Part shown: positions 1 through 64,000 of the stretch, one piece after another
Numbering within the stretch: position 1 is the first letter of the stretch
Layout of the letters: the number at the start of each line of letters is the position of its first letter
Assembly (NCBI RefSeq): GCF_002355155.1
Contig: NZ_AP017369.1
Coordinates: 2,728,001 to 2,792,000 of the forward strand
Reading direction: 5' to 3'
DNA length: 64,000 bases
From: Corynebacterium suranareeae
GTDB taxonomy: Bacteria; Actinomycetota; Actinomycetes; Mycobacteriales; Mycobacteriaceae
Position numbers and translations under genes: made by a program
Notes under the pieces: generated by a model
What the model saw: only the letters and a program-made list of their open reading frames with translations
Told to the model about the DNA's origin: nothing
The model's database searches: none

Positions 1-291
1 GGCGCCACGGCCATCATTGTGGATACGGGTACCCATCGCGGTGTAAAGATCGCCCAACTTATCAGCGTGATCGGTCGCAACAGCTGCGAATACACGCGCT
101 GGTCCCCACGCAGACTTCATGCGCTCCAGGTAGTCCGCTGGAAGATCGCGTCCATCATTGAGTACGGAAAGGCTCATTGGAACCCACTGGACTTCAATAT
201 CACGAACCTTTTCGACTTCCTTGATCCAGCGAGAAGTAATCCAACAGAAAGGGCAGGTGGTATCAAACCAGAAAGTTACTTTGTCAGCCAT
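1..291 (-). CDS. Mycothiol-dependent nitroreductase-like DsbA-family oxidoreductase (3' end outside window)
   Basis: The first 97 codons of a thioredoxin-fold protein are visible, read leftward and cut by the window edge. The N-terminus has a CPFC redox motif (Cys13-Cys16) directly after the first beta strand, followed by WITSRW, and a DLPADY segment. These match the N-terminus of the DsbA-like M. tuberculosis Rv2466c family, which uses mycothiol as reductant and activates nitro compounds. The ATG at 289-291 is preceded by a GAGGAAAA Shine-Dalgarno stretch. It is divergent from pepN, the same pairing as Rv2466c-Rv2467, which supports the assignment. No signal peptide is seen, so it is expected in the cytosol. 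The substrate in this organism is not known from the sequence. Confidence 0.8.
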
Positions 292-405
292 GTGTTTTCC
301 TCTTTTCTTTAAAGTTTCTAGCAATCCACACTAGGCGCGAACTATCGTGGTGTCATCGCGCACCTTCCAAGGGTAGCGCCCCCTCAATTTTCAAGGAGCT
401 TTAAA

Positions 406-3009
406 TTGACATCCATTAATCTCACCCGGCAAGAAGCTCAGGATCGTTCGAGGTTATTAAGTGTAGAAAACTATGACATTGCACTTGATCTCAACAACGG
501 CGATGAGTTTTTTAGTTCCTCCACGGTTGTCAGCTTCACTGTGAGGGAGGCTGGAGATACTTTTATTGATCTTCGGGCGTCCAGTGTTGAGGAAGTCCGG
601 CTGGATAATGTGTCTATCAAAAATGAGGCTCTTACACTGGGCAAGACTGGCTATGACGAGACCTATGGTATTGCTCTAAAGGGGTTGACTCCTGGCGAGC
701 ACAAGCTGCGGGTCACGGCCACTATTCCTTATTCTCGCACTGGTGAAGGCCTGCACCGCATGGTGGATCCTGCGGATAATGAGGTGTATTTGTACACCCA
801 GTTTGAAACGGCCGACGCTAAACGCATGTTTGCTTGCTTCGACCAGCCGGATCTCAAGGCCACCTATGATTTGAATATCAAGACTCCTAAGGGTTGGAAG
901 ATTATTTCCAACTCAGAGCAGCAGGTTTCTACTCAGCATGCTGATTACGATACGCACGTGTCTCGTGTTGATTATCCACTGTCTACTTATTTGATTGCTG
1001 TGTGTGCGGGCCGCTACCACGAGGTACGTGATGTCTGGAACGGCACGTTGACTCATCATCCAGAGACTCCAGCAGGCCAGCCAACTGAGCTTTCTGTGCC
1101 ACTTGGTTTGTACTGCCGTCGCTCCTTGGCTAAAAATCTTGATGCGGAGCGCCTGTTCACTGAGACCAAGCAGGGCTTTGATTGGTATCACCGCAACTTT
1201 GGTGTGGCCTACCCGTTTGGCAAGTACGATCAGATTTTCGTCCCTGAATTTAACGCCGGCGCGATGGAAAACGCTGGTGCTGTGACTATTCGTGATGAAT
1301 ACGTCTTTGCCTCCAAGGCCACCCATTACCGCTATGAGCGTCGTGCAGAAACTATCCTCCACGAACTCGCACACATGTGGTTCGGCGATTTGGTCACGAT
1401 GCAGTGGTGGGATGACCTCTGGCTGAATGAATCCTTTGCCACCTGGTCAGCTGTGATTTCCCAGGCTGAGGAAACTGAATACGACAGCGCGTGGGTGACT
1501 TTTGCCAATGTGGAGAAATCCTGGGCTTACCAGCAGGATCAGCTGCCATCTACTCACCCGGTCTTTTCTGATGGCTACGATATTGAAACCGTCGATCAGA
1601 ACTTTGACGGCATCACGTATGCAAAGGGCGCGTCGGTGCTCAAGCAGCTGCAGGCCTATGTTGGGCGCGAGGAGTTTTTGGCTGGCGTGCGCAGGCACTT
1701 TGCCAATCATGCGTGGGGAAATGCCACCTTCGACGATCTGCTCGGCGCGCTTGAGCAGTCCTCCGGGCGCGATTTATCAGATTGGGCAAACCAGTGGCTG
1801 AAAACCACCGGCATCAACACCCTCGGCGCGGAATTCACCACTGACAACGGCAAGTACACGTCGTTCGCAGTCACCCAGACCGGCGCCGAGCCGGGCGCAG
1901 GTGAGCTGCGAACCCACCGCATCGCGGTGGGGCTTTATAAGCTTATCGACGGATCCCTCGACCGCTACGCACGAGTAGAACTTGACTGCAGTGGCGCGTC
2001 GACAAGCGTAGAAGAGATCATCGGACTTGAGCAGGCTGACTTCGTGCTGGTTAACGACGATGACCTGACGTACGCGCTGCTCGATTTGGATGAAGCGTCG
2101 CGCAACTTTGTCATTGACAATATCGATAAATTCAGCGATCCGATGCCTCGCACCCTGGTGTGGTCCGCCGCGTGGGAAATGACCCGCGCTGGCCAAATGA
2201 AGGCCCGCGATTTCATTGCGCTGGTCGCCCGCGGTGCTGCTGCCGAAACTGAAATCGCCGTGCTCGAGCGCATTCTCATGCAGGCAACTTCTGCGCTGAA
2301 GAACTACGCCGACCCAGCTTGGGCCAAGGAAACCGGAAATAATTTGCTTGCCGACGCCTTCCTCCACGGTGCCCGCACCGCCGACGCCGATTCGGACACC
2401 CAGCTGGCATTCATCCAAGCGCTGGCCAAGACCACGCTAAACGATGCCGCAGCTGAATACTTCCGCGATATTCTTGCCGGCAACATTAACGGTCTGACCG
2501 TGGATCCCGATCTGCGTTGGTGGGCGCTGACCGCTCTGATTGCTAGAGGCGATGTCGAGGATGCTGAAGAAGCAATTGCCACCGAGCTTTCTCGCGATAA
2601 TTCCAGTGCCTCTTATCTAGCATCGCTTCGTGCAGGTGCTGCAATCAACACCGAAGCAGTAAAAGAATCTGCATACAAGGAAGTCACCGCGCTGGATAGT
2701 GGCTTGTCCAACCTGGAACTACGCCACAAGATTGAAGGCTTAACCTTCACTGGGTCTTCTGACATTTTGCAGGCATACAACGAGCCGTACTTTAAGATCC
2801 TCGACGATGTCTGGGCGAACTTCTCCGGCGAAATGGCACAGCAGATCATCCTCGGGCTGTTCCCTGCATGGGACGTTTCGAAAGAAGGCCTCCAACGTGC
2901 CGATCGCTTCCTTGAAGATGACCACGTTGCAGGCATCAAACGAATTGTCTCTGAATCCCGCGACCGCACCGCCCGCGCGCTACGCAACCGGGAGGCGGAC
3001 GCTTCGTAG
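406..3009 (+). CDS. pepN: Aminopeptidase N (M1 family zinc metallopeptidase)
   Basis: This 867-residue cytosolic zinc aminopeptidase removes N-terminal amino acids from peptides. The gluzincin signature is complete: exopeptidase motif GAMEN at 285-289, HELAH at 319-323 and the third zinc ligand Glu342 in NESFA, giving the exact HEXXH-x18-E spacing. The C-terminal half (about 530-860) is the helical ERAP1-like domain usual in actinobacterial PepN, and the length is typical. The start is TTG at 406, set by AAGGAG at 393-398; no better in-frame ATG exists. It is monocistronic: an upstream divergent oxidoreductase and a strong terminator at 3030-3072 bound it. No signal peptide is seen. Confidence 0.95.
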   Translation: MTSINLTRQEAQDRSRLLSVENYDIALDLNNGDEFFSSSTVVSFTVREAGDTFIDLRASSVEEVRLDNVSIKNEALTLGKTGYDETYGIALKGLTPGEHKLRVTATIPYSRTGEGLHRMVDPADNEVYLYTQFETADAKRMFACFDQPDLKATYDLNIKTPKGWKIISNSEQQVSTQHADYDTHVSRVDYPLSTYLIAVCAGRYHEVRDVWNGTLTHHPETPAGQPTELSVPLGLYCRRSLAKNLDAERLFTETKQGFDWYHRNFGVAYPFGKYDQIFVPEFNAGAMENAGAVTIRDEYVFASKATHYRYERRAETILHELAHMWFGDLVTMQWWDDLWLNESFATWSAVISQAEETEYDSAWVTFANVEKSWAYQQDQLPSTHPVFSDGYDIETVDQNFDGITYAKGASVLKQLQAYVGREEFLAGVRRHFANHAWGNATFDDLLGALEQSSGRDLSDWANQWLKTTGINTLGAEFTTDNGKYTSFAVTQTGAEPGAGELRTHRIAVGLYKLIDGSLDRYARVELDCSGASTSVEEIIGLEQADFVLVNDDDLTYALLDLDEASRNFVIDNIDKFSDPMPRTLVWSAAWEMTRAGQMKARDFIALVARGAAAETEIAVLERILMQATSALKNYADPAWAKETGNNLLADAFLHGARTADADSDTQLAFIQALAKTTLNDAAAEYFRDILAGNINGLTVDPDLRWWALTALIARGDVEDAEEAIATELSRDNSSASYLASLRAGAAINTEAVKESAYKEVTALDSGLSNLELRHKIEGLTFTGSSDILQAYNEPYFKILDDVWANFSGEMAQQIILGLFPAWDVSKEGLQRADRFLEDDHVAGIKRIVSESRDRTARALRNREADAS

Positions 3010-3029
3010 CTATTAGTTTCTTCCCTAGC

Positions 3030-3072
3030 AATCCTGGCATGTTAACTGCACACGTAACATGCCAGGATTTTT
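3030..3072 (+). terminator. Rho-independent terminator after pepN
   Basis: A perfect 15-bp inverted repeat (3030-3044 with 3055-3069) closes a 10-nt loop and is followed by a short T-run. It starts 20 bp after the pepN stop codon. Confidence 0.85.
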
Positions 3073-3073
3073 C

Positions 3074-3374
3074 ACACCACTATTTCCACCATCGCCTATT
3101 TGTTCTATTAAAAATTGGAATTCTCCGAACTTTTTAAGAACAGTGAATTACTCTGCTTTAAGAAGCTCAAGTAGAGAATATTTCTAAAATAAACTTAGGA
3201 ATTATTTAATTGAGGCTTAATTAAATAGACTAAAAGTGATTGAAATCTAAGGTTATATTTACATTAAAATAGTCTAACACTAATGTTCGAAACGCTAACG
3301 TTAAACGTCCACCGATACTGATACATTCCTTTGGAGATCTAAATTGATCGCACTACAACCCAAAGGAGTTTTTC
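3074..3374. other. AT-rich intergenic stretch upstream of the 3375 gene
   Basis: About 300 bp with no convincing ORF. It is strikingly AT-rich (for example 3180-3270) compared with the genes on both sides. It must hold the promoter of the 3375 gene, but I could not place -35/-10 boxes with confidence. The change in composition marks the left edge of the 3.1-7.0 kb islet. Confidence 0.5.
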
Positions 3375-4457
3375 ATGTCTATCGAGCAAGCAATCACCTC
3401 GCTCGCTGCGCGAGTTCGGGAACTGAAACCCATCATCGAAACTGAAGAAGCTACGAAAACTGCGCTGATCATCCCTTTTATCAGTAATGTTCTGGGATAC
3501 GATGTCACTGATCCACGTGAAGTCATTCCGGAATATACGGCTGACATTGGAGTCAAAAAGGGTGAGAAGGTCGACTTCGCTATTAAAACCGGTGACGATT
3601 TCCATTTCCTCATTGAATGTAAAAAGGTCGGCTCACCACTAAGCCTCGACCACGCAAATCAACTCGTCCGCTATTTCAATGTCACAGACACCGAATTCGC
3701 CATTCTAACTAACGGCGAGGTCTACCAATTCTATGGACAGCTTGATGCAGCCAACCGCATGGATGAGAAACCATTCATGACCTTGGATCTAAATAACATC
3801 GATGCTAGGCAGTTCCCACACCTAGAAATGTGTACTCGTAAGCATTTCAACCCACAAGCTTTGGCGGCAAATGCGGAGGAACTCAAGTACATCGCTGAAC
3901 TGAAGAAGGTCATCGCAAACCAATTCCAAGAACCTGATGCGGAAATCGTCAAGATGCTTGCTGCCACCGTCACTACAAAACGTATGACCGCTCAGAATCT
4001 GGAATTCTTCACCCGTCTGGTTAATACTGCATCGTCTCAGTTTCTCAAAGACGAAGTCAATCGCAGACTTCGCTCTGCCCAAGTTTTTGATGATCCTGTG
4101 CAAGCACAAGAAGCCCAGTCAGAGTCAACAACAGATGAAGAAACTATCGATGAAGTCATCTCCGATATTGTGACGACTGAAGAGGAAATCCACGGTCATT
4201 CAATTGTCCGAGCGATTTGTTGCTCCGAAGTTCCCGCTCAAGAAATCACGATGCGTGATGCAAAATCCTATTGCGCAATTCTCTTCCAAGACAACAACCG
4301 TAAACCCATCGCTCGCTTCTACTTTGATCGAAAGATTCCTCGCATCGGCATTTTCAACCCTGACGGCGAACAAGAACAGTTTGATCTAGAATCCATCGAG
4401 GATATTTACAATCATGCAGATCTTCTACGCTCCCGCGTCGCAGCGTTGAACGCTTAA
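3375..4457 (+). CDS. HsdR_N-like (PD-D/ExK fold) protein, putative type I restriction R-subunit N-terminal domain
   Basis: A 360-residue protein whose N-terminal 150 residues resemble the HsdR N-terminal nuclease domain found in stand-alone prophage and islet proteins. Residues Asp67, Glu81 and Lys83 (VDFAIK, then IECKK) fit the PD-(D/E)xK catalytic pattern, preceded by a glutamate in the first helix. The region after about residue 210 has an acidic, low-complexity linker (about 240-275) and a C-terminal domain containing ITMRDAKSYCAILFQDNN, which I do not recognise. No helicase motor, HsdM or HsdS gene is nearby, so it is not a complete type I restriction enzyme. The ATG at 3375 has AAAGGAG 8 nt upstream. 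Nuclease activity is inferred from the fold only. Confidence 0.7.
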   Translation: MSIEQAITSLAARVRELKPIIETEEATKTALIIPFISNVLGYDVTDPREVIPEYTADIGVKKGEKVDFAIKTGDDFHFLIECKKVGSPLSLDHANQLVRYFNVTDTEFAILTNGEVYQFYGQLDAANRMDEKPFMTLDLNNIDARQFPHLEMCTRKHFNPQALAANAEELKYIAELKKVIANQFQEPDAEIVKMLAATVTTKRMTAQNLEFFTRLVNTASSQFLKDEVNRRLRSAQVFDDPVQAQEAQSESTTDEETIDEVISDIVTTEEEIHGHSIVRAICCSEVPAQEITMRDAKSYCAILFQDNNRKPIARFYFDRKIPRIGIFNPDGEQEQFDLESIEDIYNHADLLRSRVAALNA

Positions 4458-4461
4458 TGAC

Positions 4462-5514
4462 TCATACCTTGTCCTGCAGACGGTATGCCACAGTCAGGCA
4501 TACCTCTGCAGTCCACTTGCTGGTATTAGCAAGAAACGCCCACAGCTGCTGATCGTTCAAACCAGCAGGTAAATCAATGCGAGCTTCAGCGAAAATACCG
4601 GACCGCGCGCCGTTTTCGATCTCTTCAGTAAACACCGTCACCAGCATGTGTTCTCTCGAGTACAGGTTGCATAGAGCAAGAAGCTGCTCTAGTTGCTTCT
4701 TGTTTTTAATTTTCACGCCTGTCCCAGAAGACACAGCTAAGGTCTGTCGATCGCTACCGTTGTTTCCATCGGTCAACCACGCGCTGACACGTTGGCCCAT
4801 GTGTTGGTATTCAACAAACCCCTCCCCCAATTTGAGTTCATCCGCACCCAGTGATTCATACTGCTGGTGAATGCGTTCAAGGGTAACCAGCGGGGTTGGT
4901 TCGTCGATCAGCCCGAAAGGATTACCCTCAACTAGTTGTTCTTTGGAAAATTCAAAGTCAACAGCAGGAGGTGTCACGTTAAATTCAGTGCGTTCTGGGG
5001 CAAATTTCGGCCAGGTCTGTTCACACCAAGAAACAAAAGTCTCGGCAACTTCAGTCATGCAATAGTGCACAAACTCCGCTGACTGCTCCCAGGTAGCGCC
5101 CACACCTGAGAAAAAGAATTCACGACCCCGCACAGTCAAGTTCTTTGGATCAACTTCATCTAAAACAACCTGCAGGTCCCGCGTTGGCCTATTGAAGTCA
5201 TTGACTGCCCTTAAGTACTCTGCCTGTTTCTTCGCTGGGACATAGGCGTGCCACATAAAGTCAGCAACAATACATAGAGTGACCTCATCCAAGTTGAAGT
5301 TCACCGTTAACCCCGGACGGCGAATAATCAACTCCATGCCTTTATCGGTTACAGCCATGTCGTGGTTATATCCCAAGGTCATCAATGCCATCTGCACTGG
5401 TTTCATCCGCATAGATTGCAGCGCACTATCAAGGTTTTCAGCCATTGCGACAGCTACTTTCTTAATGTTTTGGTTGCAGAGCGCACCTGAAAACAGGTAC
5501 TTAAAATAGCTCAA
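4462..5514 (-). CDS. YbjN-domain-like protein, function unknown
   Basis: A 350-residue soluble protein. Residues about 28-175 read like a YbjN/sensory-transduction-regulator fold, which resembles the type III secretion chaperone fold (LDEVTLCIVADFMW, LRAVNDFNRPTRDLQVVLDE). Residues about 200-345 may be a second, diverged copy. No catalytic motif is evident. The longest start is TTG at 5514, without a clear ribosome site; the ATG at 5445 (MAENLDSAL) is an equally good or better start and would give 327 residues. It converges with the 3375 gene, with only 4 bp between stop codons, and is divergent from the acidic protein at 5638. Function unknown. Confidence 0.6.
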   Translation of the reverse strand: MSYFKYLFSGALCNQNIKKVAVAMAENLDSALQSMRMKPVQMALMTLGYNHDMAVTDKGMELIIRRPGLTVNFNLDEVTLCIVADFMWHAYVPAKKQAEYLRAVNDFNRPTRDLQVVLDEVDPKNLTVRGREFFFSGVGATWEQSAEFVHYCMTEVAETFVSWCEQTWPKFAPERTEFNVTPPAVDFEFSKEQLVEGNPFGLIDEPTPLVTLERIHQQYESLGADELKLGEGFVEYQHMGQRVSAWLTDGNNGSDRQTLAVSSGTGVKIKNKKQLEQLLALCNLYSREHMLVTVFTEEIENGARSGIFAEARIDLPAGLNDQQLWAFLANTSKWTAEVCLTVAYRLQDKV

Positions 5515-5637
5515 TTTTTATAGTTACCAGAGATTAACATCAGAAATTGGCGTGCGTTTGATGAAGAAAAACAATTCTTATTCCCTTACCTTTTCGGGGG
5601 TAAAACTTTCCAGCGAAGTGTCAGTAGTTGCGTTAGA

Positions 5638-6345
5638 GTGCTCAACAACAATCCCTTCCTAGAAAGTGAATACTTCGTGTCTACGCTTCCAGCTGTTTTT
5701 CAAAGCGAACTTTTCCCTGAGGTATCTGGCGTAAAAGAGTTCCGTGGCTTAACTTATGTGTTCTTTGATCAATTCACTTTGCCCACCGCGACGCAGTTGG
5801 AACAAGCAACAGACGCAGGTTGGTCACTGATCACTTGGGGATGGTGGAACACGGACACAGATTTAGAAGATGTTGATTTGGAAGATATCACCTTCGAAGA
5901 CGACAGCTGGCCAAAACTTTCCGAATCTTCTAAAACAGAATCACTAAGCTCTTTTGATTTGAACTTCGATGGTCTTTCTGATGGCGAGCGCGAACCACAG
6001 CCCATCGAAAGTGTTGATTCTCTTGATGAAATCTTTGCTGAAGAAGGAGACTGGGGGCTCGTGGCAATCAGCTGCCCCAATTGGCAAGTCCCTGCCGCAT
6101 GCGAATGGCTTGGTTGCATGAATGTTGGTGAACCATTTGAAATGGCACATGTTCTTAAAGCCTGGCAGGATGGATGGGGTGTGCAGGCTCTAGCTTTTGG
6201 TGGTGAAGAAGATGATGCGGATCTTCTACTTCGAGTACCTGAAGAAAATGAAGAACTACTGGAGGCTTTCGCAATTGCTTCTGATCAGGTAATTACTTAC
6301 AACCATGAAGAGTTAGGTTCGTTGGCAAGCCTTTGGTTTGACTAG
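5638..6345 (+). CDS. Acidic DUF4253-like protein, function unknown
   Basis: A 235-residue, very acidic protein. Residues about 85-150 form a Glu/Asp/Ser-rich linker. The last 100 residues (GDWGLVAISCPNWQVPA through ELGSLASLW) resemble the DUF4253 pattern: a P-x-WLG-x-N segment, a W-x-D-G-W-G-V segment, then a short helix and LASLW at the end. This is a tentative pattern match. The start may be GTG at 5638 or the GTG at 5677 (STLPAVF), which has a GAAAG stretch before it. The next gene starts right at its stop codon, so translational coupling is likely. The acidity could suggest a DNA-mimic or immunity-type protein, but nothing proves this. Confidence 0.55.
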   Translation: MLNNNPFLESEYFVSTLPAVFQSELFPEVSGVKEFRGLTYVFFDQFTLPTATQLEQATDAGWSLITWGWWNTDTDLEDVDLEDITFEDDSWPKLSESSKTESLSSFDLNFDGLSDGEREPQPIESVDSLDEIFAEEGDWGLVAISCPNWQVPAACEWLGCMNVGEPFEMAHVLKAWQDGWGVQALAFGGEEDDADLLLRVPEENEELLEAFAIASDQVITYNHEELGSLASLWFD

Positions 6346-6346
6346 C

Positions 6347-6841
6347 ATGTGTTGGTTACTTCTCTGCATATTTTCAATTGGACTTCTGGTTCTAATAATC
6401 TGGGGAGTAATTGATGGTTTCTTGCGCGAGTTTTTTCTATGGGCTTCACCTTTCGCGCCCTTCAGTACCGCATTTGTGGCAGCTCTTGCTGGAATCATCG
6501 CATGGCGAAACTACAAGCACCGCCGAATCTCAGATAATCGAGCCGAGTGGTGGCGTCGTACGCAATACGCGATCGATCTCATCACATCCGATGATGATCG
6601 AATCGGCCGCAGTACAGGTTTGGCATTACTTTCACATCTAATAGAAGACTCAGAACCCACTACTCGAGACCTCGAATTAATTCGAGAGGTGACTCGCAAG
6701 CTAATGGAGGAAATTCTCACAAAAGAAGATAGACAGTCCAATGAAAAAGAAGAAGCAACCAGTTCACATATCTCACATATACTGAAAAGACGAAAGAAGA
6801 ACAGGAGGCAGTGGTATGTCGCGGAAAAACCCAAATCCTAA
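6347..6841 (+). CDS. Two-helix membrane protein with charged cytoplasmic tail, function unknown
   Basis: A 164-residue protein starting at ATG 6347, one base after the upstream stop codon (TTG at 6338 is an overlapping alternative). Two hydrophobic segments (about 2-22 and 33-51) are followed by a soluble region with WWRRTQYAIDLI and RIGRSTGLALLSHLI, and a basic tail (LKRRKKNRRQW). The charge pattern suggests that the C-terminal part lies in the cytoplasm. It overlaps the following small gene by 26 nt in another frame. No family recognised. Confidence 0.6.
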   Translation: MCWLLLCIFSIGLLVLIIWGVIDGFLREFFLWASPFAPFSTAFVAALAGIIAWRNYKHRRISDNRAEWWRRTQYAIDLITSDDDRIGRSTGLALLSHLIEDSEPTTRDLELIREVTRKLMEEILTKEDRQSNEKEEATSSHISHILKRRKKNRRQWYVAEKPKS

Positions 6842-6992
6842 ATCAGTAATGCTGCGTTCTCGTGACAACAAAACCGTCGAAATACGTGATGCTCGTGACC
6901 GGGCCTTCATCAAGCAGGCTGACGACCTCATCGTAAAGATCGACAAGCTGCTTGATATCAAAAATGCAAGACTAAAACATAAGTTACGTTAA
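6816..6992 (+). CDS. Small basic protein (58 residues), function unknown
   Basis: A short ORF starting ATG at 6816 with a near-perfect AGGAGG ribosome site at 6803-6808, which lies inside the upstream membrane-protein gene. It encodes a lysine/arginine-rich peptide with a predicted amphipathic helix in the second half (ADDLIVKIDKLLDIKNARLK). Its stop overlaps the convergent crtI stop region by 9 nt. The strong ribosome site, the tight coupling and the consistent layout argue that it is translated. No homologue recognised. Confidence 0.6.
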   Translation: MSRKNPNPKSVMLRSRDNKTVEIRDARDRAFIKQADDLIVKIDKLLDIKNARLKHKLR

Positions 6993-8504
6993 AGTCCGAT
7001 CCACGCTGTTGTCCCCGCGCAGGCGTTTCAGCACGTTTTCTGCAGAGATCAAACACATGGGCACTCCCACCCCTGGGACTGTGGTGGCACCTGCGTAATA
7101 CAGACCGTCCACTTTTCGGGATTTGTTGGAGCCTCTAAAAAATGCTGACTGCGCCAATGTGTGTGATGGGCCAATGGAACCGCCACGCCAGGAGTTGTAT
7201 CTGTCGGCGAAATCGGCGGGGCCGATGGTGCGTTGGACAACGATGCGGCTTTCCAGATCGTCGATTCCAGCCCATCGCCCGAGTTGAGCCACCGCTGCTT
7301 GTGCGATTCGGCCCACTAGTTCGGATTCTTTTCCGTAGGCAGAGCCGTGACCAATGGATACATCGGCAGGTACTGGAACGAGGATGAAGAGGTTTTCGTG
7401 GCCAGCTGGTGCTACGTCAGCATCCGTGGCGGAGGTTTTGGAAATGTAGATGGATTCAGAGGCAGGGAATTCTGATGTGGAGCCGTCGAAAACTTTGCGG
7501 AAATCTTCGTCCCAGTCGGAGGAAAACAGCAAGGTGTGGTGCAGTAATTCTGGAAGTTCTCCCTTCACGCCTGCCAACACCAGGACAGTGCTTAAGCCTG
7601 GTTGTTTATTCTTCCAGCTCGTCTCAGGCTTTTCGCGCAACGAAGCAGGTAGGAGTTGGGTTTCAGTGTGATGTTGATCGGCGCAGCTGACCACAATATC
7701 TGCGTCGATGAATTCAGAACCAACCTGAACGCCTGTGACGTTTCGGCCTTGGGTGGTGATCGCGGTGACGGGGGTGCCGAGGTGGAGGACGGCGTCGTCG
7801 ATAAGCGAAATCAGTGCGTTGATGAAGACGGTGAAGCCGCCGCGGGGATAGTTGACGCCCTGGACGAGGTCGGTGTGGCTCATGAGGTGATAGAGCGCGG
7901 GGGTGTGCGAAGGGTCAGAGGACAAAAATACTGCCGGGTAGCTTAGGATTTGGCGCAGTTTTGTATCGCGGAATTGGGTGTTGACCTTCACTTTTAGCGA
8001 GGTCGATAGGTTTGCCAGAAGTTTTGGCAATAGGCGCAGCACACCGGGGCTTAAGTACGGGATGAAGTTAGTGAAGTTGGTGTAGAGGAATCCGTCGATG
8101 GCCAGGTTGTATACCTGAGTGGCGGAATCGATGTAGGCGCGCAGTTTGGCGCCGGCACCGGGTTCGCGGGATTCAAAAAGTTCTGCCATCGCATCGATAT
8201 CGGAGGTGACATCGAGGTGTTCGCCGTGGTCGTCGATGACGCGGTAGGCGGGTTCAAGTGGCACGAGGTCGAGGTGGTCGTCGATGGAGGTGCCGCAGAG
8301 CTTAAAGAAGTGGGACATGGCGTCGGGCATGAGGTACCAGCTGGGGCCGGTGTCCCAGCGGAAGCCGTCGAGTTCGAAGGTCCCGGCGCGGCCGCCGAGG
8401 TGCTCGTTTTGTTCGACGAGGTGGACTTCATATCCTTCGCGTAAGAGCAGTGCGGTGGTGGCTAGTCCTGCTACTCCCCCACCGATGACCACTGCTTTTG
8501 TCAT
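6984..8504 (-). CDS. crtI: Phytoene desaturase (CrtI2-type)
   Basis: A 506-residue FAD-dependent amine-oxidase-fold desaturase that introduces double bonds into phytoene in the C50 carotenoid (decaprenoxanthin) pathway. The dinucleotide-binding GGGVAGLA is at the N-terminus, followed by the HLGGRAGTFELDGFRWDTGPSWY signature. The C-terminal CrtI signature is the stretch around YYAGATTVPGVGVPMCLISAE. The ATG at 8504 overlaps the crtB stop codon (ATGA), so the two are co-translated. A longer reading to 8525 would start inside crtB. The gene is uninterrupted here; I recall the second crtI copy of ATCC 13032 being annotated in two pieces (crtI2-1/crtI2-2), so an intact copy is worth noting. Confidence 0.9.
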   Translation of the reverse strand: MTKAVVIGGGVAGLATTALLLREGYEVHLVEQNEHLGGRAGTFELDGFRWDTGPSWYLMPDAMSHFFKLCGTSIDDHLDLVPLEPAYRVIDDHGEHLDVTSDIDAMAELFESREPGAGAKLRAYIDSATQVYNLAIDGFLYTNFTNFIPYLSPGVLRLLPKLLANLSTSLKVKVNTQFRDTKLRQILSYPAVFLSSDPSHTPALYHLMSHTDLVQGVNYPRGGFTVFINALISLIDDAVLHLGTPVTAITTQGRNVTGVQVGSEFIDADIVVSCADQHHTETQLLPASLREKPETSWKNKQPGLSTVLVLAGVKGELPELLHHTLLFSSDWDEDFRKVFDGSTSEFPASESIYISKTSATDADVAPAGHENLFILVPVPADVSIGHGSAYGKESELVGRIAQAAVAQLGRWAGIDDLESRIVVQRTIGPADFADRYNSWRGGSIGPSHTLAQSAFFRGSNKSRKVDGLYYAGATTVPGVGVPMCLISAENVLKRLRGDNSVDRTLT

Positions 8505-9364
8505 TTTCGAAACACTTCTTTCCACATTGCTTTGGTTGCCAGGCTGGCTTTTTTCGTTTTTGCCACACTGATCCGCCCGTTTTTTAAGTCTTCGAGGGAC
8601 GCGGATTCCAGATTGTCCACGAGGCAGCCATAGAGGTCGGTCGCGGCGCGCACACCGGCTCGCGCGCCAAATGGCAGCAGCGGGATGCTTAATCTGGCGG
8701 CATCTAAATCAGCGCGGATATCTAAGACAATTTCATCGCGCATGCTTTCAGTAAACACCGGCAGATACGACCTACCCAGGTCTTCTTTATCCTCGGCTAA
8801 ATCCCGAAGGAAATTTACTTTCTGAAATGCCGCGCCCAAACGCCTAGCCCCGTGTTCCATAGCTTCACGGTCCTTGGCGCTAGCTTTAGAATCTTGCAGG
8901 AAAATTTTCAAGCACATCAGTCCAATGACCTCAGCGGAGCCGTAAATGTATTCATCCAATTGGGTTGGATCATAAGTGGTTTGGGAAAGATCGCGGCGCA
9001 TCGAATTAAAAAACGCCACGATATGGGCTTTTTCAAAACCGCATTTACGTGCAGTGTTGCCAAACGCGTGGATTACGGGATCGGTATGAAAAGGCGTATC
9101 CAGGCTGAGCAGAACTTGGTGTTCGTAATTATCTAAAATTTCTGCCACCGCTTCTGGAGTACATCCGGCGGCTGCAGCGGCGCCATCAACAATCTCATCT
9201 GCCACCCGCACCATGCCGTACAGCGCTTCAATATCGTGGCGAGTTTTCGGCGACAACAGCCTTGATGCCAGCGTAAAACTCGTGGAATAGTGTGCGATCA
9301 CCGTGGCCGTCGCCTTTGAGCTCATCGCATCAAAACGGCCCAAAAAATCTCGCTGATCAGCCAC
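8501..9364 (-). CDS. crtB: Phytoene synthase (CrtB2-type)
   Basis: A 287-residue squalene/phytoene synthase that condenses two geranylgeranyl diphosphates to phytoene. The two aspartate-rich substrate/Mg-binding motifs are present: DEIVDG early and DLAEDKEDLGRSYLP later. The start at GTG 9364 is favoured because AAGGAG lies 6 nt upstream; a GTG at 9379 would add five residues and would lie over that ribosome site. It forms an operon with crtI through an ATGA overlap. No geranylgeranyl synthase, lycopene elongase or cyclase gene is in the window, so the precursor and the later steps come from elsewhere. Confidence 0.9.
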   Translation of the reverse strand: MADQRDFLGRFDAMSSKATATVIAHYSTSFTLASRLLSPKTRHDIEALYGMVRVADEIVDGAAAAAGCTPEAVAEILDNYEHQVLLSLDTPFHTDPVIHAFGNTARKCGFEKAHIVAFFNSMRRDLSQTTYDPTQLDEYIYGSAEVIGLMCLKIFLQDSKASAKDREAMEHGARRLGAAFQKVNFLRDLAEDKEDLGRSYLPVFTESMRDEIVLDIRADLDAARLSIPLLPFGARAGVRAATDLYGCLVDNLESASLEDLKNGRISVAKTKKASLATKAMWKEVFRK

Positions 9365-9421
9365 ACTCGTCTCCTTCACAGGAGAACTTTACCGCGCCAA
9401 ATCAAGAAAACCGAAAGAGCT

Positions 9422-9433
9422 GCTTTTCGACGC
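9422..9433 (-). repeat. Copy of the 12-mer GCGTCGAMAAGC (intergenic)
   Basis: An exact GCGTCGAAAAGC on the minus strand, between crtB and the MFS gene, just past the MFS stop codon. See the finding on this repeated motif. Confidence 0.8.
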
Positions 9434-9438
9434 CTCCC

Positions 9439-10560
9439 TCAACCCCGCGCCAAGCGCTGCGGGTTGCGCCACTGGGCCACCGCAACGAAAACCAACGCGA
9501 CCGCGGTAACCCAAAAAGCATTTGAGCCGATGGCCAAATAGATCGGCAAAAAGGTCACCGGTGCTGCAGCTGACCCAAAGAATCTAAACGCCTGCACGGT
9601 AGACAGCAACGATGATCCACCAGGACTGCCGATTACTGCCAAGTTCACCGTAGCTTGAATTCCTTGTGCCGCTGCCACAGAAAATGCCCACAGCACTGCC
9701 ACCAGAACAACCCATGGAGCAATGGGCAACAAGGTCATGGCTGCGGCACCGATGATCGCGCTGACCACGAGGACTGCACGGACACCAAATTTATCGGCCA
9801 TATCGCCGATTTTTCGGGACGCGAAAAATGCAGCCAAACCACCACACATGACCACCAAGCCACGGGCAGCGGCATCCAGATTGAATTGTTCACCCACGTG
9901 CAACGAGGTCATGAAACCCACACCAATGATGCCGATGCCCACCGCAAAACCTGACATCATATGAATTATGGTTGGCCCCCATTGCACCTTGCCTCCAACG
10001 TTTTGCTTTGATGCTGAAGGAGGAGGCACAACTGGTAGCCGGGCAATCAGAATGAACAACGATGCTGTGGCCGTGACCAAAAATGTCAACCGCCAGGAAA
10101 TAACAGAAGAAAGCCCCGCGATCAATGGAGCTGACAGCATTCCCAATGACTGCATCGCAGCATATGTTCCCAAGGCTTTGCCCAAAGCATTCGCTGGGAC
10201 CAACTCGCGCAACATAATTTGCAGCACTGGAGTGGTAAAAGCATTAGCCACACCGATCGTGGCATAGGCCGCTAGGAACAATCCCCACGACGGGGTGATC
10301 AACAACAACAAAGCTAAAGGTAACGTGACAATATAGGCAGCGCGAACAACCTTGTGCGGATGTATCTTTCTAGTCAGTCGCCCAGAAAACAGCATCATGG
10401 TGGCAAATGGTAAAAGGTATGCCGTCATGGTCGACGCCGCTTGGCTCACACTGATATCAAAAGTGTCTGAAAACTCCGGCAACACCACTGATAGTGCTTG
10501 ACCGGTAAAAGGCCCGACAAAGCCTCCGACCAAAATGGCCGCCATTTGCAGTTTCTTCAT
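9439..10560 (-). CDS. Major facilitator superfamily transporter (drug/metabolite exporter type)
   Basis: A 373-residue inner-membrane protein with about 12 hydrophobic segments and an N-terminal MFS pattern (GLxxVVLPEF-like first loop, FSGRLTRKIHPHKVVRAAY as the loop 2-3 motif). The motif C-like stretch LGMLSAPLIAGLSSVISWRLTFLV in helix 5 is common in drug:H+ antiporters. The start is ATG 10560. It lies between crtB (75 bp from the MFS stop) and the CMD-domain gene; a hairpin at 10583-10619 separates it from the upstream operon, so it may have its own promoter or depend on read-through. Substrate unknown; any link to carotenoids is only positional. Confidence 0.8.
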   Translation of the reverse strand: MKKLQMAAILVGGFVGPFTGQALSVVLPEFSDTFDISVSQAASTMTAYLLPFATMMLFSGRLTRKIHPHKVVRAAYIVTLPLALLLLITPSWGLFLAAYATIGVANAFTTPVLQIMLRELVPANALGKALGTYAAMQSLGMLSAPLIAGLSSVISWRLTFLVTATASLFILIARLPVVPPPSASKQNVGGKVQWGPTIIHMMSGFAVGIGIIGVGFMTSLHVGEQFNLDAAARGLVVMCGGLAAFFASRKIGDMADKFGVRAVLVVSAIIGAAAMTLLPIAPWVVLVAVLWAFSVAAAQGIQATVNLAVIGSPGGSSLLSTVQAFRFFGSAAAPVTFLPIYLAIGSNAFWVTAVALVFVAVAQWRNPQRLARG

Positions 10561-10582
10561 AGTGTCCTAATCTATGCCTAAA

Positions 10583-10619
10583 CCCCCTGCCAAAACCCTT
10601 TCGGGTTAAAAACAGGGGG
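10583..10619 (-). terminator. Hairpin between the CMD-protein gene and the MFS gene
   Basis: CCCCCTG at 10583-10589 pairs with CAGGGGG at 10613-10619, with an inner ACCC/GGGT stem. On the minus strand it is followed by only a short TTT, so it may be a weak terminator or attenuator at the end of the ABC importer operon. Confidence 0.55.
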
Positions 10620-10631
10620 TATCTATGCGCT

Positions 10632-11867
10632 TTAGAGGAAACGCTTTGGCACTTCGGGTTCACCGAGCGACAGCATGAGGCGGTTCGCCCAGTTGAAGAA
10701 TGCCACCGAGTTGATCAGATCCACGATCTGTAGGTCGGTGTATCCCACTCCACGCAGCTTGGTGATGCATCCTTGGTTGAACGCGGAAGGAGTAGAACTT
10801 AGAGCGCGGGATGCATCGCGGATGACATTCCACTGATCAGAGCCTAGTTCTGCATCAATGCTTCCCAACAGCGCATTAACATCATCAGCACGACCGGATT
10901 CTTCCTGTGCACGGCCAGCATGCACAGATGCGCAGTAAACGCAGCCGTTGTAGCGCGAGGTTACAGTCGCTCCGAGTTCGCGCTCTGCTCGGCCCAGCCC
11001 TTCACCGTCGGTGTTGAAGAAAATATCCAAGTCAGTCAGGGTGCGCGCCTTCAGTGCTGCTGGATCACGTGCCAGCAGACGGAAGTATGGCATATCAGCA
11101 CGCTGAGGTTGGATTAATGAATCCAGCTGTTCCTCAGTCAGATCAGCCTTTTCAACTGGTGGCACCCATGGCTTCCAACCTAGGGAGTGGTTAACAAAGG
11201 CTTCTGGGCGATTGAGCTCTTCATAAGTTAGGATCTCAAATCCATTGTTGGACAGTTCCCACGAAGCCTCAGGGATGCTCAGGCGAGGAGCCTTAACCTG
11301 AATGTCTTCGCCTTTCAACGTGCGCAGACCATAAGCAACGCGCAGTTGGAATGCAAGGAAGGAAATAAGCTGAGCCAACGATACTGTGTCATCGGCGCTC
11401 CACCCTGCTGCAGAAAGTCGACCCAACACCTCTGGTCGGGAATCACGTGGGTGGAAAACCAACAGGTGTGCGTAATCAAAGGCAGCTGCGAGACGCTCGC
11501 CTAATTTGCTGGCATCGTTGCGAACAGATCCACCTGGTTCGGATTCGGACTCTAGGCCAGGCTCGCGGTAGGTTCCGTATGGTCCTGAAGACAAGCCGTG
11601 ATCGATGGCATCGGAAACAGCGTTGGCCAGGGTGGTTGGGGCATCGTCGAGAAGCAAATCTTGGTAGAGATCTACAGCTGGCGCGAATTGGTGAAGACCC
11701 GCAACATAGGTTGCTACAGCATAGCGCTCGCCGAAGCTGAATGTGCCTGGGTTTACTGGTTCAAGCAGAGCTTCGAAGCTCTTTTGTGCATTGTCGCGAG
11801 CTTGGGGACGGTTGTCACGCAGCTGTGGGAGGTCCTCCCCAACGAGCATGTCGATTAGATCTGACAT
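10632..11867 (-). CDS. AhpD-fold carboxymuconolactone decarboxylase (CMD) domain protein, Avi_7169/Avi_7170 type
   Basis: A 411-residue protein made of two AhpD-like halves. The C-terminal half has the peroxidase-like CxxCxxxH motif at Cys309, Cys312 and His316, with upstream glutamates in the usual helix. The full length and the neighbourhood (last gene of a peptide-type ABC importer operon) match the two-domain alkylhydroperoxidase/CMD family named after Agrobacterium vitis Avi_7169/7170. The ATG at 11867 lies 15 bp after the ATPase stop codon. With two McbR-like operators at the head of the operon, a role in use of an organosulfur compound is inferred. The reaction is unknown, and simple antioxidant activity is also possible. 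Confidence 0.75.
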   Translation of the reverse strand: MSDLIDMLVGEDLPQLRDNRPQARDNAQKSFEALLEPVNPGTFSFGERYAVATYVAGLHQFAPAVDLYQDLLLDDAPTTLANAVSDAIDHGLSSGPYGTYREPGLESESEPGGSVRNDASKLGERLAAAFDYAHLLVFHPRDSRPEVLGRLSAAGWSADDTVSLAQLISFLAFQLRVAYGLRTLKGEDIQVKAPRLSIPEASWELSNNGFEILTYEELNRPEAFVNHSLGWKPWVPPVEKADLTEEQLDSLIQPQRADMPYFRLLARDPAALKARTLTDLDIFFNTDGEGLGRAERELGATVTSRYNGCVYCASVHAGRAQEESGRADDVNALLGSIDAELGSDQWNVIRDASRALSSTPSAFNQGCITKLRGVGYTDLQIVDLINSVAFFNWANRLMLSLGEPEVPKRFL

Positions 11868-11882
11868 CTTTAAAAAATGCTC

Positions 11883-13526
11883 CTAAAGTCCAAGATTAAG
11901 TTCGCCACCACGATAGCGCGAACCTGGGATTGCGTCGATAAGACGACGGGTGAATTCTGTTTGCGGATTGTTAAAGACTTCTGAGGTTTTTCCAAGTTCA
12001 ACCTGTTGACCTCGGCTCATCACCGAGACTGTGTCAGAGATTTCACGAACCACAGCCAGGTCGTGGGAAATAAACACATAGGTCAAGCCTAGCTCTCTTT
12101 GCAGATCATCGAGCAGACGCAGAATTTGTGCTTGCACTGTCACATCTAAAGCTGACACCGCTTCATCAAAAACCACCAGCTCTGGTTCCAAGATCATGGC
12201 TCTAGCAATGGCAACGCGCTGGCGCTGACCGCCGGAAAGCTCACGTGGACGTCGAGATGCCAATGCTGGATCGAGTGCCACCAGTTTTAGATACTGCTCA
12301 ACTTTTTTAGCAGCTTCCTGCTTGGAGACCTTGGTGAAATTGCGCAAAGGCTCAGCAATGGTCGCACCGATAGTCTGCCGGGGATCAAGTGAAGAATATG
12401 GGTTTTGGTAAACCAACTGCACTTGCTGGCGAAGCTGTCGTTTTTCAGCAGCAGAAAGTTTGGTGATATCCGTACCCGCCACCGAAATAGCACCTGAGGT
12501 TGGTGTGTTAAACATCGCAATTGCGCGACCCAAAGTGGTTTTGCCAGATCCGGATTCACCCACAATCGCATGAGTGGTTCCGGGCAACACCTCAAAGGAA
12601 ATATCATCCGCTGCAACGAAAGGTTCTTCCTTGCCGCGCTGATATTCCTTGCGGAATTTATCCACCACCAACAGCGGGCCCTTGGCCGCTGCAACCTCCG
12701 GATCTACCGCCGGAACTCGCGCGGGGATCTCGCCGATGGTGAGGGAGGGCGCGTCGGCAAGCAGCTTTTTAGAATATTCATGCCGCGGATCCGTCAAGAC
12801 CGAAGCCGCGTAACCACTTTCACGCACCTCGCCTTTTTGCATGACGACGATTCGATCCGCCCGGTCACCGGCCACCGCCAAATCATGCGTGATGAACAAA
12901 ATACCCAAGCCCAATTCCCGCTGCATTTCTTCCAGCAGGTCGAGAATAACTTTCTGCACGGTCACATCCAGCGCAGACGTTGGTTCATCCGCAATAATCA
13001 GCTCCGGCTCAAGCGCAATGGCTGCAGCGATCAGCGCACGCTGCTTCATACCACCTGACAGCTCATGCGGATACTGATCATAACGAACCTCAGGGTTATC
13101 AATACCCACGCGCTCTAGAAGCTTGATTACCTGCTGTTTGCGCTGCTCAGCAGTGCCTCGCTTGTGGATAGCCAGGCCCTCCCCCACTGAAGCACCAATG
13201 GTTTTCACCGGGTTCAGGGAATTATTTGGGTCCTGAGGAATCAGGCCAATCTTGGTGCCACGCACGTTTTTCCACTCACGCGGACTTAAACCAATAAGAG
13301 ACTGACCTTTAAAAGAAATCCGGCCAGAATCCACCTCAGCGTTATCTGCCAACAAACCAATCACAGCTTGCGCGGTGGTTGATTTACCCGAACCAGACTC
13401 ACCCACGATCGCAGTAATCTGCCCAGGGTGAACTTCCAAACTGACATTATTAACAGCGTGAACGAGACCTTTAGCGGTTTGATAAGAAACCACCAGATCG
13501 TCAATTTCCAACAATGGAGTAGTCAT
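11883..13526 (-). CDS. Peptide-type ABC transporter ATPase with two fused nucleotide-binding domains (DppD-DppF type)
   Basis: A 547-residue cytosolic ATPase with two complete ABC cassettes in tandem. Each has Walker A (GESGSGKST and GESGSGKTT), an LSGG signature (HELSGGMKQR and RELSGGQRQR) and Walker B (IIADEPTSALD, VVFDEAVSALD). It energises the importer formed by the two permeases upstream. The start is ATG 13526 with GGAGGGC 7 nt before it; a longer reading frame to 13619 lacks support because it overlaps the permease coding region. The permease stop codon is 5 bp away, showing operon coupling. Confidence 0.92.
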   Translation of the reverse strand: MTTPLLEIDDLVVSYQTAKGLVHAVNNVSLEVHPGQITAIVGESGSGKSTTAQAVIGLLADNAEVDSGRISFKGQSLIGLSPREWKNVRGTKIGLIPQDPNNSLNPVKTIGASVGEGLAIHKRGTAEQRKQQVIKLLERVGIDNPEVRYDQYPHELSGGMKQRALIAAAIALEPELIIADEPTSALDVTVQKVILDLLEEMQRELGLGILFITHDLAVAGDRADRIVVMQKGEVRESGYAASVLTDPRHEYSKKLLADAPSLTIGEIPARVPAVDPEVAAAKGPLLVVDKFRKEYQRGKEEPFVAADDISFEVLPGTTHAIVGESGSGKTTLGRAIAMFNTPTSGAISVAGTDITKLSAAEKRQLRQQVQLVYQNPYSSLDPRQTIGATIAEPLRNFTKVSKQEAAKKVEQYLKLVALDPALASRRPRELSGGQRQRVAIARAMILEPELVVFDEAVSALDVTVQAQILRLLDDLQRELGLTYVFISHDLAVVREISDTVSVMSRGQQVELGKTSEVFNNPQTEFTRRLIDAIPGSRYRGGELNLGL

Positions 13527-13531
13527 TTTTT

Positions 13532-14416
13532 CTAGCCCTCCTTCTGAATGATGCGGCTTAAATAGTTGGCAGACATCACCACAGCGATGATGACAAAGCC
13601 TGGAAGGACAGTCAGCCACCAGGAGGTAGCCATGTAATCGCGCGCATCAGAAATCAGCAGACCCCACTCTGGAGTTGGAGCTGGCGCACCATAGCCCAAA
13701 AAGCCCAACACAGACAGCTGCAAAATAGCCGAACCAAACTGCAGTGCAGCAAGCGCAAGAACTGGGGTGAGTGAGTTGGGCAGAATGTGGCGGAACAACA
13801 CCTGCGCCTGGGTACCACCAGAACCATAGGCTGCCTCCACGAAATCAGACCCAGCAACAGTCATCACTTGGGAACGAGCCAAGCGGGCAAAAGTAGCAAC
13901 TGAAGTAATACCAACAGCGATCGCAGCGTTCATCGTGCCAAAGCCCAACAAAATAATGACAGTCAAGCTCAGCAGCAATGCAGGAATAGACAACAGTACG
14001 TCGACGAAACGCATTAATACTGTGTCCAACCATCCACGTTGTGCACCTGCGAGCAACCCGATCAAGGTTCCCACAATCAGGCCAACCAGCACGGCAATCA
14101 ATGCGCCCAACAGAGTTTCCCGGGCGCCGTATACAACACGGCTATACAGGTCACGTCCCACAGAATCCGTGCCAAACCAATGGGTTCCGCTTGGGCTCAG
14201 CAGGGCCACATCATCGCCGCTAAATGGATCCTGGGAGGTAAATAGACTTGGGATAAGCGCCATCAGCACAGCGATGACCAAAACCACAATGGAAATCACC
14301 GCAGCAGGTTTAGTCCACGGGTTTCCTAAACCTTTACGCTTGCGCGCCGGGTCAGCTGATCCAGTTCGCGGATTAGCTGCCACTGGTTTCTTAGGTGAAA
14401 TAGGAGGGTTACTCAT
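13532..14416 (-). CDS. Peptide/opine-type ABC transporter permease (DppC family)
   Basis: A 294-residue inner-membrane protein with an N-terminal cytoplasmic tail (about 35 residues), a first helix and the OppC-type N-terminal domain (SQDPFSGDDVALLSPSGTHWFGTD). About five helices follow, with the EAA-loop VEAAYGSGGTQAQVLFRHILPN that contacts the ATPase. It pairs with the DppB-type permease whose stop codon is 5 bp upstream. The start is ATG 14416 with AGGGTAAT-like weak spacing; translational coupling is probable. Confidence 0.92.
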   Translation of the reverse strand: MSNPPISPKKPVAANPRTGSADPARKRKGLGNPWTKPAAVISIVVLVIAVLMALIPSLFTSQDPFSGDDVALLSPSGTHWFGTDSVGRDLYSRVVYGARETLLGALIAVLVGLIVGTLIGLLAGAQRGWLDTVLMRFVDVLLSIPALLLSLTVIILLGFGTMNAAIAVGITSVATFARLARSQVMTVAGSDFVEAAYGSGGTQAQVLFRHILPNSLTPVLALAALQFGSAILQLSVLGFLGYGAPAPTPEWGLLISDARDYMATSWWLTVLPGFVIIAVVMSANYLSRIIQKEG

Positions 14417-14421
14417 GGTAT

Positions 14422-15363
14422 TTATGCCCTTTCTCTGCGACGCAGACGGGCATCGAGGACTGGGTACAACAGATCCACGATGAGGTTGATCAAAACATAA
14501 ACAGCAGCGGCGATCACGACGATGGCCAGCATCACTGGCATATCGCGGTTGGCCACAGCATTAACAGTCATCTGGCCTAAACCTGCACGGCCGAACACAG
14601 CTTCAGTGACCACGGCACCGCCAACAAGTTCACCGAACAAAATACCGGCGATAGTCAGCGTTGGCAGGAGCGCATTGCGCAACACGTTGCGGAAGAAGAT
14701 CCACATTTCACCTGCACCGCGTGCTCGAACGGCTGCGATGAAAGGTTGTTTTTTTACTTCTTCAATGGAACGAATCAGCACCTGTGCAAGTGGCGCGGTA
14801 ATCGGAATGGACAACGTGATGGTGGGCAAGATCAACCCTTGCGCCGGGGTGGTGCCAATGACTGGAACCCATCCAAGGCGGAAGGACACGATCTGAATCA
14901 ACATGATGCCCAACCAGAAGCTTGGAAGGGAGACAAAAAATGGGGGCAATGCTTGGAAGAATCCCTTGATCCAAGCAAAGCGATCCATGGTGGCCAAGAT
15001 GGAAATAACCAGTGCCAAAATGGCAGCCAAAATAAACGCCAAGATGGCCAACGTGAGGGTGCCAGGCATTGCTTCTGCCAATTGGGTAGCCACAGCGGTA
15101 CCGGTTTGTACCGAGTAGCCGAAATCTCCAACCAGGAATCCAGTTAGTGTGGTGAAGTACTGGGAAATCAGGGATTCATCGGCACCGTAGGATTCCCGGA
15201 TTTGTGCGATTTGTTCCGGTGAGAGACCCAGGTCTGGGCTGGAATAACGTGCAGTCACAGCATCGCCAGGAAGGGCAGAAAGCATGATGAATGCGAGAGT
15301 AAAAGTGACCAACAAAACCACAATGGCCTGGCCGATTCTGCGCAGGATCTGCGAGGTAGTCAT
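14422..15363 (-). CDS. Peptide/opine-type ABC transporter permease (DppB family)
   Basis: A 313-residue inner-membrane permease with an N-terminal helix (ILRRIGQAIVVLLVTFTLAF), the DppB PGD loop (ALPGDAVTARY) and the EAA loop (FIAAVRARGAGEMWIFFRNVLRN). The C-terminal segment GQMTVNAVANRDMPVMLAIV is typical of the family. The ATG at 15363 directly abuts the stop codon of the substrate-binding protein, so translation is coupled. It functions with the DppC-type partner and the fused ATPase. Confidence 0.92.
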   Translation of the reverse strand: MTTSQILRRIGQAIVVLLVTFTLAFIMLSALPGDAVTARYSSPDLGLSPEQIAQIRESYGADESLISQYFTTLTGFLVGDFGYSVQTGTAVATQLAEAMPGTLTLAILAFILAAILALVISILATMDRFAWIKGFFQALPPFFVSLPSFWLGIMLIQIVSFRLGWVPVIGTTPAQGLILPTITLSIPITAPLAQVLIRSIEEVKKQPFIAAVRARGAGEMWIFFRNVLRNALLPTLTIAGILFGELVGGAVVTEAVFGRAGLGQMTVNAVANRDMPVMLAIVVIAAAVYVLINLIVDLLYPVLDARLRRRERA

Positions 15364-17076
15364 TTAGTCCTCCTCACTGGAATGGTCGATGTATGTTTCA
15401 TAAAAGCTTGGGCGGCCAATAACCTCGGGGCTAAATCCCTTGACATAAGGCTGCACACCGTAAACCACGGGTTCTTCAAACAGTGGCAACGCATATGCTT
15501 GCTCAGTGATGTAGTCCTGTGCGGCGGCAGAGGCTGCTGCGCGGTCGGCTTCATTTGGGCTCGAGGCAATAGCCATGAGGAGTTCTTCCAAATGAGGATC
15601 CCCGATATCTGCGGTGTCTCCATCCATGGTCATGTTCAGCAGTTCATTGCGGTTGGTGGAGTACAGCATGGATTTCAAAACGTCATAGTCTGCACGTCCA
15701 ACCATGGAGTGGCGGACCTGGATTTTGTCTGGGTCTTTAGAGTCAGCGTCCTGTGCTGCTTGATCACCTGGGTTGAGGTTAACTTTGATGCCGATATCAC
15801 CAAGTTGTTCTTGAACCATGGTCACCACTTCGCGGGAGCGTGGCTGTGGGAGGGCTTCGTTGAAGGTGAGTTCTAAAAGCTCGCCATCTTTGCGGCGCAT
15901 GCCGTCAGAGTCCACAGTCCAGCCGGCTTCATCTAAAAGTGCGGTGGCTTTATCTAGGTCATAGATGTAGGCATCAACTTGTTCTTTGTAACCAAGCGCA
16001 TTTTGCCCCAACACTGAGGTAGCTAGTGGGTAGGACTCACTAAACAGCACGCGCATGATCTTCTCGCGGTCGATGGCGTGGATGAGCGCTTGGCGGACTC
16101 GAATATCTGACAATTTGTCATTTTTGAAACGGAAGTAAAAGCCGTTGTTCACACCATTGGTGGCGGCAGAAACGATAGAAATGCCTTCATCTTTAAGGTG
16201 TGCTTCAACAGGCGCTTCGATTTGGCGGGCAATATCGGCTTGGCCTGCAACGATCGCGCCGATGCGAACAGATTCTTCGCCAGCTAGCACGTAGTTAACG
16301 GCATCAAGTTTTGCGCGGCCTTGGTGTTCACGGGCAGGTGGTGCCCAATCGTAATCCTCACGGGCAGTTAACGTGAGGTTGGTGCCCAAAGTTTCATCGG
16401 TGATGACAAAAGGGCCGGAGCCGATGATGTTTTTAGCATTGCCAGGCGCAAATTCTTCATTGGCAAAATCCAAAGTGGAATCGGCATAAAGTCCAGCGTT
16501 GAATGAGCTGGTGGCCTGAGCGAAACCAGGAGCAGGTTCAGAGAAGTGGAAGCGGACGGTATCCTCATCGATAACTTCGCCGTGGTCATAGTTGGTGATT
16601 TGCTCTGAGATGGTCAGGCGTCGATCTTTATCGCCTAGTCCATAAAGGTCAAAGTTTTTCACCACATTTTCAGCGGTCAGCGGGGTGCCGTCGGAGTACG
16701 TCACGTCGGTGCGGATGTTGAAGGTGAACTCTGTTGCATCTTCATTAACTTCCGGCAGATCGGTGGCGATCCATGGGCTAAGTTCTAAGGTTTCTGGATC
16801 CTGGTAGAGCAAGCGGTCTGCAATGTTGTTGACCACGCTGCCGTTGGGATAAAAACCTGCTGATGGTGGATAAAGGGTGCGGAAGAACTGTGGTTCCAGG
16901 TAGGTGAGGGTGTTGTCCTCACCTTGTGCTGGTTGGGCAGTGCATCCAGTAAGCATGGCTAAACCGGCCAGTGTGGCGGCTGCTGCGGTGAGCAACCGGC
17001 GGGTTTTCAAGCGTGGTGTGTTCTCGCGTGGTTTGTTCTCGGGAGAGCCGAGACCGTGCCTGTGCTTTTTAAACAC
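15364..17076 (-). CDS. Extracellular solute-binding lipoprotein of the peptide/opine ABC transporter (SBP_bac_5 family)
   Basis: A 570-residue family-5 binding protein. The N-terminus carries KTRRLLTAAAATLAGLAM followed by the lipobox LTGC with Cys45, so it is a membrane-anchored lipoprotein. The twin arginine (TRR) before the hydrophobic core leaves Tat export possible. The family body follows, including YPPSAGFYPNGSVVNNIADRL and VTYSDGTPLTAENVV. The start is GTG 17076 with GGAGGT 8 nt upstream; this gives a long, basic n-region. It is the first gene of the five-gene operon running to 10632 and is divergent from the FAD/NAD(P) gene. The ligand cannot be read from the sequence; McbR-like sites upstream suggest a sulfur compound. 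Confidence 0.92.
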   Translation of the reverse strand: MFKKHRHGLGSPENKPRENTPRLKTRRLLTAAAATLAGLAMLTGCTAQPAQGEDNTLTYLEPQFFRTLYPPSAGFYPNGSVVNNIADRLLYQDPETLELSPWIATDLPEVNEDATEFTFNIRTDVTYSDGTPLTAENVVKNFDLYGLGDKDRRLTISEQITNYDHGEVIDEDTVRFHFSEPAPGFAQATSSFNAGLYADSTLDFANEEFAPGNAKNIIGSGPFVITDETLGTNLTLTAREDYDWAPPAREHQGRAKLDAVNYVLAGEESVRIGAIVAGQADIARQIEAPVEAHLKDEGISIVSAATNGVNNGFYFRFKNDKLSDIRVRQALIHAIDREKIMRVLFSESYPLATSVLGQNALGYKEQVDAYIYDLDKATALLDEAGWTVDSDGMRRKDGELLELTFNEALPQPRSREVVTMVQEQLGDIGIKVNLNPGDQAAQDADSKDPDKIQVRHSMVGRADYDVLKSMLYSTNRNELLNMTMDGDTADIGDPHLEELLMAIASSPNEADRAAASAAAQDYITEQAYALPLFEEPVVYGVQPYVKGFSPEVIGRPSFYETYIDHSSEED

Positions 17077-17150
17077 TAGGCTTACCTCCAGTGAATATTT
17101 AAGTTACTTTACGTGTCAGCTAATTTATGCCCCAGAACTTAACACACTTT

Positions 17151-17166
17151 TAGACTAAGCGGTACA
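17151..17166. promoter_or_regulatory. Degenerate McbR-like operator
   Basis: TAGAC-N6-GTACA fits the C. glutamicum McbR consensus TAGAC-N6-GTCTA, with two mismatches in the right half. It lies 22 bp from the perfect site, in the divergent promoter region. Confidence 0.5.
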
Positions 17167-17172
17167 TTGGTT

Positions 17173-17188
17173 TAGACTAATCTGTCTA
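17173..17188. promoter_or_regulatory. McbR-type operator (perfect TAGAC-N6-GTCTA)
   Basis: A perfect inverted repeat TAGAC-taatct-GTCTA, extended to TTTAGAC/GTCTAAA at 17171-17190. It matches the site bound by McbR, the TetR-type repressor of sulfur amino acid metabolism in C. glutamicum. It sits between the divergent starts at 17076 and 17222, so it could control both transcription units. Confidence 0.7.
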
Positions 17189-17221
17189 AATCGCACCAAT
17201 AATCACTACGCAGGAGTTTTT

Positions 17222-19165
17222 GTGAGCACGAACGATAAGCAAGTGGCCATCATCGGCGTAGGCCCCAGGGGCATTTCAGTATTGGAAAGGATTTCAGCAG
17301 CTCTCAATACTGTTTCAAGGCCACAACAGGGGCTTACCATTCACCTTGTCGAAGACTCTCAAATGGGCGCGGGCAACGTGTGGCGCACCGATCAAACCAG
17401 GACACTGTGTATGAATACGCTCGCTGGTGCGGTGACATTATTCACAGAGCCAGGCTCAACTGTTAGTGCCCCTGTTGTGGAAGGACCACTGCAGTTTGAT
17501 TGGATCCGACTTCTTCGTGGGGATGAAGATCTAAGCGGCATCCCGGAAAAAGCGATTGAACTGTTTCGAACCTATCCCCCGGCAGCATCTGTAGCTGAGG
17601 ATTTTAAAGAAGAATTAGCAGCTACTGTTATCCAGTCCAACCCTTCACGTGCTTTGTATGGAGCATATTTACGCTGGGCATTTGATGTTGCATTGCAGTT
17701 GTTGCCTGACTGGGTTCAGGTGGAACAGCACCATGCGCGTGCGATTGGTATTCGTGAAGACGGCGACCGCGATGTTATTACCTTAGATAATTCAGAAATG
17801 ATTTCTGCCGATTCCACGGTGTTGGCGGTCGGTTGGCAAACTCCTGCTTTTAACGCTGAGGAACAATCCATCCTCGCAGCTTTAGAAGAGCACCCTGATC
17901 TGGCCTGGGTGAAGCCTGGAAACCCGGTGGAACAAGATGCCAGCCTTATTCCTGCTGGTGAGCAGGTACTTGTGCGTGGTTTAGGCATGGGCTTTTTTGA
18001 CATCATGGCGCTGACCACAATTAATCGCGGGGGCATTTTCCACGAGGATCCCACCACGCGATCAGGTCTGCGCTATGAGGCTTCCGGTCAAGAACCGCAC
18101 TTTGTGATTTCCTCCGGACGCGGCTACCCTTACCTGCCCAAATCTGATTACAAATCACTGCCCCCTGGCGCGAAACTAGCGCGTCTTAAGGCTGTGATCT
18201 CGGCAATTACTGCACAAAATCGCGGTGTCGCATCCATCAACTACGATACTGAGGTGTGGCCAGCAGTTGCTCGCGACGCCTACGAAGCCTATTACGAAAC
18301 CCTCAACCGCGTTAGCCCAGAATCGATTCGCACGAGTCTGGATAAAATTGTGGAAGTAATTGATGAGGTGGACGTCGATAAGCTTCCTAAAGCACTCGCT
18401 GCGCACACTGATGACGTCTTTAACCTGCATGATTGGGAATTTCCGCTTGCGGGAATTAATGAAAGCGTCGAGGCACTGACCGCGCGCATCGCAGACGGCA
18501 TGGCGCGCGATATTCGCCATGCCGTCGCGGCGTGGGACAGCCCGCTCAAATCGGCACTCTGGTCCATTTCAGCGTCGCGCAAACCCAGCTCCATCCTGGG
18601 CGCGGAAGGCCGCCTCACCTTCGAATCGCGCCGCAACCGCTTCGCTGCCGTCATGGCGATCGGCCAAATGGTCGGCTCCGGACCACCGCTTTTCCGCACC
18701 CGCGAACTTCTAGCGCTTGTCGACGCCGGCCTCGCTCACTTCGCCGGCGCCCGCCCCCGGCTCAGCGTTAGCGACGGGAAATGGCAAATCATCTCGCCCA
18801 CCACCGGCGATACGCCGCTTCAGGCACGAGTGCTTGTCGACGCCTGGATGCACAACCCCGACGTACGTCGCAGCGCCGACCCGCTGGCACTCTCACTAGA
18901 AGACGCAGATCGGGTGCGACCATTCAACGACTATTCCATCGACGGCACAGCAGCGCCCACCGGCTCCCCTGAAGTTGATCCCGCCACCCGCCTGCTGGTT
19001 CACCCCAATGGAAATCTTGATCCACGCGTCCATCTGATTGGTATCCCCACGTATGGACAACTGCCTGATACCACCATTTCCCCCATGCCTGGAACCAACC
19101 CACTCATGCTGCAAGAAACGGACAAAACAGCCGTTCACGTGCTAAAGCAGATCGGGTTGATCTAG
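17222..19165 (+). CDS. FAD/NAD(P)-binding protein (NAD_binding_9 type), function unknown
   Basis: A 647-residue cytosolic protein with an N-terminal Rossmann motif (IIGVGPRGISVLERI) and a conserved GAGNVWRTDQTRTLCMNT block. These place it with actinobacterial FAD/NAD(P)-binding proteins similar to lysine/ornithine N-monooxygenase-like enzymes but of unproven reaction. A second nucleotide-binding stretch (VRGLGMGFFDIMAL) is near residue 250. The start is GTG 17222 with AGGAG 6 nt before it. It is the first gene of a pair with the aminotransferase 48 bp downstream and is divergent from the ABC importer operon, sharing the McbR-like operators. A role in processing the imported compound is inferred. 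Confidence 0.75.
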   Translation: MSTNDKQVAIIGVGPRGISVLERISAALNTVSRPQQGLTIHLVEDSQMGAGNVWRTDQTRTLCMNTLAGAVTLFTEPGSTVSAPVVEGPLQFDWIRLLRGDEDLSGIPEKAIELFRTYPPAASVAEDFKEELAATVIQSNPSRALYGAYLRWAFDVALQLLPDWVQVEQHHARAIGIREDGDRDVITLDNSEMISADSTVLAVGWQTPAFNAEEQSILAALEEHPDLAWVKPGNPVEQDASLIPAGEQVLVRGLGMGFFDIMALTTINRGGIFHEDPTTRSGLRYEASGQEPHFVISSGRGYPYLPKSDYKSLPPGAKLARLKAVISAITAQNRGVASINYDTEVWPAVARDAYEAYYETLNRVSPESIRTSLDKIVEVIDEVDVDKLPKALAAHTDDVFNLHDWEFPLAGINESVEALTARIADGMARDIRHAVAAWDSPLKSALWSISASRKPSSILGAEGRLTFESRRNRFAAVMAIGQMVGSGPPLFRTRELLALVDAGLAHFAGARPRLSVSDGKWQIISPTTGDTPLQARVLVDAWMHNPDVRRSADPLALSLEDADRVRPFNDYSIDGTAAPTGSPEVDPATRLLVHPNGNLDPRVHLIGIPTYGQLPDTTISPMPGTNPLMLQETDKTAVHVLKQIGLI

Positions 19166-19212
19166 GGTGAGGCGAGGAAATAATCTTTTTTATATTTTTG
19201 GAGTGAATTGAT

Positions 19213-20583
19213 TTGGCACTAACCGGCTATACCAATATTGATGGCGATTTCGTTGAATTTGGCTCTGCGCAGGCTAAGGAAGAAGAAAAACGGGCATACG
19301 ATCAAGACCGAGCACACGTTTTCCACTCCTGGTCCGCGCAAGACAAAATCAACCCCAAAGTCTGGGCGGCAGCCGAAGGATCCACGCTCTATGACTTCGA
19401 TGGCAATGCGTTTGTCGATATGGGATCCCAACTTGTCTCAGCTAACTTAGGCCACAACAATCCACGTCTCGTTGAAGCAATCCAGCGTCAAGCAGCACGA
19501 TTAACCAACATCAACCCGGCTTTCGGCAACGATGTGCGCTCTGAAGTAGCAGCTCAGATTATTGAGATGACGCGTGGCGATTTCTCCCACGTATTCTTCA
19601 CCAACGGTGGTGCCGACGCCATCGAGCATTCCATCCGCATGGCGCGCCTACACACCGGACGCAACAAAGTACTTTCCGCATACCGCAGCTACCACGGCGC
19701 AACCGGATCCGCCATGATGCTCACCGGCGAACACCGCCGCCTAGGCAACCCCACCACCGACCCAGATATCTACCACTTCTGGGCCCCATTCCTGCACCAC
19801 TCAGCATTCTTCGCCACCTCGGAAGTAGAAGAATGCGAGCGTGCACTTAAGCACCTAGAAGATGTCATCGCGTTTGAAGGTGCTGGCATGATCGCAGCGA
19901 TCGTGCTGGAACCCGTCGTTGGATCCTCTGGAATTATCGTGCCACCAGCAGGCTACCTCAACGGTGTACGCGACTTGTGCGACAAACATGGCATCTTGTT
20001 TATCGCCGACGAAGTCATGGTTGGATTTGGCCGCACCGGAAAGCTCTTTGCCTACGAACACGCCGGTGAAGATTTCCAACCAGACATGATTACCTTCGCC
20101 AAAGGTGTTAACGCAGGTTACGCCCCACTTGGTGGCGTGATCATGACCAAGGGCATCCGCGACACCTTCGGATCCCAGGCCTACTCTGGCGGACTAACCT
20201 ACTCTGGCCATCCACTCGCCGTTGCTCCTGCCAAAGCCGCGTTGGAGATTTACGCAGAAGGTGAAGTCATTCCTCGAGTAGCAAGACTTGGCTCTGAAGT
20301 AATTGAGCCTCGCCTGCGCGAACTGACAAATAGTCTTGGTGTAGTTGCTGATGTTCGCGGTATCGGATTCTTCTGGGCAGTAGAATTCGACGCCGATGCA
20401 GACACTGTGGCCGCTGGTGCTGCTGCATTTAAGGAACACGGTGTGTGGCCAATGATTTCCGGTAACCGCTTCCACATTGCACCACCGCTGACCACAACAG
20501 AAGAAGAATTGACTGCGCTCCTAGATGCTGTTGAAGCCGCAGCTAAAGCTATCGATCGAACCTTAGCGGGAGCATTGTTCTAA
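19213..20583 (+). CDS. Class III PLP-dependent aminotransferase
   Basis: A 456-residue fold-type I aminotransferase of the omega-amino-acid / DAPA / pyruvate aminotransferase group. The cofactor-binding signature is seen as LFIADEVMVGFGRTGKLFAY followed by ITFAKGVNAGYAPLGG, where the lysine after FA forms the internal aldimine. The start is TTG 19213 with TTGGAGTG upstream; no nearby ATG exists in frame. A strong terminator follows at 20596. Together with the FAD/NAD(P) protein it forms a two-gene unit opposite the ABC importer. The amine donor and acceptor cannot be assigned. Confidence 0.85.
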   Translation: MALTGYTNIDGDFVEFGSAQAKEEEKRAYDQDRAHVFHSWSAQDKINPKVWAAAEGSTLYDFDGNAFVDMGSQLVSANLGHNNPRLVEAIQRQAARLTNINPAFGNDVRSEVAAQIIEMTRGDFSHVFFTNGGADAIEHSIRMARLHTGRNKVLSAYRSYHGATGSAMMLTGEHRRLGNPTTDPDIYHFWAPFLHHSAFFATSEVEECERALKHLEDVIAFEGAGMIAAIVLEPVVGSSGIIVPPAGYLNGVRDLCDKHGILFIADEVMVGFGRTGKLFAYEHAGEDFQPDMITFAKGVNAGYAPLGGVIMTKGIRDTFGSQAYSGGLTYSGHPLAVAPAKAALEIYAEGEVIPRVARLGSEVIEPRLRELTNSLGVVADVRGIGFFWAVEFDADADTVAAGAAAFKEHGVWPMISGNRFHIAPPLTTTEEELTALLDAVEAAAKAIDRTLAGALF

Positions 20584-20595
20584 GTTTTTTGCTGG

Positions 20596-20632
20596 AAGCA
20601 CCTGTCTTTGATGTGAAGGACAGGTGCTTTTT
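20596..20632 (+). terminator. Rho-independent terminator after the aminotransferase gene
   Basis: AAGCACCTGTC (20596-20606) pairs perfectly with GACAGGTGCTT (20619-20629), and a T-run follows. Confidence 0.85.
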
Positions 20633-20750
20633 GGGCGGTTTCCAGTGTTTGAACAAGTGTTTGCATATCACCCTTGCATTCGAACACATGGGCGGGTAGG
20701 GTAGGTGATAACAACAAAACGGGGACCCACAGGGAAAGAAGGGGGACACC

Positions 20751-22394
20751 ATGAGCATCAGCACCCACGTCAACGCAATCACCACCGCACTACACGCCAT
20801 CGATAATCACCTGGCAGCACTACTAGACGCTGACGGTGTCACCCTCGAGCACTACACACCCCTCGAGCCAGACCTTGTAACACTCGAACACGCCATCAAC
20901 CACCACGCCACCATCGCCGCCCAAACCACAGCACTAGCAGAACGCACCAACGCCGCCCACACCATCGGCTCTACCCACCTCATCGACTACCTCACCACCA
21001 CCTTCGGCCTATCAAAAAAAGGCGCCCACCACCGCATCACCCTCGCCCACACCCTCTACCCCACCACAGGAAAAACCAGCAGTGACAACGGTGGCAGTGA
21101 AAGCAGCTCAGGAGACAACGGCGACTCGGGTGATTCAGGTGATTCCGGGGATTCCGGTGGTGATGACCCCGACCCAGAACCCAACCCAGGGAACACCGGT
21201 ACAGGCAATGACACTGATGGCAATGACCAGCCCGATGGCGGCTCAGGTGGCTCAGGTACGTCACGTGGCAAGTCGCAGATCAGCGCGGAAAAACACGCCA
21301 TCATCACCGAAGAACTCACCCACCTCAACCCAAACACCACACCCAGCTACGACCAACTGCGCCACCAAGCACTCACCCACGCCATCTGGCGCACCCCAGA
21401 AGACCTACGCACCTGGCTACGCAACCAAATACGCACAGCTAATAACGCCCACCCCGATCCCATCACCGCGATGAGCAAACGCTACCTGGCATTTAGTAAA
21501 CCCGATGCCAACAACATGGTCCGCATCAGCGGCCTGATCCCTGCTACCACCGCAGCACTAATCGCAGCGAACACCGCACCCTTAACCAAACGCGGCAACC
21601 TGGTCGATACCCCACCCGCAGATGATACCCGCAGCCGTGGACAACGCCATGCTGACGCACTGCACCACATCATGGAGATCTACAACCAAGGCATTGTCAC
21701 CCCAGCACGCGGTGGCACAGCCAGCATCATCATCTCCATGACCACCGATGACATCAACGACATCAACACCACCGACCCCACCAACAGTAATGGTGGTAGC
21801 AGCCCACTGAACAAGCTGTACCCCACCAACACCGGGTACTCGTTGAATCTGGCAGAGATCATGAATCTGATCGCTGCGAAATACGACTTCGCTGTGCTGC
21901 TTGATGGACCAACCGGGCAAGCGTTGAATGTTAACCGGATGCAACGCTCAGCGAATCTCATGCAGCGAATTGCGTTGTTCGCCTCAGAGTTAGTGTGTAG
22001 TGCCCCGCATTGTGATCGCCCGCAGTTAGAGTGCGAGGTTCATCATCTTGACCCGTGGGTTAAAGGTGGGTTGACCAACCTGGTGAACTTAACCCAGCAG
22101 TGTTATAACCATCATCCCCGTATTGATGATTCACGCAGTGGGGTCAATGGGAAAGGCTATATGGACCGCGATCCTGATACAGGTCGGGCAGCGCATTATC
22201 CTGCGGATGGTTCAGGTCCGGTGTGTAACCGCTCTGCTGCATCAGATAGTTCAGGTGGTGCGTGGGCGAGACGTAAACACCACGGCCAACCACCACACCA
22301 CCAACCACCACACCACCAACCACCGCCGAACCCGCCTGATCCACCAGGACCACCGGAAGATGTGTCTAGTCCTGCTGTCGATACCCTGTTTTAG
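20751..22394 (+). CDS. DUF222 / HNH endonuclease domain protein (13E12-repeat type)
   Basis: A 547-residue protein in the actinobacterial DUF222-HNH (REP13E12-like) group. Residues 1-100 are the first part of DUF222. Residues about 108-180 are a Gly/Ser/Asp-rich linker with a run of four GDS units. The DUF222 core follows (residues about 190-360), then an HNH domain with zinc-type CxxxxC and HH residues (CSAPHCDRPQLECEVHHLDPW, then NLTQQCYNHH). The C-terminus is a His/Pro repeat tail (HHQPP units). AGGGGGAC precedes the ATG. Codon use is unusually rich in CAC/ACC, unlike neighbours. Function unproven; DNA nicking is inferred from HNH. Confidence 0.85.
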   Translation: MSISTHVNAITTALHAIDNHLAALLDADGVTLEHYTPLEPDLVTLEHAINHHATIAAQTTALAERTNAAHTIGSTHLIDYLTTTFGLSKKGAHHRITLAHTLYPTTGKTSSDNGGSESSSGDNGDSGDSGDSGDSGGDDPDPEPNPGNTGTGNDTDGNDQPDGGSGGSGTSRGKSQISAEKHAIITEELTHLNPNTTPSYDQLRHQALTHAIWRTPEDLRTWLRNQIRTANNAHPDPITAMSKRYLAFSKPDANNMVRISGLIPATTAALIAANTAPLTKRGNLVDTPPADDTRSRGQRHADALHHIMEIYNQGIVTPARGGTASIIISMTTDDINDINTTDPTNSNGGSSPLNKLYPTNTGYSLNLAEIMNLIAAKYDFAVLLDGPTGQALNVNRMQRSANLMQRIALFASELVCSAPHCDRPQLECEVHHLDPWVKGGLTNLVNLTQQCYNHHPRIDDSRSGVNGKGYMDRDPDTGRAAHYPADGSGPVCNRSAASDSSGGAWARRKHHGQPPHHQPPHHQPPPNPPDPPGPPEDVSSPAVDTLF

Positions 22395-22419
22395 CCTGTG
22401 CCTGTTACCAGCCGCTGTA

Positions 22420-22441
22420 GTGTGCCTGGTACCGGGCACAC
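22420..22441 (+). terminator. Hairpin downstream of the HNH gene
   Basis: GTGTGCC and GGCACAC form a perfect 7-bp stem with an 8-nt spacer 26 bp after the stop codon. There is no T-run, so it may only be a 3'-end stabiliser. Confidence 0.35.
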
Positions 22442-22602
22442 ACCCCTGCCCACAGCCCAAGGCACCAGACCCCAGCCACCAACAACCCAGACGTCGACAA
22501 GCAAGCCCCTCATGTGGCTCCGACCCTGAATAAACCCCTATTTTTCTAAAAGTCACACTTTGCCATGTAGAAATTCAGCCGATCAAGAGTATTCTGTCGA
22601 CC

Positions 22603-23316
22603 ATGGTTTTTACTCTCGCGGACTCCGTCTCCCAGGTTGCGCTCGGCCCAGCCTGGCTAGACCCCATGGAGCTTCTTTCCGGCTCCGGCCCATTCGGTGG
22701 CTTCATCCTGCCGGCAATGCTCGCCATTGTCTTTATCGAATCAGGTCTACTCTTCCCGCTGCTCCCCGGCGACTCCCTGCTCTTTACTGGTGGCCTGCTG
22801 GCTAATCAGGCTGACCCTTTTGCCCCGCTGTGGCTGGTGTTGGTTCTATGCCCAATCGCTGCGATTCTGGGTGATCAGGTCGGCTACTGGATTGGTCATA
22901 AATTCCACCCGAGGCTGGTCAATCGTCCTGATGGTCGGATTTTCAAGCAGGAATACCTCAAGCAAACTGAGGAGTTCTTTGAAAAGCACGGCCCCGTGAC
23001 CATTATTTTGTGCCGTTTCGTGCCGATCGTGCGCACCTACGCGCCGCTGGTCGCTGGCATGGCGGGTATGCGTTACCGCACGTTCATCATCTACAACATC
23101 ATCGGTGGTATTTTGTGGGGTTCCGGTGTGGTTGCGTTGGGTGCAGCGCTGGGCCAGTTCGACTTTGTTCGGAACAACATTGATCTGATCTTCTTGCTGA
23201 TTGTCTTTGTTTCGATCGTTCCTGGTTTGGTCGGCATGGCCCGCAAGCTGGCTGATGGCCGCAAGCAGTCCGCAGCTTCTGAACCGTCTGAAACTGTCGC
23301 GGCCCCTAAGAATTAA
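22603..23316 (+). CDS. DedA-family (VTT/SNARE-associated) inner-membrane protein
   Basis: A 237-residue membrane protein of the DedA family, whose members are linked to undecaprenyl-phosphate or phospholipid flipping and membrane potential. The family pattern is clear: ESGLLFPLLPGDSLLFTGG, a conserved glycine/aspartate stretch with ILGDQVGYWIGHKF, the CRFVPIVRTYAPLVAGMAGM re-entrant arginine motif, and IIGGILWGSG. The start is ATG 22603; only a weak ribosome site precedes it, so leaderless expression is possible. The gene converges with the SDR gene, 12 bp between stops. Confidence 0.9.
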   Translation: MVFTLADSVSQVALGPAWLDPMELLSGSGPFGGFILPAMLAIVFIESGLLFPLLPGDSLLFTGGLLANQADPFAPLWLVLVLCPIAAILGDQVGYWIGHKFHPRLVNRPDGRIFKQEYLKQTEEFFEKHGPVTIILCRFVPIVRTYAPLVAGMAGMRYRTFIIYNIIGGILWGSGVVALGAALGQFDFVRNNIDLIFLLIVFVSIVPGLVGMARKLADGRKQSAASEPSETVAAPKN

Positions 23317-23328
23317 TCTTTTAGGTTC

Positions 23329-24039
23329 TTAGTCTTTTCGGTCCGCCAGCTCGATCCGTGGTCGCACGTCCACGTTGGTGATCTGAGTTGTTTCGCCAGC
23401 GTCAATCACAAATCTGATTGCGTTGGCGATTTCTTTTGGCTCAATGTAGATCTCAGGTCGGAAGTCAGTTCCTTGCGAATCCATAAGTCCTCGCAGCATG
23501 GGGGTGTCGGTGGGGCCGGGGCTCACGGTGCTGACTCGGATGCCGTTGTTGGCTTCTTCTTTGCGGAAGGCGTCGGCAAGCCCGCGCAGTGCGTGTTTGC
23601 TGGCCGCATAAATGGTGTTGCCGGGGTGGGGGCCGTTGCCGGCGCCGGAGTTAATGTAAATCACGCAGCCAGATGCCGCGCGAAGTGCGGGCAGAAGTTG
23701 GCGGCTCAGCTCGGCTGGGACGATGACGTTGAGGTCCAGGTGCGCGTGCCACTCAGCCACACTGCCCGCCTCCACGGTCGTATCACGGGCCACCGCCGCA
23801 GCATGCACCAGCGTATCCACGCGGTCAAGGTTTTTTAGCTTGTCGACGCCTCCCTTCTCCAACACATCCGTCACGATGTCAGACTCCACCGCTTCTACTC
23901 CGTCGATCTCCGCCAGTGTGGCTAGGTGCTCCGGATTTCGTCCCACTGCGTAGACAATATGATCGCGCACGAGGTCTTTGACGATCTCAATTCCCATGCC
24001 TCCGGTCGCTCCAGTAACCACTGCAATCCTGTTTTTCAT
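23329..24039 (-). CDS. Short-chain dehydrogenase/reductase (SDR)
   Basis: A 236-residue NAD(P)-dependent classical SDR. It has TGATGGMG for cofactor binding near the N-terminus, a conserved VHAAA after strand 4, the catalytic Ser of YINSGAG and YAASKHALRG with the Tyr-xxx-Lys pair, then SPGPTDTP. The start is ATG 24039 with an AAAGGTTGAGG ribosome site; a reading to 24111 would overlap the promoter. It is divergent from a TetR regulator that probably controls it. Substrate unknown. Confidence 0.88.
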   Translation of the reverse strand: MKNRIAVVTGATGGMGIEIVKDLVRDHIVYAVGRNPEHLATLAEIDGVEAVESDIVTDVLEKGGVDKLKNLDRVDTLVHAAAVARDTTVEAGSVAEWHAHLDLNVIVPAELSRQLLPALRAASGCVIYINSGAGNGPHPGNTIYAASKHALRGLADAFRKEEANNGIRVSTVSPGPTDTPMLRGLMDSQGTDFRPEIYIEPKEIANAIRFVIDAGETTQITNVDVRPRIELADRKD

Positions 24040-24107
24040 CCTCAACCTTTCGTATGAATTTTCAATGTAAAACCCATAATAGATATTTTGAATAAGGGTT
24101 TTAGTTG

Positions 24108-24180
24108 ACATGTCTAGTATTTCACTGAAAACGCTGGTTGTATTGCATAAAAAAGCGTAATCTCAATTAACATGCCTAGT
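24108..24180. promoter_or_regulatory. Candidate TetR operator region (direct repeats)
   Basis: ACATGYCTAGT occurs at 24108-24118 and 24170-24180 in the divergent SDR/TetR promoter region. A small TTTCA/TGAAA dyad lies next to the first copy, and GAAAAT follows the second. These are candidate operators of the adjacent TetR protein. Confidence 0.35.
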
Positions 24181-24912
24181 GAAAATATGAAACCAGCCAC
24201 AACGCCTAATCTATCCTCTAAATCAACCGGTCGTAGGCCAGGTCGCCCCACCCAAAGAATCCTGTCCGTCGAATCCATTGTGGAACGCACCCTCCAAATT
24301 GCGGGCCGCGAAGGATTCGGTGCTGTAACCATGAACCGCCTTGCCCGGGATATGGGAGTAACCCCCCGCGCGCTGTATAACCACGTATTGAATCGTCAAG
24401 AAATCATCGACCGAGTATGGGTGCGCATCATCAACGATGTCCAGGTACCTGATCTCGATGCCGGTAATTGGCGAGATTCGATCCATACGTTGTGGGGCTC
24501 CTTGCGCGACCAATTCCGGAAAACCCCACGAGTACTCCTGGTCGCGCTCGATGAACAAATCACCTCTCAAGGCACTTCCCCGCTGCGCATCGCTGGCTCA
24601 GAAAAGTCCCTGAAGTTTTTGACCGACATCGGTTTGAGCATCAAGGAAGCAACCATCATCGGCGAAATGATGATGGCCGATGTCTTCAGCTTCGCCCTAA
24701 CCTCTGACTACAACTTTGACAACCGCGACGAAGAAGACAAAGCTAGCGTCTTCCACCCAGTCCCAGAGCTTTGGCTAGAGCAAAACCCAGAGGTAGAAGC
24801 CCCACTGACCCGTAAAGCAGCTGAAGAGTCCGTCAAAACTTCTGACGAACTCTTCAACCACATGGTGGAGGCACGCATTGCTTATATTGAAAAGCTGCTT
24901 GCCGCCAAATAA
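24172..24912 (+). CDS. TetR-family transcriptional regulator
   Basis: A 246-residue repressor-type protein. After a 30-residue basic tail (RRPGRPTQR), residues about 35-80 form the TetR helix-turn-helix (IAGREGFGAVTMNRLARDMGVTPRALYNHV). The remaining 160 residues form a helical ligand-binding domain. The ATG at 24172 lacks a strong ribosome site; the ATG at 24187 is possible. It is divergent from the SDR gene and converges with metB (3 bp between stops). It likely controls the SDR gene and itself. Effector unknown. Confidence 0.85.
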   Translation: MPSENMKPATTPNLSSKSTGRRPGRPTQRILSVESIVERTLQIAGREGFGAVTMNRLARDMGVTPRALYNHVLNRQEIIDRVWVRIINDVQVPDLDAGNWRDSIHTLWGSLRDQFRKTPRVLLVALDEQITSQGTSPLRIAGSEKSLKFLTDIGLSIKEATIIGEMMMADVFSFALTSDYNFDNRDEEDKASVFHPVPELWLEQNPEVEAPLTRKAAEESVKTSDELFNHMVEARIAYIEKLLAAK

Positions 24913-24915
24913 TTG

Positions 24916-26076
24916 CTAAAGATTATTGAGAGCCTGCTCGACATCTGCGAGCAGATCTTCTATATCTTCAATACCAATGGAGATACGCACCAAGTCACGT
25001 GGGACTTCAAGCTGAGATCCCGCAGCTGACTGGTGGGTCATGGTGGCAGGGTGCTCGAGTAGAGATTCCACACCGCCAAGGGATTCAGCCAAACAGATCA
25101 ACTTGGTGGAGGTACAGAACTTCTTAGCTGCTTCTTCGCCGCCAGCAAAACGCACCGAAATCATGCCACCAAAGCGCTTCATCTGCTTCGCTGCAACTTC
25201 GTGGCCAGGGTGATCCTTCAAGCCTGGGTACAAAACGGTGGAAACCTCAGGACGGGAATCTAGGAATTCCGCAACCTTTTCCGCATTGTCGCAGTGGCGA
25301 TCCATACGCACAGCCAATGTCTTCAAACCACGAGCAGTCAGGTAGGCATCAAAAACAGATGGGATTGGGCCGATGCCGCTTTGCATAAACAGCAGCTCTT
25401 CATCCATCTCCTGATCATTGGTGACAACAAGGCCACCGACCACATCGGAGTGACCACCAATGTATTTGGTGGTGGAGTGCAGCACTGCGTGCGCACCCAA
25501 CTTCAGTGGCTGCTGCAGGTATGGGGATGCAAAGGTGTTGTCCACGACCAGCTTGGCGTCTGTGCCTTCAGTCAGTTTTGCCACTGCCTCAATATCGGTG
25601 ATACCCAGTGCTGGGTTGGTTGGAGTTTCCACCCAGATCAGCTTGGTGTTCTCCTTAATCGCTGCCTTAACCTCGTCCACAACGGAGGTATCAACCACGG
25701 TGTATTCAATGCCCCATGCGGTGAACACGGTGTCGATCAGGCGATAAGTTCCGCCGTAAGCATCATTGCCGAGAACAATATGATCACCTGGCTTGAGCAG
25801 CACGCGGAACAAGATGTCCGTTGCAGCCATGCCGGAAGAAAAAGCACGGCCGTATTTTGCACCTTCAAGGGCCGCGACAGTTTGCTCTAATGCCACAATG
25901 GTCGGGTTGCCCACACGCGTGTACTCGTAGCCCTTGCGCAGCTCATTTGGAGCATTCTGAGCAAAGGTAGTCGACGCATAAATAGGGGTGTTGATCGAAC
26001 CATAGTAGTCGTCTGGCTCATACCCAGCGTGAATTGAAGCAGTGGAGAAACCCTGGGTGTTTGGGTCAAAAGACAA
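24916..26076 (-). CDS. metB: Cystathionine gamma-synthase
   Basis: A 386-residue PLP enzyme that joins O-acetylhomoserine and cysteine to cystathionine in methionine synthesis by transsulfuration. The Cys/Met metabolism signature is complete: YEYTRVGNPT, SSGMAATDIL, VDNTFASPYLQ, and HSTTKYIGGHSD with the PLP lysine at 204. The start is TTG 26076, with AGGAG 13 nt upstream. A McbR-like operator lies at 26138-26153, matching the known McbR control of metB. The gene is transcribed alone and ends 3 bp from the TetR stop. Confidence 0.96.
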   Translation of the reverse strand: MSFDPNTQGFSTASIHAGYEPDDYYGSINTPIYASTTFAQNAPNELRKGYEYTRVGNPTIVALEQTVAALEGAKYGRAFSSGMAATDILFRVLLKPGDHIVLGNDAYGGTYRLIDTVFTAWGIEYTVVDTSVVDEVKAAIKENTKLIWVETPTNPALGITDIEAVAKLTEGTDAKLVVDNTFASPYLQQPLKLGAHAVLHSTTKYIGGHSDVVGGLVVTNDQEMDEELLFMQSGIGPIPSVFDAYLTARGLKTLAVRMDRHCDNAEKVAEFLDSRPEVSTVLYPGLKDHPGHEVAAKQMKRFGGMISVRFAGGEEAAKKFCTSTKLICLAESLGGVESLLEHPATMTHQSAAGSQLEVPRDLVRISIGIEDIEDLLADVEQALNNL

Positions 26077-26137
26077 GGTAGATCAACTCCTGAACTTAAA
26101 ATGTTGCGCCCGTAACGGGCCGGCCTTCTGGCAATGA

Positions 26138-26153
26138 TAGACCAAGCTGTTCA
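26138..26153. promoter_or_regulatory. McbR-like operator upstream of metB
   Basis: TAGAC-caagct-GTTCA matches the McbR consensus TAGAC-N6-GTCTA, with two mismatches in the right half, about 62 bp upstream of the metB start. McbR control of metB is established in C. glutamicum. Confidence 0.65.
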
Positions 26154-26176
26154 TTTTTGTGCAAAACGGGGTGAGT

Positions 26177-26971
26177 TTAATGCAGCCCCTCAAAGGCAAA
26201 CCACCGACCACGAACTGTCTCCAGCGCAACGGACATGTCATATAACGCACCCAAATTGTCGGGTGTCATGACCTCTTCAACTGTTCCAGCTGCCAGCACA
26301 CGGGCGTCTTTGATCATCAAGATATTTGTGGTGGAGGCAGCAATTTCTTCGACGTGGTGGGTAATCATCACGGTGGTGAGCTCCGGCATAGAGGCTCGCA
26401 GCGTATCGATGACACCCAGCAGAGTTTCACGTCCCGGCAGGTCAAGGCCGGTGGTGGGTTCGTCGAGAAGCAGCAACGCGGGTGAGATGACAAGCGCACG
26501 TGCAATTAACGTTCGTGCTTTTTCGCCCTGGCTCATATCTACCCAGAAGCGATCGGCGCGCGAAGCCATACCCACTAGCTCGATCATTTCAGTGCATTTG
26601 GCCAGCTGCTCATCAGTGGCAGTCCACCTTGGCAGCACACCGTTAGACGCAGTTAACCCCGACAGCACAATTTCATGGGCAGGCATATTGCTAAATTTTT
26701 GTTTCGGATCCACCAGGCCGATTGTTTTGCGCAGCTCGCGGGTATCTACACGGCCGAAACGATGCCCCAAAATATCTACGGTGCCTTCCGAGGGGTACAG
26801 CAAGGTGGCTGCAATCTTTAACATGGTGGTTTTACCTGCGCCATTTGGTCCAAGTACGGCCCAATGCGAGCCGGTGGGAATATCAAGGGAGATGTCGTCG
26901 AGAAGCAATTTTTCCCCACGCCGGACGGTAACGTTGGACATTGTTAAGGCTAGTTTGGACATGCTGGCCAT
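26177..26971 (-). CDS. ABC transporter ATP-binding protein
   Basis: A 264-residue single ABC cassette with Walker A GPNGAGKTT, a Q-loop region (IGLVDPKQKF), an unusual signature VDMSQGEKAR (in place of LSGGQ), Walker B LLLLDEPTTGLD and the switch histidine (MITHHVEE). The variant MSQGE signature resembles stand-alone cassettes of the ModF/iron-complex type. No permease gene is adjacent, so the partner is unknown. The start may be ATG 26971 or 26962. It is divergent from the MscS gene, with only 51 bp between. Confidence 0.85.
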   Translation of the reverse strand: MASMSKLALTMSNVTVRRGEKLLLDDISLDIPTGSHWAVLGPNGAGKTTMLKIAATLLYPSEGTVDILGHRFGRVDTRELRKTIGLVDPKQKFSNMPAHEIVLSGLTASNGVLPRWTATDEQLAKCTEMIELVGMASRADRFWVDMSQGEKARTLIARALVISPALLLLDEPTTGLDLPGRETLLGVIDTLRASMPELTTVMITHHVEEIAASTTNILMIKDARVLAAGTVEEVMTPDNLGALYDMSVALETVRGRWFAFEGLH

Positions 26972-27022
26972 TTTATGTCTTGAGGTAGAAAATCCTAAGA
27001 ACCGGTACTACCCTCGTGGCCA

Positions 27023-28006
27023 ATGGTTACCGCTAGTACAAACACAGAAAATCTTGTCCAAGATGTGTCCAGTTGGTGGGATAACCCACTCACTCAGGAT
27101 TGGCTGATCGATAAGCCAATTTCTATCGCAATCACTTTGGTAGTCGCGTTTTTCGCCCATTGGCTGCTGCGAAAACTCATTACTAAAGCAGTGGAACGTG
27201 GTGTGAAAACCCCGCCCAAAGCTGAGATGCCCCGAATTTTTGGCAGGGGAGGTGCCAAAAAGGAAGAAATTCCACCTGAGGTTGTGATCATGCGCAAAAC
27301 TCAGGAACAACGCAGGCAGGCACGCATTAGAACTTTGGGCGCTGTCGGTAAGTCAGCTGTCGCCATTTTTGTATGGACCTGGGCTGCGCTGACGATTTTG
27401 GATAAGCTCGGCCTCAATGTCGCACCGCTGATCGCATCGGCAGGTGTTGCCGGTGTCGCCCTTGGTTTTGGTGCGCAATCGCTGGTCAAAGACTTTCTCA
27501 GTGGTATTTTCATGCTCATCGAGGACCAATACGGAGTAGGCGACACCATTGATGTCGGCGACGGCATCATTGGCGACGTGGAAGATATCAGCCTGCGCAC
27601 CACCACTTTGCGCGATATGGATGGCACGGTGTGGTACGTGCGAAACGGCGAAATTTTGCGCGTGGGCAATTTCTCAAATGAATACGCCATCGCACGATTT
27701 GAGGTTCCCGTTGGTCTATCCAACGACAGCGAACGCGCATGGGAAGTCATTGAACAGTCCTTCTTAGATGCCGTAAAGCAAGACGCCATCAAAGACGCCG
27801 TGATCGAAGTACCAAAAATGAAAGGTATCTCCGCTTTCGAACCAGACCACATGACCTTCCGCGGTGTGGTGAAAACTCTGCCTGGCTATCAGTGGGAAGT
27901 TCAACGCTACGTGTATGCCCGCGTGCTTTCCGATATGCAGCGAGAAGGAATCACCACCCCATACCCTCACGGCATGGGAGCAGTGGTTAAACAGGCAGAC
28001 AGCTAA
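27023..28006 (+). CDS. MscS-family mechanosensitive channel
   Basis: A 327-residue inner-membrane protein. A first helix at about 30-52 is followed by a basic cytoplasmic loop, a second helix at 114-132, and the pore-lining TM3 with the glycine/alanine motif ASAGVAGVALGFGAQSLVKDFLSG. The MscS beta-domain (DTIDVGDGIIGDVEDISLRTTTLRD) and alpha/beta domain follow. It is not the MscCG type, which is longer and has an extra C-terminal helix. The ATG at 27023 is the first in frame. The globin gene starts 17 bp downstream, so the two are probably co-transcribed. Confidence 0.9.
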   Translation: MVTASTNTENLVQDVSSWWDNPLTQDWLIDKPISIAITLVVAFFAHWLLRKLITKAVERGVKTPPKAEMPRIFGRGGAKKEEIPPEVVIMRKTQEQRRQARIRTLGAVGKSAVAIFVWTWAALTILDKLGLNVAPLIASAGVAGVALGFGAQSLVKDFLSGIFMLIEDQYGVGDTIDVGDGIIGDVEDISLRTTTLRDMDGTVWYVRNGEILRVGNFSNEYAIARFEVPVGLSNDSERAWEVIEQSFLDAVKQDAIKDAVIEVPKMKGISAFEPDHMTFRGVVKTLPGYQWEVQRYVYARVLSDMQREGITTPYPHGMGAVVKQADS

Positions 28007-28023
28007 GGCCTAGACTAGGGGGT

Positions 28024-28425
28024 ATGACCACCCCAGAAAATTTCTATGACTCTGTGGGCGGTGAGGAAACGTTTTCCCTCATCGTCCACCGTTTTTATGA
28101 GCAAGTCCCCAACGATGATATTTTGGGACCCATGTATCCGCCAGATGATTTCGAAGGTGCGGAACAGCGCTTAAAAATGTTCCTCATGCAGTATTGGGGC
28201 GGCCCGAAAGACTATCAGGAACAACGCGGACATCCCCGCCTACGCATGCGGCATGCCCACTACCCCATCGGGGTAACTGCGGCGGAACGCTGGCTGGAAC
28301 TTATGTCCAATGCACTCGATGGTGTGGAATTAACCCCCGAGCAGCGCGAAGCTATTTGGGAACATATGCTGCGCGCAGCCGACATGTTGATTAATTCCAA
28401 CCCAGACCCGCACACACAGGATTAG
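28024..28425 (+). CDS. glbO: Truncated haemoglobin (group II, trHbO)
   Basis: A 133-residue 2-on-2 globin. Family residues include YDSVGGEETF at the N-terminus, LIVHRFYEQVPNDDILGPMYP, FLMQYWGGP with the group II tryptophan, and RMRHAHYPIG with the proximal histidine. The length matches M. tuberculosis GlbO (Rv2470), whose genomic neighbours also appear here. Its ATG follows the MscS stop by 17 bp, and its stop overlaps the convergent 28422 gene by 4 bp. Role inferred from the family: oxygen/NO handling. Confidence 0.92.
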   Translation: MTTPENFYDSVGGEETFSLIVHRFYEQVPNDDILGPMYPPDDFEGAEQRLKMFLMQYWGGPKDYQEQRGHPRLRMRHAHYPIGVTAAERWLELMSNALDGVELTPEQREAIWEHMLRAADMLINSNPDPHTQD

Positions 28426-29051
28426 AAAACGCTAAGACCCAAACCTGAAGAATGATAAACGCTGCCATATGGGGCATCCACGCGGGTCCACCGGCCATTG
28501 ACTGACACCCGCAGATGCCTAGGAACATCATTCGGCGCCTCAAAGCCGGGGATCAAACCAAGCGAGGTGCAGGTAAACACCGTGCGCATAGGGATTCCGG
28601 CCTTCTTGCCGTTACCTTCGGCGGAAATAACTTCCTGGTCCATCAACGATGCCGGTGGACCCAGCGGGCCGGAAAATTGTCGAGCCAACGCCTGGCCCTG
28701 ATCAGCCAAGGTGCGCACCACGTGGGTGGGGAGTTCGTCGACAAGCGTAAAGCCGGTGGCCGGCGGCAAGGAGCCAGGCCAGCTGGCGTCGCGGGAGGTG
28801 CCGACCTCTTCCCTATTTTCGGTGAGTGCCTGCAACAAATCCTTCGCGCCCACCGCAGCGCCATCCCGACCAGCCACGCCAAACACCCGGCGCGACGCCG
28901 TCACATTAAACGGCGTAGTAACAAAAACATCAACGATCTCAGGGGTCAGCTGACGAAAACGTGCACTGGCCAAATCATCCAAACCAACTGCACGTGCAAT
29001 AAGCGCCTGCAAACCGCGGGCGCCAGAGCTAATAGAAAGTGTCTCCACCAC
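28422..29051 (-). CDS. Conserved actinobacterial protein (Rv2474c-like), function unknown
   Basis: A 209-residue soluble protein. I see the conserved blocks RFRQLTPEIVDVFVTTPFNV, SRRVFGVAGRD and TRVDAPYGSVYHSSGLGLSVF, but no catalytic motif that I can name. The order next to the thioesterase and ettA matches M. tuberculosis Rv2474c-Rv2475c-Rv2477c. The GTG start overlaps the stop codon of the thioesterase by one base (TAGTG), so the two are translationally coupled. A functional link to acyl-CoA handling is possible but unproven. Confidence 0.65.
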   Translation of the reverse strand: MVETLSISSGARGLQALIARAVGLDDLASARFRQLTPEIVDVFVTTPFNVTASRRVFGVAGRDGAAVGAKDLLQALTENREEVGTSRDASWPGSLPPATGFTLVDELPTHVVRTLADQGQALARQFSGPLGPPASLMDQEVISAEGNGKKAGIPMRTVFTCTSLGLIPGFEAPNDVPRHLRVSVNGRWTRVDAPYGSVYHSSGLGLSVF

Positions 29052-29515
29052 TACTTTTCAAGTGCTTCCTGCGACTGCACCTCATCGGTTGCAACCGCTG
29101 TCAAAACCTTACGCTCCACCTTGCTGATCGAGCGAGGCGCAGCAGTTTGAATATTGACCGCCACCTGCACGCAATCAACCACGCAGCACACGCGACCATT
29201 GCGGTCCTTGACTTCCTGGCGAGTGCTAAACGACGTGTTACCCAGCTTGGTTACCTGCGTTTCCACCACAGCCTTTGTGGTATCAGGCAAAATTGCGCGC
29301 AAATAATCAACCTCAAGGTGGCGGACGAAAACGGCAGGGATTTCATAACCGCGCTCACGGAACTGATCCTCTGCGAAAGTCAGGCGAGCTTCCTGAGCGA
29401 TCTCGATGAACGCCGCATTGTTGACGTGCCCAAAACGATCAAAATCCGACCAACGCAGATCCACCTCCGTGACATGGAGGTTGCTTTGGGAGTTGTCTTC
29501 ATTGTTGGCTGCCAT
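29051..29515 (-). CDS. Acyl-CoA thioesterase of the 4HBT (hot-dog) family
   Basis: A 154-residue hot-dog-fold protein. The active-site motif RWSDFDRFGHVNNAAF contains the Asp and GHVNN typical of 4-hydroxybenzoyl-CoA/YbgC thioesterases, and VDYLRAILPDTTKAVVETQV gives the second conserved strand. It would hydrolyse acyl-CoA; the chain-length preference is unknown. The start is ATG 29515. It is the first gene of a two-gene unit with the Rv2474c-like gene; orthologues sit in the same order in mycobacteria. Confidence 0.85.
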   Translation of the reverse strand: MAANNEDNSQSNLHVTEVDLRWSDFDRFGHVNNAAFIEIAQEARLTFAEDQFRERGYEIPAVFVRHLEVDYLRAILPDTTKAVVETQVTKLGNTSFSTRQEVKDRNGRVCCVVDCVQVAVNIQTAAPRSISKVERKVLTAVATDEVQSQEALEK

Positions 29516-29681
29516 GGGGGTTGCCTAGCCTCTTTCTTTGTTACTGTCTGTTTGCTCACTGCTGCAAAACAAGCGTCTCGGAAGCATTCTACCGATACAA
29601 CAAAGCTGAGCACATTTAGCGATTTTAACCTGGAGTTTCTTCCCCTTTAAAGCTGCTTCGTGGCAGGAGAACACCAAATAA

Positions 29682-29725
29682 AAAACCTGCTGCTCTCATT
29701 GTGAAAAATAAGAACAGCAGGTTTT
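29682..29725 (-). terminator. Rho-independent terminator after ettA
   Basis: AAAACCTGCTG (29682-29692) pairs with CAGCAGGTTTT (29715-29725). On the minus strand the stem is followed by a T-run, 10 bp after the ettA stop codon. Confidence 0.8.
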
Positions 29726-29734
29726 CTAAAATTT

Positions 29735-31405
29735 TTAGCGAGTCAGCTTGCGGTGAGTGACACGAGAAGGACGTGCGGCATCGGCACCGAGGCGCTCAAC
29801 CTTGTTCTTCTCGTAGTCTTCGAAGTTGCCTTCAAACCAGTACCACTGGCCTTCTGCAATGTTGCCTTCCCACGCAAGGATGTGGGTACAGGTGCGGTCC
29901 AGGAACCAACGGTCGTGGGAAATAACCACTGCACAGCCAGGGAAGTTCTGGAGCGCGTTTTCCAAAGAACCGAGGGTTTCCACATCGAGGTCGTTTGTAG
30001 GCTCATCGAGCAGGATCAGGTTTCCGCCCTGCTTCAAGGTCAGTGCCAGGTTGAGGCGGTTGCGCTCACCACCGGACAAAACCTTGGATGGCTTTTGCTG
30101 ATCTGCACCCTTGAAGCCGAACGCAGATAGGTATGCACGTGATGGCATTTCGTTCTGGCCAACAATGATGTAGTCCAGTCCGTCGGAAACGACTTCCCAT
30201 ACGGTCTTTTCTGGATCAATGTTTTCACGGCCCTGATCCACGTAGGACAGCTGGACGGTATCGCCGATTTCGACCTTGCCTGCATCTGGCTGCTCAAGGC
30301 CAACGATGGTCTTGAACAAGGTGGACTTACCCACACCGTTTGGTCCAATGACACCGACGATGCCGTTACGAGGCAAGGTGAAGGAAAGATCCTTGATCAG
30401 CACGCGGCCGTCGAAGCCCTTCTCCAGGTCCTTGACCTCCACGACCTTGTTGCCCAGGCGTGGTGGGGTTGGGATCTGGATTTCTTCGAAGTCGAGTTTG
30501 CGGTACTTCTCAGCTTCCGCAACCATCTCGTCGTAACGCTGCAGACGAGCCTTGTTTTTAGCCTGGCGGGCCTTTGCACCGGAACGAACCCAAGCGAGCT
30601 CATCCTTCAGACGCTTTTGCAGCTTCTGGTCCTTCTTGCCAGCAACTTCAAGACGCTCGGCCTTCTTCTCCAGGTAAGTGGAGTAGTTGCCTTCATAAGG
30701 GTGCAGCTGGCCACGGTCAACTTCACAGATCCACTGTGCGACGTGATCGAGGAAGTAACGATCGTGTGTGACGGCAAGGACAGCGCCCTTGTAGTCAGCC
30801 AGGTGCTTCTCCAGCCACAACACTGACTCAGCGTCGAGGTGGTTAGTAGGCTCATCAAGAAGCAGAAGATCAGGCTCTGAAAGCAGCAGCTTAGCCAGGG
30901 CAACGCGGCGACGCTCACCACCAGAAAGGTGGGTTACTGGCTCATCTCCTGGAGGGCAGCGCAGTGCATCCAGTGCCTGCTCGATCTTGGAATCAATCTC
31001 CCACGCATCAGCTGCGTCGAGAGCTTCCTGGAGAACGCCCATTTCTTCCATGAGCTCATCGGTGTAGTTGGTTGCCATTTCTTCTGCAATGGCTTCAAAA
31101 CGCTGCTTCTTTTCGAAGATCTCTCCAAGACCCTCTTCAACGTTTTGGCGAACCGTCTTTTCTTCGTTTAGCGGTGGTTCCTGCAGCAGGATGCCCACGG
31201 TTGCGCCTGGATCCAGGAATGCTTCACCGTTGGAAGGCTGATCCAACCCTGCCATGATCTTCAGAATTGAAGATTTACCGGCACCGTTGGGTCCGACGAC
31301 ACCAATCTTGGCGCCTGGGTAGAAGGACATGTAGACATTGTCCAAGATGACTTTGTCACCGATTGCCTTACGCACGTTCTTCATCGTGTAGATGAACTCG
31401 CCCAA
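29735..31405 (-). CDS. ettA: Energy-dependent translational throttle protein EttA (ABC-F)
   Basis: A 556-residue ABC-F ATPase that binds the ribosomal E site and links translation to ATP level. Two cassettes are complete: Walker A GPNGAGKSS and GPNGVGKST, signatures HLSGGERRR and LSGGERNRLN, and Walker B LLLLDEPTNHLD and ILLDEPTNDLD. The positively charged P-site interaction linker (KLQKRLKDELAWVRSGAKARQAKNKAR region) lies between them. Length matches E. coli EttA (555). The start is TTG 31405 with AAGGGG 5 nt before it; the longer reading to 31453 would lie upstream of that site. Followed by a strong terminator. Confidence 0.95.
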   Translation of the reverse strand: MGEFIYTMKNVRKAIGDKVILDNVYMSFYPGAKIGVVGPNGAGKSSILKIMAGLDQPSNGEAFLDPGATVGILLQEPPLNEEKTVRQNVEEGLGEIFEKKQRFEAIAEEMATNYTDELMEEMGVLQEALDAADAWEIDSKIEQALDALRCPPGDEPVTHLSGGERRRVALAKLLLSEPDLLLLDEPTNHLDAESVLWLEKHLADYKGAVLAVTHDRYFLDHVAQWICEVDRGQLHPYEGNYSTYLEKKAERLEVAGKKDQKLQKRLKDELAWVRSGAKARQAKNKARLQRYDEMVAEAEKYRKLDFEEIQIPTPPRLGNKVVEVKDLEKGFDGRVLIKDLSFTLPRNGIVGVIGPNGVGKSTLFKTIVGLEQPDAGKVEIGDTVQLSYVDQGRENIDPEKTVWEVVSDGLDYIIVGQNEMPSRAYLSAFGFKGADQQKPSKVLSGGERNRLNLALTLKQGGNLILLDEPTNDLDVETLGSLENALQNFPGCAVVISHDRWFLDRTCTHILAWEGNIAEGQWYWFEGNFEDYEKNKVERLGADAARPSRVTHRKLTR

Positions 31406-31590
31406 TGTAACCCCTTTTAAATGCGTATTTGCGTTTAAGTACTCAGCAGACAAGATTACATGAGCAACGCCAATTTAGGGACCTTACGCAGGCTAGAACG
31501 TCCTTAGAGCAATTCACGAATACAGATAGGAGGAGCAGGAAATCATTCCCCTGCCGCCTCCCCTGCTGTCTCTACTGGAAAATTCAGGCA

Positions 31591-32214
31591 CTAAAACGGT
31601 GCGTCTTCGTCTGTTTTTTGTGAGGCCCCTCTTGAGGCACCTCCTGAGGCACCTACCATGGCAAGCTCTTTCTCCTTTTCTGGTTCCTTGTTCTCCTCCT
31701 TGTTCTCCGCCTCTGAAGAAGATTCCGTCACCTCCGCAGTTTCCGCCTTTGCTTTAAGTTTTGCATCTACATTTGGATAATGTTCAAAATCAGCGTTGGG
31801 GATTTCCACGCCCTCCGGAACATTTTGTACGTTGGGGCGGGTCTCTTGAAATCCCACGATGTAGTGATTCATATCAATGCCGATTGATGTGGCACGCATC
31901 CTGATTTCTTGGCGTTTTTCTACCTTGTCAGAATTGGGATCCGAAGATTGGACTTCCCATTCGTTGGTGTACAGAAAGCCTTGGACGATGACAGCAACGC
32001 CAGGTTTGAGTGAAATATGGGAATTTATGCCGAGTCTGCCCCAGGCTTCGACGTTGATAAAAACTTTGTCCACGTTATGCCATTTGTCGCCTTGTCGGTA
32101 CGACCTGGAGCTTGCCACACGGATCCTTAAGACCCCATCGAGTTTGTCTTTTCTGTCGACATATACGGAATCACTAACGATGCGTCCAGCGATGGTTACG
32201 GGTGTGTTGATCAT
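31591..32214 (-). CDS. ssb: Single-stranded DNA-binding protein, second paralogue (SsbB-like)
   Basis: A 207-residue protein with an OB-fold SSB domain at 1-115, beginning MINTPVTIAGRI and containing FINVEAWGRLG and PGVAVIVQGFLYTNEWE. A Glu/Lys/Ser-rich linker follows, ending in the acidic tip DEDAPF, the usual interaction peptide. Its position next to ettA matches the second mycobacterial ssb (Rv2478c). It is expressed from the 32215-32391 region, which contains two inverted DnaA boxes. The ATG at 32214 is preceded by AAAGGAAAAGAAA. The linker contains three tandem G-A-S units (SGGASRGAS) encoded by a short sequence repeat. Confidence 0.9.
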   Translation of the reverse strand: MINTPVTIAGRIVSDSVYVDRKDKLDGVLRIRVASSRSYRQGDKWHNVDKVFINVEAWGRLGINSHISLKPGVAVIVQGFLYTNEWEVQSSDPNSDKVEKRQEIRMRATSIGIDMNHYIVGFQETRPNVQNVPEGVEIPNADFEHYPNVDAKLKAKAETAEVTESSSEAENKEENKEPEKEKELAMVGASGGASRGASQKTDEDAPF

Positions 32215-32296
32215 TTTCTTTTCCTTTTCTTGCTTGTCCGGGAAGTGCTTTCACCAGGCAGTCTGGCAGTGATCAACGGTTGCGTAAAGCGCGAAA

Positions 32297-32364
32297 AAGC
32301 CCGCCTGTGGATAACTTGCGCCCTGACCAATTAGGCGAGCGAGTTATCCACAGCGGGCGGGCTT
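32297..32364 (-). promoter_or_regulatory. Inverted pair of perfect DnaA-box 9-mers inside a terminator-like hairpin
   Basis: TGTGGATAA (32306-32314) and TTATCCACA (32344-32352) are exact DnaA-box 9-mers in inverted orientation. The flanks extend the pairing: AAGCCCGC at 32297 with GCGGGCTT ending at 32364, and one side has a 3-nt bulge. On the minus strand a T-run follows, so it can terminate the CopD/CtaG gene. It also lies upstream of ssb, where DnaA binding could affect expression. Confidence 0.6.
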
Positions 32365-32379
32365 AAGGGGTGCGGGAAG

Positions 32380-32391
32380 GCGTCGAAAAGC
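32380..32391 (+). repeat. Copy of the 12-mer GCGTCGAMAAGC (intergenic)
   Basis: An exact GCGTCGAAAAGC, ending one base before the stop codon of the CopD/CtaG gene. See the finding on this repeated motif. Confidence 0.8.
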
Positions 32392-34566
32392 TTATGCTTT
32401 TGGCCCGGAGTCTGCAGGCCCTGGATCTTTAGGCTCGAACGTTTCCTGGTAGTAATCGCCGTGCAAGTCGTGCCCTTCATTCATGCGGGCAAGCATTTTG
32501 TTGTATTCCTCTGCGTCGGCGTAACCAGTGGCTTCGGCTTGGGCTTCGTATTTTTTCTCCACGATTCTTTCCTCACGGAACCAACCACGGAAGAGGTAAC
32601 CAAAGACAATAATCAGCGGGAATGAACCCGACGCCCATGCGATTCCGCCACCAACAAGCTGGTCATAGGCCAGATCAACGTCCCATGGCAGGTTGAGCTT
32701 GCTGTAGAAATCTTCTGCCAAAATCACTTGCAGTTGCATGAGGTATACGCCGAAGAAGAGGTGGAACGGCATCGAGAAGGTCAGCCACGCAAGGCGGGAA
32801 ACGTGTGTGCGCTCCTCCGGTTTGGGGTCTGGGCCAATCATTTCCCAGTAGTAAAGGTAGCCGGAAATCACGAACACAAAGTTCATGATCAGGTGTCCGG
32901 CGTGCTCAGAGACCATGATGTCGTACAGCGGGGTCAGATACAGCGCGTAGAAAATGATGATGAACTGAATGGTGTTTACCGCTGGGTGCATGATGAACTT
33001 CAGCAACGGATTATCTGTCAGCACCGCTGCCCATTCATGTAGGCCTGGGCGTCCAGCTTCACCGGGCGATGTGGCTTCCATGATCAACGTCAGTGGCGCG
33101 CCAAGCACCAAAAATACGGGGATGACCATGGACAACAGCATGTGCGCGACCATATGCATGGAAAACGTCGCCGGCATATTCATGCCGATGCCGGAAGAAA
33201 CGGTGACCACCAGGGTGGCACAGCCCAGCATCCACCAGAAGGTGCGCAGGTGGTTCCACTTTTTTGCTTGTCGACGCAACCCCACAAGGCCACAGATATA
33301 GAACGCCACTAACAAAATGCCGATTGTGCCCAGCATTAAATCAAAGCGCCACATGGTAAACACGTTGAATAAGGTTGGTTCTTTTTCCAAGGAATAGCCC
33401 ATTTCCAACGCCATAACAGATAAATCTTGAAGTTCTGGCGTCGGTGGCGGAGTACGGCCCATGGAAATCGCAATGCCGGTCACCGCTGCCATCGCGATCA
33501 CCTCAACAATGGCAACGCGTGTAAATAACGCCGAATCTTTCGGGTTTTTCTCAAGCTTTGGGATGGTCAGAGTGCGGTGCGCCAGGCCAAACATGCCAAC
33601 GACAACAACGCCGATGGCTTTAGCAAGAACCAGCAGGCCGTAAGTGGTGGTAAACAAATCAGAAAAATCCATACGCAACAACGCATTAACAATTCCTGAG
33701 ATCGCCATACCGATCACGGCATAGGTGGCAACTATGGAATACCGCTTAACTGCAATATCAGTATTTGGGCCGATCCTGCGAGCATGCGCAATCAACGCCA
33801 TCAAACCGCCCACCCACAACAACATCAGCACCAAGTGCCACAACAGTGAGTTGGTTCCATAATCATGATCGCCACCTGCAGCCGAGTGCCCCTCTAGCCC
33901 GAGTGGCACTGTCATCACAATCGCACCGGCAAACAACAATGGCTGCGACATCCATGAACGACAAAACAGTCCCGCTATTCCAGTTATAAACGCAAAACCA
34001 GCTACCCAGGCCCACGCTTTTGCCAGCGCAATTTGCTCAAAAGCAACCGCTATATTCTGAGGCTTTAATGCGTCGGTAAACGGTTGCCCCGAAAGATCAG
34101 ACATCACCAACGGGATCATCACAAGCGCCACAAGCCCAAAACAAATAGCAGCAAAAGAACCAGTTCGAGCAGCAATCAACCCATCGACTGACAAGTACGA
34201 ACGGTTGAGGTACGTGGCCGGCGTAGCACCATCCTCAGCGCTTCGTTTTATCTCCCGCGGACTAATAAAAAACGTCGTTGCCATAAAACTACCCACAGAC
34301 AATGCAGCAACAATCCAGCCGACTGCACGCAGAAACGGCAAACCTGCAGTAGTGACAGGACCTGGATCAGGAATACCCAAAGCTGCCAGGGACTCAGAAA
34401 GGAAACCCCACGCCAAAATAGCTCCGACTAAACCAGCCACAAAAGCAAACAACACATAAAAAGGCCAAGTGATTTTAACCTTGCTGCTTTTCGCTTGTGA
34501 CGCTTGTGATTGTGACGCTGGAGAAGTTACTCCACCAGAATTCTCGGCAACGACCTGCTCATCCAT
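32392..34566 (-). CDS. Fused CopD (copper resistance D) and CtaG (caa3-type oxidase assembly) membrane protein
   Basis: A 724-residue inner-membrane protein with about 14-15 hydrophobic segments in two halves. The N-terminal part (40-400) has CopD-like helices and the VLMLLWVGGLMALIAHAR stretch. The C-terminal part (about 410-660) is CtaG-like: HMVAHMLLSMVIPVFLVLGAP and a YLYYWEMIGPDP segment, ending in a charged tail. The fusion is usual in actinobacteria and is thought to deliver copper across the membrane, probably for cytochrome oxidase assembly. The start is ATG 34566, close to a GGGGG stretch, so translation may be leaderless. It carries one copy of the 12-mer at 33266. Confidence 0.88.
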   Translation of the reverse strand: MDEQVVAENSGGVTSPASQSQASQAKSSKVKITWPFYVLFAFVAGLVGAILAWGFLSESLAALGIPDPGPVTTAGLPFLRAVGWIVAALSVGSFMATTFFISPREIKRSAEDGATPATYLNRSYLSVDGLIAARTGSFAAICFGLVALVMIPLVMSDLSGQPFTDALKPQNIAVAFEQIALAKAWAWVAGFAFITGIAGLFCRSWMSQPLLFAGAIVMTVPLGLEGHSAAGGDHDYGTNSLLWHLVLMLLWVGGLMALIAHARRIGPNTDIAVKRYSIVATYAVIGMAISGIVNALLRMDFSDLFTTTYGLLVLAKAIGVVVVGMFGLAHRTLTIPKLEKNPKDSALFTRVAIVEVIAMAAVTGIAISMGRTPPPTPELQDLSVMALEMGYSLEKEPTLFNVFTMWRFDLMLGTIGILLVAFYICGLVGLRRQAKKWNHLRTFWWMLGCATLVVTVSSGIGMNMPATFSMHMVAHMLLSMVIPVFLVLGAPLTLIMEATSPGEAGRPGLHEWAAVLTDNPLLKFIMHPAVNTIQFIIIFYALYLTPLYDIMVSEHAGHLIMNFVFVISGYLYYWEMIGPDPKPEERTHVSRLAWLTFSMPFHLFFGVYLMQLQVILAEDFYSKLNLPWDVDLAYDQLVGGGIAWASGSFPLIIVFGYLFRGWFREERIVEKKYEAQAEATGYADAEEYNKMLARMNEGHDLHGDYYQETFEPKDPGPADSGPKA

Positions 34567-34777
34567 GCCCCCTAATCTAACCTCCCTACCTTAAAGTTCC
34601 CTAGTTGAGTGATCCCGGTAATAGCCGAACACGGGTGTACGGTAAAGTTCCAATCCGAAGCATATTTGTGGGACTTCACACAATTGAGCATTTCTTGTCA
34701 ATTGTTGGGGTTTCTATATAAAGTGTTTCGAGGAGCTTTTCGCACTGCATTCGCTGTTGCTGAATAAGTTTCTTTTC

Positions 34778-34854
34778 GCCTCCATAGCTCAGTGGATTAG
34801 AGCAACCGGCTTCTACCCGGTTGGTCGCGGGTTCGAATCCTGCTGGGGGCACCA
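34778..34854 (+). tRNA. tRNA-Arg (anticodon TCT)
   Basis: A 74-nt cloverleaf plus encoded CCA. Acceptor stem GCCTCCA/TGGGGGC, D-loop AGTGGATTAG, anticodon stem ACCGG/CCGGT around loop CTTCTAC, T-loop GTTCGAATC. The anticodon TCT reads AGA/AGG. A hairpin terminator follows. Confidence 0.93.
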
Positions 34855-34859
34855 AAATA

Positions 34860-34903
34860 AGCCCCTGACCTCGCATAATGCGATAAAGGTCAGGGGCTTT
34901 AAT
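34860..34903 (+). terminator. Terminator after tRNA-Arg
   Basis: AGCCCCTGACCT (34860-34871) pairs with AGGTCAGGGGCT (34887-34898), followed by TT. An inner CGCAT/ATGCG pairing closes the loop. Confidence 0.8.
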
Positions 34904-34917
34904 GCTTTGCATATAGC

Positions 34918-34950
34918 TTTCTGCACACTTTCTGCACACTTTCTGCACAC
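34918..34950. repeat. Three tandem 11-bp repeats after tRNA-Arg
   Basis: TTTCTGCACAC occurs three times head-to-tail. It lies between the tRNA-Arg terminator and the phosphatase gene. It could be a protein-binding array or a slippage product; the rest of 34951-35159 has no gene. Confidence 0.8.
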
Positions 34951-35159
34951 TTTCGCGCAGGAAGCCCAATAAGTCTTCAAGAGTTAACCTCAAAGTATCC
35001 AAGACTTAACTTATTTCTCTTATCTTATGAATTGACCGAGTGAAATCTCGGAAAATCTCGTGGTTTTCATACCAAGCTTGCTTCATTTTTACCCCCCTTT
35101 CCAATGAAGCCCTGTGAAGCCCTGAATTCCACAGTCGAACTTAAATAAGGAAATAACAG

Positions 35160-36575
35160 ATGTCTTTTAAGCGTCGTTCGCTTGCAATTACTTGCGCAAT
35201 CACCTCAAGCATTGTTCTCGCTGGAGTTTCCGGCACTGCCGCAGCTTCGTCCTCCTACGTTTCCGGCTCCTCAGGACTGTTTTCCTCGTCTTCCGATGCT
35301 GCACCTGCGCCTCAGAATGCGCCAAAGAACATCATCTACATGATCGGTGACGGCATGGGCTTCAACCACGTCGCAGCAACCAACCTGTATGAGACCGGCC
35401 AGACCAAGTACCAGGTTGCTGGTGAGCCAGGAGCTGTTGCCCCAGTAGAAGGCGGCGCACCTGTTCAGGCTTATGAGAGCGCTGAGTGGACTCAGCTTTC
35501 ACAGTCCACCTACCAGGATGGAAACTCTTATGATCCTGAGCGCGCATGGGCTGACCACAACTACGTCAACGAGAACTTCACTGACTCCGCAGCTGCAGGA
35601 ACCGCAATGGCTACCGGTGTGAAAACCACCAACGGCATGATCGGTGTGAACTCCGCAAATGAGACTCTAAAGAACACTTCTGAGTACGCGATTGAAAAGG
35701 GTAAGGCTGCTGGTGTTGTTTCATCGGTGCCGTTCAACCACGCAACCCCTGCTGCTTGGGCTGCTCACAATGCCAACCGCAATGATCTCCACGCAATGGC
35801 AGATGAGATGATCGGCAGTGACCTGAACGTCATCATGGGCGCTGGCCACCCATTCTTCGACAACAACGGTAACCCAATCACCGAAGCTGATGAAGACTAC
35901 ATGCAGGCTTCCCAGTACGAGCGCCTAGCAAATGGTGAAACTGACTTCACCTTCATCGAAGAGGACGCTGACTTTGAAGCTTTGGCTAACGGCCAGGTTG
36001 AAAGCAACAAGTACTTCGGACTCGCCCAGGTCGAAGATACACTTCAGCACGACCGCGACGGCGAATCTGTTACTCCTTACGATGTCCCTCAAAACGATGT
36101 CGTTGACCTTGCCACCATGTCCAAGGCTGCGCTAAACGTTCTTAACCAGGACGAAGACGGCTTCCACGTCATGATTGAGGGCGGCGCCATCGACTGGGCA
36201 GGCCACGCAAACGACATTGCCCGTGACATCGAAGAAGTTCAAGCGTTCAACTCTGCTGTAGAAACCGTCATCCAGTGGGTCGAAGAAAACTCTTCCTGGG
36301 ATGAAACCCTCGTGATTGTCACCGCCGACCACGAGACCGGCTACATGACCGGCCCAGACGATAACCCAAACTGGTCCGCAATGACCGGCGCTGCAGGAAT
36401 CGTGCCAAACCACGGCTGGCACTCCGGCAACCACACCAACCAGCTAGTTCCAATTTTCGTTCGTGGCGCAGGAGTCTCTGATATCGTCGCTGCCGCTGAT
36501 GAGGTCGATCCAGTTCGTGGCAACTACATCGACAACGTTGAGATCGCTAACCTCACCCTCAACAAGTGGTGGTAA
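35160..36575 (+). CDS. Secreted alkaline phosphatase (PhoA family)
   Basis: A 471-residue exported phosphomonoesterase. The N-terminal signal peptide (KRRSLAITCAITSSIVLAGVSGTAAAS) has an AxA-type cleavage site near residue 29. The catalytic Ser143 sits in FTDSAAAGTAMATG, Asp64 in MIGDGMG, and the metal-binding histidines in VTADHETGYMTG and NHGWHSGNHT. ATG at 35160 has AAGGAAATAAC before it. The gene is located between two tRNA genes. The family is normally induced by phosphate starvation, but I see no clear PhoR-type box. Confidence 0.92.
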   Translation: MSFKRRSLAITCAITSSIVLAGVSGTAAASSSYVSGSSGLFSSSSDAAPAPQNAPKNIIYMIGDGMGFNHVAATNLYETGQTKYQVAGEPGAVAPVEGGAPVQAYESAEWTQLSQSTYQDGNSYDPERAWADHNYVNENFTDSAAAGTAMATGVKTTNGMIGVNSANETLKNTSEYAIEKGKAAGVVSSVPFNHATPAAWAAHNANRNDLHAMADEMIGSDLNVIMGAGHPFFDNNGNPITEADEDYMQASQYERLANGETDFTFIEEDADFEALANGQVESNKYFGLAQVEDTLQHDRDGESVTPYDVPQNDVVDLATMSKAALNVLNQDEDGFHVMIEGGAIDWAGHANDIARDIEEVQAFNSAVETVIQWVEENSSWDETLVIVTADHETGYMTGPDDNPNWSAMTGAAGIVPNHGWHSGNHTNQLVPIFVRGAGVSDIVAAADEVDPVRGNYIDNVEIANLTLNKWW

Positions 36576-36650
36576 TACCCACTTGACCAGCCGTTTTGAT
36601 TAAAGCAGTGCGGTGCATTAACATAATCCGTGCTGCTTAACGCGGTAATG

Positions 36651-36723
36651 GTGGCTGTAGTTCAGCTGGTAGAGCACCAGGTTGTGATCCTGGGTGTCGC
36701 GGGTTCGAGCCCCGTCAGCCACC
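36651..36723 (+). tRNA. tRNA-His (anticodon GTG)
   Basis: Acceptor stem GTGGCTG/CAGCCAC with the discriminator C at 36723; the base at 36650 is G and can supply the G-1 typical of tRNA-His. Anticodon loop TTGTGAT, T-loop GTTCGAGCC. A terminator follows. Confidence 0.93.
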
Positions 36724-36731
36724 CCTAATAA

Positions 36732-36771
36732 AACCCCCTGGCTTTGGGTAACAAAGTCAGGGGGTTCTTTT
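36732..36771 (+). terminator. Terminator after tRNA-His
   Basis: AACCCCCTG and CAGGGGGTT pair, with inner CTTTG/CAAAG, followed by TCTTTT. A copy of the 12-mer lies at 36772-36783, directly after the stem. Confidence 0.8.
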
Positions 36772-36783
36772 GCTTTTCGACGC
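36772..36783 (-). repeat. Copy of the 12-mer GCGTCGAMAAGC (intergenic)
   Basis: An exact GCGTCGAAAAGC on the minus strand, immediately after the tRNA-His terminator. Confidence 0.8.
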
Positions 36784-36874
36784 CTCCCGCCGCGCAACCG
36801 GTTAAGGAACGCTGATCATCTTGTTCGAAGCGCCCGTCACGGTTCCTCCTGAATCTTCACTACTGATTGGCCGT

Positions 36875-37239
36875 TCATGTATCCAGTGGCGTCAAAACAG
36901 CAATCTTCCAGTCATCGCCAGTACGGACGAGCTGGTACATTTTCCGCTCAACCGGTGCTCCGCCGTGGTGATTCCAGGTGACATCAGCCCAGATACTATG
37001 TCTAGTTGCTGCGACTACCTCCACGACTGCCTCGGCGACCGTGACTCCTTCATACTGGCCGAAAGCGCCAGCAAAGAACTCTTCGGTCTGGTTGGAATCG
37101 GTTACTGCGATAGCGTGTTCAGGGAATTCGATCAGCGCAGGCACCGCGTAATACTCGGATATCGCCTTTGCGTCTCGATTGAGTAGGTCACGGGTGTATC
37201 CGTCAAAAAAAACTTGCGGGCAATGTTGTACTCACTCAT
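36875..37239 (-). pseudogene. NTF2-like/SnoaL-type protein disrupted by a frameshift in an 8-T tract
   Basis: Reading from ATG 37239, the frame gives MSEYNIARKFF and then meets a run of eight T (37205-37212), after which it ends at a stop near 37132. One extra T would restore a continuous 121-residue frame: RKFFFDGYTRDLLNRDAKAI, then SEYYAVPALIEFPEHAI to the stop at 36875. The downstream 89-residue piece (ATG 37144) has the NTF2-like fold pattern, with GQYEGVTVAEAVVEVVAATRHSIWADVTW and KMYQLVRTGDDWKIAVLTPLD. Either the gene is dead in this strain or the tract varies by slippage. Confidence 0.7.
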
Positions 37240-37291
37240 AGGTCCGACGTTACGCCCAAATCTTAACGCAACGGCAAATCTCAAAAATTTT

Positions 37292-37303
37292 GCTTTTCGA
37301 CGC
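37292..37303 (-). repeat. Copy of the 12-mer GCGTCGAMAAGC (intergenic)
   Basis: An exact GCGTCGAAAAGC on the minus strand, 24 bp after the AraC-gene stop codon, upstream of the frameshifted NTF2-like gene. Confidence 0.8.
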
Positions 37304-37326
37304 ACCCCTCCACCCCACATGCGTCG

Positions 37327-38235
37327 TCAAGCAGCGCCTTTAAGGTGATCCCGCCGAAAGACAGCTGGCGGAACTCCATACTTTGCGCGAAACAGCCGTG
37401 TTAGATGCGCTTGGCTTGAAATGCCGTGGCGCATGCCGATGGCTAAAACTGTGAGGTTTTTGAGTCGAGGATCCTGAAGATCTCGGTGTACTTCCTCTAA
37501 ACGCAGGTTCCGTATTAATTCCGCTACTCCGTATTCTTCCCCTTCAAATAATCTATGAAGGGTCCTAACAGAAAGTCGATGCGCTCGAGCAACGGTAGCG
37601 ACCGAAAGTTGTGCAGAGCCCAGGTTGTCTCGGATATAGGAGTAAATGGCAACGCGGAGTGCTTCATCCGGTGCATATGGGGTGGCTTTTTCGTAGACAA
37701 GACCTGCGAGCAGATCAATCGCGGCATGACCTAAAAATTGTGAAGATTCCTGACCCTGGATTCCATCATGTATCGAAGTTTCAATTAATTGGGTAAGCAC
37801 CGCACCGGCACCAGGGGTCGGGAAGTGTTGGCGGAATGCATTGTTTAAGGTCCGGTTCGGAAGCGACAGTTGTTCTCGCGCCACTGTCATGACTGCACAA
37901 TTCCACTGCCCTTCAAAATGGAGTTGGTATGGAACCGCCGTATCGTAAATGGCTATTTCCCCTGGTCTAAGTTGTATATCTGCTTCACCATTTCGGCTTA
38001 ACACCATGGTCCCTGATTGCAGTGCGCATACTTTTACGGGGGCGCTTTCAGCGTGTGCAATTGCTGATGTTGTTCGAAGCAGCGACTGCGGGTTGCCCGC
38101 TATGTGGAATGTTGCCACTTCACCAATTAATGCCTGGCTTAGATCTCCTTGGGCACTTTTATCAGCCGCCCTTAAATCAAGCCCAAATACCGATTCCATT
38201 TGTATCGTCCACTGGGCAGATTCAGCTTCATCCAT
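37327..38235 (-). CDS. AraC-family transcriptional regulator
   Basis: A 302-residue activator-type protein. An N-terminal AraC-like ligand-binding/cupin domain (about 60-180, containing VLSRNGEADIQLRPGEIAIYD) is followed by two HTH motifs at about 200-295 (SVATVARAHRLSVRTLHRLFE and the second near HGISSQAHLTRLFRAKYGVPP). It is divergent from the aldehyde dehydrogenase gene, 141 bp apart, and probably activates the ALDH-ADH pair. Effector not identified. Start ATG 38235. Confidence 0.9.
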   Translation of the reverse strand: MDEAESAQWTIQMESVFGLDLRAADKSAQGDLSQALIGEVATFHIAGNPQSLLRTTSAIAHAESAPVKVCALQSGTMVLSRNGEADIQLRPGEIAIYDTAVPYQLHFEGQWNCAVMTVAREQLSLPNRTLNNAFRQHFPTPGAGAVLTQLIETSIHDGIQGQESSQFLGHAAIDLLAGLVYEKATPYAPDEALRVAIYSYIRDNLGSAQLSVATVARAHRLSVRTLHRLFEGEEYGVAELIRNLRLEEVHRDLQDPRLKNLTVLAIGMRHGISSQAHLTRLFRAKYGVPPAVFRRDHLKGAA

Positions 38236-38376
38236 TTTCCACTGCCCTCCAATCGAAGCTTCATGGCGTAAATCGTCAAAAACTCAGGCACATTCAGTCA
38301 AACAACAAGTGATTCCAAACACAATAATAGGTCATGTGTTAAGTGTCGCCCATTGTAAGTGTGAAAGGTAGTCTCC

Positions 38377-39822
38377 ATGAATCTTGTCTACGACAAGTTC
38401 TTTATCGGTGGTAAGTGGATAGCTCCGGCGAGCGATCAAGTCATCACGCCTATTAATCCCAGTACAGAGCAAACTATCGGGCAAGTACCTGATGCTGTAG
38501 AAGCTGATATTGATAACGCAGTCTCAGCTGCACGAACTGCTTTCGATGATCCAAGTGTGTGGTCTGGGTGGGAACCAACAGAACGCGCCAAAGTCATGCA
38601 CAAGCTTGCCGATGAAATCGATGCTCGAGCTGCAGATTTCCAAACTCGTGTGAGCTCACAAAACGGCATGCCTGTGTCTGTGGCTGCTCAACTAGAAACT
38701 GGATACCCCAGTGCAATTCTGAGGTATTACGCCGACCTTGTCAGCACAACATCATTCTCAGAAATCCGGCCAGGCATGTTCGGCGGTGAGATTGAGGTTC
38801 GTCGACAAGCAATCGGCGTGGTGGCGGCAATTGTGCCGTGGAATTTCCCCCAAGCATTGACCATGTTTAAACTCGCGCCAGCATTGGCCACTGGCTGCAC
38901 CATTGTGATCAAGCCGTCTCCAGAAACTGTGTTGGATGCATACCTTCTGGCTGAAGCCGTGGAAGCTGCCGGCGTACCTGACGGTGTAGTCAACATCGTT
39001 CCCGGCGGACGTGAGCCTGGCGCCTATTTGGTTGCTCACCCGCAGGTCAACAAGGTGGCTTTTACTGGTTCGACAGCTGCTGGACAAAAAATCGGCGAGG
39101 TATGTGGACGTTTGCTGCGCCCGGCAACCTTGGAGCTTGGTGGTAAATCGGCAGCCATTGTGCTTGATGATGCTGATCTGGATCTCGCCAAAATCGGAGA
39201 AGGTCTATTCACTTCTACCCTGCTTAATAACGGGCAGACCTGTTTCCTTGGAACCCGAATTCTTGCCCCACTGTCACGGTATAAGGAAGTCGTCGACGCA
39301 TTTACTGCTTTTGCTGGCAGCCTGCAAGTTGGGCCTGTGTCCTCCCCTGAGACTCAAATCGGCCCAATGGCAACTGCCCGTCAGCGTGAGCGTGTGGAAT
39401 CCTACATTTCTCAAGGAAAATCCTCCGGTGCTCGCATCACAGTTGGTGGCAGCCGCCCTCAGGATCTTGACGCTGGATTCTTCATCGAACCAACAGTATT
39501 TGCAGATGTAGACAACACCGCAAAAATAGCTCAAGAAGAAATCTTCGGCCCCGTACTCTCTGTCATTTCTTACAAAGACGATGAGCACGCCATCCAATTA
39601 GCCAACAATTCCGATTTCGGCCTCGGAGGAACCGTGTGGACTAGTGATCCAGAGAGAGGCGCCGCATTGGCGCGCCGGGTGCAGACCGGAACAATTGGCA
39701 TTAACCGCTACATCCCCGATCCAGCCGCGCCATTTGGCGGTGTGAAAAACAGCGGCCTTGGCAGAGAATTAGGCCCTGAAGGCTTGGCGGCGTACCAAGA
39801 AACCCAAACCATCTACCTGTAG
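38377..39822 (+). CDS. NAD(P)-dependent aldehyde dehydrogenase
   Basis: A 481-residue ALDH-superfamily enzyme oxidising an aldehyde to the acid. The oxyanion asparagine is in VPWNFPQALTMFK, the general-base glutamate in LELGGKSAAIVLDDADLD, and the nucleophilic cysteine in NNGQTCFL. The start is ATG 38377 with GAAAGG 10 nt upstream. It is followed 31 bp later by the alcohol dehydrogenase gene, so the pair would convert alcohol to acid through the aldehyde. Substrate specificity (for example aromatic versus aliphatic) cannot be decided from the sequence. Confidence 0.9.
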   Translation: MNLVYDKFFIGGKWIAPASDQVITPINPSTEQTIGQVPDAVEADIDNAVSAARTAFDDPSVWSGWEPTERAKVMHKLADEIDARAADFQTRVSSQNGMPVSVAAQLETGYPSAILRYYADLVSTTSFSEIRPGMFGGEIEVRRQAIGVVAAIVPWNFPQALTMFKLAPALATGCTIVIKPSPETVLDAYLLAEAVEAAGVPDGVVNIVPGGREPGAYLVAHPQVNKVAFTGSTAAGQKIGEVCGRLLRPATLELGGKSAAIVLDDADLDLAKIGEGLFTSTLLNNGQTCFLGTRILAPLSRYKEVVDAFTAFAGSLQVGPVSSPETQIGPMATARQRERVESYISQGKSSGARITVGGSRPQDLDAGFFIEPTVFADVDNTAKIAQEEIFGPVLSVISYKDDEHAIQLANNSDFGLGGTVWTSDPERGAALARRVQTGTIGINRYIPDPAAPFGGVKNSGLGRELGPEGLAAYQETQTIYL

Positions 39823-39853
39823 CCCAAACTACATCCATATATAAGGAGCAAAA

Positions 39854-40954
39854 ATGAAAACCCTTGCTGCAATTGTTCGTGCCACGGAACAACCGTTTGA
39901 AATCGCAACTGTTGATCTGGATGCGCCCAAACCAGATGAGGTTCAAGTCCGCGTTATTGCTGCGGGAGTGTGCCACACCGACGCCATTGTTCGTGATCAG
40001 ATCTACCCAACGTTTCTTCCTGCTGTATTTGGTCACGAAGGCGCAGGCATTGTTGTTGCCGTAGGTTCAGCGGTCACATCAGTAAAACCCGATGACAAGG
40101 TTGTTTTAGGGTTCAATTCTTGTGGGCAATGTCTGAAATGCCTGGGTGGCAAACCTGCATATTGTGAAAACTTTTACGCCCGCAACTTTGCCTGCACCCG
40201 CGATGATGGATCGACTGCATTTTCCCAAGATGGCGAACAAGTAGGTTCCCATTTCTTCGGCCAATCCACGTTTGCCAACTACACCAATGTCTCCGCTCGC
40301 AGCGTAGTCAAAATCGATGACGATGTTCCTTTGGAACTGCTGGGGCCTCTCGGCTGTGGCTTGTCCACCGGAGCTGGTGCGATCCTAAACTCGCTCGGCG
40401 TTGGAGCAGGAGATACCGTAGCAATTTTTGGCACTGGAGCTGTCGGTTCCGCGGCGATTATGGCAGCAGCCGCGACTGGAGCGACCACGATCATTGCTGT
40501 TGATATCCACAATTCCCGCCTTGAGATGGCCAAAGAACTTGGGGCGACCCACACGATCAATTCCAAGGACGAGGATCCTGCGGAGAAAATCAAGGAACTA
40601 ACTGGTGACGGCGTACAGTTCGCGCTGGATACAACCGGCGTGGTTGCTGTGACCAGGCAGGCGGCAGATTCTCTTGCGATCAACGGCACTGTCGGGCTTG
40701 TCGGCGCGCCTGCACCTGGTGCTGAAGCCACGTTTGAGGTGGGTGCATCTCTTGTGCGGGGTTGGAAATTCCAAACGATCGTTGAAGGCGACGCCATTCC
40801 GCAAGATTTCATCCCCCGCCTGGTTCACATGTGGCGTCAGGGCAAATTCCCCATCGAGAAGCTGGTACGCACCTATCCGCTGGAGAAAATCAATGATGCC
40901 TTCGCAGATTCCGCCAGCGGCGAAGTGATTAAGCCAATCGTGACCTTCAGTTAA
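39854..40954 (+). CDS. Zinc-dependent alcohol dehydrogenase (MDR family, aryl/benzyl-alcohol type)
   Basis: A 366-residue medium-chain dehydrogenase. Catalytic zinc ligands are seen in AGVCHTDAIV and VFGHEGAGIV. The structural zinc cluster is CGQCLKCLGGKPAYC, and the Rossmann motif is IFGTGAVGSAAIMAA. The pattern resembles benzyl-/aryl-alcohol dehydrogenases (XylB/AreB type), which pair with aldehyde dehydrogenases. Start ATG 39854 with AAGGAG 7 nt before it. It is the second gene of the AraC-controlled unit. A terminator-like hairpin with AAAAGCAAAA/TTTTGCTTTT lies just after the stop. Confidence 0.9.
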   Translation: MKTLAAIVRATEQPFEIATVDLDAPKPDEVQVRVIAAGVCHTDAIVRDQIYPTFLPAVFGHEGAGIVVAVGSAVTSVKPDDKVVLGFNSCGQCLKCLGGKPAYCENFYARNFACTRDDGSTAFSQDGEQVGSHFFGQSTFANYTNVSARSVVKIDDDVPLELLGPLGCGLSTGAGAILNSLGVGAGDTVAIFGTGAVGSAAIMAAAATGATTIIAVDIHNSRLEMAKELGATHTINSKDEDPAEKIKELTGDGVQFALDTTGVVAVTRQAADSLAINGTVGLVGAPAPGAEATFEVGASLVRGWKFQTIVEGDAIPQDFIPRLVHMWRQGKFPIEKLVRTYPLEKINDAFADSASGEVIKPIVTFS

Positions 40955-40987
40955 AAGCAAAAAGATTTTGCTTTTCGACGCCACCCT
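40954..40987. repeat. Left copy of a 28-nt repeat (hairpin plus 12-mer)
   Basis: The identical 28-nt stretch spans 40960-40987 here and 41415-41442 on the other side of the XRE gene. It includes TTTTGCTTTT, the 12-mer (minus-strand copy at 40970-40981) and CCACCCT. In this copy AAAAGCAAAA at 40954 pairs with TTTTGCTTTT, a 10-bp stem. Confidence 0.85.
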
Positions 40988-41015
40988 CCATCCGTAATGG
41001 CTATGCCGTTTGGCA

Positions 41016-41357
41016 TTAAGTGGCGTCCGCTAGACCTTCCTGTTCTGCTTCGATGGGGAGAGTCACGGTGCTTCCGTCGGCTCGTTTAACAGTGAGCTCA
41101 AGGCTGCCGCCGAGAGCCTCAACGTACTTCTGAATGGTAGACACGCGAGCCGAGGTGAGGTGGCCATTCTCCATTTGGGAAATTCGGTTCTGTCCAACCC
41201 CAATCTTTCTTGCAAGAGACTCTTGGGTTAGACCAGAATCCTCGCGGAGGGTACGGAGTCGATAAGCCTTAGCGTCGGCGTACATGCCGGCTTTGATTCT
41301 ATCGATGTTTTCGCGATTGCCGGGGCGACGTCGACGCAGGTAGTTAAGTGAAGTCAT
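41016..41357 (-). CDS. XRE/Cro-C1-type HTH regulator (antitoxin-like)
   Basis: A 113-residue protein with an HTH_3 domain at about 30-85 (LRTLREDSGLTQESLARKIGVGQNRISQMENG), followed by YVEALGGSLELTVKRADGS, which resembles the C-terminus of HigA-like antitoxins and phage regulators. No toxin gene is adjacent, so it is an orphan. Both sides carry the same 28-nt repeat, so the gene may have arrived as a small cassette. The start is ATG 41357, weakly supported by a nearby AGGAGAAT. Confidence 0.8.
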   Translation of the reverse strand: MTSLNYLRRRRPGNRENIDRIKAGMYADAKAYRLRTLREDSGLTQESLARKIGVGQNRISQMENGHLTSARVSTIQKYVEALGGSLELTVKRADGSTVTLPIEAEQEGLADAT

Positions 41358-41411
41358 GAGATTCTCCTGTTACGATTTATGCCGCATTCATTTTTAAGAA
41401 GGAACAGTAAG

Positions 41412-41442
41412 AGCAAAAGATTTTGCTTTTCGACGCCACCCT
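41412..41442. repeat. Right copy of the 28-nt repeat
   Basis: Bases 41415-41442 are identical to 40960-40987. AGCAAAA and TTTTGCT form a short hairpin, and the 12-mer lies at 41425-41436. The last two bases overlap the stop region of the next minus-strand gene. Confidence 0.85.
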
Positions 41443-41857
41443 ACTCCGCCCGAGCGATGCGATGTTTCTTCCAGAAATCAATGCCCCACAGGGAAATTTT
41501 GCACATCCACATCATTCGGTCGGCGTATCTTTCTGAGGTGTGCCCCTGTAGCCGTGGATCATCCTCGGGCATGGTTGCCATCGAAAAGATGGCATAAAAC
41601 CACACGACCGCATTCAGTAAAACCGCCAACGGCAAACCCGTTCCAAAGCCCAACCATGAGGGGAAGGCCGCCAGCATGGTCACGGGAATCCAATGAAGAT
41701 ACCCAGCAACAGGATTGTTGAGGAAAAACTGGTGGGCACCCCAAGGCCCTGCCCACACTGCGATCATATAGGCGCGTGATTTGGTTCGAGGTATAGCAAC
41801 TCCCTCGGTTTCCTCATCGGTCATATTAAATGGGCCGGTAGGTACATAACCAAACAT
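41441..41857 (-). CDS. TM2-like small membrane protein, function unknown
   Basis: A 138-residue protein with about three hydrophobic segments. The stretch AGPWGAHQFFLNNPVAGYLHW resembles the G-x-H-x-F-Y-x-G core of TM2 domain proteins, and hydrophobic segments follow at about 55-75 and 78-95. The C-terminal end is cytoplasmic and basic (DFWKKHRIARAE). It is divergent from the LarA homologue (121 bp). Function unknown. Confidence 0.65.
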   Translation of the reverse strand: MFGYVPTGPFNMTDEETEGVAIPRTKSRAYMIAVWAGPWGAHQFFLNNPVAGYLHWIPVTMLAAFPSWLGFGTGLPLAVLLNAVVWFYAIFSMATMPEDDPRLQGHTSERYADRMMWMCKISLWGIDFWKKHRIARAE

Positions 41858-41893
41858 ATACGCACTCTATCGCAGTGTGGAAGTTGGCCTTGG

Positions 41894-41905
41894 GCGTCGA
41901 CAAGC
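41894..41905 (+). repeat. Copy of the 12-mer GCGTCGAMAAGC (intergenic)
   Basis: An exact GCGTCGACAAGC, in the region between the TM2-like gene and the larA homologue. Confidence 0.8.
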
Positions 41906-41978
41906 ATTTTTCTTTTTAATCCTTGCAACAAACTGCAACTACTTGCCAAGTGACTTGCCCCTGAGGACACTTGTGTTT

Positions 41979-43307
41979 ATGAGCCAAAAGACTATTACCC
42001 TCCCGATCCCTGAAGGTCTTGCAGAATCCGCAGCGCTGTTGGGCGGTCCTACTGAAGTACTTAGCGACGAACAAGCACGTCAGTTCATTTTGGATGAAGT
42101 GGCAAAACTCGATGTCGATGGCAAAACGGTGTGCATGCCAATTCCTGACGGCACCCGCTCTGGCCCTCATGGCTTGATGATCCAGGCAGCTTATGATGCG
42201 ATTGCCGATCGTGCGAAATCAATCACCATTCTCATCGCGCTCGGCACGCACGCTGCCATGGACGAGCCTTCGATCGCAAAGCTATTGGGTGTACCTTCTG
42301 GCACCATCGAACAACGCTTCCCCAAAGCCCAAGTGATTAACCACGATTGGCACAACCCAGAAGCCATTGTTTCTTTAGGCACCATCGAAGCGGCAGAGAT
42401 TTCTAGGCTGACCAGTGGACTGCTGGAAGATCGCGACATGGACGTACAGATCAATAAATTGGTCGCAGAAGCCGATGTCAACTTAGTTGTTGGCCCCATT
42501 TTTCCGCACGAGGTGGTGGGTTTTTCTGGTGGCAACAAATACTTCTTCCCAGGATGCTCAGTGCATGATGTAATTGATATCTCCCACTGGGTGGGAGCGC
42601 TCATTACCGCTTCAGAGATCATCGGCACCCTAGGTATCACTCCGGTTCGCCAGCTGATTAACTCCTCTTCTGCGTTGATCCCTGGTGAAAAACTTGCTGT
42701 CACTTATGTCTCCACCACCGGCGATGATGATCAACCAGTCCTGCACTCAGTGGCAGTGGGCACCACTGAATCTGCGTGGGCAGCCAACGCCAACGTTGCA
42801 TCATCCACCCACATCAAATGGTTGGATGCTCCCTACAAGCGCATTGTGTCCAAAATTCCAGAAATGTATGAAGACCTCTGGACTGGCGCAAAAGGTGTCT
42901 ACAAAATGGAGCCCGTCTGTGCCGATGGTGGCGAGGTAATTGTTTATGCACCACACATCACTGAGATTTCTGAGATGCACCAAGGTCTAGCTGATATCGG
43001 CTACCACTGCATCGAATACTTCACCAAACAGTGGGACAAGTTCAAAGACCACCCCTGGGGCGAAATCGCGCACTCCACCCACGTTCGCGGCCTAGGCACC
43101 TTTGATCCAGAAACCGGTGAGGAAAAACTCCGCATCAACGTCACGTTGGCATCACAGGTTTCCCCAGAGGTCTGCGCTGCATACAACATTGGATACGCCG
43201 ACCCGGACTCCTTCGATTGGGACGCTCTTGACGCTGATCCAGATACGTTGGTTGTTGAACACGCTGGTGAGATTTTGCACCGGCTCGAGTCCCAACGCTC
43301 TGTTTAA
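41979..43307 (+). CDS. larA: LarA-family nickel-pincer racemase/epimerase homologue
   Basis: A 442-residue homologue of lactate racemase LarA, cytosolic. The nickel-pincer-site residues line up with L. plantarum LarA: Arg60 (for R75, in PDGTR), His91 (H108, GTH), His177 (H174), Lys187 (K184, the covalent attachment, in GFSGGNK) and His203 (H200). The spacing 177-187-203 exactly matches 174-184-200. The substrate may be lactate or another 2-hydroxy acid, since LarA homologues vary. The start is ATG 41979 with GAGGA upstream; extension to 41877 is not supported. It heads the larA-larE-larB run. Confidence 0.85.
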   Translation: MSQKTITLPIPEGLAESAALLGGPTEVLSDEQARQFILDEVAKLDVDGKTVCMPIPDGTRSGPHGLMIQAAYDAIADRAKSITILIALGTHAAMDEPSIAKLLGVPSGTIEQRFPKAQVINHDWHNPEAIVSLGTIEAAEISRLTSGLLEDRDMDVQINKLVAEADVNLVVGPIFPHEVVGFSGGNKYFFPGCSVHDVIDISHWVGALITASEIIGTLGITPVRQLINSSSALIPGEKLAVTYVSTTGDDDQPVLHSVAVGTTESAWAANANVASSTHIKWLDAPYKRIVSKIPEMYEDLWTGAKGVYKMEPVCADGGEVIVYAPHITEISEMHQGLADIGYHCIEYFTKQWDKFKDHPWGEIAHSTHVRGLGTFDPETGEEKLRINVTLASQVSPEVCAAYNIGYADPDSFDWDALDADPDTLVVEHAGEILHRLESQRSV

Positions 43308-43340
43308 CCTCACAAACTTTTTCAAGGAAAGCTCTTTTTC

Positions 43341-44195
43341 ATGACGCTTTTAATCCCCGACGGGGAAGCCCAAAGGTTGATAGATGACGTCGCAAAGCAT
43401 TTGCCGAGTGCTGGACGCCTGGGCGTCGCCTACTCCGGCGGCGTGGACTCGGCGGTGTTGCTGGCTATTTCGCAGTATGTGCTGGGCGCAGATCGCACGC
43501 TGGCTATTACTGCGGTTTCGCCGTCGTTGGCGTCGCGGGAACGAGCACTAGCTGCGGACACGGCGGAATATATTGGCGCGCGCACCATTGAAATTGTGAC
43601 AAACGAGCAGGCAATCGCTGGTTACAAAGCCAATGATGTGGATCGCTGTTACTTCTGCAAAAACGAAATGTTTAACCGCATTGATGAATCCGTCATCGAG
43701 AAATATGACCTGGCAGCGGTGGCCTACGGCGAAAATGCTGACGACACCCAACGCATTGACCGGCCCGGCGCGCGAGCAGCCACCGAACACAATGTGTTGC
43801 GTCCACTATCCGAGGCTGGTTTAACCAAGGCAGATGTGCGCCTGGTAGCCCGTGCGTTTGGGCTGCCTGTTGCTGATAAACCTGCAGCACCTTGCCTTGC
43901 GTCACGTATTCCACACGGTCATGAGGTGACAGAGGAAAAACTCCAACAAATTGAGGCTGTGGAACTGGAACTCTACCGCCTTGGCTTCAGCGATTCCCGT
44001 GTGCGCCACCACGGCGACATCGCACGCATCGAGCTTCTGACCACTGAAATGTCACGCGCAGCCGAGCCACATATCGCCCAAGCTATCCACGCTTGTGCCA
44101 CCGAAGCTGGTTTCCGCTTCGCTGCAATTGACCTAAAAGGTATTCAATCCGGCGCGCTAACTTTGTCCATCATGAACGCGAGAGGCAGCCTGTAA
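43341..44195 (+). CDS. larE: LarE-type sulfur transferase (nickel-pincer cofactor biosynthesis), three-cysteine form
   Basis: A 284-residue ATP-dependent sulfur transferase that converts the P2CMN carboxylates to thiocarboxylates. The PP-loop SGGVDS is at 32-37. Cys185 in PCLASR corresponds to the sacrificial cysteine (C176) of L. plantarum LarE. Cys103 and Cys106 (RCYFCK) are extra, as in LarE proteins thought to bind a 4Fe-4S cluster through three cysteines. The start is ATG 43341, 33 bp after larA. The larB TTG follows 2 bp after the stop codon. Confidence 0.9.
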   Translation: MTLLIPDGEAQRLIDDVAKHLPSAGRLGVAYSGGVDSAVLLAISQYVLGADRTLAITAVSPSLASRERALAADTAEYIGARTIEIVTNEQAIAGYKANDVDRCYFCKNEMFNRIDESVIEKYDLAAVAYGENADDTQRIDRPGARAATEHNVLRPLSEAGLTKADVRLVARAFGLPVADKPAAPCLASRIPHGHEVTEEKLQQIEAVELELYRLGFSDSRVRHHGDIARIELLTTEMSRAAEPHIAQAIHACATEAGFRFAAIDLKGIQSGALTLSIMNARGSL

Positions 44196-44197
44196 TT

Positions 44198-44866
44198 TTG
44201 GAAGAACGGATTAAGAAAATCGGTGACTTCGCACACCTAGATGTCGATCGCGCAAGCCGCCGCGGGTATGCCGAGGCAATCTACTGCGAATCGAAAACTG
44301 TTGAGCAGGTGGTCGCCATCGCTGATGGTGTGCGCGATGCCGGGCACACCACCTTGTTTACGCGCGCATCAAAAGAGCAAGCAGAAGCTGTCATTTCCAC
44401 ACTGGGTGATGTTTTCTACGACGCCGATGCTGGTTTCCTTGCTTACCCGGCCACTCCCCCAGCCTCGACTGGCGTAAGCGTACTAGTTGTTGCAGCTGGC
44501 ACCTCAGATCTCCCCCAAGCAAAGGAAGCATTGCACACCGCTTCCTATTTAGGACGCTCCACCTCACTGATTGTCGATGTTGGAGTGGCGGGTATCCACC
44601 GCCTGCTTTCCTACGAAGAACAACTCCGCGCCGCAGGAGTTATCATCGTTGCCGCAGGTATGGATGGTGCACTGCCCGGTGTCGTCGCAGGGTTAGTGTC
44701 CGCACCTGTCGTTGCACTACCTACCTCTGTCGGTTACGGCGCAGGCGCTGGAGGAATTGCACCACTACTAACCATGCTCAACGCCTGCGCGCCGGGAGTT
44801 GGAGTGGTCAACATTGACAACGGTTATGGAGCAGGACACCTAGCTGCGCAGATTGCCGCGAGGTAA
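44198..44866 (+). CDS. larB: LarB carboxylase (nickel-pincer cofactor biosynthesis)
   Basis: A 222-residue LarB/PurE-like protein that carboxylates nicotinic acid adenine dinucleotide and hydrolyses the phosphoanhydride. The C-terminal PurE-type region shows VVAAGTSDLPQAKEA, DVGVAGIHRL, AAGMDGALPGVVAGL and ALPTSVGYGAGAGG. The start is TTG 44198, with AGAGG about 14 nt upstream; translation is likely coupled to larE. No ATG exists near. The set lacks larC in this orientation; larC lies 0.55 kb on, on the opposite strand. Confidence 0.88.
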   Translation: MEERIKKIGDFAHLDVDRASRRGYAEAIYCESKTVEQVVAIADGVRDAGHTTLFTRASKEQAEAVISTLGDVFYDADAGFLAYPATPPASTGVSVLVVAAGTSDLPQAKEALHTASYLGRSTSLIVDVGVAGIHRLLSYEEQLRAAGVIIVAAGMDGALPGVVAGLVSAPVVALPTSVGYGAGAGGIAPLLTMLNACAPGVGVVNIDNGYGAGHLAAQIAAR

Positions 44867-44957
44867 TTTTCTCCTAGAAGGTGGGCTCAGTGCATCATGG
44901 AATTTTTCATTAGTCGATGTTCGCACTTTCGAAGAACCATTCCCGCCTGGTAGGTAT

Positions 44958-45338
44958 TTACTGTGTTGCGATCCACCAAAAGTTGCCCGAAGCGTCCTTA
45001 ACCCCACCGCGTAGATCGTCGTCCTCGTTCTTGCGGGCAGGTTCTTGGATAACGGACGCTCCTGCCTTAATAGCCCGCGCGAAGACGCTTCGGACATCCT
45101 GAACATACAGGTGCACATGTGCAGGAGCCGAGACGGCATCGGTAGCGCTTCCACCAATCATCACAACGCTGTCATCAATCCTGACTTCGGCATGCATCAA
45201 TGTCCCGTCAGGGTGGTTGAATCGTCGCAGTAGGACCCCGTCGAAAGCCTCCTCAAGGAACGCAATCACTTCTTCTGCATTGCTGCAGATCAAATAAGGG
45301 CTAAGCGACGGGTATGAAACAGGCTTCCATTCGTTCAT
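44958..45338 (-). CDS. VOC (glyoxalase/bleomycin-resistance fold) protein
   Basis: A 126-residue vicinal-oxygen-chelate fold protein. Metal-binding-type positions are seen in LMHAEVRIDDSVVMIGG, AHVHLYVQDVRSVF and VKDASGNFWWIAT. It reads leftward between larB and larC and is not part of the larB strand. Reaction unknown. Start ATG 45338 (Met-Asn-Glu-Trp). Confidence 0.82.
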   Translation of the reverse strand: MNEWKPVSYPSLSPYLICSNAEEVIAFLEEAFDGVLLRRFNHPDGTLMHAEVRIDDSVVMIGGSATDAVSAPAHVHLYVQDVRSVFARAIKAGASVIQEPARKNEDDDLRGGVKDASGNFWWIATQ

Positions 45339-45419
45339 ATCTTCAGGCTATGCAAAAAGCGCAGTCCCGCGTAGCCACAAATTAGGAGCAGTCGCCCTGT
45401 TGCTTGTTACTCGGTGAAG

Positions 45420-46604
45420 TTACTCGGTGATGCCTTGAGGGATTCTTGCTATAATTTCCCTCTCTGAAATTCCCAAAGCCACCGCTGCAGAATGAATGTC
45501 TTCAAACTCGGGCTGCGCACTGATGTCGTGGCCATTGCGCGAACCGATCTTGATGTTGATGGCGTGACCCTCCACTTCAACCTGCTCGAATCGGCGGTCC
45601 AGCCCTTCCCTATCAACAGTCCATGACCTGATTCCAAACGTGGTGGTGCTTGCAAACAGTGCGGTCTTGACTGCTTCCACATCGGAGTTATTCACCAGTG
45701 CTGACACGGTATGGGCTGGGCGGCCCTTCTTCATCAAGATTGGGGTCAGCCATGCATCTACTGCGCCAGCTGCAAGGAGCCTCTCGATTACTCCGGGCCA
45801 CAGCCGTGGATCTTGATCATCAACGTTGGCTTCCAATTGCACGAGAGTGCGGGTGTCTGGGTTATTCCTAGAGGTGTCGAACAAAATTGCGCGCACCACA
45901 TTTGGACGGCCTTCTGTATCTTTCGTTCCTGCGCCAATGCCAACTTCATTGATGATGCCACCTGGGAAGGGTCCATCTTGGGTCGCAAAGTGGCGGATCA
46001 ACGCCACACCGGTTGGGGTGGCTAATTCACCGACAGGTTCAGTGCTCTCCATAAGCGCTCCAGTTTGGGTGGGCCAACCTTTTACCAGCTCTGCCACTGC
46101 TGGAACTGGCACTGGAATGTCTCCGTGAGCTGCCTTAATGCGACCGAATCCCAAAGCTATTGGAGACGCAGCGATCAACCCTGGGTTAAGTTGCCTTACT
46201 GCTTCGCACACGCCCACGATGTCTGCGATGGAATCCCAAGCACCCACTTCGTGGAAGTGGATTTTCTCCGGGTCGATGCCGTGAACTTTGCCTTCAGCAA
46301 TAGCGATGAGTTCAAAAACTCCCAAGGCATTTTCCTTGGTTTGCTCGGGGATATCAGCATTGGTGAGAAGTTCTTTAATGGTGCTTAAGTGACGGTGATG
46401 GTGATGCTCATGTTGTGCTACCACATGTAATTTGATGCCGCGTTGTCCTTGGCGCACAACCTCTTCGGTGCTCAACAAAACGTCACCTGGAATGACGGCT
46501 TCTACAACCTGTTGGATCTTTTCTAGTTCTGCACCTGCATCAATAAGTGCCCCGAGCAACATATCCCCTGCAACACCGGCGGTTGCATCGATCCACAATC
46601 CCAT
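45420..46604 (-). CDS. larC: LarC nickel insertion protein (single-frame form)
   Basis: A 394-residue CTP-dependent nickel inserter of the pincer cofactor pathway. The N-terminal signature [20 protein letters not shown] is present. A histidine-rich nickel-binding stretch (His65, His67-70, His72) precedes HLSTIKELL, and EATVDDQ-like [13 protein letters not shown] and ILMKKGRPA are also seen. In L. plantarum LarC is made by a -1 frameshift joining LarC1 and LarC2; here one continuous frame covers both. The start is ATG 46604. It reads away from larA-E-B, separated by the VOC gene. Confidence 0.92.
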
Positions 46605-46752
46605 TATTCTCGCTTCTTTAAATCATTGAAAAGTTCGGCTCAGAAAACGTTTATCAGTCCAGCTTAGACCCATCGTAGGGGTAGAAGAATCAGCCCCGTG
46701 TCGCACCCAATTATTAGAATCGAGGCACACAACTTTGAAGGAGCTTTTCACT

Positions 46753-47505
46753 ATGTCTCGATTCGCCGCCAACCTATCATTGACTTTTACTGAACTAGAT
46801 TTCCTGGATCGTTTTGACGCTGCCGCGAAGCATGCTTTCAGCGCCGTAGAGTTCCAATACCCCTATGATGTCGATGCACAAGAGATCAAAAGGCGTGCTG
46901 ATTCCGCAGGTCTGCCCATTGAACTCTTCAATGCCCCACCTGGGGATACGTTCGGCATTGCAGCGCTGGCACCCCCAGAAGAGTTTCAACAATCAATCAC
47001 GCAGGCTATTGAATACGCAAAAGTTCTCAAACCAAAAAAGCTCCACATCATGGCCGGAATCGCTGAAGTTACCTCAGATACCACCGCGCGCTATGTGGAA
47101 AATATTCGTTGGGCAGCGCAGCAACTAGAAGAGATAGATGTTCTGGTGGTCATTGAACCCATTAATCAGTATTCGGTGCCTGGCTACTTCCTGCACAACT
47201 TAGATCATGCTTATTGGCTGGTCGAGACCATTAATCACCCCAATGTGAAGATCCTGTTCGATATTTTCCACATCCAGCAGATTCATGGCAATCTCACCCG
47301 GAGGCTTCGTGAAGTCAATGACGCAGGGCTTTTGGGGCATGTGCAAGTGGCTTCGGTTCCTGATCGACATGAACCAGGTACTGGTGAAGTCAATGAAGTT
47401 CACGTTTTCCAGCAGTTGGACGAACTGGGATATGACGGTGTTATCGCTGGTGAATACCTCCCCGAAGGTGAAACAACAGCTGGGTTGGGCTGGTTGGAGC
47501 TCTAG
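46753..47505 (+). CDS. Hydroxypyruvate isomerase-like TIM-barrel protein
   Basis: A 250-residue AP-endonuclease-2/xylose-isomerase-like TIM barrel. Motifs fit the Hyi family: FAANLSLTFTELDFLDRF, VEFQYPYDV, IEPINQYSVPGYFL, ILFDIFHIQQIHGN and HVQVASVPDRHEPGTGEVN with the metal-binding Glu/His residues. It could interconvert hydroxypyruvate and tartronate semialdehyde or act on another ketose-type substrate. The start is ATG 46753 with AAGGAGC 8 nt upstream; the upstream TTG lies within the leader. The SDR gene follows 73 bp downstream. The exact role is unproven. Confidence 0.82.
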   Translation: MSRFAANLSLTFTELDFLDRFDAAAKHAFSAVEFQYPYDVDAQEIKRRADSAGLPIELFNAPPGDTFGIAALAPPEEFQQSITQAIEYAKVLKPKKLHIMAGIAEVTSDTTARYVENIRWAAQQLEEIDVLVVIEPINQYSVPGYFLHNLDHAYWLVETINHPNVKILFDIFHIQQIHGNLTRRLREVNDAGLLGHVQVASVPDRHEPGTGEVNEVHVFQQLDELGYDGVIAGEYLPEGETTAGLGWLEL

Positions 47506-47578
47506 GTCGCAAGTGGTGTCGCACCCATGACGTACCATTAATCACGAACGTTTTAAAGAAGCCACGAAGGAGCCTGAC

Positions 47579-48379
47579 ATGGCGTTACCACTACCCAGCA
47601 AGAGTGCTCGTGCACTTGTTACTGGGGCAAGCCAAGGCATTGGCCTCGCCATTGCGCGTGATTTAGCGCGGTATGGCCACAACCTAATTTTGGTTGCTCG
47701 CCGCGAGGAGGTCTTACAGGAGATCGCCGCTGACTTAGAAAACAAGCATGGTGTGATCGTTGAAGTCCGTCCGGTGGATTTGAGTGATGAAGCAGCCCGA
47801 AAGGTGTTGATCGATGAGATCAAAACGCGGGAAATCAACATCATTATCAACTCCGCTGGTATCGCAAGCTTTGGGCCTTTCAAAGACCAGGATTGGTCTT
47901 ATGAGACTGCGCAGTTCTCACTCAACGCCACTGCTGTTTTTGAGCTCACCCATGCGGTGCTAGGTGGCATGCTGGAGCGTGGCACTGGCGCAATCTGCAA
48001 TGTCGGATCTGCGGCAGGTAACGTGCCAATTCCAAACAACGCAACGTATGTGCTCACCAAGGCAGGTGTGAACGCATTCACCGAGGCCTTGCACTATGAG
48101 CTTCGTGGAACTGGTGTGGCCTGTACTTTGCTGGCTCCTGGCCCTGTACGGGAAGCCGAAATCCCTGAATCTGAGCAGTCAATCGTGGATAAGGTTGTGC
48201 CTGATTTCTTGTGGACGACCTATGAATCCTGCTCCGCAGAAACCCTACGTGCGTTGTCTAAGAATCAACGTCGCGTGGTTCCAGGTCCTTTGTCCAAGGC
48301 CATGAACTTGGTCTCCTCCGTCGCTCCAACCGCTGTGCTCTCCCCTCTAATGGGCTGGGTTTATAAGAAGATGGGTTAA
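47579..48379 (+). CDS. Short-chain dehydrogenase/reductase (SDR)
   Basis: A 266-residue SDR with TGASQGIGLAIA near the N-terminus, IINSAGIASFG, the catalytic Ser of NVGSAAGNVP, and YVLTKAGVNAFTEAL with Tyr and Lys. After SDR residue about 210 the C-terminus diverges. Start ATG 47579 with GAAGGAG 8 nt before. It lies 73 bp after the hydroxypyruvate isomerase-like gene, and orn follows 9 bp after the stop, so a run of genes here may be co-transcribed. Substrate unknown. Confidence 0.87.
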   Translation: MALPLPSKSARALVTGASQGIGLAIARDLARYGHNLILVARREEVLQEIAADLENKHGVIVEVRPVDLSDEAARKVLIDEIKTREINIIINSAGIASFGPFKDQDWSYETAQFSLNATAVFELTHAVLGGMLERGTGAICNVGSAAGNVPIPNNATYVLTKAGVNAFTEALHYELRGTGVACTLLAPGPVREAEIPESEQSIVDKVVPDFLWTTYESCSAETLRALSKNQRRVVPGPLSKAMNLVSSVAPTAVLSPLMGWVYKKMG

Positions 48380-48388
48380 GTTTTTAAA

Positions 48389-49039
48389 GTGTCTGAAAAC
48401 AATATGCCAACAGTCGCAGCTCGCGATGACCGCCTGGTCTGGGTTGACCTGGAAATGACAGGACTGGACTTGGAGCGCCACGTCATCGTTGAGGTAGCAG
48501 CACTGGTTACTGATGCCAACCTCAACGTCTTGGGCGAAGGTGTAGATCTAGTTGTTCACGCAACTGAAGATGAGCTTGCGCAGATGGATGACTTTGTCAC
48601 CAACATGCATGATTCATCTGGGTTGACTGAGCAGATCCGCACGTCCACGGTCACGTTGAAAGAAGCCGAAGATGCTGTCTTAGCGTTGATTGAAGAGCAT
48701 TGCGATCCAGCACATCCTGCACCTTTGGCTGGAAATTCCATTGCCACTGACCGCGCTTTTATCCGTGAACAAATGCCGCGCCTTGATAATGCTTTGCATT
48801 ACCGAATGGTCGATGTGTCCTCGGTGAAAGAATTGGCACGTCGCTGGTACCCACGCGTGTATTACAAGCAGCCGGAAAAGGGCTTGGCGCACCGCGCGTT
48901 GGCTGACATTGTGGAATCAATCCGCGAGTTGGATTATTACCGCCGCTCGTTCTTTGTCGCCGAACCAGGTCCAACCTCTGATCAGTGTGCAGAAGATGCG
49001 CAGGCAGCGGTGGATCGTTTCGCGCCCTACTTTGATTAA
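48389..49039 (+). CDS. orn: Oligoribonuclease
   Basis: A 216-residue DEDD exonuclease that degrades 2-5-nt RNA oligomers and pGpG-like dinucleotides to mononucleotides. Asp20 and Glu22 (VDLEMTGLD), the [10 protein letters not shown] and the C-terminal [14 protein letters not shown] provide the DEDDh residues. The start is GTG 48389, 9 bp after the SDR stop codon; ATG 48404 is a possible shorter start. Its stop overlaps the convergent esterase stop by 4 bp. Confidence 0.95.
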
Positions 49040-50280
49040 AGGGTTCTTAAAAGCCTGGTGAGTTCAGTGAGCATATGCACCCGCCACCAGGCCCAATCGT
49101 GGCCGCCATGCACGCCGCGTACTCGGACTTCGCGGATATCGCCGGAAAGATCCTCGGCGAGCTGATGCGACAAACGCAACATTTCGCCCTCATATTTTCC
49201 TGCCTGCAGGTGGATGGAACTCCACTGCTCAGCGGTGGAAAGGGCATCGGCAACGTTGAAGCGCCACAGACTTGGTGATTGCGCGATAGCGTGGCCAACT
49301 TCGCCGTCGGCAAGCGCAAGTGCCCACAGCGATGCAAGGCCCCCGAAGCTTGCACCGGTGACAATGGTGTCTTCGCCGCGCGCGGAGACGTTGTAGTTGG
49401 CGCGGACGTGCGGGAGGATGGCGTCGATAAGCACATCAACCTGCCCACCTGGCACGCCGACGCTATCCCAGCGGCGCTCGACATCGACGGAGTCAAGCAT
49501 GAGAAGGCTGACTGGCGGCAGCACGCCCAGCGCGATTGCCGCATCGACTTGCGCAGGCAGATTCATGCCGTTGTTCCAGTGCTGGCCGTCAAAAAGGATC
49601 AGCAGCGGCGCTTTGACCGGCGCCTCATAAAACCAAAAATGCTCGCCGGCTACAGTTTCCTCCGCGACTTTTACGCTTGTCGACGCCGCAACCCAGCAGT
49701 CCGGCAACGCATCAGGGCCTTCCACGAGCGAGGAATCCATGATCTGCCCCATCGCGCGGGTATCCAAACGGCCTCCCGACATGGCGGCTTTGCGGATATG
49801 CATCCGATCACCAGCCTCACGCCACGGAGGAACACCCTCGCCTTCCCACGCATTTACGGTGTAGCTTGCCCGCCAATCCGAAGGCATGCGCAGGCTTAAA
49901 ATCCACAAATCTGAGCCTTCAAGGCGAGTCATCTCAGAATCTTCGATGCTTTCATGATCGAAGATGCCATTAATCCACAGCAGGACAGCGTTTGCACCCG
50001 GGCACTCGACAATCCAGGTGTACATGCACACATCAGGATTACCGTCTGGATCATCATCGATGATCGGATTGGGTTTCGCCAAAGCTGACACAGCCATGTC
50101 ACCACAGCGCCTGGCCGAGCGTTCTCCACCTTCACGGACCGCTTCACTCCATGAAATTTCCATGGGGCTTTGAATGCGCACGTGGCGTTTGGGGTTGTGT
50201 GATGGCACGGTTGGCGACAACTCCACATGAGCGGACCCATTGCGGTCCACCCACGTTTTCGTCTGCCGGAACGGTGGCAT
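49036..50280 (-). CDS. Fes-like enterochelin/trilactone siderophore esterase
   Basis: A 414-residue cytosolic alpha/beta-hydrolase. The N-terminal half is Fes-like ([24 protein letters not shown] region), and the C-terminal esterase-D domain has [15 protein letters not shown], catalytic Ser311 in GASFGG, and His394 in GGHDWAWW, with Asp expected between. It resembles enzymes that open iron-loaded enterobactin-type trilactones and release iron. The start is ATG 50280 with AAGGGG upstream. No siderophore transport or synthesis genes are in this window, so a partner siderophore is unknown. It ends against orn. Confidence 0.8.
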
Positions 50281-50467
50281 CTAGTTTCCCCTTGGCCTGG
50301 TCATAACATGTATTTCGCTTTAAACGTGCACAACCGGCAGGCATACTCCGCGCTTTCTTGCCACGAAGACGACCGCCGGTTTTAAAAACAGGTTGTAAGT
50401 CTAGTTCAGACGATTAATGCAGGCAATATTAATAACCACCTGTTGAATTTACCTGCGGGTTTAGCGA

Positions 50468-51679
50468 CTACCACGCCGAGGTTTCATCAGCATTACCCTG
50501 ACTCCACTCAGACCATGGAATGTTCCAATCACCTAATCCATCGTAGCCACTCAAAGTCTGACCAATTGTGTTTTGAACAGTCACAATATCGCCACGCTTA
50601 ACGGTTTCCTGGAACCATTGAGCATTTTCCGTAGACACATTGATGCAACCATGCGAAGTGTTGTAACTACCCTGCGCTCCCACTGACCACGGTGCGGCAT
50701 GAACATAGATTCCGGAATAAGACATCTGGGTCGCATACTGCACGGGAGTACGGTAGCCACCTTCTTCATAACCAAGACCGAACGTGGTGGAGTCCATGAT
50801 CATCGACTCATTGCGATCACCAATGATGTAGGTGCCGTTGGGGGTTGCCCACTCTGCAGTATCGCGGCCAAATGAAACCGGCATGGTGCGCAACAATTCA
50901 CCATTTTTGTACACGCTCATGGTCTTGGTGGCGTCATCAGCAACTGCCTCAACCCGGTCACCGATGGTGAAGTTAGTGGCATTGTCATTTTCGCCCCAGA
51001 CTCCACCGCCAAGATCCTTGCCGTAAATATCGGCCTCGACAGTAACTTCCGTGCCTGGCTCCCAGTACTCTGCTGGACGCCAGCGAAGTTCACTGTTATT
51101 CAGCCAATAGAATCCACCTTCAACCTCTGGAGAGGTGGTCACAGTGATGGCATCCTGAGCAGCCTGACGGTCCTCCACTGGGGTTCCGAAGCGGAAGCCA
51201 ATGGTCTGCCCCACTCCGACCACTGAGTCAGCCAAGGGAGATAATGCAACATTCGTGGTAGCTGCTGGGGTTGCCGTATTAAACACGACGGTGGATGATT
51301 CCCCATTTTTATCGGTAGCTTTCACTGTGTAGGTGCGGTTATATCCGAGAGTTTCCGCAGTAGTCCAGCTACGGCCATCCTCAGAAAGCTCCGACTCAAC
51401 CTCGTAGCCTTCTTCATTAGTCATGGACACCTTCTGAAGGCCATCACCCATTGACTTAACAATGATGGGCTCTGAAGGATCTACATCTTCCGCCTCATCA
51501 TCGACAGACACCACTGGCGCCTGCAGTTCAACTTCTTCAACTTCAGCATCTGCCTGGGAAGATTGATCCCGAGCATCACTTCGTTCAATTGTGCAACCCG
51601 TAAGCGCCAGTGAACCAATTGTCAGCACCGCAAGGAATGCCCCTGCAACTGCCCCGCGCTTAACACGAAAAACTCGCAC
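50468..51679 (-). CDS. lppS: L,D-transpeptidase lipoprotein (LppS/LdtMt2-like)
   Basis: A 403-residue peptidoglycan cross-linking enzyme making 3-3 links. A signal peptide with lipobox LTGC gives lipidated Cys29. An acidic region (about 35-80) is followed by two IgD-like domains (about 85-250) and the YkuD catalytic domain with Cys345 in SHGCINVS and upstream His in GIYVHAAPW. The C-terminus [12 protein letters not shown] matches the C-terminal cap of LdtMt2. The start is GTG 51679, and AGAAGGGC lies about 11 nt upstream. The resistance of this enzyme type to most beta-lactams other than carbapenems is known for the family. Confidence 0.92.
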
Positions 51680-52143
51680 CTAAATACGCCCTTCTGGCAA
51701 AACGCCACAATTTAAAAAGCGTCAGCACCTACAGCTTCCGCAGGAACCAACCTGACGAGAGAACTTATGAAACTGACAAAACCTAAAACAACACGCTACC
51801 AGCACAAACGATGGAACTTAAAACAATATTCCTGCAATATTCCATGAGTAATCAAATCGTTAGAAGAACGACATCAATACACAACATTTCCAAGTTTCTT
51901 TAAGTAACTACTTCAATCATCCGCATGCTATCTCGCGTCGTTACGTCCAAAACGCTCGAGCGAATGTTTTGTGAGCAAATCGTTACCATTAGATAAATCT
52001 TCTACATGCGACTGCGTTTCCCTTCAGCACTCACAGGAACCGCATTGACGTGCAGATTTTACTTTGAATCCACTTACCTGTTATATTTTTCTTCGTTGCA
52101 AACGAGACCGCAAACAAAACTGTAGGCGAGTCCACAGCACAAT
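51680..52143. other. Intergenic region between lppS and tRNA-Lys
   Basis: About 460 bp, AT-rich, with no convincing ORF or hairpin. It includes the lppS upstream region and the promoter of the first tRNA-Lys. I see nothing that I can name in it. Confidence 0.5.
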
Positions 52144-52219
52144 GCGTCATTAGCTCAATTGGCAGAGCATCTGACTCTTAATCAGAGGGTTCGGGGTTCG
52201 ATTCCCTGATGACGCACCA
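52144..52219 (+). tRNA. tRNA-Lys (anticodon CTT), copy 1
   Basis: A 73-nt cloverleaf, then encoded CCA. Acceptor GCGTCAT/ATGACGC, D-loop AATTGGCAGAG, anticodon loop ACTCTTAAT, T-loop GTTCGATTC. Identical to copy 2 in its body. Confidence 0.95.
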
Positions 52220-52306
52220 AGTTAGTAAACTTCCCACATCCCAATCGGGGTTACAGTTTGCTTCTTGACTGCCTGTGAGAGTATCTTTACTAGGCAGAAC
52301 AAAAAT

Positions 52307-52379
52307 GCGTCATTAGCTCAATTGGCAGAGCATCTGACTCTTAATCAGAGGGTTCGGGGTTCGATTCCCTGATGACGCA
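52307..52379 (+). tRNA. tRNA-Lys (anticodon CTT), copy 2
   Basis: The 73-nt body is identical to copy 1, 90 bp downstream, in the same direction. After the discriminator A the genome reads CAA, so the CCA end is not encoded here and must be added by enzyme. A terminator follows. Confidence 0.95.
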
Positions 52380-52386
52380 CAACATA

Positions 52387-52424
52387 AAGCGCGGAGCATT
52401 TTATTAGAATGTTCCGCGCTTTTC
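52387..52424 (+). terminator. Terminator after the tRNA-Lys pair
   Basis: AAGCGCGGA and TCCGCGCTT pair, with inner CATT/AATG, followed by TTCTTCTT. Confidence 0.8.
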
Positions 52425-52497
52425 TTCTTCCCGAATGCATCCTTTCGACGCAAGAAATGACCTGCACACAAGTTGCGTGCAGGCCTACTTAGCCGAA

Positions 52498-54795
52498 TTA
52501 GGGACGGTCCGACTTACCGGTTTCTAATTGCTGTTGCCCTGTGACAATTTCTTCTTCTTGCTCTGCCAGTGCAGGTTCAGCCACTGGTGGCTGTGGTGGA
52601 GTCAAGAATGATGGGTTGTCCATATTGAACGTGAGAGTCAAGAATGTCATGTGGGTTTCATAACGATCAATGACGTCATCAATGACCTGCTGCTTACTAA
52701 GACCCATGAGGTCATAGCCCTCAGTACCAGTCTGGTTGAACACCTCTAACCTGTAGTAGCTATCTTCTGTCTGAGCTCGACGGCCACCGAACGAAGGAAT
52801 AGGTGTTGGCACAGGAGCAACAAAGTATTGGAATCTACGCTGGTTTTCGATATTTACCAGCAAGACATGAGTTGGAATATTTGATGCCGGATCGAAATCA
52901 CTGAGCAATTCAGTTTCATATCCAAGACGGGTGAATTCCTTGTGCACATCTTGCAGCGCGGGTTCCACGGTAGTTCGGACGAACTTTTCTACCTGGTCTC
53001 GGCTTGGGTAGGAACGCATACTTGCCAAACGCTGACGCCAAGTCTTTTCTGGTGCGCTACCACCGTCTGTGGCAACGTGCTGGTTGTGCAGGCGCCTACC
53101 TTCCATTTCAGCTCGCTCCATGCGTAGAACTTTAAGGAAGGAAGCCATGACCAGATACGCAATGATGGTGACCGGAAGTGCGAAGATCAACGTGGCATAT
53201 TCCATGGTTGTCACACCACCTGCCAACAACATCGCGATGGTAAGAATCGCTGTAATTACAGCCCAGAGGATGCGTAGCCATTTTGCGCCATCCTGTGCAG
53301 GGTCTGGGATCGAGGAGGAGAAGTTAGCCATCACCATCGCACCCGAGTTTGCTGAGGTGAGATAGAACAGCAAGCCAGACAATGTTGCAAGACCAACCAG
53401 GAAGGTTGCGCCTGGGAACATTTCTAGCAGGGTATACCAACCTTGTTCAGGTGATTCCATAGCAAGTTGAGCAAACGCATCGTTGCCATTTAGAACTTCG
53501 TACAGCGCAGAGTTACCGAAAGTGGTGACGATGAGAAAATCGCACAGCACTGGAACAGTAATTGCAGCGATGACGAACTCTCTAAGCGTGCGACCACGGG
53601 AGATGCGTGCAAGGAACATACCAACAAATGGTCCCCAAGCCAGCCAGAATGCCCAGAAGAAGAGAGTCCAGCCTGCCATCCAATCAGATCCACCCTCTTG
53701 ATAGACCATGGTCTGCAAGGAGCGTTCTGGAAGAGTGTTGATAAACCTGCCGATATTTTCCACCATGCCGTTAAGAAGGAAGGAAGTTTGGCCGGTAACA
53801 ATGATGTACAAGATCATTGCGCCTGCACTCCACAGGTTTAATTCTGAAATTAGGCGAATACCTTTATCCACACCTGAGGTACACGCGGCAATCGTGATGA
53901 CAACAGCAACGATCACCAAGGCGATCTGGAGACCTAAGCCGTCAGGGAAACCGAAGAGAGTGGAGAAACCAACCGATAGCAAGACAACACCGATGCCCAT
54001 TGAGGTAGCAACGCCCATCACGGTGCCCACAAGCGTGACAATATCAATTGCGTCACCGGCTTTACCGCGGACTCGTTTACCTAACAGTGGGTAAAGAGCT
54101 GCGCGTACGGACAGTGGCATTCCCCAGCGGTAAGCAAAGTATCCCATCGCCATACCGAGCAAGGAATACATTGCCCAACCACCGATGCCGTAGTGGAACA
54201 TTGTCCACACCACTGCGTCTCGTGCTGCAGCAGCAGATTCAGGTTCAGCATCAGGAGGAGTCACGTATTGAGTAATTGGGCCTGTGACCGAGTAGAACAG
54301 CATGTCAATGCCAACACCTGCAGCAAAGAGCATGGACACCCAGGTGAACAGACTGTAGTGAGGCCTGGAGTGATCCGGACCTAAGCGAACTTTGCCGGTT
54401 CGGGATAAAGCCACCCACAACACGAAGGAAATAACAATGAATACGGTTAGGACGTAGTACCAGCCAAGGCTTTCACCGATGAAACCCACAAGGCTTTCCA
54501 TCGTTTCAAACGCATGATCAGGTGCCATCATGGCCCAAATAGAAAAGGCGAGAATAATTACAGCGCTGATTCCAAGAACAAACCAGTTGACCTTGGCATC
54601 ACCAAATACCTGGGCGCCTTTTGATAGTTCTTCACGCGAGACCGGAGGGCGATTTTGACGCTTCTCCTCTTCCTTTGGCGATCGTTGGCGTCCGCCAAGT
54701 TCGTCGCGCTTCACAGATTCTCGGAGCGCTTGAGTGTTTACATCCTGCTTTGGCTTTTCGCCGAATTCAGGATTACCCTGCGAATTGTCGCTCAC
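52498..54795 (-). CDS. BCCT-family transporter, BetT (choline) type with long C-terminal domain
   Basis: A 765-residue inner-membrane protein of 12 helices. After a 60-residue charged N-terminal tail, the BCCT core is clear, including WMAGWTLFFWAFWLAWGPFVGMFLARISRGRT. The glycine motif of helix 3 is AAGVGIDMLFYSVTGP, as in proton-coupled choline transporter BetT, not the GMGIG of sodium-coupled BetP. The C-terminal 200 residues (from about 570) are a large cytoplasmic domain as in E. coli BetT. Substrate most likely choline, unproven. Start ATG 54795 with GGAGTTATG. Confidence 0.88.
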   Translation of the reverse strand: MSDNSQGNPEFGEKPKQDVNTQALRESVKRDELGGRQRSPKEEEKRQNRPPVSREELSKGAQVFGDAKVNWFVLGISAVIILAFSIWAMMAPDHAFETMESLVGFIGESLGWYYVLTVFIVISFVLWVALSRTGKVRLGPDHSRPHYSLFTWVSMLFAAGVGIDMLFYSVTGPITQYVTPPDAEPESAAAARDAVVWTMFHYGIGGWAMYSLLGMAMGYFAYRWGMPLSVRAALYPLLGKRVRGKAGDAIDIVTLVGTVMGVATSMGIGVVLLSVGFSTLFGFPDGLGLQIALVIVAVVITIAACTSGVDKGIRLISELNLWSAGAMILYIIVTGQTSFLLNGMVENIGRFINTLPERSLQTMVYQEGGSDWMAGWTLFFWAFWLAWGPFVGMFLARISRGRTLREFVIAAITVPVLCDFLIVTTFGNSALYEVLNGNDAFAQLAMESPEQGWYTLLEMFPGATFLVGLATLSGLLFYLTSANSGAMVMANFSSSIPDPAQDGAKWLRILWAVITAILTIAMLLAGGVTTMEYATLIFALPVTIIAYLVMASFLKVLRMERAEMEGRRLHNQHVATDGGSAPEKTWRQRLASMRSYPSRDQVEKFVRTTVEPALQDVHKEFTRLGYETELLSDFDPASNIPTHVLLVNIENQRRFQYFVAPVPTPIPSFGGRRAQTEDSYYRLEVFNQTGTEGYDLMGLSKQQVIDDVIDRYETHMTFLTLTFNMDNPSFLTPPQPPVAEPALAEQEEEIVTGQQQLETGKSDRP

Positions 54796-55311
54796 TCATA
54801 ACTCCTTCCCTATTCATTCCATGTTCAGTTGCGTCCGACTTTTAAAAAAGCCAGAACCCGCAATTGGGCAAGCATCAGATATACATCGAGCACGCCCCAT
54901 TGCGTTGGGTGATGAAAACTTCATCAACGGTGTCGTCTTGGCTATGTCTGCGCCGTCTTCTTCGGCTGCCGCTGCGATAGTCAAAACCGAAGAATTTCAA
55001 ACTCCAGACAGAGTGGGGCACAAAATGCCATCACATTCTCTGCTTTAGATCTTGGGTTTTAATCAGCAAAATCTCTCAAGACAACATGGTATTACGTTAT
55101 AGGTTTATTGGCGCATAGCAAATAGGGCATCAATAATGCCTTCGCAATAACCTCAACCAAGTGTCGCTAGTATCACTAATGAAGTACACCTAGTGCACTA
55201 TTTTTGATGAAATAGCAACAATTCAGTTACGTTTACATTCGATTAAAAATTCTAGCCAGTAACATCACAATCATAAGATTTTCCTACACATCATGATTCA
55301 GTTGAGGCAAG
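54796..55311. other. Intergenic region between betT and the 55312 gene
   Basis: About 515 bp without a supported gene. It holds the betT upstream region and becomes very AT-rich from about 55070 to 55310. ORFs seen here lack ribosome sites and coding character. Confidence 0.5.
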
Positions 55312-55659
55312 ATGAATCTCCTGAAAACTCCACTATGGGACCTCTCAGATATTGAGAACCTTGATCAGCATCAAAACTATATTCGTTTGCGTCTTTTTCA
55401 AGATGACTTCATCGCTGAGTGCAGTCTCTATGAGCTGCTTTGGTTCTTTGGAATCAAAGATGCATCAACCCTTCATAAGCAGTTCAAGGTATGGAACAAA
55501 GTTGAGGCTCTCGAATGGATACAAGAAGGCAGTATTTATCAAGAAACACTGCCATTCGCAGATTACTGGGACGTAACGCGAGTCCAATTAACATCTACAA
55601 ACCATCCCCAACCTGATTCGGTGGATGGTGTCTATATTTTTGGAAGCAAAAAGAAGTGA
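55312..55659 (+). CDS. Small protein of unknown function
   Basis: A 115-residue soluble protein, ATG 55312 with GAGGCAAG 5 nt before it. It has a possible helical start (LWDLSDIENLDQHQNYIRLRLFQ) and an aromatic-rich middle (LYELLWFFGIKDASTLHKQFKVW). No family recognised. An SdpI-like fragment follows in the same frame directly after the stop codon. The region is AT-rich and may be acquired DNA. Confidence 0.5.
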   Translation: MNLLKTPLWDLSDIENLDQHQNYIRLRLFQDDFIAECSLYELLWFFGIKDASTLHKQFKVWNKVEALEWIQEGSIYQETLPFADYWDVTRVQLTSTNHPQPDSVDGVYIFGSKKK

Positions 55660-55854
55660 GTGCTCAGGCCAAATTTTTGGATTGGGATCAGATCTACTGA
55701 ACTTCTTAAATCGGATGAAGCGTGGTTCGTGGGACATAAGGCTGCCGCATCCTACCTGATGATCGGTGCAGCCTGGATGCTTATTTTTCTTTCCATTGGA
55801 GGACTCAAGTCCACCCAGACTGCAAAAAACTGTTTAACCCGACCCACGCGTTAG
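55660..55854 (+). pseudogene. SdpI-family fragment (remnant)
   Basis: A 64-codon GTG-initiated reading frame directly after the 55312 gene, in the same frame. Its sequence [19 protein letters not shown] and [15 protein letters not shown] matches the conserved core of SdpI-family membrane proteins, which normally have extra helices on the N-terminal side and a longer C-terminal helix. Both ends are missing here, so it looks like a remnant. Function of the family in this setting unknown. Confidence 0.5.
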
Positions 55855-56103
55855 CGTTCATCGCTTGTTTAAGGCCTCGAGTTTTTCTGGATGAGCAATT
55901 GTATGCACGAGCCCTTGAAAACCCGTTAGAAGCGCTTCTGGGGAGGTATGACTTTTCAGGTGTCGCACCAGATTGTGAGAGCGACCAAACCAGGAAACCC
56001 AGAATCTTCAAAAACTTACATGTTGGGTCTCCTAGTTTGGTCTTATGCCGCCAACCACACGGGAAACAGCTATTTTCGGCACTAATTTGACCCAAGCCGG
56101 GGT
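55855..56103. other. Unassigned DNA beside the SdpI remnant
   Basis: About 250 bp before the lipoprotein stop codon. A different frame stays open from about 55780 to 56090 (with ALENPLEALLGRYDFSGV), but it has no start with a ribosome site and no family I recognise. It may be decayed coding DNA. Confidence 0.35.
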
Positions 56104-56745
56104 TTAAGCTGCCAGGCCTTCTTCAAGTTTGGTGCGTTGAGCTTCGAATACGCTGGCGGTTTCTTCGGGTGTGGTTTCAAGGCCTGCCACAATGAGGTGA
56201 TGGTTTCCTAGTTGTTGGATCATCATCACGGTGGATCCTTGGTTGTCTGGGGAGACTTCGATGTTGAGTGTGAATCCGGCGGCTCCGTCTGGCACGGAAT
56301 CTAGTTGCTCGAATGTGTAGGTGGTGTTGGTGGAATCGACAACAGCATCGGTGCAGGCGTCGGCGATGTCGGCGTAGAGGTCCATTGGTGAGGTGTCGTT
56401 GTCATCGGGTGTGGAATATAGAGCAATACCCACTTGGCTTTCTCCAGAAGATAGCGCTCGGGAGGCGCTAGCCACGGTTGGGACTTCTACGCCTTCAACG
56501 GCTTGGAGTGCTTCGCCGCATGTGCCGTCGATTTCGGAGGCCCCATTAACTACAGTCAGGTTAATGGGTTGGCTGCTCAGCGAAGTGTCGTTGGCTTCTA
56601 CTGCATTGTCTAGCCCTGATTCGGATGCGTTAATCAGCAGGTTGTGTAGGGGCTCGGCTTCGAGTGGTGCGGCGGCTGGTTCGGAGCTGCACGCACTTAA
56701 GCTCCACGCTGCAATGAGAGTGGTAACCATCAGCTTCTTTTTCAC
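56104..56745 (-). CDS. Secreted lipoprotein of unknown function
   Basis: A 213-residue lipoprotein. The signal peptide (KKKLMVTTLIAAWSL) ends in lipobox LSAC with Cys19. The mature part begins with SSEPAAAPLEAEPLHNLL. The fold shows PknH-sensor-like features (two internal cysteine residues, Cys at CGEAL and ACTDAV, and TTYTFEQLDSVPDGAAGFTL), which is only a tentative likeness. Start ATG 56745 with AAGGAGA 7 nt before it. It is monocistronic, next to glsA and on the same strand. Confidence 0.65.
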   Translation of the reverse strand: MKKKLMVTTLIAAWSLSACSSEPAAAPLEAEPLHNLLINASESGLDNAVEANDTSLSSQPINLTVVNGASEIDGTCGEALQAVEGVEVPTVASASRALSSGESQVGIALYSTPDDNDTSPMDLYADIADACTDAVVDSTNTTYTFEQLDSVPDGAAGFTLNIEVSPDNQGSTVMMIQQLGNHHLIVAGLETTPEETASVFEAQRTKLEEGLAA

Positions 56746-56786
56746 GGAAAATCTCCTTAATTTTATTTAAGTACTAAAACTACCGG

Positions 56787-58028
56787 TCATGTTCGCTGCG
56801 TGCAGATGGTGCCGTCGGAGAATGTGAAATCGGGCAGTACGTCATCCGGGTCGAGGATGGATACTTCAAAGCCTGCGTCGCGGATACGTTTGAGGCCTTC
56901 TTTGATCATGCGGATAGCTACGGGGTGGAAGCTGAGAACGCGGGTGAGATCGAGGACAACCTCTTTGCCTTCAAAGTTGTGTTCAACGATGGCGTGGAGG
57001 AAGCTTTCGCTGGCGGAGAAGTTCATGGCACCTTGCATTTGGATGAAGGTGGTGTCGCCTTCTTTGGTAATCGATCGTACTGCGTGGCCGGATACCTGCT
57101 CGGTGGACATGAGGTGGAGGCCCATGTCGTCGGAAAGCCGTTTGAAAATGTCTACGCCGCGCACGCTGTTGCCTTTGGGGTTAAGCCGTGGGGAGAATGT
57201 GGCGATTCCCAATTGGCCTGGCAGGATTCCGATCAGGCCACCGGCGACTCCTGATTTGGCGGGGATTCCTACGGTGGACAGCCACTGACCAGCTTCGTCG
57301 TACATGCCCGCTGAGGCCATAACGGAAAGAGTTAGGCGGCAGACGCGGGCGTCGAGAAGCTTCTTTCCGGTGATGGGATGCGTGCCACCGGCGGCAAGCG
57401 TTGCCGTCATGACTGCTAGATCGCGCGCGGTTACTTTGATGGCGCATTGGAGGGTGTAGCTTAAAACGGCGTCGTGGGCTTCGTCTTCAATGACACCGTA
57501 ATTGCGCAGCATGTGTGCGATGGAGAGGTTGCGGTCGGCGACGCTGATTTCAGATTCGGCGAGGACTCGGTCGATGGTTAGTTCGCGGCCGGCTAGTTCG
57601 GAGAAATATTGGCGCAGTTTTTCCACGCGGTCTTCCACTGAGGATTCTGAGCCGTTGATTAATTGGTTAATCGCGATGGCACCGGCGTTGATCATGGGGT
57701 TCATGGGTCGGTTTTCACCGTCGAGGGAGAGTTCGTTGAAGGCTTCGCCGGAGGGTTCTAGTGCGACGGCTGACGATACTTTGTCCAAGCCACATTCTTG
57801 AAGTGCTAATGCGTAGGCAAAGGGTTTGGAAATACTTTGCATGGTGAATTCGGTGTCATCATCACCAGCGCTGTAGATGCGTCCATCGACGGTGCATATC
57901 GCTACTGCCAGTGGGTTTGGGTCGGCAGTGTGTAATTCTGGGATGTAGTCAGCTACCTCGCCGGAGGTGTTGTTTCGGACATTGTCCAAAATTTCGCGCA
58001 GGTACTCAGGAATGGGCATCGTCAGCAT
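56787..58028 (-). CDS. glsA: Glutaminase with C-terminal STAS domain
   Basis: A 413-residue protein. Residues 1-310 form the beta-lactamase-fold glutaminase that hydrolyses glutamine to glutamate and ammonia, with the Ser in FTMQSISKPFAYALAL and GAIAIN. The remainder (about 320-410) is a STAS domain (AVRSITKEGDTTFIQMQGAMNF, then VVLDLTRVLSFHPVAIRMIKEGLK). The start is ATG 58028 with AGGCTGG before it, though ATG 58019 is possible. It is divergent from the LacI gene. Confidence 0.93.
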   Translation of the reverse strand: MLTMPIPEYLREILDNVRNNTSGEVADYIPELHTADPNPLAVAICTVDGRIYSAGDDDTEFTMQSISKPFAYALALQECGLDKVSSAVALEPSGEAFNELSLDGENRPMNPMINAGAIAINQLINGSESSVEDRVEKLRQYFSELAGRELTIDRVLAESEISVADRNLSIAHMLRNYGVIEDEAHDAVLSYTLQCAIKVTARDLAVMTATLAAGGTHPITGKKLLDARVCRLTLSVMASAGMYDEAGQWLSTVGIPAKSGVAGGLIGILPGQLGIATFSPRLNPKGNSVRGVDIFKRLSDDMGLHLMSTEQVSGHAVRSITKEGDTTFIQMQGAMNFSASESFLHAIVEHNFEGKEVVLDLTRVLSFHPVAIRMIKEGLKRIRDAGFEVSILDPDDVLPDFTFSDGTICTQRT

Positions 58029-58072
58029 GAACGCCAGCCTAATGATTTCTTTTGCGCTATATACTCATTTTC

Positions 58073-59182
58073 ATGACAGATTCGGGGGATTCAAAGGCCA
58101 CCATCTATGATGTAGCAAAAGTCGCTGGCGTTTCCCCTTCCACTGTGTCCAGGGCGTTTTCGCAGCCTGGGCGTGTGAGTTTTTCTACCGCTGAGAAGAT
58201 CCGTCAGGCAGCTCTTCAGGTAGGTTACGGCCGGCATGTGGAAACGCCCGCTTTTCAGCGCCAGAACACCGGCATCATCGCCATGGTTGCAGCGGATGCC
58301 TCCAACCCGTTCTTTTTGGAAATTTTCCGGGGCGCGCAGCATGCTGCAAGCACGCAGGGCTATACGGTTGCGCTTGTCGACGCCCGGGAGTCTGCGATCA
58401 AGTCCAGGCAGGTGCTGGACAAGATTGTGCCACACGCCGATGGCTTATTATTGGCGGCTTCTCGGATGGATTCGGGAGAAATCCAAAAGGTCGCTAGAGA
58501 AATCCCCACTGTATTAATGAGCCGTGAGGTGCAAGGAATCCCCAGTGTGATGGTGGATAACTATGACGGGGCAGCAAAAGCCGTTGTGCATTTGGTTGAT
58601 CAGGGGTGCAAGTCCATCACCTATATTGCAGGTCCTAATAAATCGTGGGCGGATGCCACGCGCTGGCGCGGGCTCGTTGATGCAGCAAGCTCGCTGGCGG
58701 TGGCCGCTGATGCGAAGAGGGGGGCGTCGACAAGCGCTATTTCGATCTCGCGGAGTGTCACGGTGCAGCCAGGTAGGATGCGTCATTTGTTAAAACCTAA
58801 GGTGAAGACGCTGTCGGTGGAGTCGCCGGATTTTGTCGGTGGGCGGCGTGCATTTGAGCTGTGGGCGAAGGATCCTACGGATGCGGTGATTTGCTTCAAC
58901 GACTTGGTGGCGCTGGGATTTATGCAGCAAGCGAGGCTTTCTGGCGTGCGGGTGCCTCAAGATGTTGCGGTCGTGGGTTTTGATAATACGGAGATTTCGG
59001 TGCTGAGCACACCCTCGCTGACTACGGTGGCAGGACCGCTTCGGGCGGTTGGTCGAGTGGCAACCGCCAATCTGATCGCACTGCTCAAAGGCATGAAAGC
59101 ACCTTTGATGGCTAAACCACGTGAGCTGCCCACGCGTCTCATTGTGCGGGAATCGTCGCTAAAGGCTTCTCCTGATTCTTGA
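58073..59182 (+). CDS. LacI-family regulator, probably of the hexuronate operon, with an internal extra segment
   Basis: A 369-residue regulator, about 35 residues longer than the usual 330-340. The N-terminal HTH (TIYDVAKVAGVSPSTVSRAFSQPGRVSF) and sugar-binding PBP-like domain (TGIIAMVAADASNPFFLEIF and AVICFNDLVALGFMQQA) are complete. Between AASSL and KVKTLSVESPD (residues about 208-245) there is a basic, unfamiliar stretch containing GASTSA, which does not look like the LacI family; it fits an in-frame insertion and includes one copy of the repeated 12-mer at 58724. ATG 58073 is preferred over 58052. The next operon begins 69 bp downstream. Confidence 0.8.
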   Translation: MTDSGDSKATIYDVAKVAGVSPSTVSRAFSQPGRVSFSTAEKIRQAALQVGYGRHVETPAFQRQNTGIIAMVAADASNPFFLEIFRGAQHAASTQGYTVALVDARESAIKSRQVLDKIVPHADGLLLAASRMDSGEIQKVAREIPTVLMSREVQGIPSVMVDNYDGAAKAVVHLVDQGCKSITYIAGPNKSWADATRWRGLVDAASSLAVAADAKRGASTSAISISRSVTVQPGRMRHLLKPKVKTLSVESPDFVGGRRAFELWAKDPTDAVICFNDLVALGFMQQARLSGVRVPQDVAVVGFDNTEISVLSTPSLTTVAGPLRAVGRVATANLIALLKGMKAPLMAKPRELPTRLIVRESSLKASPDS

Positions 59183-59193
59183 TTGGGATCTTC

Positions 59194-59213
59194 TGTTGCA
59201 ACAATTGGCAACA
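59194..59213. promoter_or_regulatory. Candidate LacI-type operator upstream of uxaC
   Basis: TGTTGC-N8-GCAACA is an inverted repeat in the leader between the LacI stop and uxaC start. The left half lies in the palindrome TGTTGCAACA. It is the best candidate for autoregulated LacI control of the hexuronate genes. Confidence 0.45.
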
Positions 59214-59251
59214 AGTAGATATCGCTGAGTGTGACGGGTGATCATAAAGCT

Positions 59252-60670
59252 ATGACTACTTCACATGCATCACACCCCGATCGGTTGCTGCCAGCTGATC
59301 CCGGTACTCGTGACATCGCCCGTCGACTCCTCGCGCACGTTGAAGATTTACCCATCATCTCCCCACATGGTCACTTGGAAGCGTCCATGTTTGTTAAAGA
59401 TGAAGCGTTTCCTGATCCAACTAGCTTGTTGATCAGCCCTGATCACTACCTCACCCGCATGATGCACTCCGCAGGCGTTGACTTGGCTGATCTGCGTGTC
59501 GGTGGACATGAAGGCAAAAGCCCGCGCGAGGCTTGGCGTATTTTCCTTGCCCACTGGGATCTTTATGCAGGTACTGCCACTGGCTACTGGGTGGAGCAGG
59601 AATTCGAACACGTCTTTGGCATCAACGCTGAGCGCCTAAGTGTGGGCACTCCGGAAAATGCGGATGCCATCTTTGATGAGCTCTCCGATATCTTGGCTAA
59701 GCCAGATTTCCGTCCTCGCGCGCTAGCTGAGCAATTCAACCTAGAAGTGCTGGCCACCACTGATGATCCACTTGATGATCTAGCAGACCACAAAGCACTG
59801 GCTGACGATCCAACCTTCTCCCCTCGCGTGCTGCCAACCTTCCGCCCAGATGCGTACACCAAGATGTACAACGCTGGCTGGGCTGAAAAAACCACCAAGC
59901 TTATCGACGTAGCAGGTGACGGCAAATCCGGCTGGGAGGGCTACCTCCAGGCGATGCGCAACCGCCGCCAGTACTTCATCGAGCACGGTGCAACCTCCGC
60001 AGACCACGGCCTGCACGATACCGACACCACCCCACTTAGCCACGAAGACGCACAAAAGATCCTGGACAAGGGACTAGCAGGAACCGCAACCTTGGCGGAA
60101 ATGCGTGCTTTCGAAGCAAACACCACCTACCGTTTCGCAGAAATGTGCCAGGACGATGGTTTGGTCATGACCATCCACCCAGGTGTGTACCGCAACCACT
60201 CTGCTTCTGCGCAAAAGAAATTCGGTGCTGATATCGGAGCAGACATTCCATTCCAGATGGAATTTACCAACGGTCTGCGCCCACTGCTGAGTGATTTCGG
60301 TGAAAATAAAGACTTCCACTTTGTCATGTTCACCATCGATGAGTCCGTGTACTCACGCGAAGTCGCCCCACTAGCTGGCTACTACCCCGCTGCGTATGTT
60401 GGTGCACCTTGGTGGTTCATCGATGAGATTGATGCGATGAACCGCTTCCGCGCTGCCACCACAGGCACCACCGGTTTCTCCCGTTACTCCGGCTTCATTG
60501 ACGATACCCGCGCATACTGCTCGATCCCTGCACGCCACAACACCTCCCGCCGAGTAGAAGCAAACTACCTGGCACGACTGGTAGCAGAGCACCGCCTCAC
60601 GGAAAGCCGCGCAGCTGAAATCATTGTGGACCTAATCGATGCTTCCCCAAGGAGGGTTTTCAAACTATGA
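59252..60670 (+). CDS. uxaC: Glucuronate isomerase
   Basis: A 472-residue UxaC family isomerase (amidohydrolase fold) converting glucuronate and galacturonate to the fructuronate/tagaturonate ketoses. The metal-binding site ISPHGHLE (HxH) near residue 36 is clear, as are the C-terminal family blocks RHNTSRRVEANYLARLVAEHRL. Start ATG 59252 is favoured by length, though GTG 59231 is possible. It overlaps the next gene by 4 bp (ATGA), so they are translationally coupled. Confidence 0.95.
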   Translation: MTTSHASHPDRLLPADPGTRDIARRLLAHVEDLPIISPHGHLEASMFVKDEAFPDPTSLLISPDHYLTRMMHSAGVDLADLRVGGHEGKSPREAWRIFLAHWDLYAGTATGYWVEQEFEHVFGINAERLSVGTPENADAIFDELSDILAKPDFRPRALAEQFNLEVLATTDDPLDDLADHKALADDPTFSPRVLPTFRPDAYTKMYNAGWAEKTTKLIDVAGDGKSGWEGYLQAMRNRRQYFIEHGATSADHGLHDTDTTPLSHEDAQKILDKGLAGTATLAEMRAFEANTTYRFAEMCQDDGLVMTIHPGVYRNHSASAQKKFGADIGADIPFQMEFTNGLRPLLSDFGENKDFHFVMFTIDESVYSREVAPLAGYYPAAYVGAPWWFIDEIDAMNRFRAATTGTTGFSRYSGFIDDTRAYCSIPARHNTSRRVEANYLARLVAEHRLTESRAAEIIVDLIDASPRRVFKL

Positions 60671-62019
60671 GCACACCACTAAACCGCAAAAACGCATCCT
60701 GCCCAGACGCCCCTCCAGTTCGTCTCGTTCACCTAGGTCTTGGTGCTTTCCACCGCGCACACCAGGTGTGGTACACCCAAAAAGCTGATCCAGACTGGGG
60801 TTATGCTTCCTTTACTGGCCGCAGCGCCCGGATGTCTGATGCGTTAACTCCGCAGGATGGTTTGTACACGTTGGTCACCCGCTCTGGCGAAGGCGATTCA
60901 CCTGAGTTGATCTCCTCTCTCGTTGAGGCACAGCCTGCCGCAAATGTGGAACGCCTCGTTGAGCTGATGGCTGATCCACAGGTCGCAGTGGTTACCTTGA
61001 CCATCACCGAGGCTGGCTACCACTTGGCTGCAGATGGATCCTTAGATGAGGCTAATGAGGATGTTGCAGCGGATTTGAAAGCGCTTGCCGGAGATTCACT
61101 AGAGCTGAAGACCGCCGCTGGCAAATTGGTTAAGGGCCTAGCAGCACGAAAAGCTGCTGAAGCTGGCGGAATAGCGATCATGAGCTGCGATAACATTGCA
61201 GACAACGGTGCGTTGACTGCTGGATCTGTATTGGGGCTTGCCTCCAAGGTGTCTGAAGATTTGGCTGGGTGGATCGAGGAAAACGTCACGTTCCCTTCCA
61301 CCTCCATTGACCGCATCACCCCAGCTACAGAAGATTCTTTGATCGCAGACGTCGAGAAGCAAACCGGTTTCCACGACAATGCCCCTGCGGTTACTGAACC
61401 TTTCGCTTCATGGATCATCGAAGGCGAATTCCCAGCTGGACGTCCTAATTGGGAGAACGCTGGCGTGGAGTTCGTCTCTGACATCGAGCAGTTTGAGCGC
61501 CGTAAGCTGTGGCTTCTCAACGGCTCCCACTCCCTCATGGCTTATCTTGGTCAGCTGCGCGGGCATGCAACCGTTGCAGATGCAATCAATGATTCTGTTG
61601 TGCGTTCCCATGTGGAAGCGCTGTGGGATGAGGCAGCAAACCACCTCACCGCCGAAGGCCTTAATGTTCCTGGCTACCGCCAAAGTCTGATCGAGCGTTT
61701 CGAAAACCCTCGCATCGTGCACAACTTGGCGCAGATCGCCATCGATGGAGCCACGAAGCAGCGCATGCGCGCCGTCCCAATCCTCAAGGCCGAACTCGCA
61801 GCCGGCCGCCCCGGAAATGGTGCCGCGCTGTCGATTGCAGCGTGGATCGCCTACGTCCTAGGCACCGAGGAAGTCCGCGACACCCGCGCGTCCGAAATCA
61901 ACGAGGCAAAATTGCTTGACGACGCCCCCCTCGCTCTTCTAAACCTTCTCGATTCCGAGCTCGCTTCGAACGATGACGTGGCAACCCACATCACCAACCT
62001 CGTTGCGGAACTCTCTTAA
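60667..62019 (+). CDS. Fructuronate (mannonate) reductase of the mannitol dehydrogenase family
   Basis: A 450-residue long-chain polyol dehydrogenase that reduces fructuronate or tagaturonate. N-terminal NAD-binding: HLGLGAFHRAHQVWYT. The C-terminal block has LWLLNGSHSLMAYLGQLRGHATVADA, with the catalytic lysine-containing region nearby. The start is ATG 60667, inside the last codons of uxaC. Choice between UxaB (tagaturonate) and UxuB (fructuronate) cannot be made by eye. It is the second gene of the uronate operon. Confidence 0.9.
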   Translation: MSTPLNRKNASCPDAPPVRLVHLGLGAFHRAHQVWYTQKADPDWGYASFTGRSARMSDALTPQDGLYTLVTRSGEGDSPELISSLVEAQPAANVERLVELMADPQVAVVTLTITEAGYHLAADGSLDEANEDVAADLKALAGDSLELKTAAGKLVKGLAARKAAEAGGIAIMSCDNIADNGALTAGSVLGLASKVSEDLAGWIEENVTFPSTSIDRITPATEDSLIADVEKQTGFHDNAPAVTEPFASWIIEGEFPAGRPNWENAGVEFVSDIEQFERRKLWLLNGSHSLMAYLGQLRGHATVADAINDSVVRSHVEALWDEAANHLTAEGLNVPGYRQSLIERFENPRIVHNLAQIAIDGATKQRMRAVPILKAELAAGRPGNGAALSIAAWIAYVLGTEEVRDTRASEINEAKLLDDAPLALLNLLDSELASNDDVATHITNLVAELS

Positions 62020-62108
62020 ATCGCTACACCTTATTTTTAACGTGCCACCTGCCGGCCAATTGAATTCTCCGGGACTTGGCACAACCATCTAAAAACTTGG
62101 AGATTCAC

Positions 62109-64000
62109 GTGACTACCCCAGTCAAGGAGCGAACGGCAGGTGGTACCCTGCCCAACCACCGCGTACTCACCTATGCGTTTGGCGATATAGCCAACAACCT
62201 CATGTTCAGCATGACCTCGATGTTCATCATGGTGTACATGACAGACATCGTTGGTATTTCAGCGGCAGTAGCCGGCACGATCTACGGTGTAACAAAGATC
62301 TGGGCAGGTGCAGCTGACCTAATCGCTGGACAAACAGTGGACCGTTTCCAAACCAAGTGGGGACGCCTGCGACCATGGATCTTGTTCGGTTCCACCCCAC
62401 TGGCCATTGTGTTTGTGCTGCTGTTTAGTACTCCGGCAGGTTTAAGCGGTGCCGCTGCCATCGCCTGGATTTTCCTGCTTGATGCCCTATTCCAGCTGGC
62501 ATATTCCTTTGTCAACATTCCATACGGTTCTTTGTCAGCATCTATGACCCAAGATCCTGTGGATCGTTCAAAGCTGTCTGGCGCACGTTCCATCACTTCA
62601 TCACTGGCTAGCGTGTTGCTGTCTGCCGTCGTGGCACCACAGTTCGCAGATACTGCTGCAGATAATATGCGGTTGAAATTCACCATCACTTGTTTGGTGC
62701 TCGGTGTCATTGCAGTGTGTTTGTACCTGATTTGTTTTGCCAACTCCCGTGAGGTTGTTCCTCGCCCCGAAGGCAAGATTTCCTTCAAATCCACCTTCAA
62801 GATGATTGGCCAAAACCGCCCACTGATCATCTTGTGTGCCAGCACGTTCTTCCTGCTCAGCGCGATGTTTACCAACAACGCTGTGGCGATGTACTACACC
62901 CGCGATGTTCTGGGCAATGCTTCATGGTTTACCTGGTTGATGGGTGCACAAACTGTCGGCTCAATTTTGGTGGCGACACTTATTCCTTCCATCACGGTGC
63001 GCATTGGCAAGCGCAATGGCTTTATGATGGCTGCTTGTTTTGTCATCGTCGGTTACCTGTTGATGTTCATTATCCCTTCAGGCCAGCTCCTTCCAGCAGT
63101 GGTGACCTGGTTCTTGCTGGGTATCGGTATCGGTTGCACCAACGCACTGATCTTCTCCATGGAAGCCGACACCGTGGATTACGGTGAATGGAATTCAAGC
63201 ATCCGTGCAGAGGGTGGCACATACTCCGTGGTGTCCTTCATCCGTAAGTGTGGCCAAGGTATTGGTGGTTGGATCGGCGGTGCTGTGATCGCAGCGTTCG
63301 GTTACACCTCCATGGCTGGTGGCGCGCAAAGTGTTGAAGCAGTGCAAGGTATCCGTATCGCAACCGGTGCAATCCCTGCAGGTTTTGCCATCGTCGCGTT
63401 GATCATCATCATTGCTTACCGGCTTGATGCTGGCAGGCACGCCGAAATCATCGACGACCTCAACGAACGCCGTATGCAAAATGCCGTTGCTGGCCGCCAC
63501 GGAGTAACCTCCGATCAGGTTCAAATCGCCGAAATTGGCGATGGCCGCAACACCATAATCCGCCCCATTCATGAGGATCACCCACCAATCATCACTGTGT
63601 TTGGACAGCGTGGTTCAGGTGCATCAGATATCGCACCAATGATTGCCAAGCGACTGGGCGTTACGTATATCAATCAAGTATTTAGCTCAGACACTCTCGC
63701 GCAGGTAGATAAGAAGGCGCTGATCTCTGACAGCAGTTTCAACCGTTGGCTACGCACGGTCTCCTACGGTTCTACCCAAGATGCAGATATGGCTGCAGCG
63801 TCCAACCTGGCGGCGAACTCCGCGCTGGCAAGAAAGAACACCGCAGAAGTACTTGAAGCTGTCGCTGATGGTGGCGTGATGCTGGGCCGAAATGGCGCCC
63901 TAGTCTTAGGGCCGGTCGTTGGAACCCTGCACGTTAAATTCATTGCGCCTTTGAACAAGCGCATTGAACGCGTCATGTACAAAACTGGGCTCTCTGAATC
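62109..64000 (+). CDS. GPH-family sugar/uronide symporter fused to a cytidylate-kinase-like domain (3' end outside window)
   Basis: The reading frame runs from GTG 62109 (TTGGAGATTCAC before it) to the window end, 630 complete codons without a stop. Residues about 15-450 are a 12-helix glycoside-pentoside-hexuronide:cation symporter (YAFGDIANNLMF, LIAGQTVDRFQTKWGRLRPWI, NIPYGSLSASMTQDPVDRS). After the last helix and a linker (about 450-495), a cytoplasmic domain follows: ITVFGQRGSGASDIAPMIA, a P-loop-like motif, then KRLGVTYINQVFSSD and GGVMLGRNGALVLG. This matches cytidylate-kinase-like (Cytidylate_kin2) proteins. It is likely the uptake system for uronates. Confidence 0.8.
   Translation, partial: MTTPVKERTAGGTLPNHRVLTYAFGDIANNLMFSMTSMFIMVYMTDIVGISAAVAGTIYGVTKIWAGAADLIAGQTVDRFQTKWGRLRPWILFGSTPLAIVFVLLFSTPAGLSGAAAIAWIFLLDALFQLAYSFVNIPYGSLSASMTQDPVDRSKLSGARSITSSLASVLLSAVVAPQFADTAADNMRLKFTITCLVLGVIAVCLYLICFANSREVVPRPEGKISFKSTFKMIGQNRPLIILCASTFFLLSAMFTNNAVAMYYTRDVLGNASWFTWLMGAQTVGSILVATLIPSITVRIGKRNGFMMAACFVIVGYLLMFIIPSGQLLPAVVTWFLLGIGIGCTNALIFSMEADTVDYGEWNSSIRAEGGTYSVVSFIRKCGQGIGGWIGGAVIAAFGYTSMAGGAQSVEAVQGIRIATGAIPAGFAIVALIIIIAYRLDAGRHAEIIDDLNERRMQNAVAGRHGVTSDQVQIAEIGDGRNTIIRPIHEDHPPIITVFGQRGSGASDIAPMIAKRLGVTYINQVFSSDTLAQVDKKALISDSSFNRWLRTVSYGSTQDADMAAASNLAANSALARKNTAEVLEAVADGGVMLGRNGALVLGPVVGTLHVKFIAPLNKRIERVMYKTGLSE

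Follow-up and report, generated by a model that had tools for sequence, protein, structure and literature searches.

A short asymmetric word over-represented in Corynebacterium suranareeae and its relatives as a possible self-DNA tag

Self-tagging of DNA by short repeated words has been described in Neisseriaceae (DUS) and Pasteurellaceae (USS), as judged from the accessible parts of the sources. The word described here from Corynebacterium suranareeae shares with these sequences a strict core of about 10 bp, hundreds of copies per Mb on both strands, even spacing, scarcity in newly acquired DNA, dialects that appear to follow clades and the presence of competence genes, and, according to the same partial sources, overlapping inverted pairs (cf. 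USS pairs) and placement at gene ends. In contrast to DUS and USS, it occurs in an actinobacterium with a Tad/Flp locus rather than a type IVa pilus, and is characterized by a G-rich side, a density that is the same inside and outside coding DNA and, in this genome, exclusion between same-strand copies only. Chi sites, read by RecBCD or AddAB, are similar in that they occur about once per few kb, have a G-rich side and are read directionally, as is suggested here by same-strand exclusion; the Corynebacterium motif differs from them in its longer core, the absence of replication bias, the lack of RecC and a spacing that is the reverse of what E. coli Chi shows. HIP1 of cyanobacteria is likewise a short word highly over-represented in one bacterial group, but it is an octameric palindrome, whereas the Corynebacterium motif is asymmetric with biased flanks.

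The window, i.e., the whole stretch of 64,000 nucleotides analyzed here (NZ_AP017369.1, positions 2,728,001 to 2,792,000), had been described in an earlier note as carrying 15 exact copies of the 12-mer GCGTCGAMAAGC and two additional forms with N in place of M, and all of these were recovered. The strict core was found to be CGTCGANAAGC, the G at its start being merely preferred, and occurs 28 times in the window (15 plus, 13 minus). The previously reported split of 11 minus to 6 plus copies holds for the 12-mer, but the lean vanishes with the true core. The copies are as follows.

1941–1951, minus strand, core CGTCGANAAGC
1996–2007, plus strand, 12-mer GCGTCGACAAGC
7796–7806, plus strand, core CGTCGANAAGC
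9422–9433, minus strand, 12-mer GCGTCGAAAAGC, 5 bp from the stop of ORF 9439–10560 (minus)
11645–11655, plus strand, core CGTCGANAAGC
18373–18383, plus strand, core CGTCGANAAGC
18715–18726, minus strand, 12-mer GCGTCGACAAGC
18832–18843, minus strand, 12-mer GCGTCGACAAGC
22492–22502, plus strand, core CGTCGANAAGC
23838–23849, minus strand, 12-mer GCGTCGACAAGC
26461–26471, plus strand, core CGTCGANAAGC
26896–26906, plus strand, core CGTCGANAAGC
28736–28746, plus strand, core CGTCGANAAGC
32380–32391, plus strand, 12-mer GCGTCGAAAAGC, adjoining the stop of ORF 32392–34566 (minus)
33266–33277, minus strand, 12-mer GCGTCGACAAGC
36772–36783, minus strand, 12-mer GCGTCGAAAAGC
37292–37303, minus strand, 12-mer GCGTCGAAAAGC, 23 bp from the stop of ORF 37327–38235 (minus)
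38800–38810, plus strand, core CGTCGANAAGC
40970–40981, minus strand, 12-mer GCGTCGAAAAGC, with the stop of ORF 39854–40954 (plus) 15 bp before it
41425–41436, minus strand, 12-mer GCGTCGAAAAGC, 4 bp from the stop of ORF 41441–41857 (minus)
41894–41905, plus strand, 12-mer GCGTCGACAAGC
49421–49432, plus strand, 12-mer N-form GCGTCGATAAGC
49675–49686, minus strand, 12-mer GCGTCGACAAGC
57349–57360, plus strand, 12-mer N-form GCGTCGAGAAGC
58372–58383, minus strand, 12-mer GCGTCGACAAGC
58724–58735, plus strand, 12-mer GCGTCGACAAGC
59899–59909, minus strand, core CGTCGANAAGC
61350–61360, plus strand, core CGTCGANAAGC

Throughout the genome (3,537,507 bases) the exact 12-mer was counted 392 times (207 + 185) as compared to 2 for the reversed-pattern control, and in a 1.244 Mb sample its N-form was present in 225 copies as compared to 1. 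The same sample contained 372 copies of the core, i.e., about 300 per Mb, which extrapolates to a whole-genome total of about 1,060. With one mismatch allowed, 36 copies of the 12-mer were detected in the window against 1.37 expected. For the exact 12-mer, the mean of 100 dinucleotide shuffles was 0.05 with a maximum of 1, the chance figure given earlier being 0.015. Neither random density nor a lack of conservation in other corynebacteria was found, the motif being present across much of the genus, which favors a real signal. That this signal lies in the DNA and is not explained by proteins was borne out as well, and the translations ASTS, GVDK, RRQA and L-V-D all occur in different frames of the genome sample. 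The motif is a short asymmetric word, strongly over-represented in both orientations and without replication bias: by replichore, core orientation relative to replication was 184:188 (P 0.88). In this genome, a G-rich stretch lies 5' and an A/T-rich stretch 3' of the core, and conservation in the flanks of the genome copies amounts to base composition only. The A/T-rich tract was absent at the 33 CATCG sites examined and, with the exception of one A, at 155 sites of named loci.

In the 1.244 Mb sample, 297 cores are genic and 75 intergenic, which at a coding share of 79% corresponds to equal density, and the genic copies fall in all reading frames. It had been claimed that many intergenic copies sit next to transcription ends; this is true to a moderate degree, as 26 of the 75 have a gene 3' end, taken from crude gene calls in this sample, no more than 60 bp away, as compared to 11.9% of random intergenic positions. 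Copies occur all around the map, and their density shows no trend except for one empty region: all four stretches (80 kb) read at 1.92–2.12 Mb contained zero cores where about 25 were expected, and two of them encode a D5-like primase and a MobL relaxase. As seen from this one region, the motif is underrepresented in newly acquired DNA.

The majority of the Corynebacterium genomes searched are rich in the word, which is near chance in others and in most genera of the family besides Corynebacterium, to which it is nearly restricted; within the genus, a genome has 0 to 591 copies of the 12-mer. A 22 kb locus of C. gallinarum carries 9 cores. An alternative spelling, CATCGANAAGC, replaces CGTCGANAAGC in nine of 201 genomes, with 289 to 611 copies. 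In a midpoint-rooted tree of a single protein, TadA, from 48 genomes, the 11 CATCG genomes included all fell within one group of 13 rows, of which the other two are poor in both forms; thus, the dialects appear to follow phylogeny. Motif positions turn over between species. In genome G010 the word is CTGGTGGCGTCG. A de novo word search yielded a tentative GGCGTCAATA in G054 (6 vs. 0.12) and nothing convincing in the motif-poor G162, G146, G119+G041, G194, G151 and G131.

We put the probability that the motif tags self DNA in the manner of DUS and USS at roughly 0.5. A surface receptor of competent Corynebacterium cells would bind DNA bearing the core and its flanks; with ComP, a minor pilin of Neisseria, as the model, this receptor would most plausibly be a minor pilin encoded in the Tad/Flp locus. 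The tagged DNA would then be brought inside by a retracting Tad pilus together with ComEA and ComEC. Recombination of tagged kin DNA could then spread the tag round the chromosome to one every few kb, mobile DNA just arrived would lack it, and changes of the receptor may let clades drift to other spellings. Use of Flp/Tad pili for competence is described for the actinobacterium Micrococcus luteus in the accessible part of the source (PMC6370729). The genes comEA and comEC were found along with a Tad locus, and equally so in genomes without the motif: the Pfam Competence domain (ComEC) was matched in 200 of 201 genomes, T2SSE (Tad ATPase) was above cut-off in 195 of 201, and a ComEA-sized HHH_3 match, second in each genome to a larger protein, was detected in 67 of 70 (missing in G124, G137 and G200). 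Since these three are as common without the motif, the machinery does not track it. Of two genomes with CATCG copies, G137 (86 copies) has no ComEA-sized HHH_3 match and G200 (91 copies) neither this nor a ComEC match, the latter genome being 90% complete so that a gap is possible. An explanation of the motif by the distribution of ComEC, Tad ATPase, HHH_3 or PDDEXK_1 among the genomes was rejected, none of these tracking it. ComEC reading frames of at least 640 codons were found in 15 of 29 motif-poor and 12 of 120 other genomes among the matches listed (150 rows, one fragment left out), a difference confounded with clade. Not all of the 48 tad loci screened for Flp, TadE and TadF yielded them. 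A literature search returned, among the matches listed, no report of natural transformation in Corynebacterium. Uptake sequences are without orientation bias according to the part of PMC1939737 available, and in this respect the motif agrees with them. Further observations count against an uptake tag: same-strand-only repulsion in this genome would not be expected of orientation-independent uptake; uptake sequences are said, in sources likewise available in part, to be underrepresented in coding sequence, which does not agree with equal genic and intergenic density; plus-strand spacing is random in the CATCG genome G110; and the A/T-rich tract, which in this genome speaks for such a tag, was not recovered at the CATCG sites or, one A excepted, at the named loci.

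Cores are spaced more evenly than chance would give (variance/mean 0.56 to 0.69), and eight overlapping inverted pairs, six at 9 bp and two at 11 bp, compare with 0.4 expected. Within 3 kb, same-strand pairs in this genome (G000) numbered 78 vs. 139 expected and opposite-strand pairs 173 vs. 171; at 16 loci outside the sample there were 0 and 8, respectively, with 7.7 expected for each. This suggests a directional reader behind the same-strand-only exclusion in this genome. As the main rival to an uptake tag, the motif might be a Chi-like, strand-specific signal at which a translocating helicase-nuclease, most likely AdnAB, would switch end degradation to recombination and so mark self DNA, which we regard as rather doubtful. 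In its favor, besides the independence of opposite strands, GSTGGAGG, which we take to be the H. influenzae Chi form, is matched in at least 7 of 8 letters at position -12 in 11% of sites and at other offsets in at most 3%, the G010 word contains CTGGTGG, and PDDEXK_1 nuclease domains, presumably AdnA/AdnB by ORF length, occur in 201 of 201 genomes, usually three in each. However, genomes lacking the motif have these domains just as often, G073 (91 CATCG copies) has one PDDEXK_1 match only, replication-strand bias is absent, and relatives show the same-strand effect weakly or not at all; within 1 kb at named loci both same-strand (14 vs. 22.0 expected) and opposite-strand pairs (11 vs. 24.2) were depleted. 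Moreover, the reading of same-strand exclusion as Chi is weakened because E. coli Chi clusters on the same strand in the same test (52 vs. 27.5 at distances up to 2 kb; 95 sites, 400 kb). RecBCD-Chi was rejected, as RecC was found in 0 of 201 genomes. On the side of an AdnAB signal, the manner of the Chi-like step of this enzyme is described as unclear in the accessible part of PMC13309787. We tentatively consider, as a possibility of rather low probability, a directional self-DNA signal combining uptake tag and Chi-like functions, in which coverage would be selected independently for either strand orientation and which would be read by a translocating machine of Corynebacterium (AdnAB or a one-way uptake motor); such a signal would differ from both orientation-blind DUS/USS and replication-biased Chi.

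The even spacing, the map-wide spread and the empty mobile region would also suit binding sites of a chromosome-organizing protein (a nucleoid protein or SMC-type boundary) across the chromosome, but this is unlikely given the range from 0 to 591 copies within one genus, the changes of spelling, the random plus-strand spacing in the CATCG genome G110 (CV 1.03, first 100 of 291 sites) and the want of a candidate protein. The earlier note had favored, among others, an FtsK-orienting (KOPS) or terminus (matS-like) signal, with which the G-rich flank and the many copies agree; balanced replichore orientation and the trendless map of this genome, with no accumulation around the terminus as placed by GC skew, contradict it and leave it next to no probability. 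Its further idea of a small mobile repeat (MITE or REP-like), to which many copies and some inverted pairs would be congenial, is very improbable and was contradicted by flanks that share base composition only, with no longer repeat unit around the copies, by copies inside genes in all frames, by dialects according to clade and by positional turnover between species.

If the motif is an uptake tag, many Corynebacterium species are predicted to be naturally transformable and to choose kin DNA, self-tagging would extend to an actinobacterial lineage, and a sequence handle for genetic tools would become available. If it is Chi-like, a recognition sequence for AdnAB would be supplied. Under either reading, the question is testable with one oligonucleotide. 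The matches listed in a literature search included no paper describing a motif of this kind in Corynebacterium. The letters of the 12-mer do occur in 20 papers, two dealing with C. glutamicum, as judged from the matches listed.

The earlier note had reported 15 copies of a 12-mer in the window, all of which proved exact at check, as did two further copies carrying N in place of M. Throughout the genome holding the window (G000; one contig of 3,537,507 bases, on which the window spans 2,728,001-2,792,000) the 12-mer was found 392 times, as compared to two occurrences of the reversed control. Positions were analyzed in a 1.244-Mb sample of this genome (35%, window included), where relaxing the 12-mer left C-G-T-C-G and A-A-G-C as near-invariant letters and the N position free; the leading G is a preference, being the sole difference in 147 of 219 one-mismatch copies, and the A is somewhat tolerant of change (39 of 219). 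The strict core, CGTCGANAAGC, occurs 28 times in the window and 372 times in the sample, from which about 1,060 copies per genome were extrapolated. In G000 the approximately ten bases 5' of the core are G-rich, with the consensus GGTGGAGGGNG, and the six bases 3' of it are A/T-rich; both biases are present at intergenic copies and in the larger genic frame classes. Elsewhere, namely at 33 sites with the core spelled CATCGANAAGC (the CATCG dialect) and 155 sites of named loci, the strongest G's are spaced three bases apart, which may reflect codon periodicity, and no A/T-rich tract was found beyond one A. Expected values given here were obtained with Markov, shuffle, uniform or Poisson models.

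With 297 genic and 75 intergenic core copies, split by our own crude gene caller, which called 79% of the sample coding, genic and intergenic densities are equal. Genic copies occupy every frame, the commonest being antisense and reading L-[VIL]-D, with VDK/VEK, RRQA/RRKA and ASTS among the others. The orientation of the 372 copies relative to replication is balanced (184:188, taking the terminus at about 1.75 Mb from GC skew), and counts per 10 kb are evener than random (variance/mean 0.56). A gene 3' end lies within 60 bp of 26 of the 75 intergenic copies, as compared to 11.9% of random intergenic positions, and palindromic overlapping pairs at 9 or 11 bp number eight vs. 0.4 expected. Moreover, the core is absent from four stretches (L063-L066, 80 kb) read within 1.92-2.12 Mb of G000, where about 25 copies were expected, this being the one region on which absence in mobile DNA was tested. 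Genes for a D5-like primase and a MobL relaxase are present in two of the four stretches, hence the region is mobile at least in part, and the whole looks like an integrated mobile element. Strong C skew (-0.14 to -0.15) was observed in three of these 20-kb stretches.

The spacing of the core in G000 depends on strand. Same-strand pairs are depleted in all bins between 100 bp and 3 kb (observed/expected 0.34, 0.34, 0.44, 0.36, 0.51 and 0.54), whereas opposite-strand bins scatter about 1 (0.6 to 1.7); at 15-100 bp no same-strand depletion was seen (6 vs. 5.0 expected). Monte Carlo analysis up to 3 kb gave 78 same-strand pairs vs. 139 expected, with none of 600 runs as low, and 173 opposite-strand pairs vs. 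171 expected. Among neighboring copies 103 were on the same and 205 on opposite strands, while strand shuffling gives 136.7 same-strand neighbors (sd 8.1). In 16 loci outside the sample, with 7.7 pairs of each kind expected up to 1.5 kb, no same-strand and eight opposite-strand pairs were found. Significant depletion was seen for none of four control octamers, each with about 100 sites (lowest 6 vs. 10.6), and Chi in 400 kb of Escherichia coli K-12 (95 sites), unlike the G000 motif, is clustered on the same strand. The effect varies within the genus. In 33 named loci (155 sites; the core-free L240 and L242 excluded) both classes were depleted up to 1 kb (same 14 vs. 22.0, opposite 11 vs. 24.2), and up to 3 kb same-strand pairs were depleted (47 vs. 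63.6), with 63 vs. 69.3 for opposite-strand pairs. Plus-strand spacing in G110 was random (CV 1.03, first 100 of 291 sites).

Among 201 genomes of the genus, 60 hold at most seven copies of the 12-mer and 141 hold 9 to 591, the reversed control reaching at most 11; in nine genomes CATCGANAAGC replaces the usual spelling (289 to 611 copies). Elsewhere in the family, 185 genomes from 30 other genera gave counts mostly near the control, with a maximum of 27. In one of these genera (g23), six of 14 genomes (G279, G292, G315, G345, G354 and G374) hold 20 to 27 copies and 3 to 8 of the reversed control. Of 49 named loci gathered by search with a G000 helicase, 35 belong to Corynebacterium or its family, and 31 of these contain cores (L240 and L242 being two of the four without); the 14 from other groups contain none. 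A midpoint-rooted tree of a single protein, TadA, from 48 genomes, with some long branches, places 13 motif-poor genomes on one side and all 11 CATCG genomes inside one group of 13; the remaining 13 motif-poor genomes are placed in other parts of the tree, including two inside the CATCG group, which indicates that the motif or its spelling changed several times. Positions also appear to turn over, although numbers are small: in a comparison of a single region over up to 7.9 kb, two of eight relatives share sites (three altogether) and six share none. On the motif-poor side, G010 over-uses the word CTGGTGGCGTCG, a possible further dialect; the 9-mer GTGGCGTCG occurs there 41 times vs. 4.4 expected (160 kb), and up to 1 kb same-strand pairs number 1 vs. 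4.9 and opposite-strand pairs 5 vs. 5.1. The G010 word contains CTGGTGG, and the DNA 3' of the word is often purine-rich. Tentatively, GGCGTCAATA of G054 (six vs. 0.12 expected, 80 kb) could be another dialect.

By analogy, the motif would be a self-DNA tag of the DNA uptake sequence kind, to which we assign a probability of about 0.5. Like the G000 motif, uptake sequences lack orientation bias and are evenly spaced, as one source describes (PMC1939737); two others add that they are scarce in recently acquired DNA, form overlapping inverted pairs and have side tracts (PMC7811141), and that they show clade dialects, with pilins as receptors (PMC12616744). In G000, comEA adjoins comEC, and the Tad/Flp locus shows synteny with seven other genomes examined. 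Corynebacteria possess an outer mycomembrane, so a surface receptor is plausible. Competence in Micrococcus luteus uses Flp pili, according to PMC6370729. Against uptake, competence and Tad genes are also present in motif-poor genomes, the motif does not avoid coding DNA, and no ComEC match was found in G200, which has dialect copies; G200, the dialect genome G137 lacking a ComEA-sized HHH_3 match, and the differing flanks elsewhere count weakly against it and leave the assigned probability unchanged. Directional spacing is not accounted for by orientation-blind uptake and would agree with a directional reader, as in the main rival explanation, a Chi-like signal for AdnAB, whose Chi-like step is an open question according to PMC13309787. 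Yet the replication bias of such a signal is missing in the motif, and RecC is absent from the 201 genomes.

Some minor observations follow. The comEC gene of G000 lies at:
L145:9377-11041, minus strand, encoding a 554-residue protein in which Pfam finds the Competence domain only.
Among the matches listed, ComEC frames of at least 640 codons were found in 15 of 29 cases from motif-poor genomes vs. 12 of 120 elsewhere, a difference confounded with clade. Two other repeated words were seen: about 53 copies of words like CGGGGAACAC in 80 kb of G147 (L090-L093), probably a CRISPR array, and the palindromic TGCACGTGCA in G132 (L156, L221 and L222), counted on both strands 18 times vs. 0.07 expected in 60 kb.
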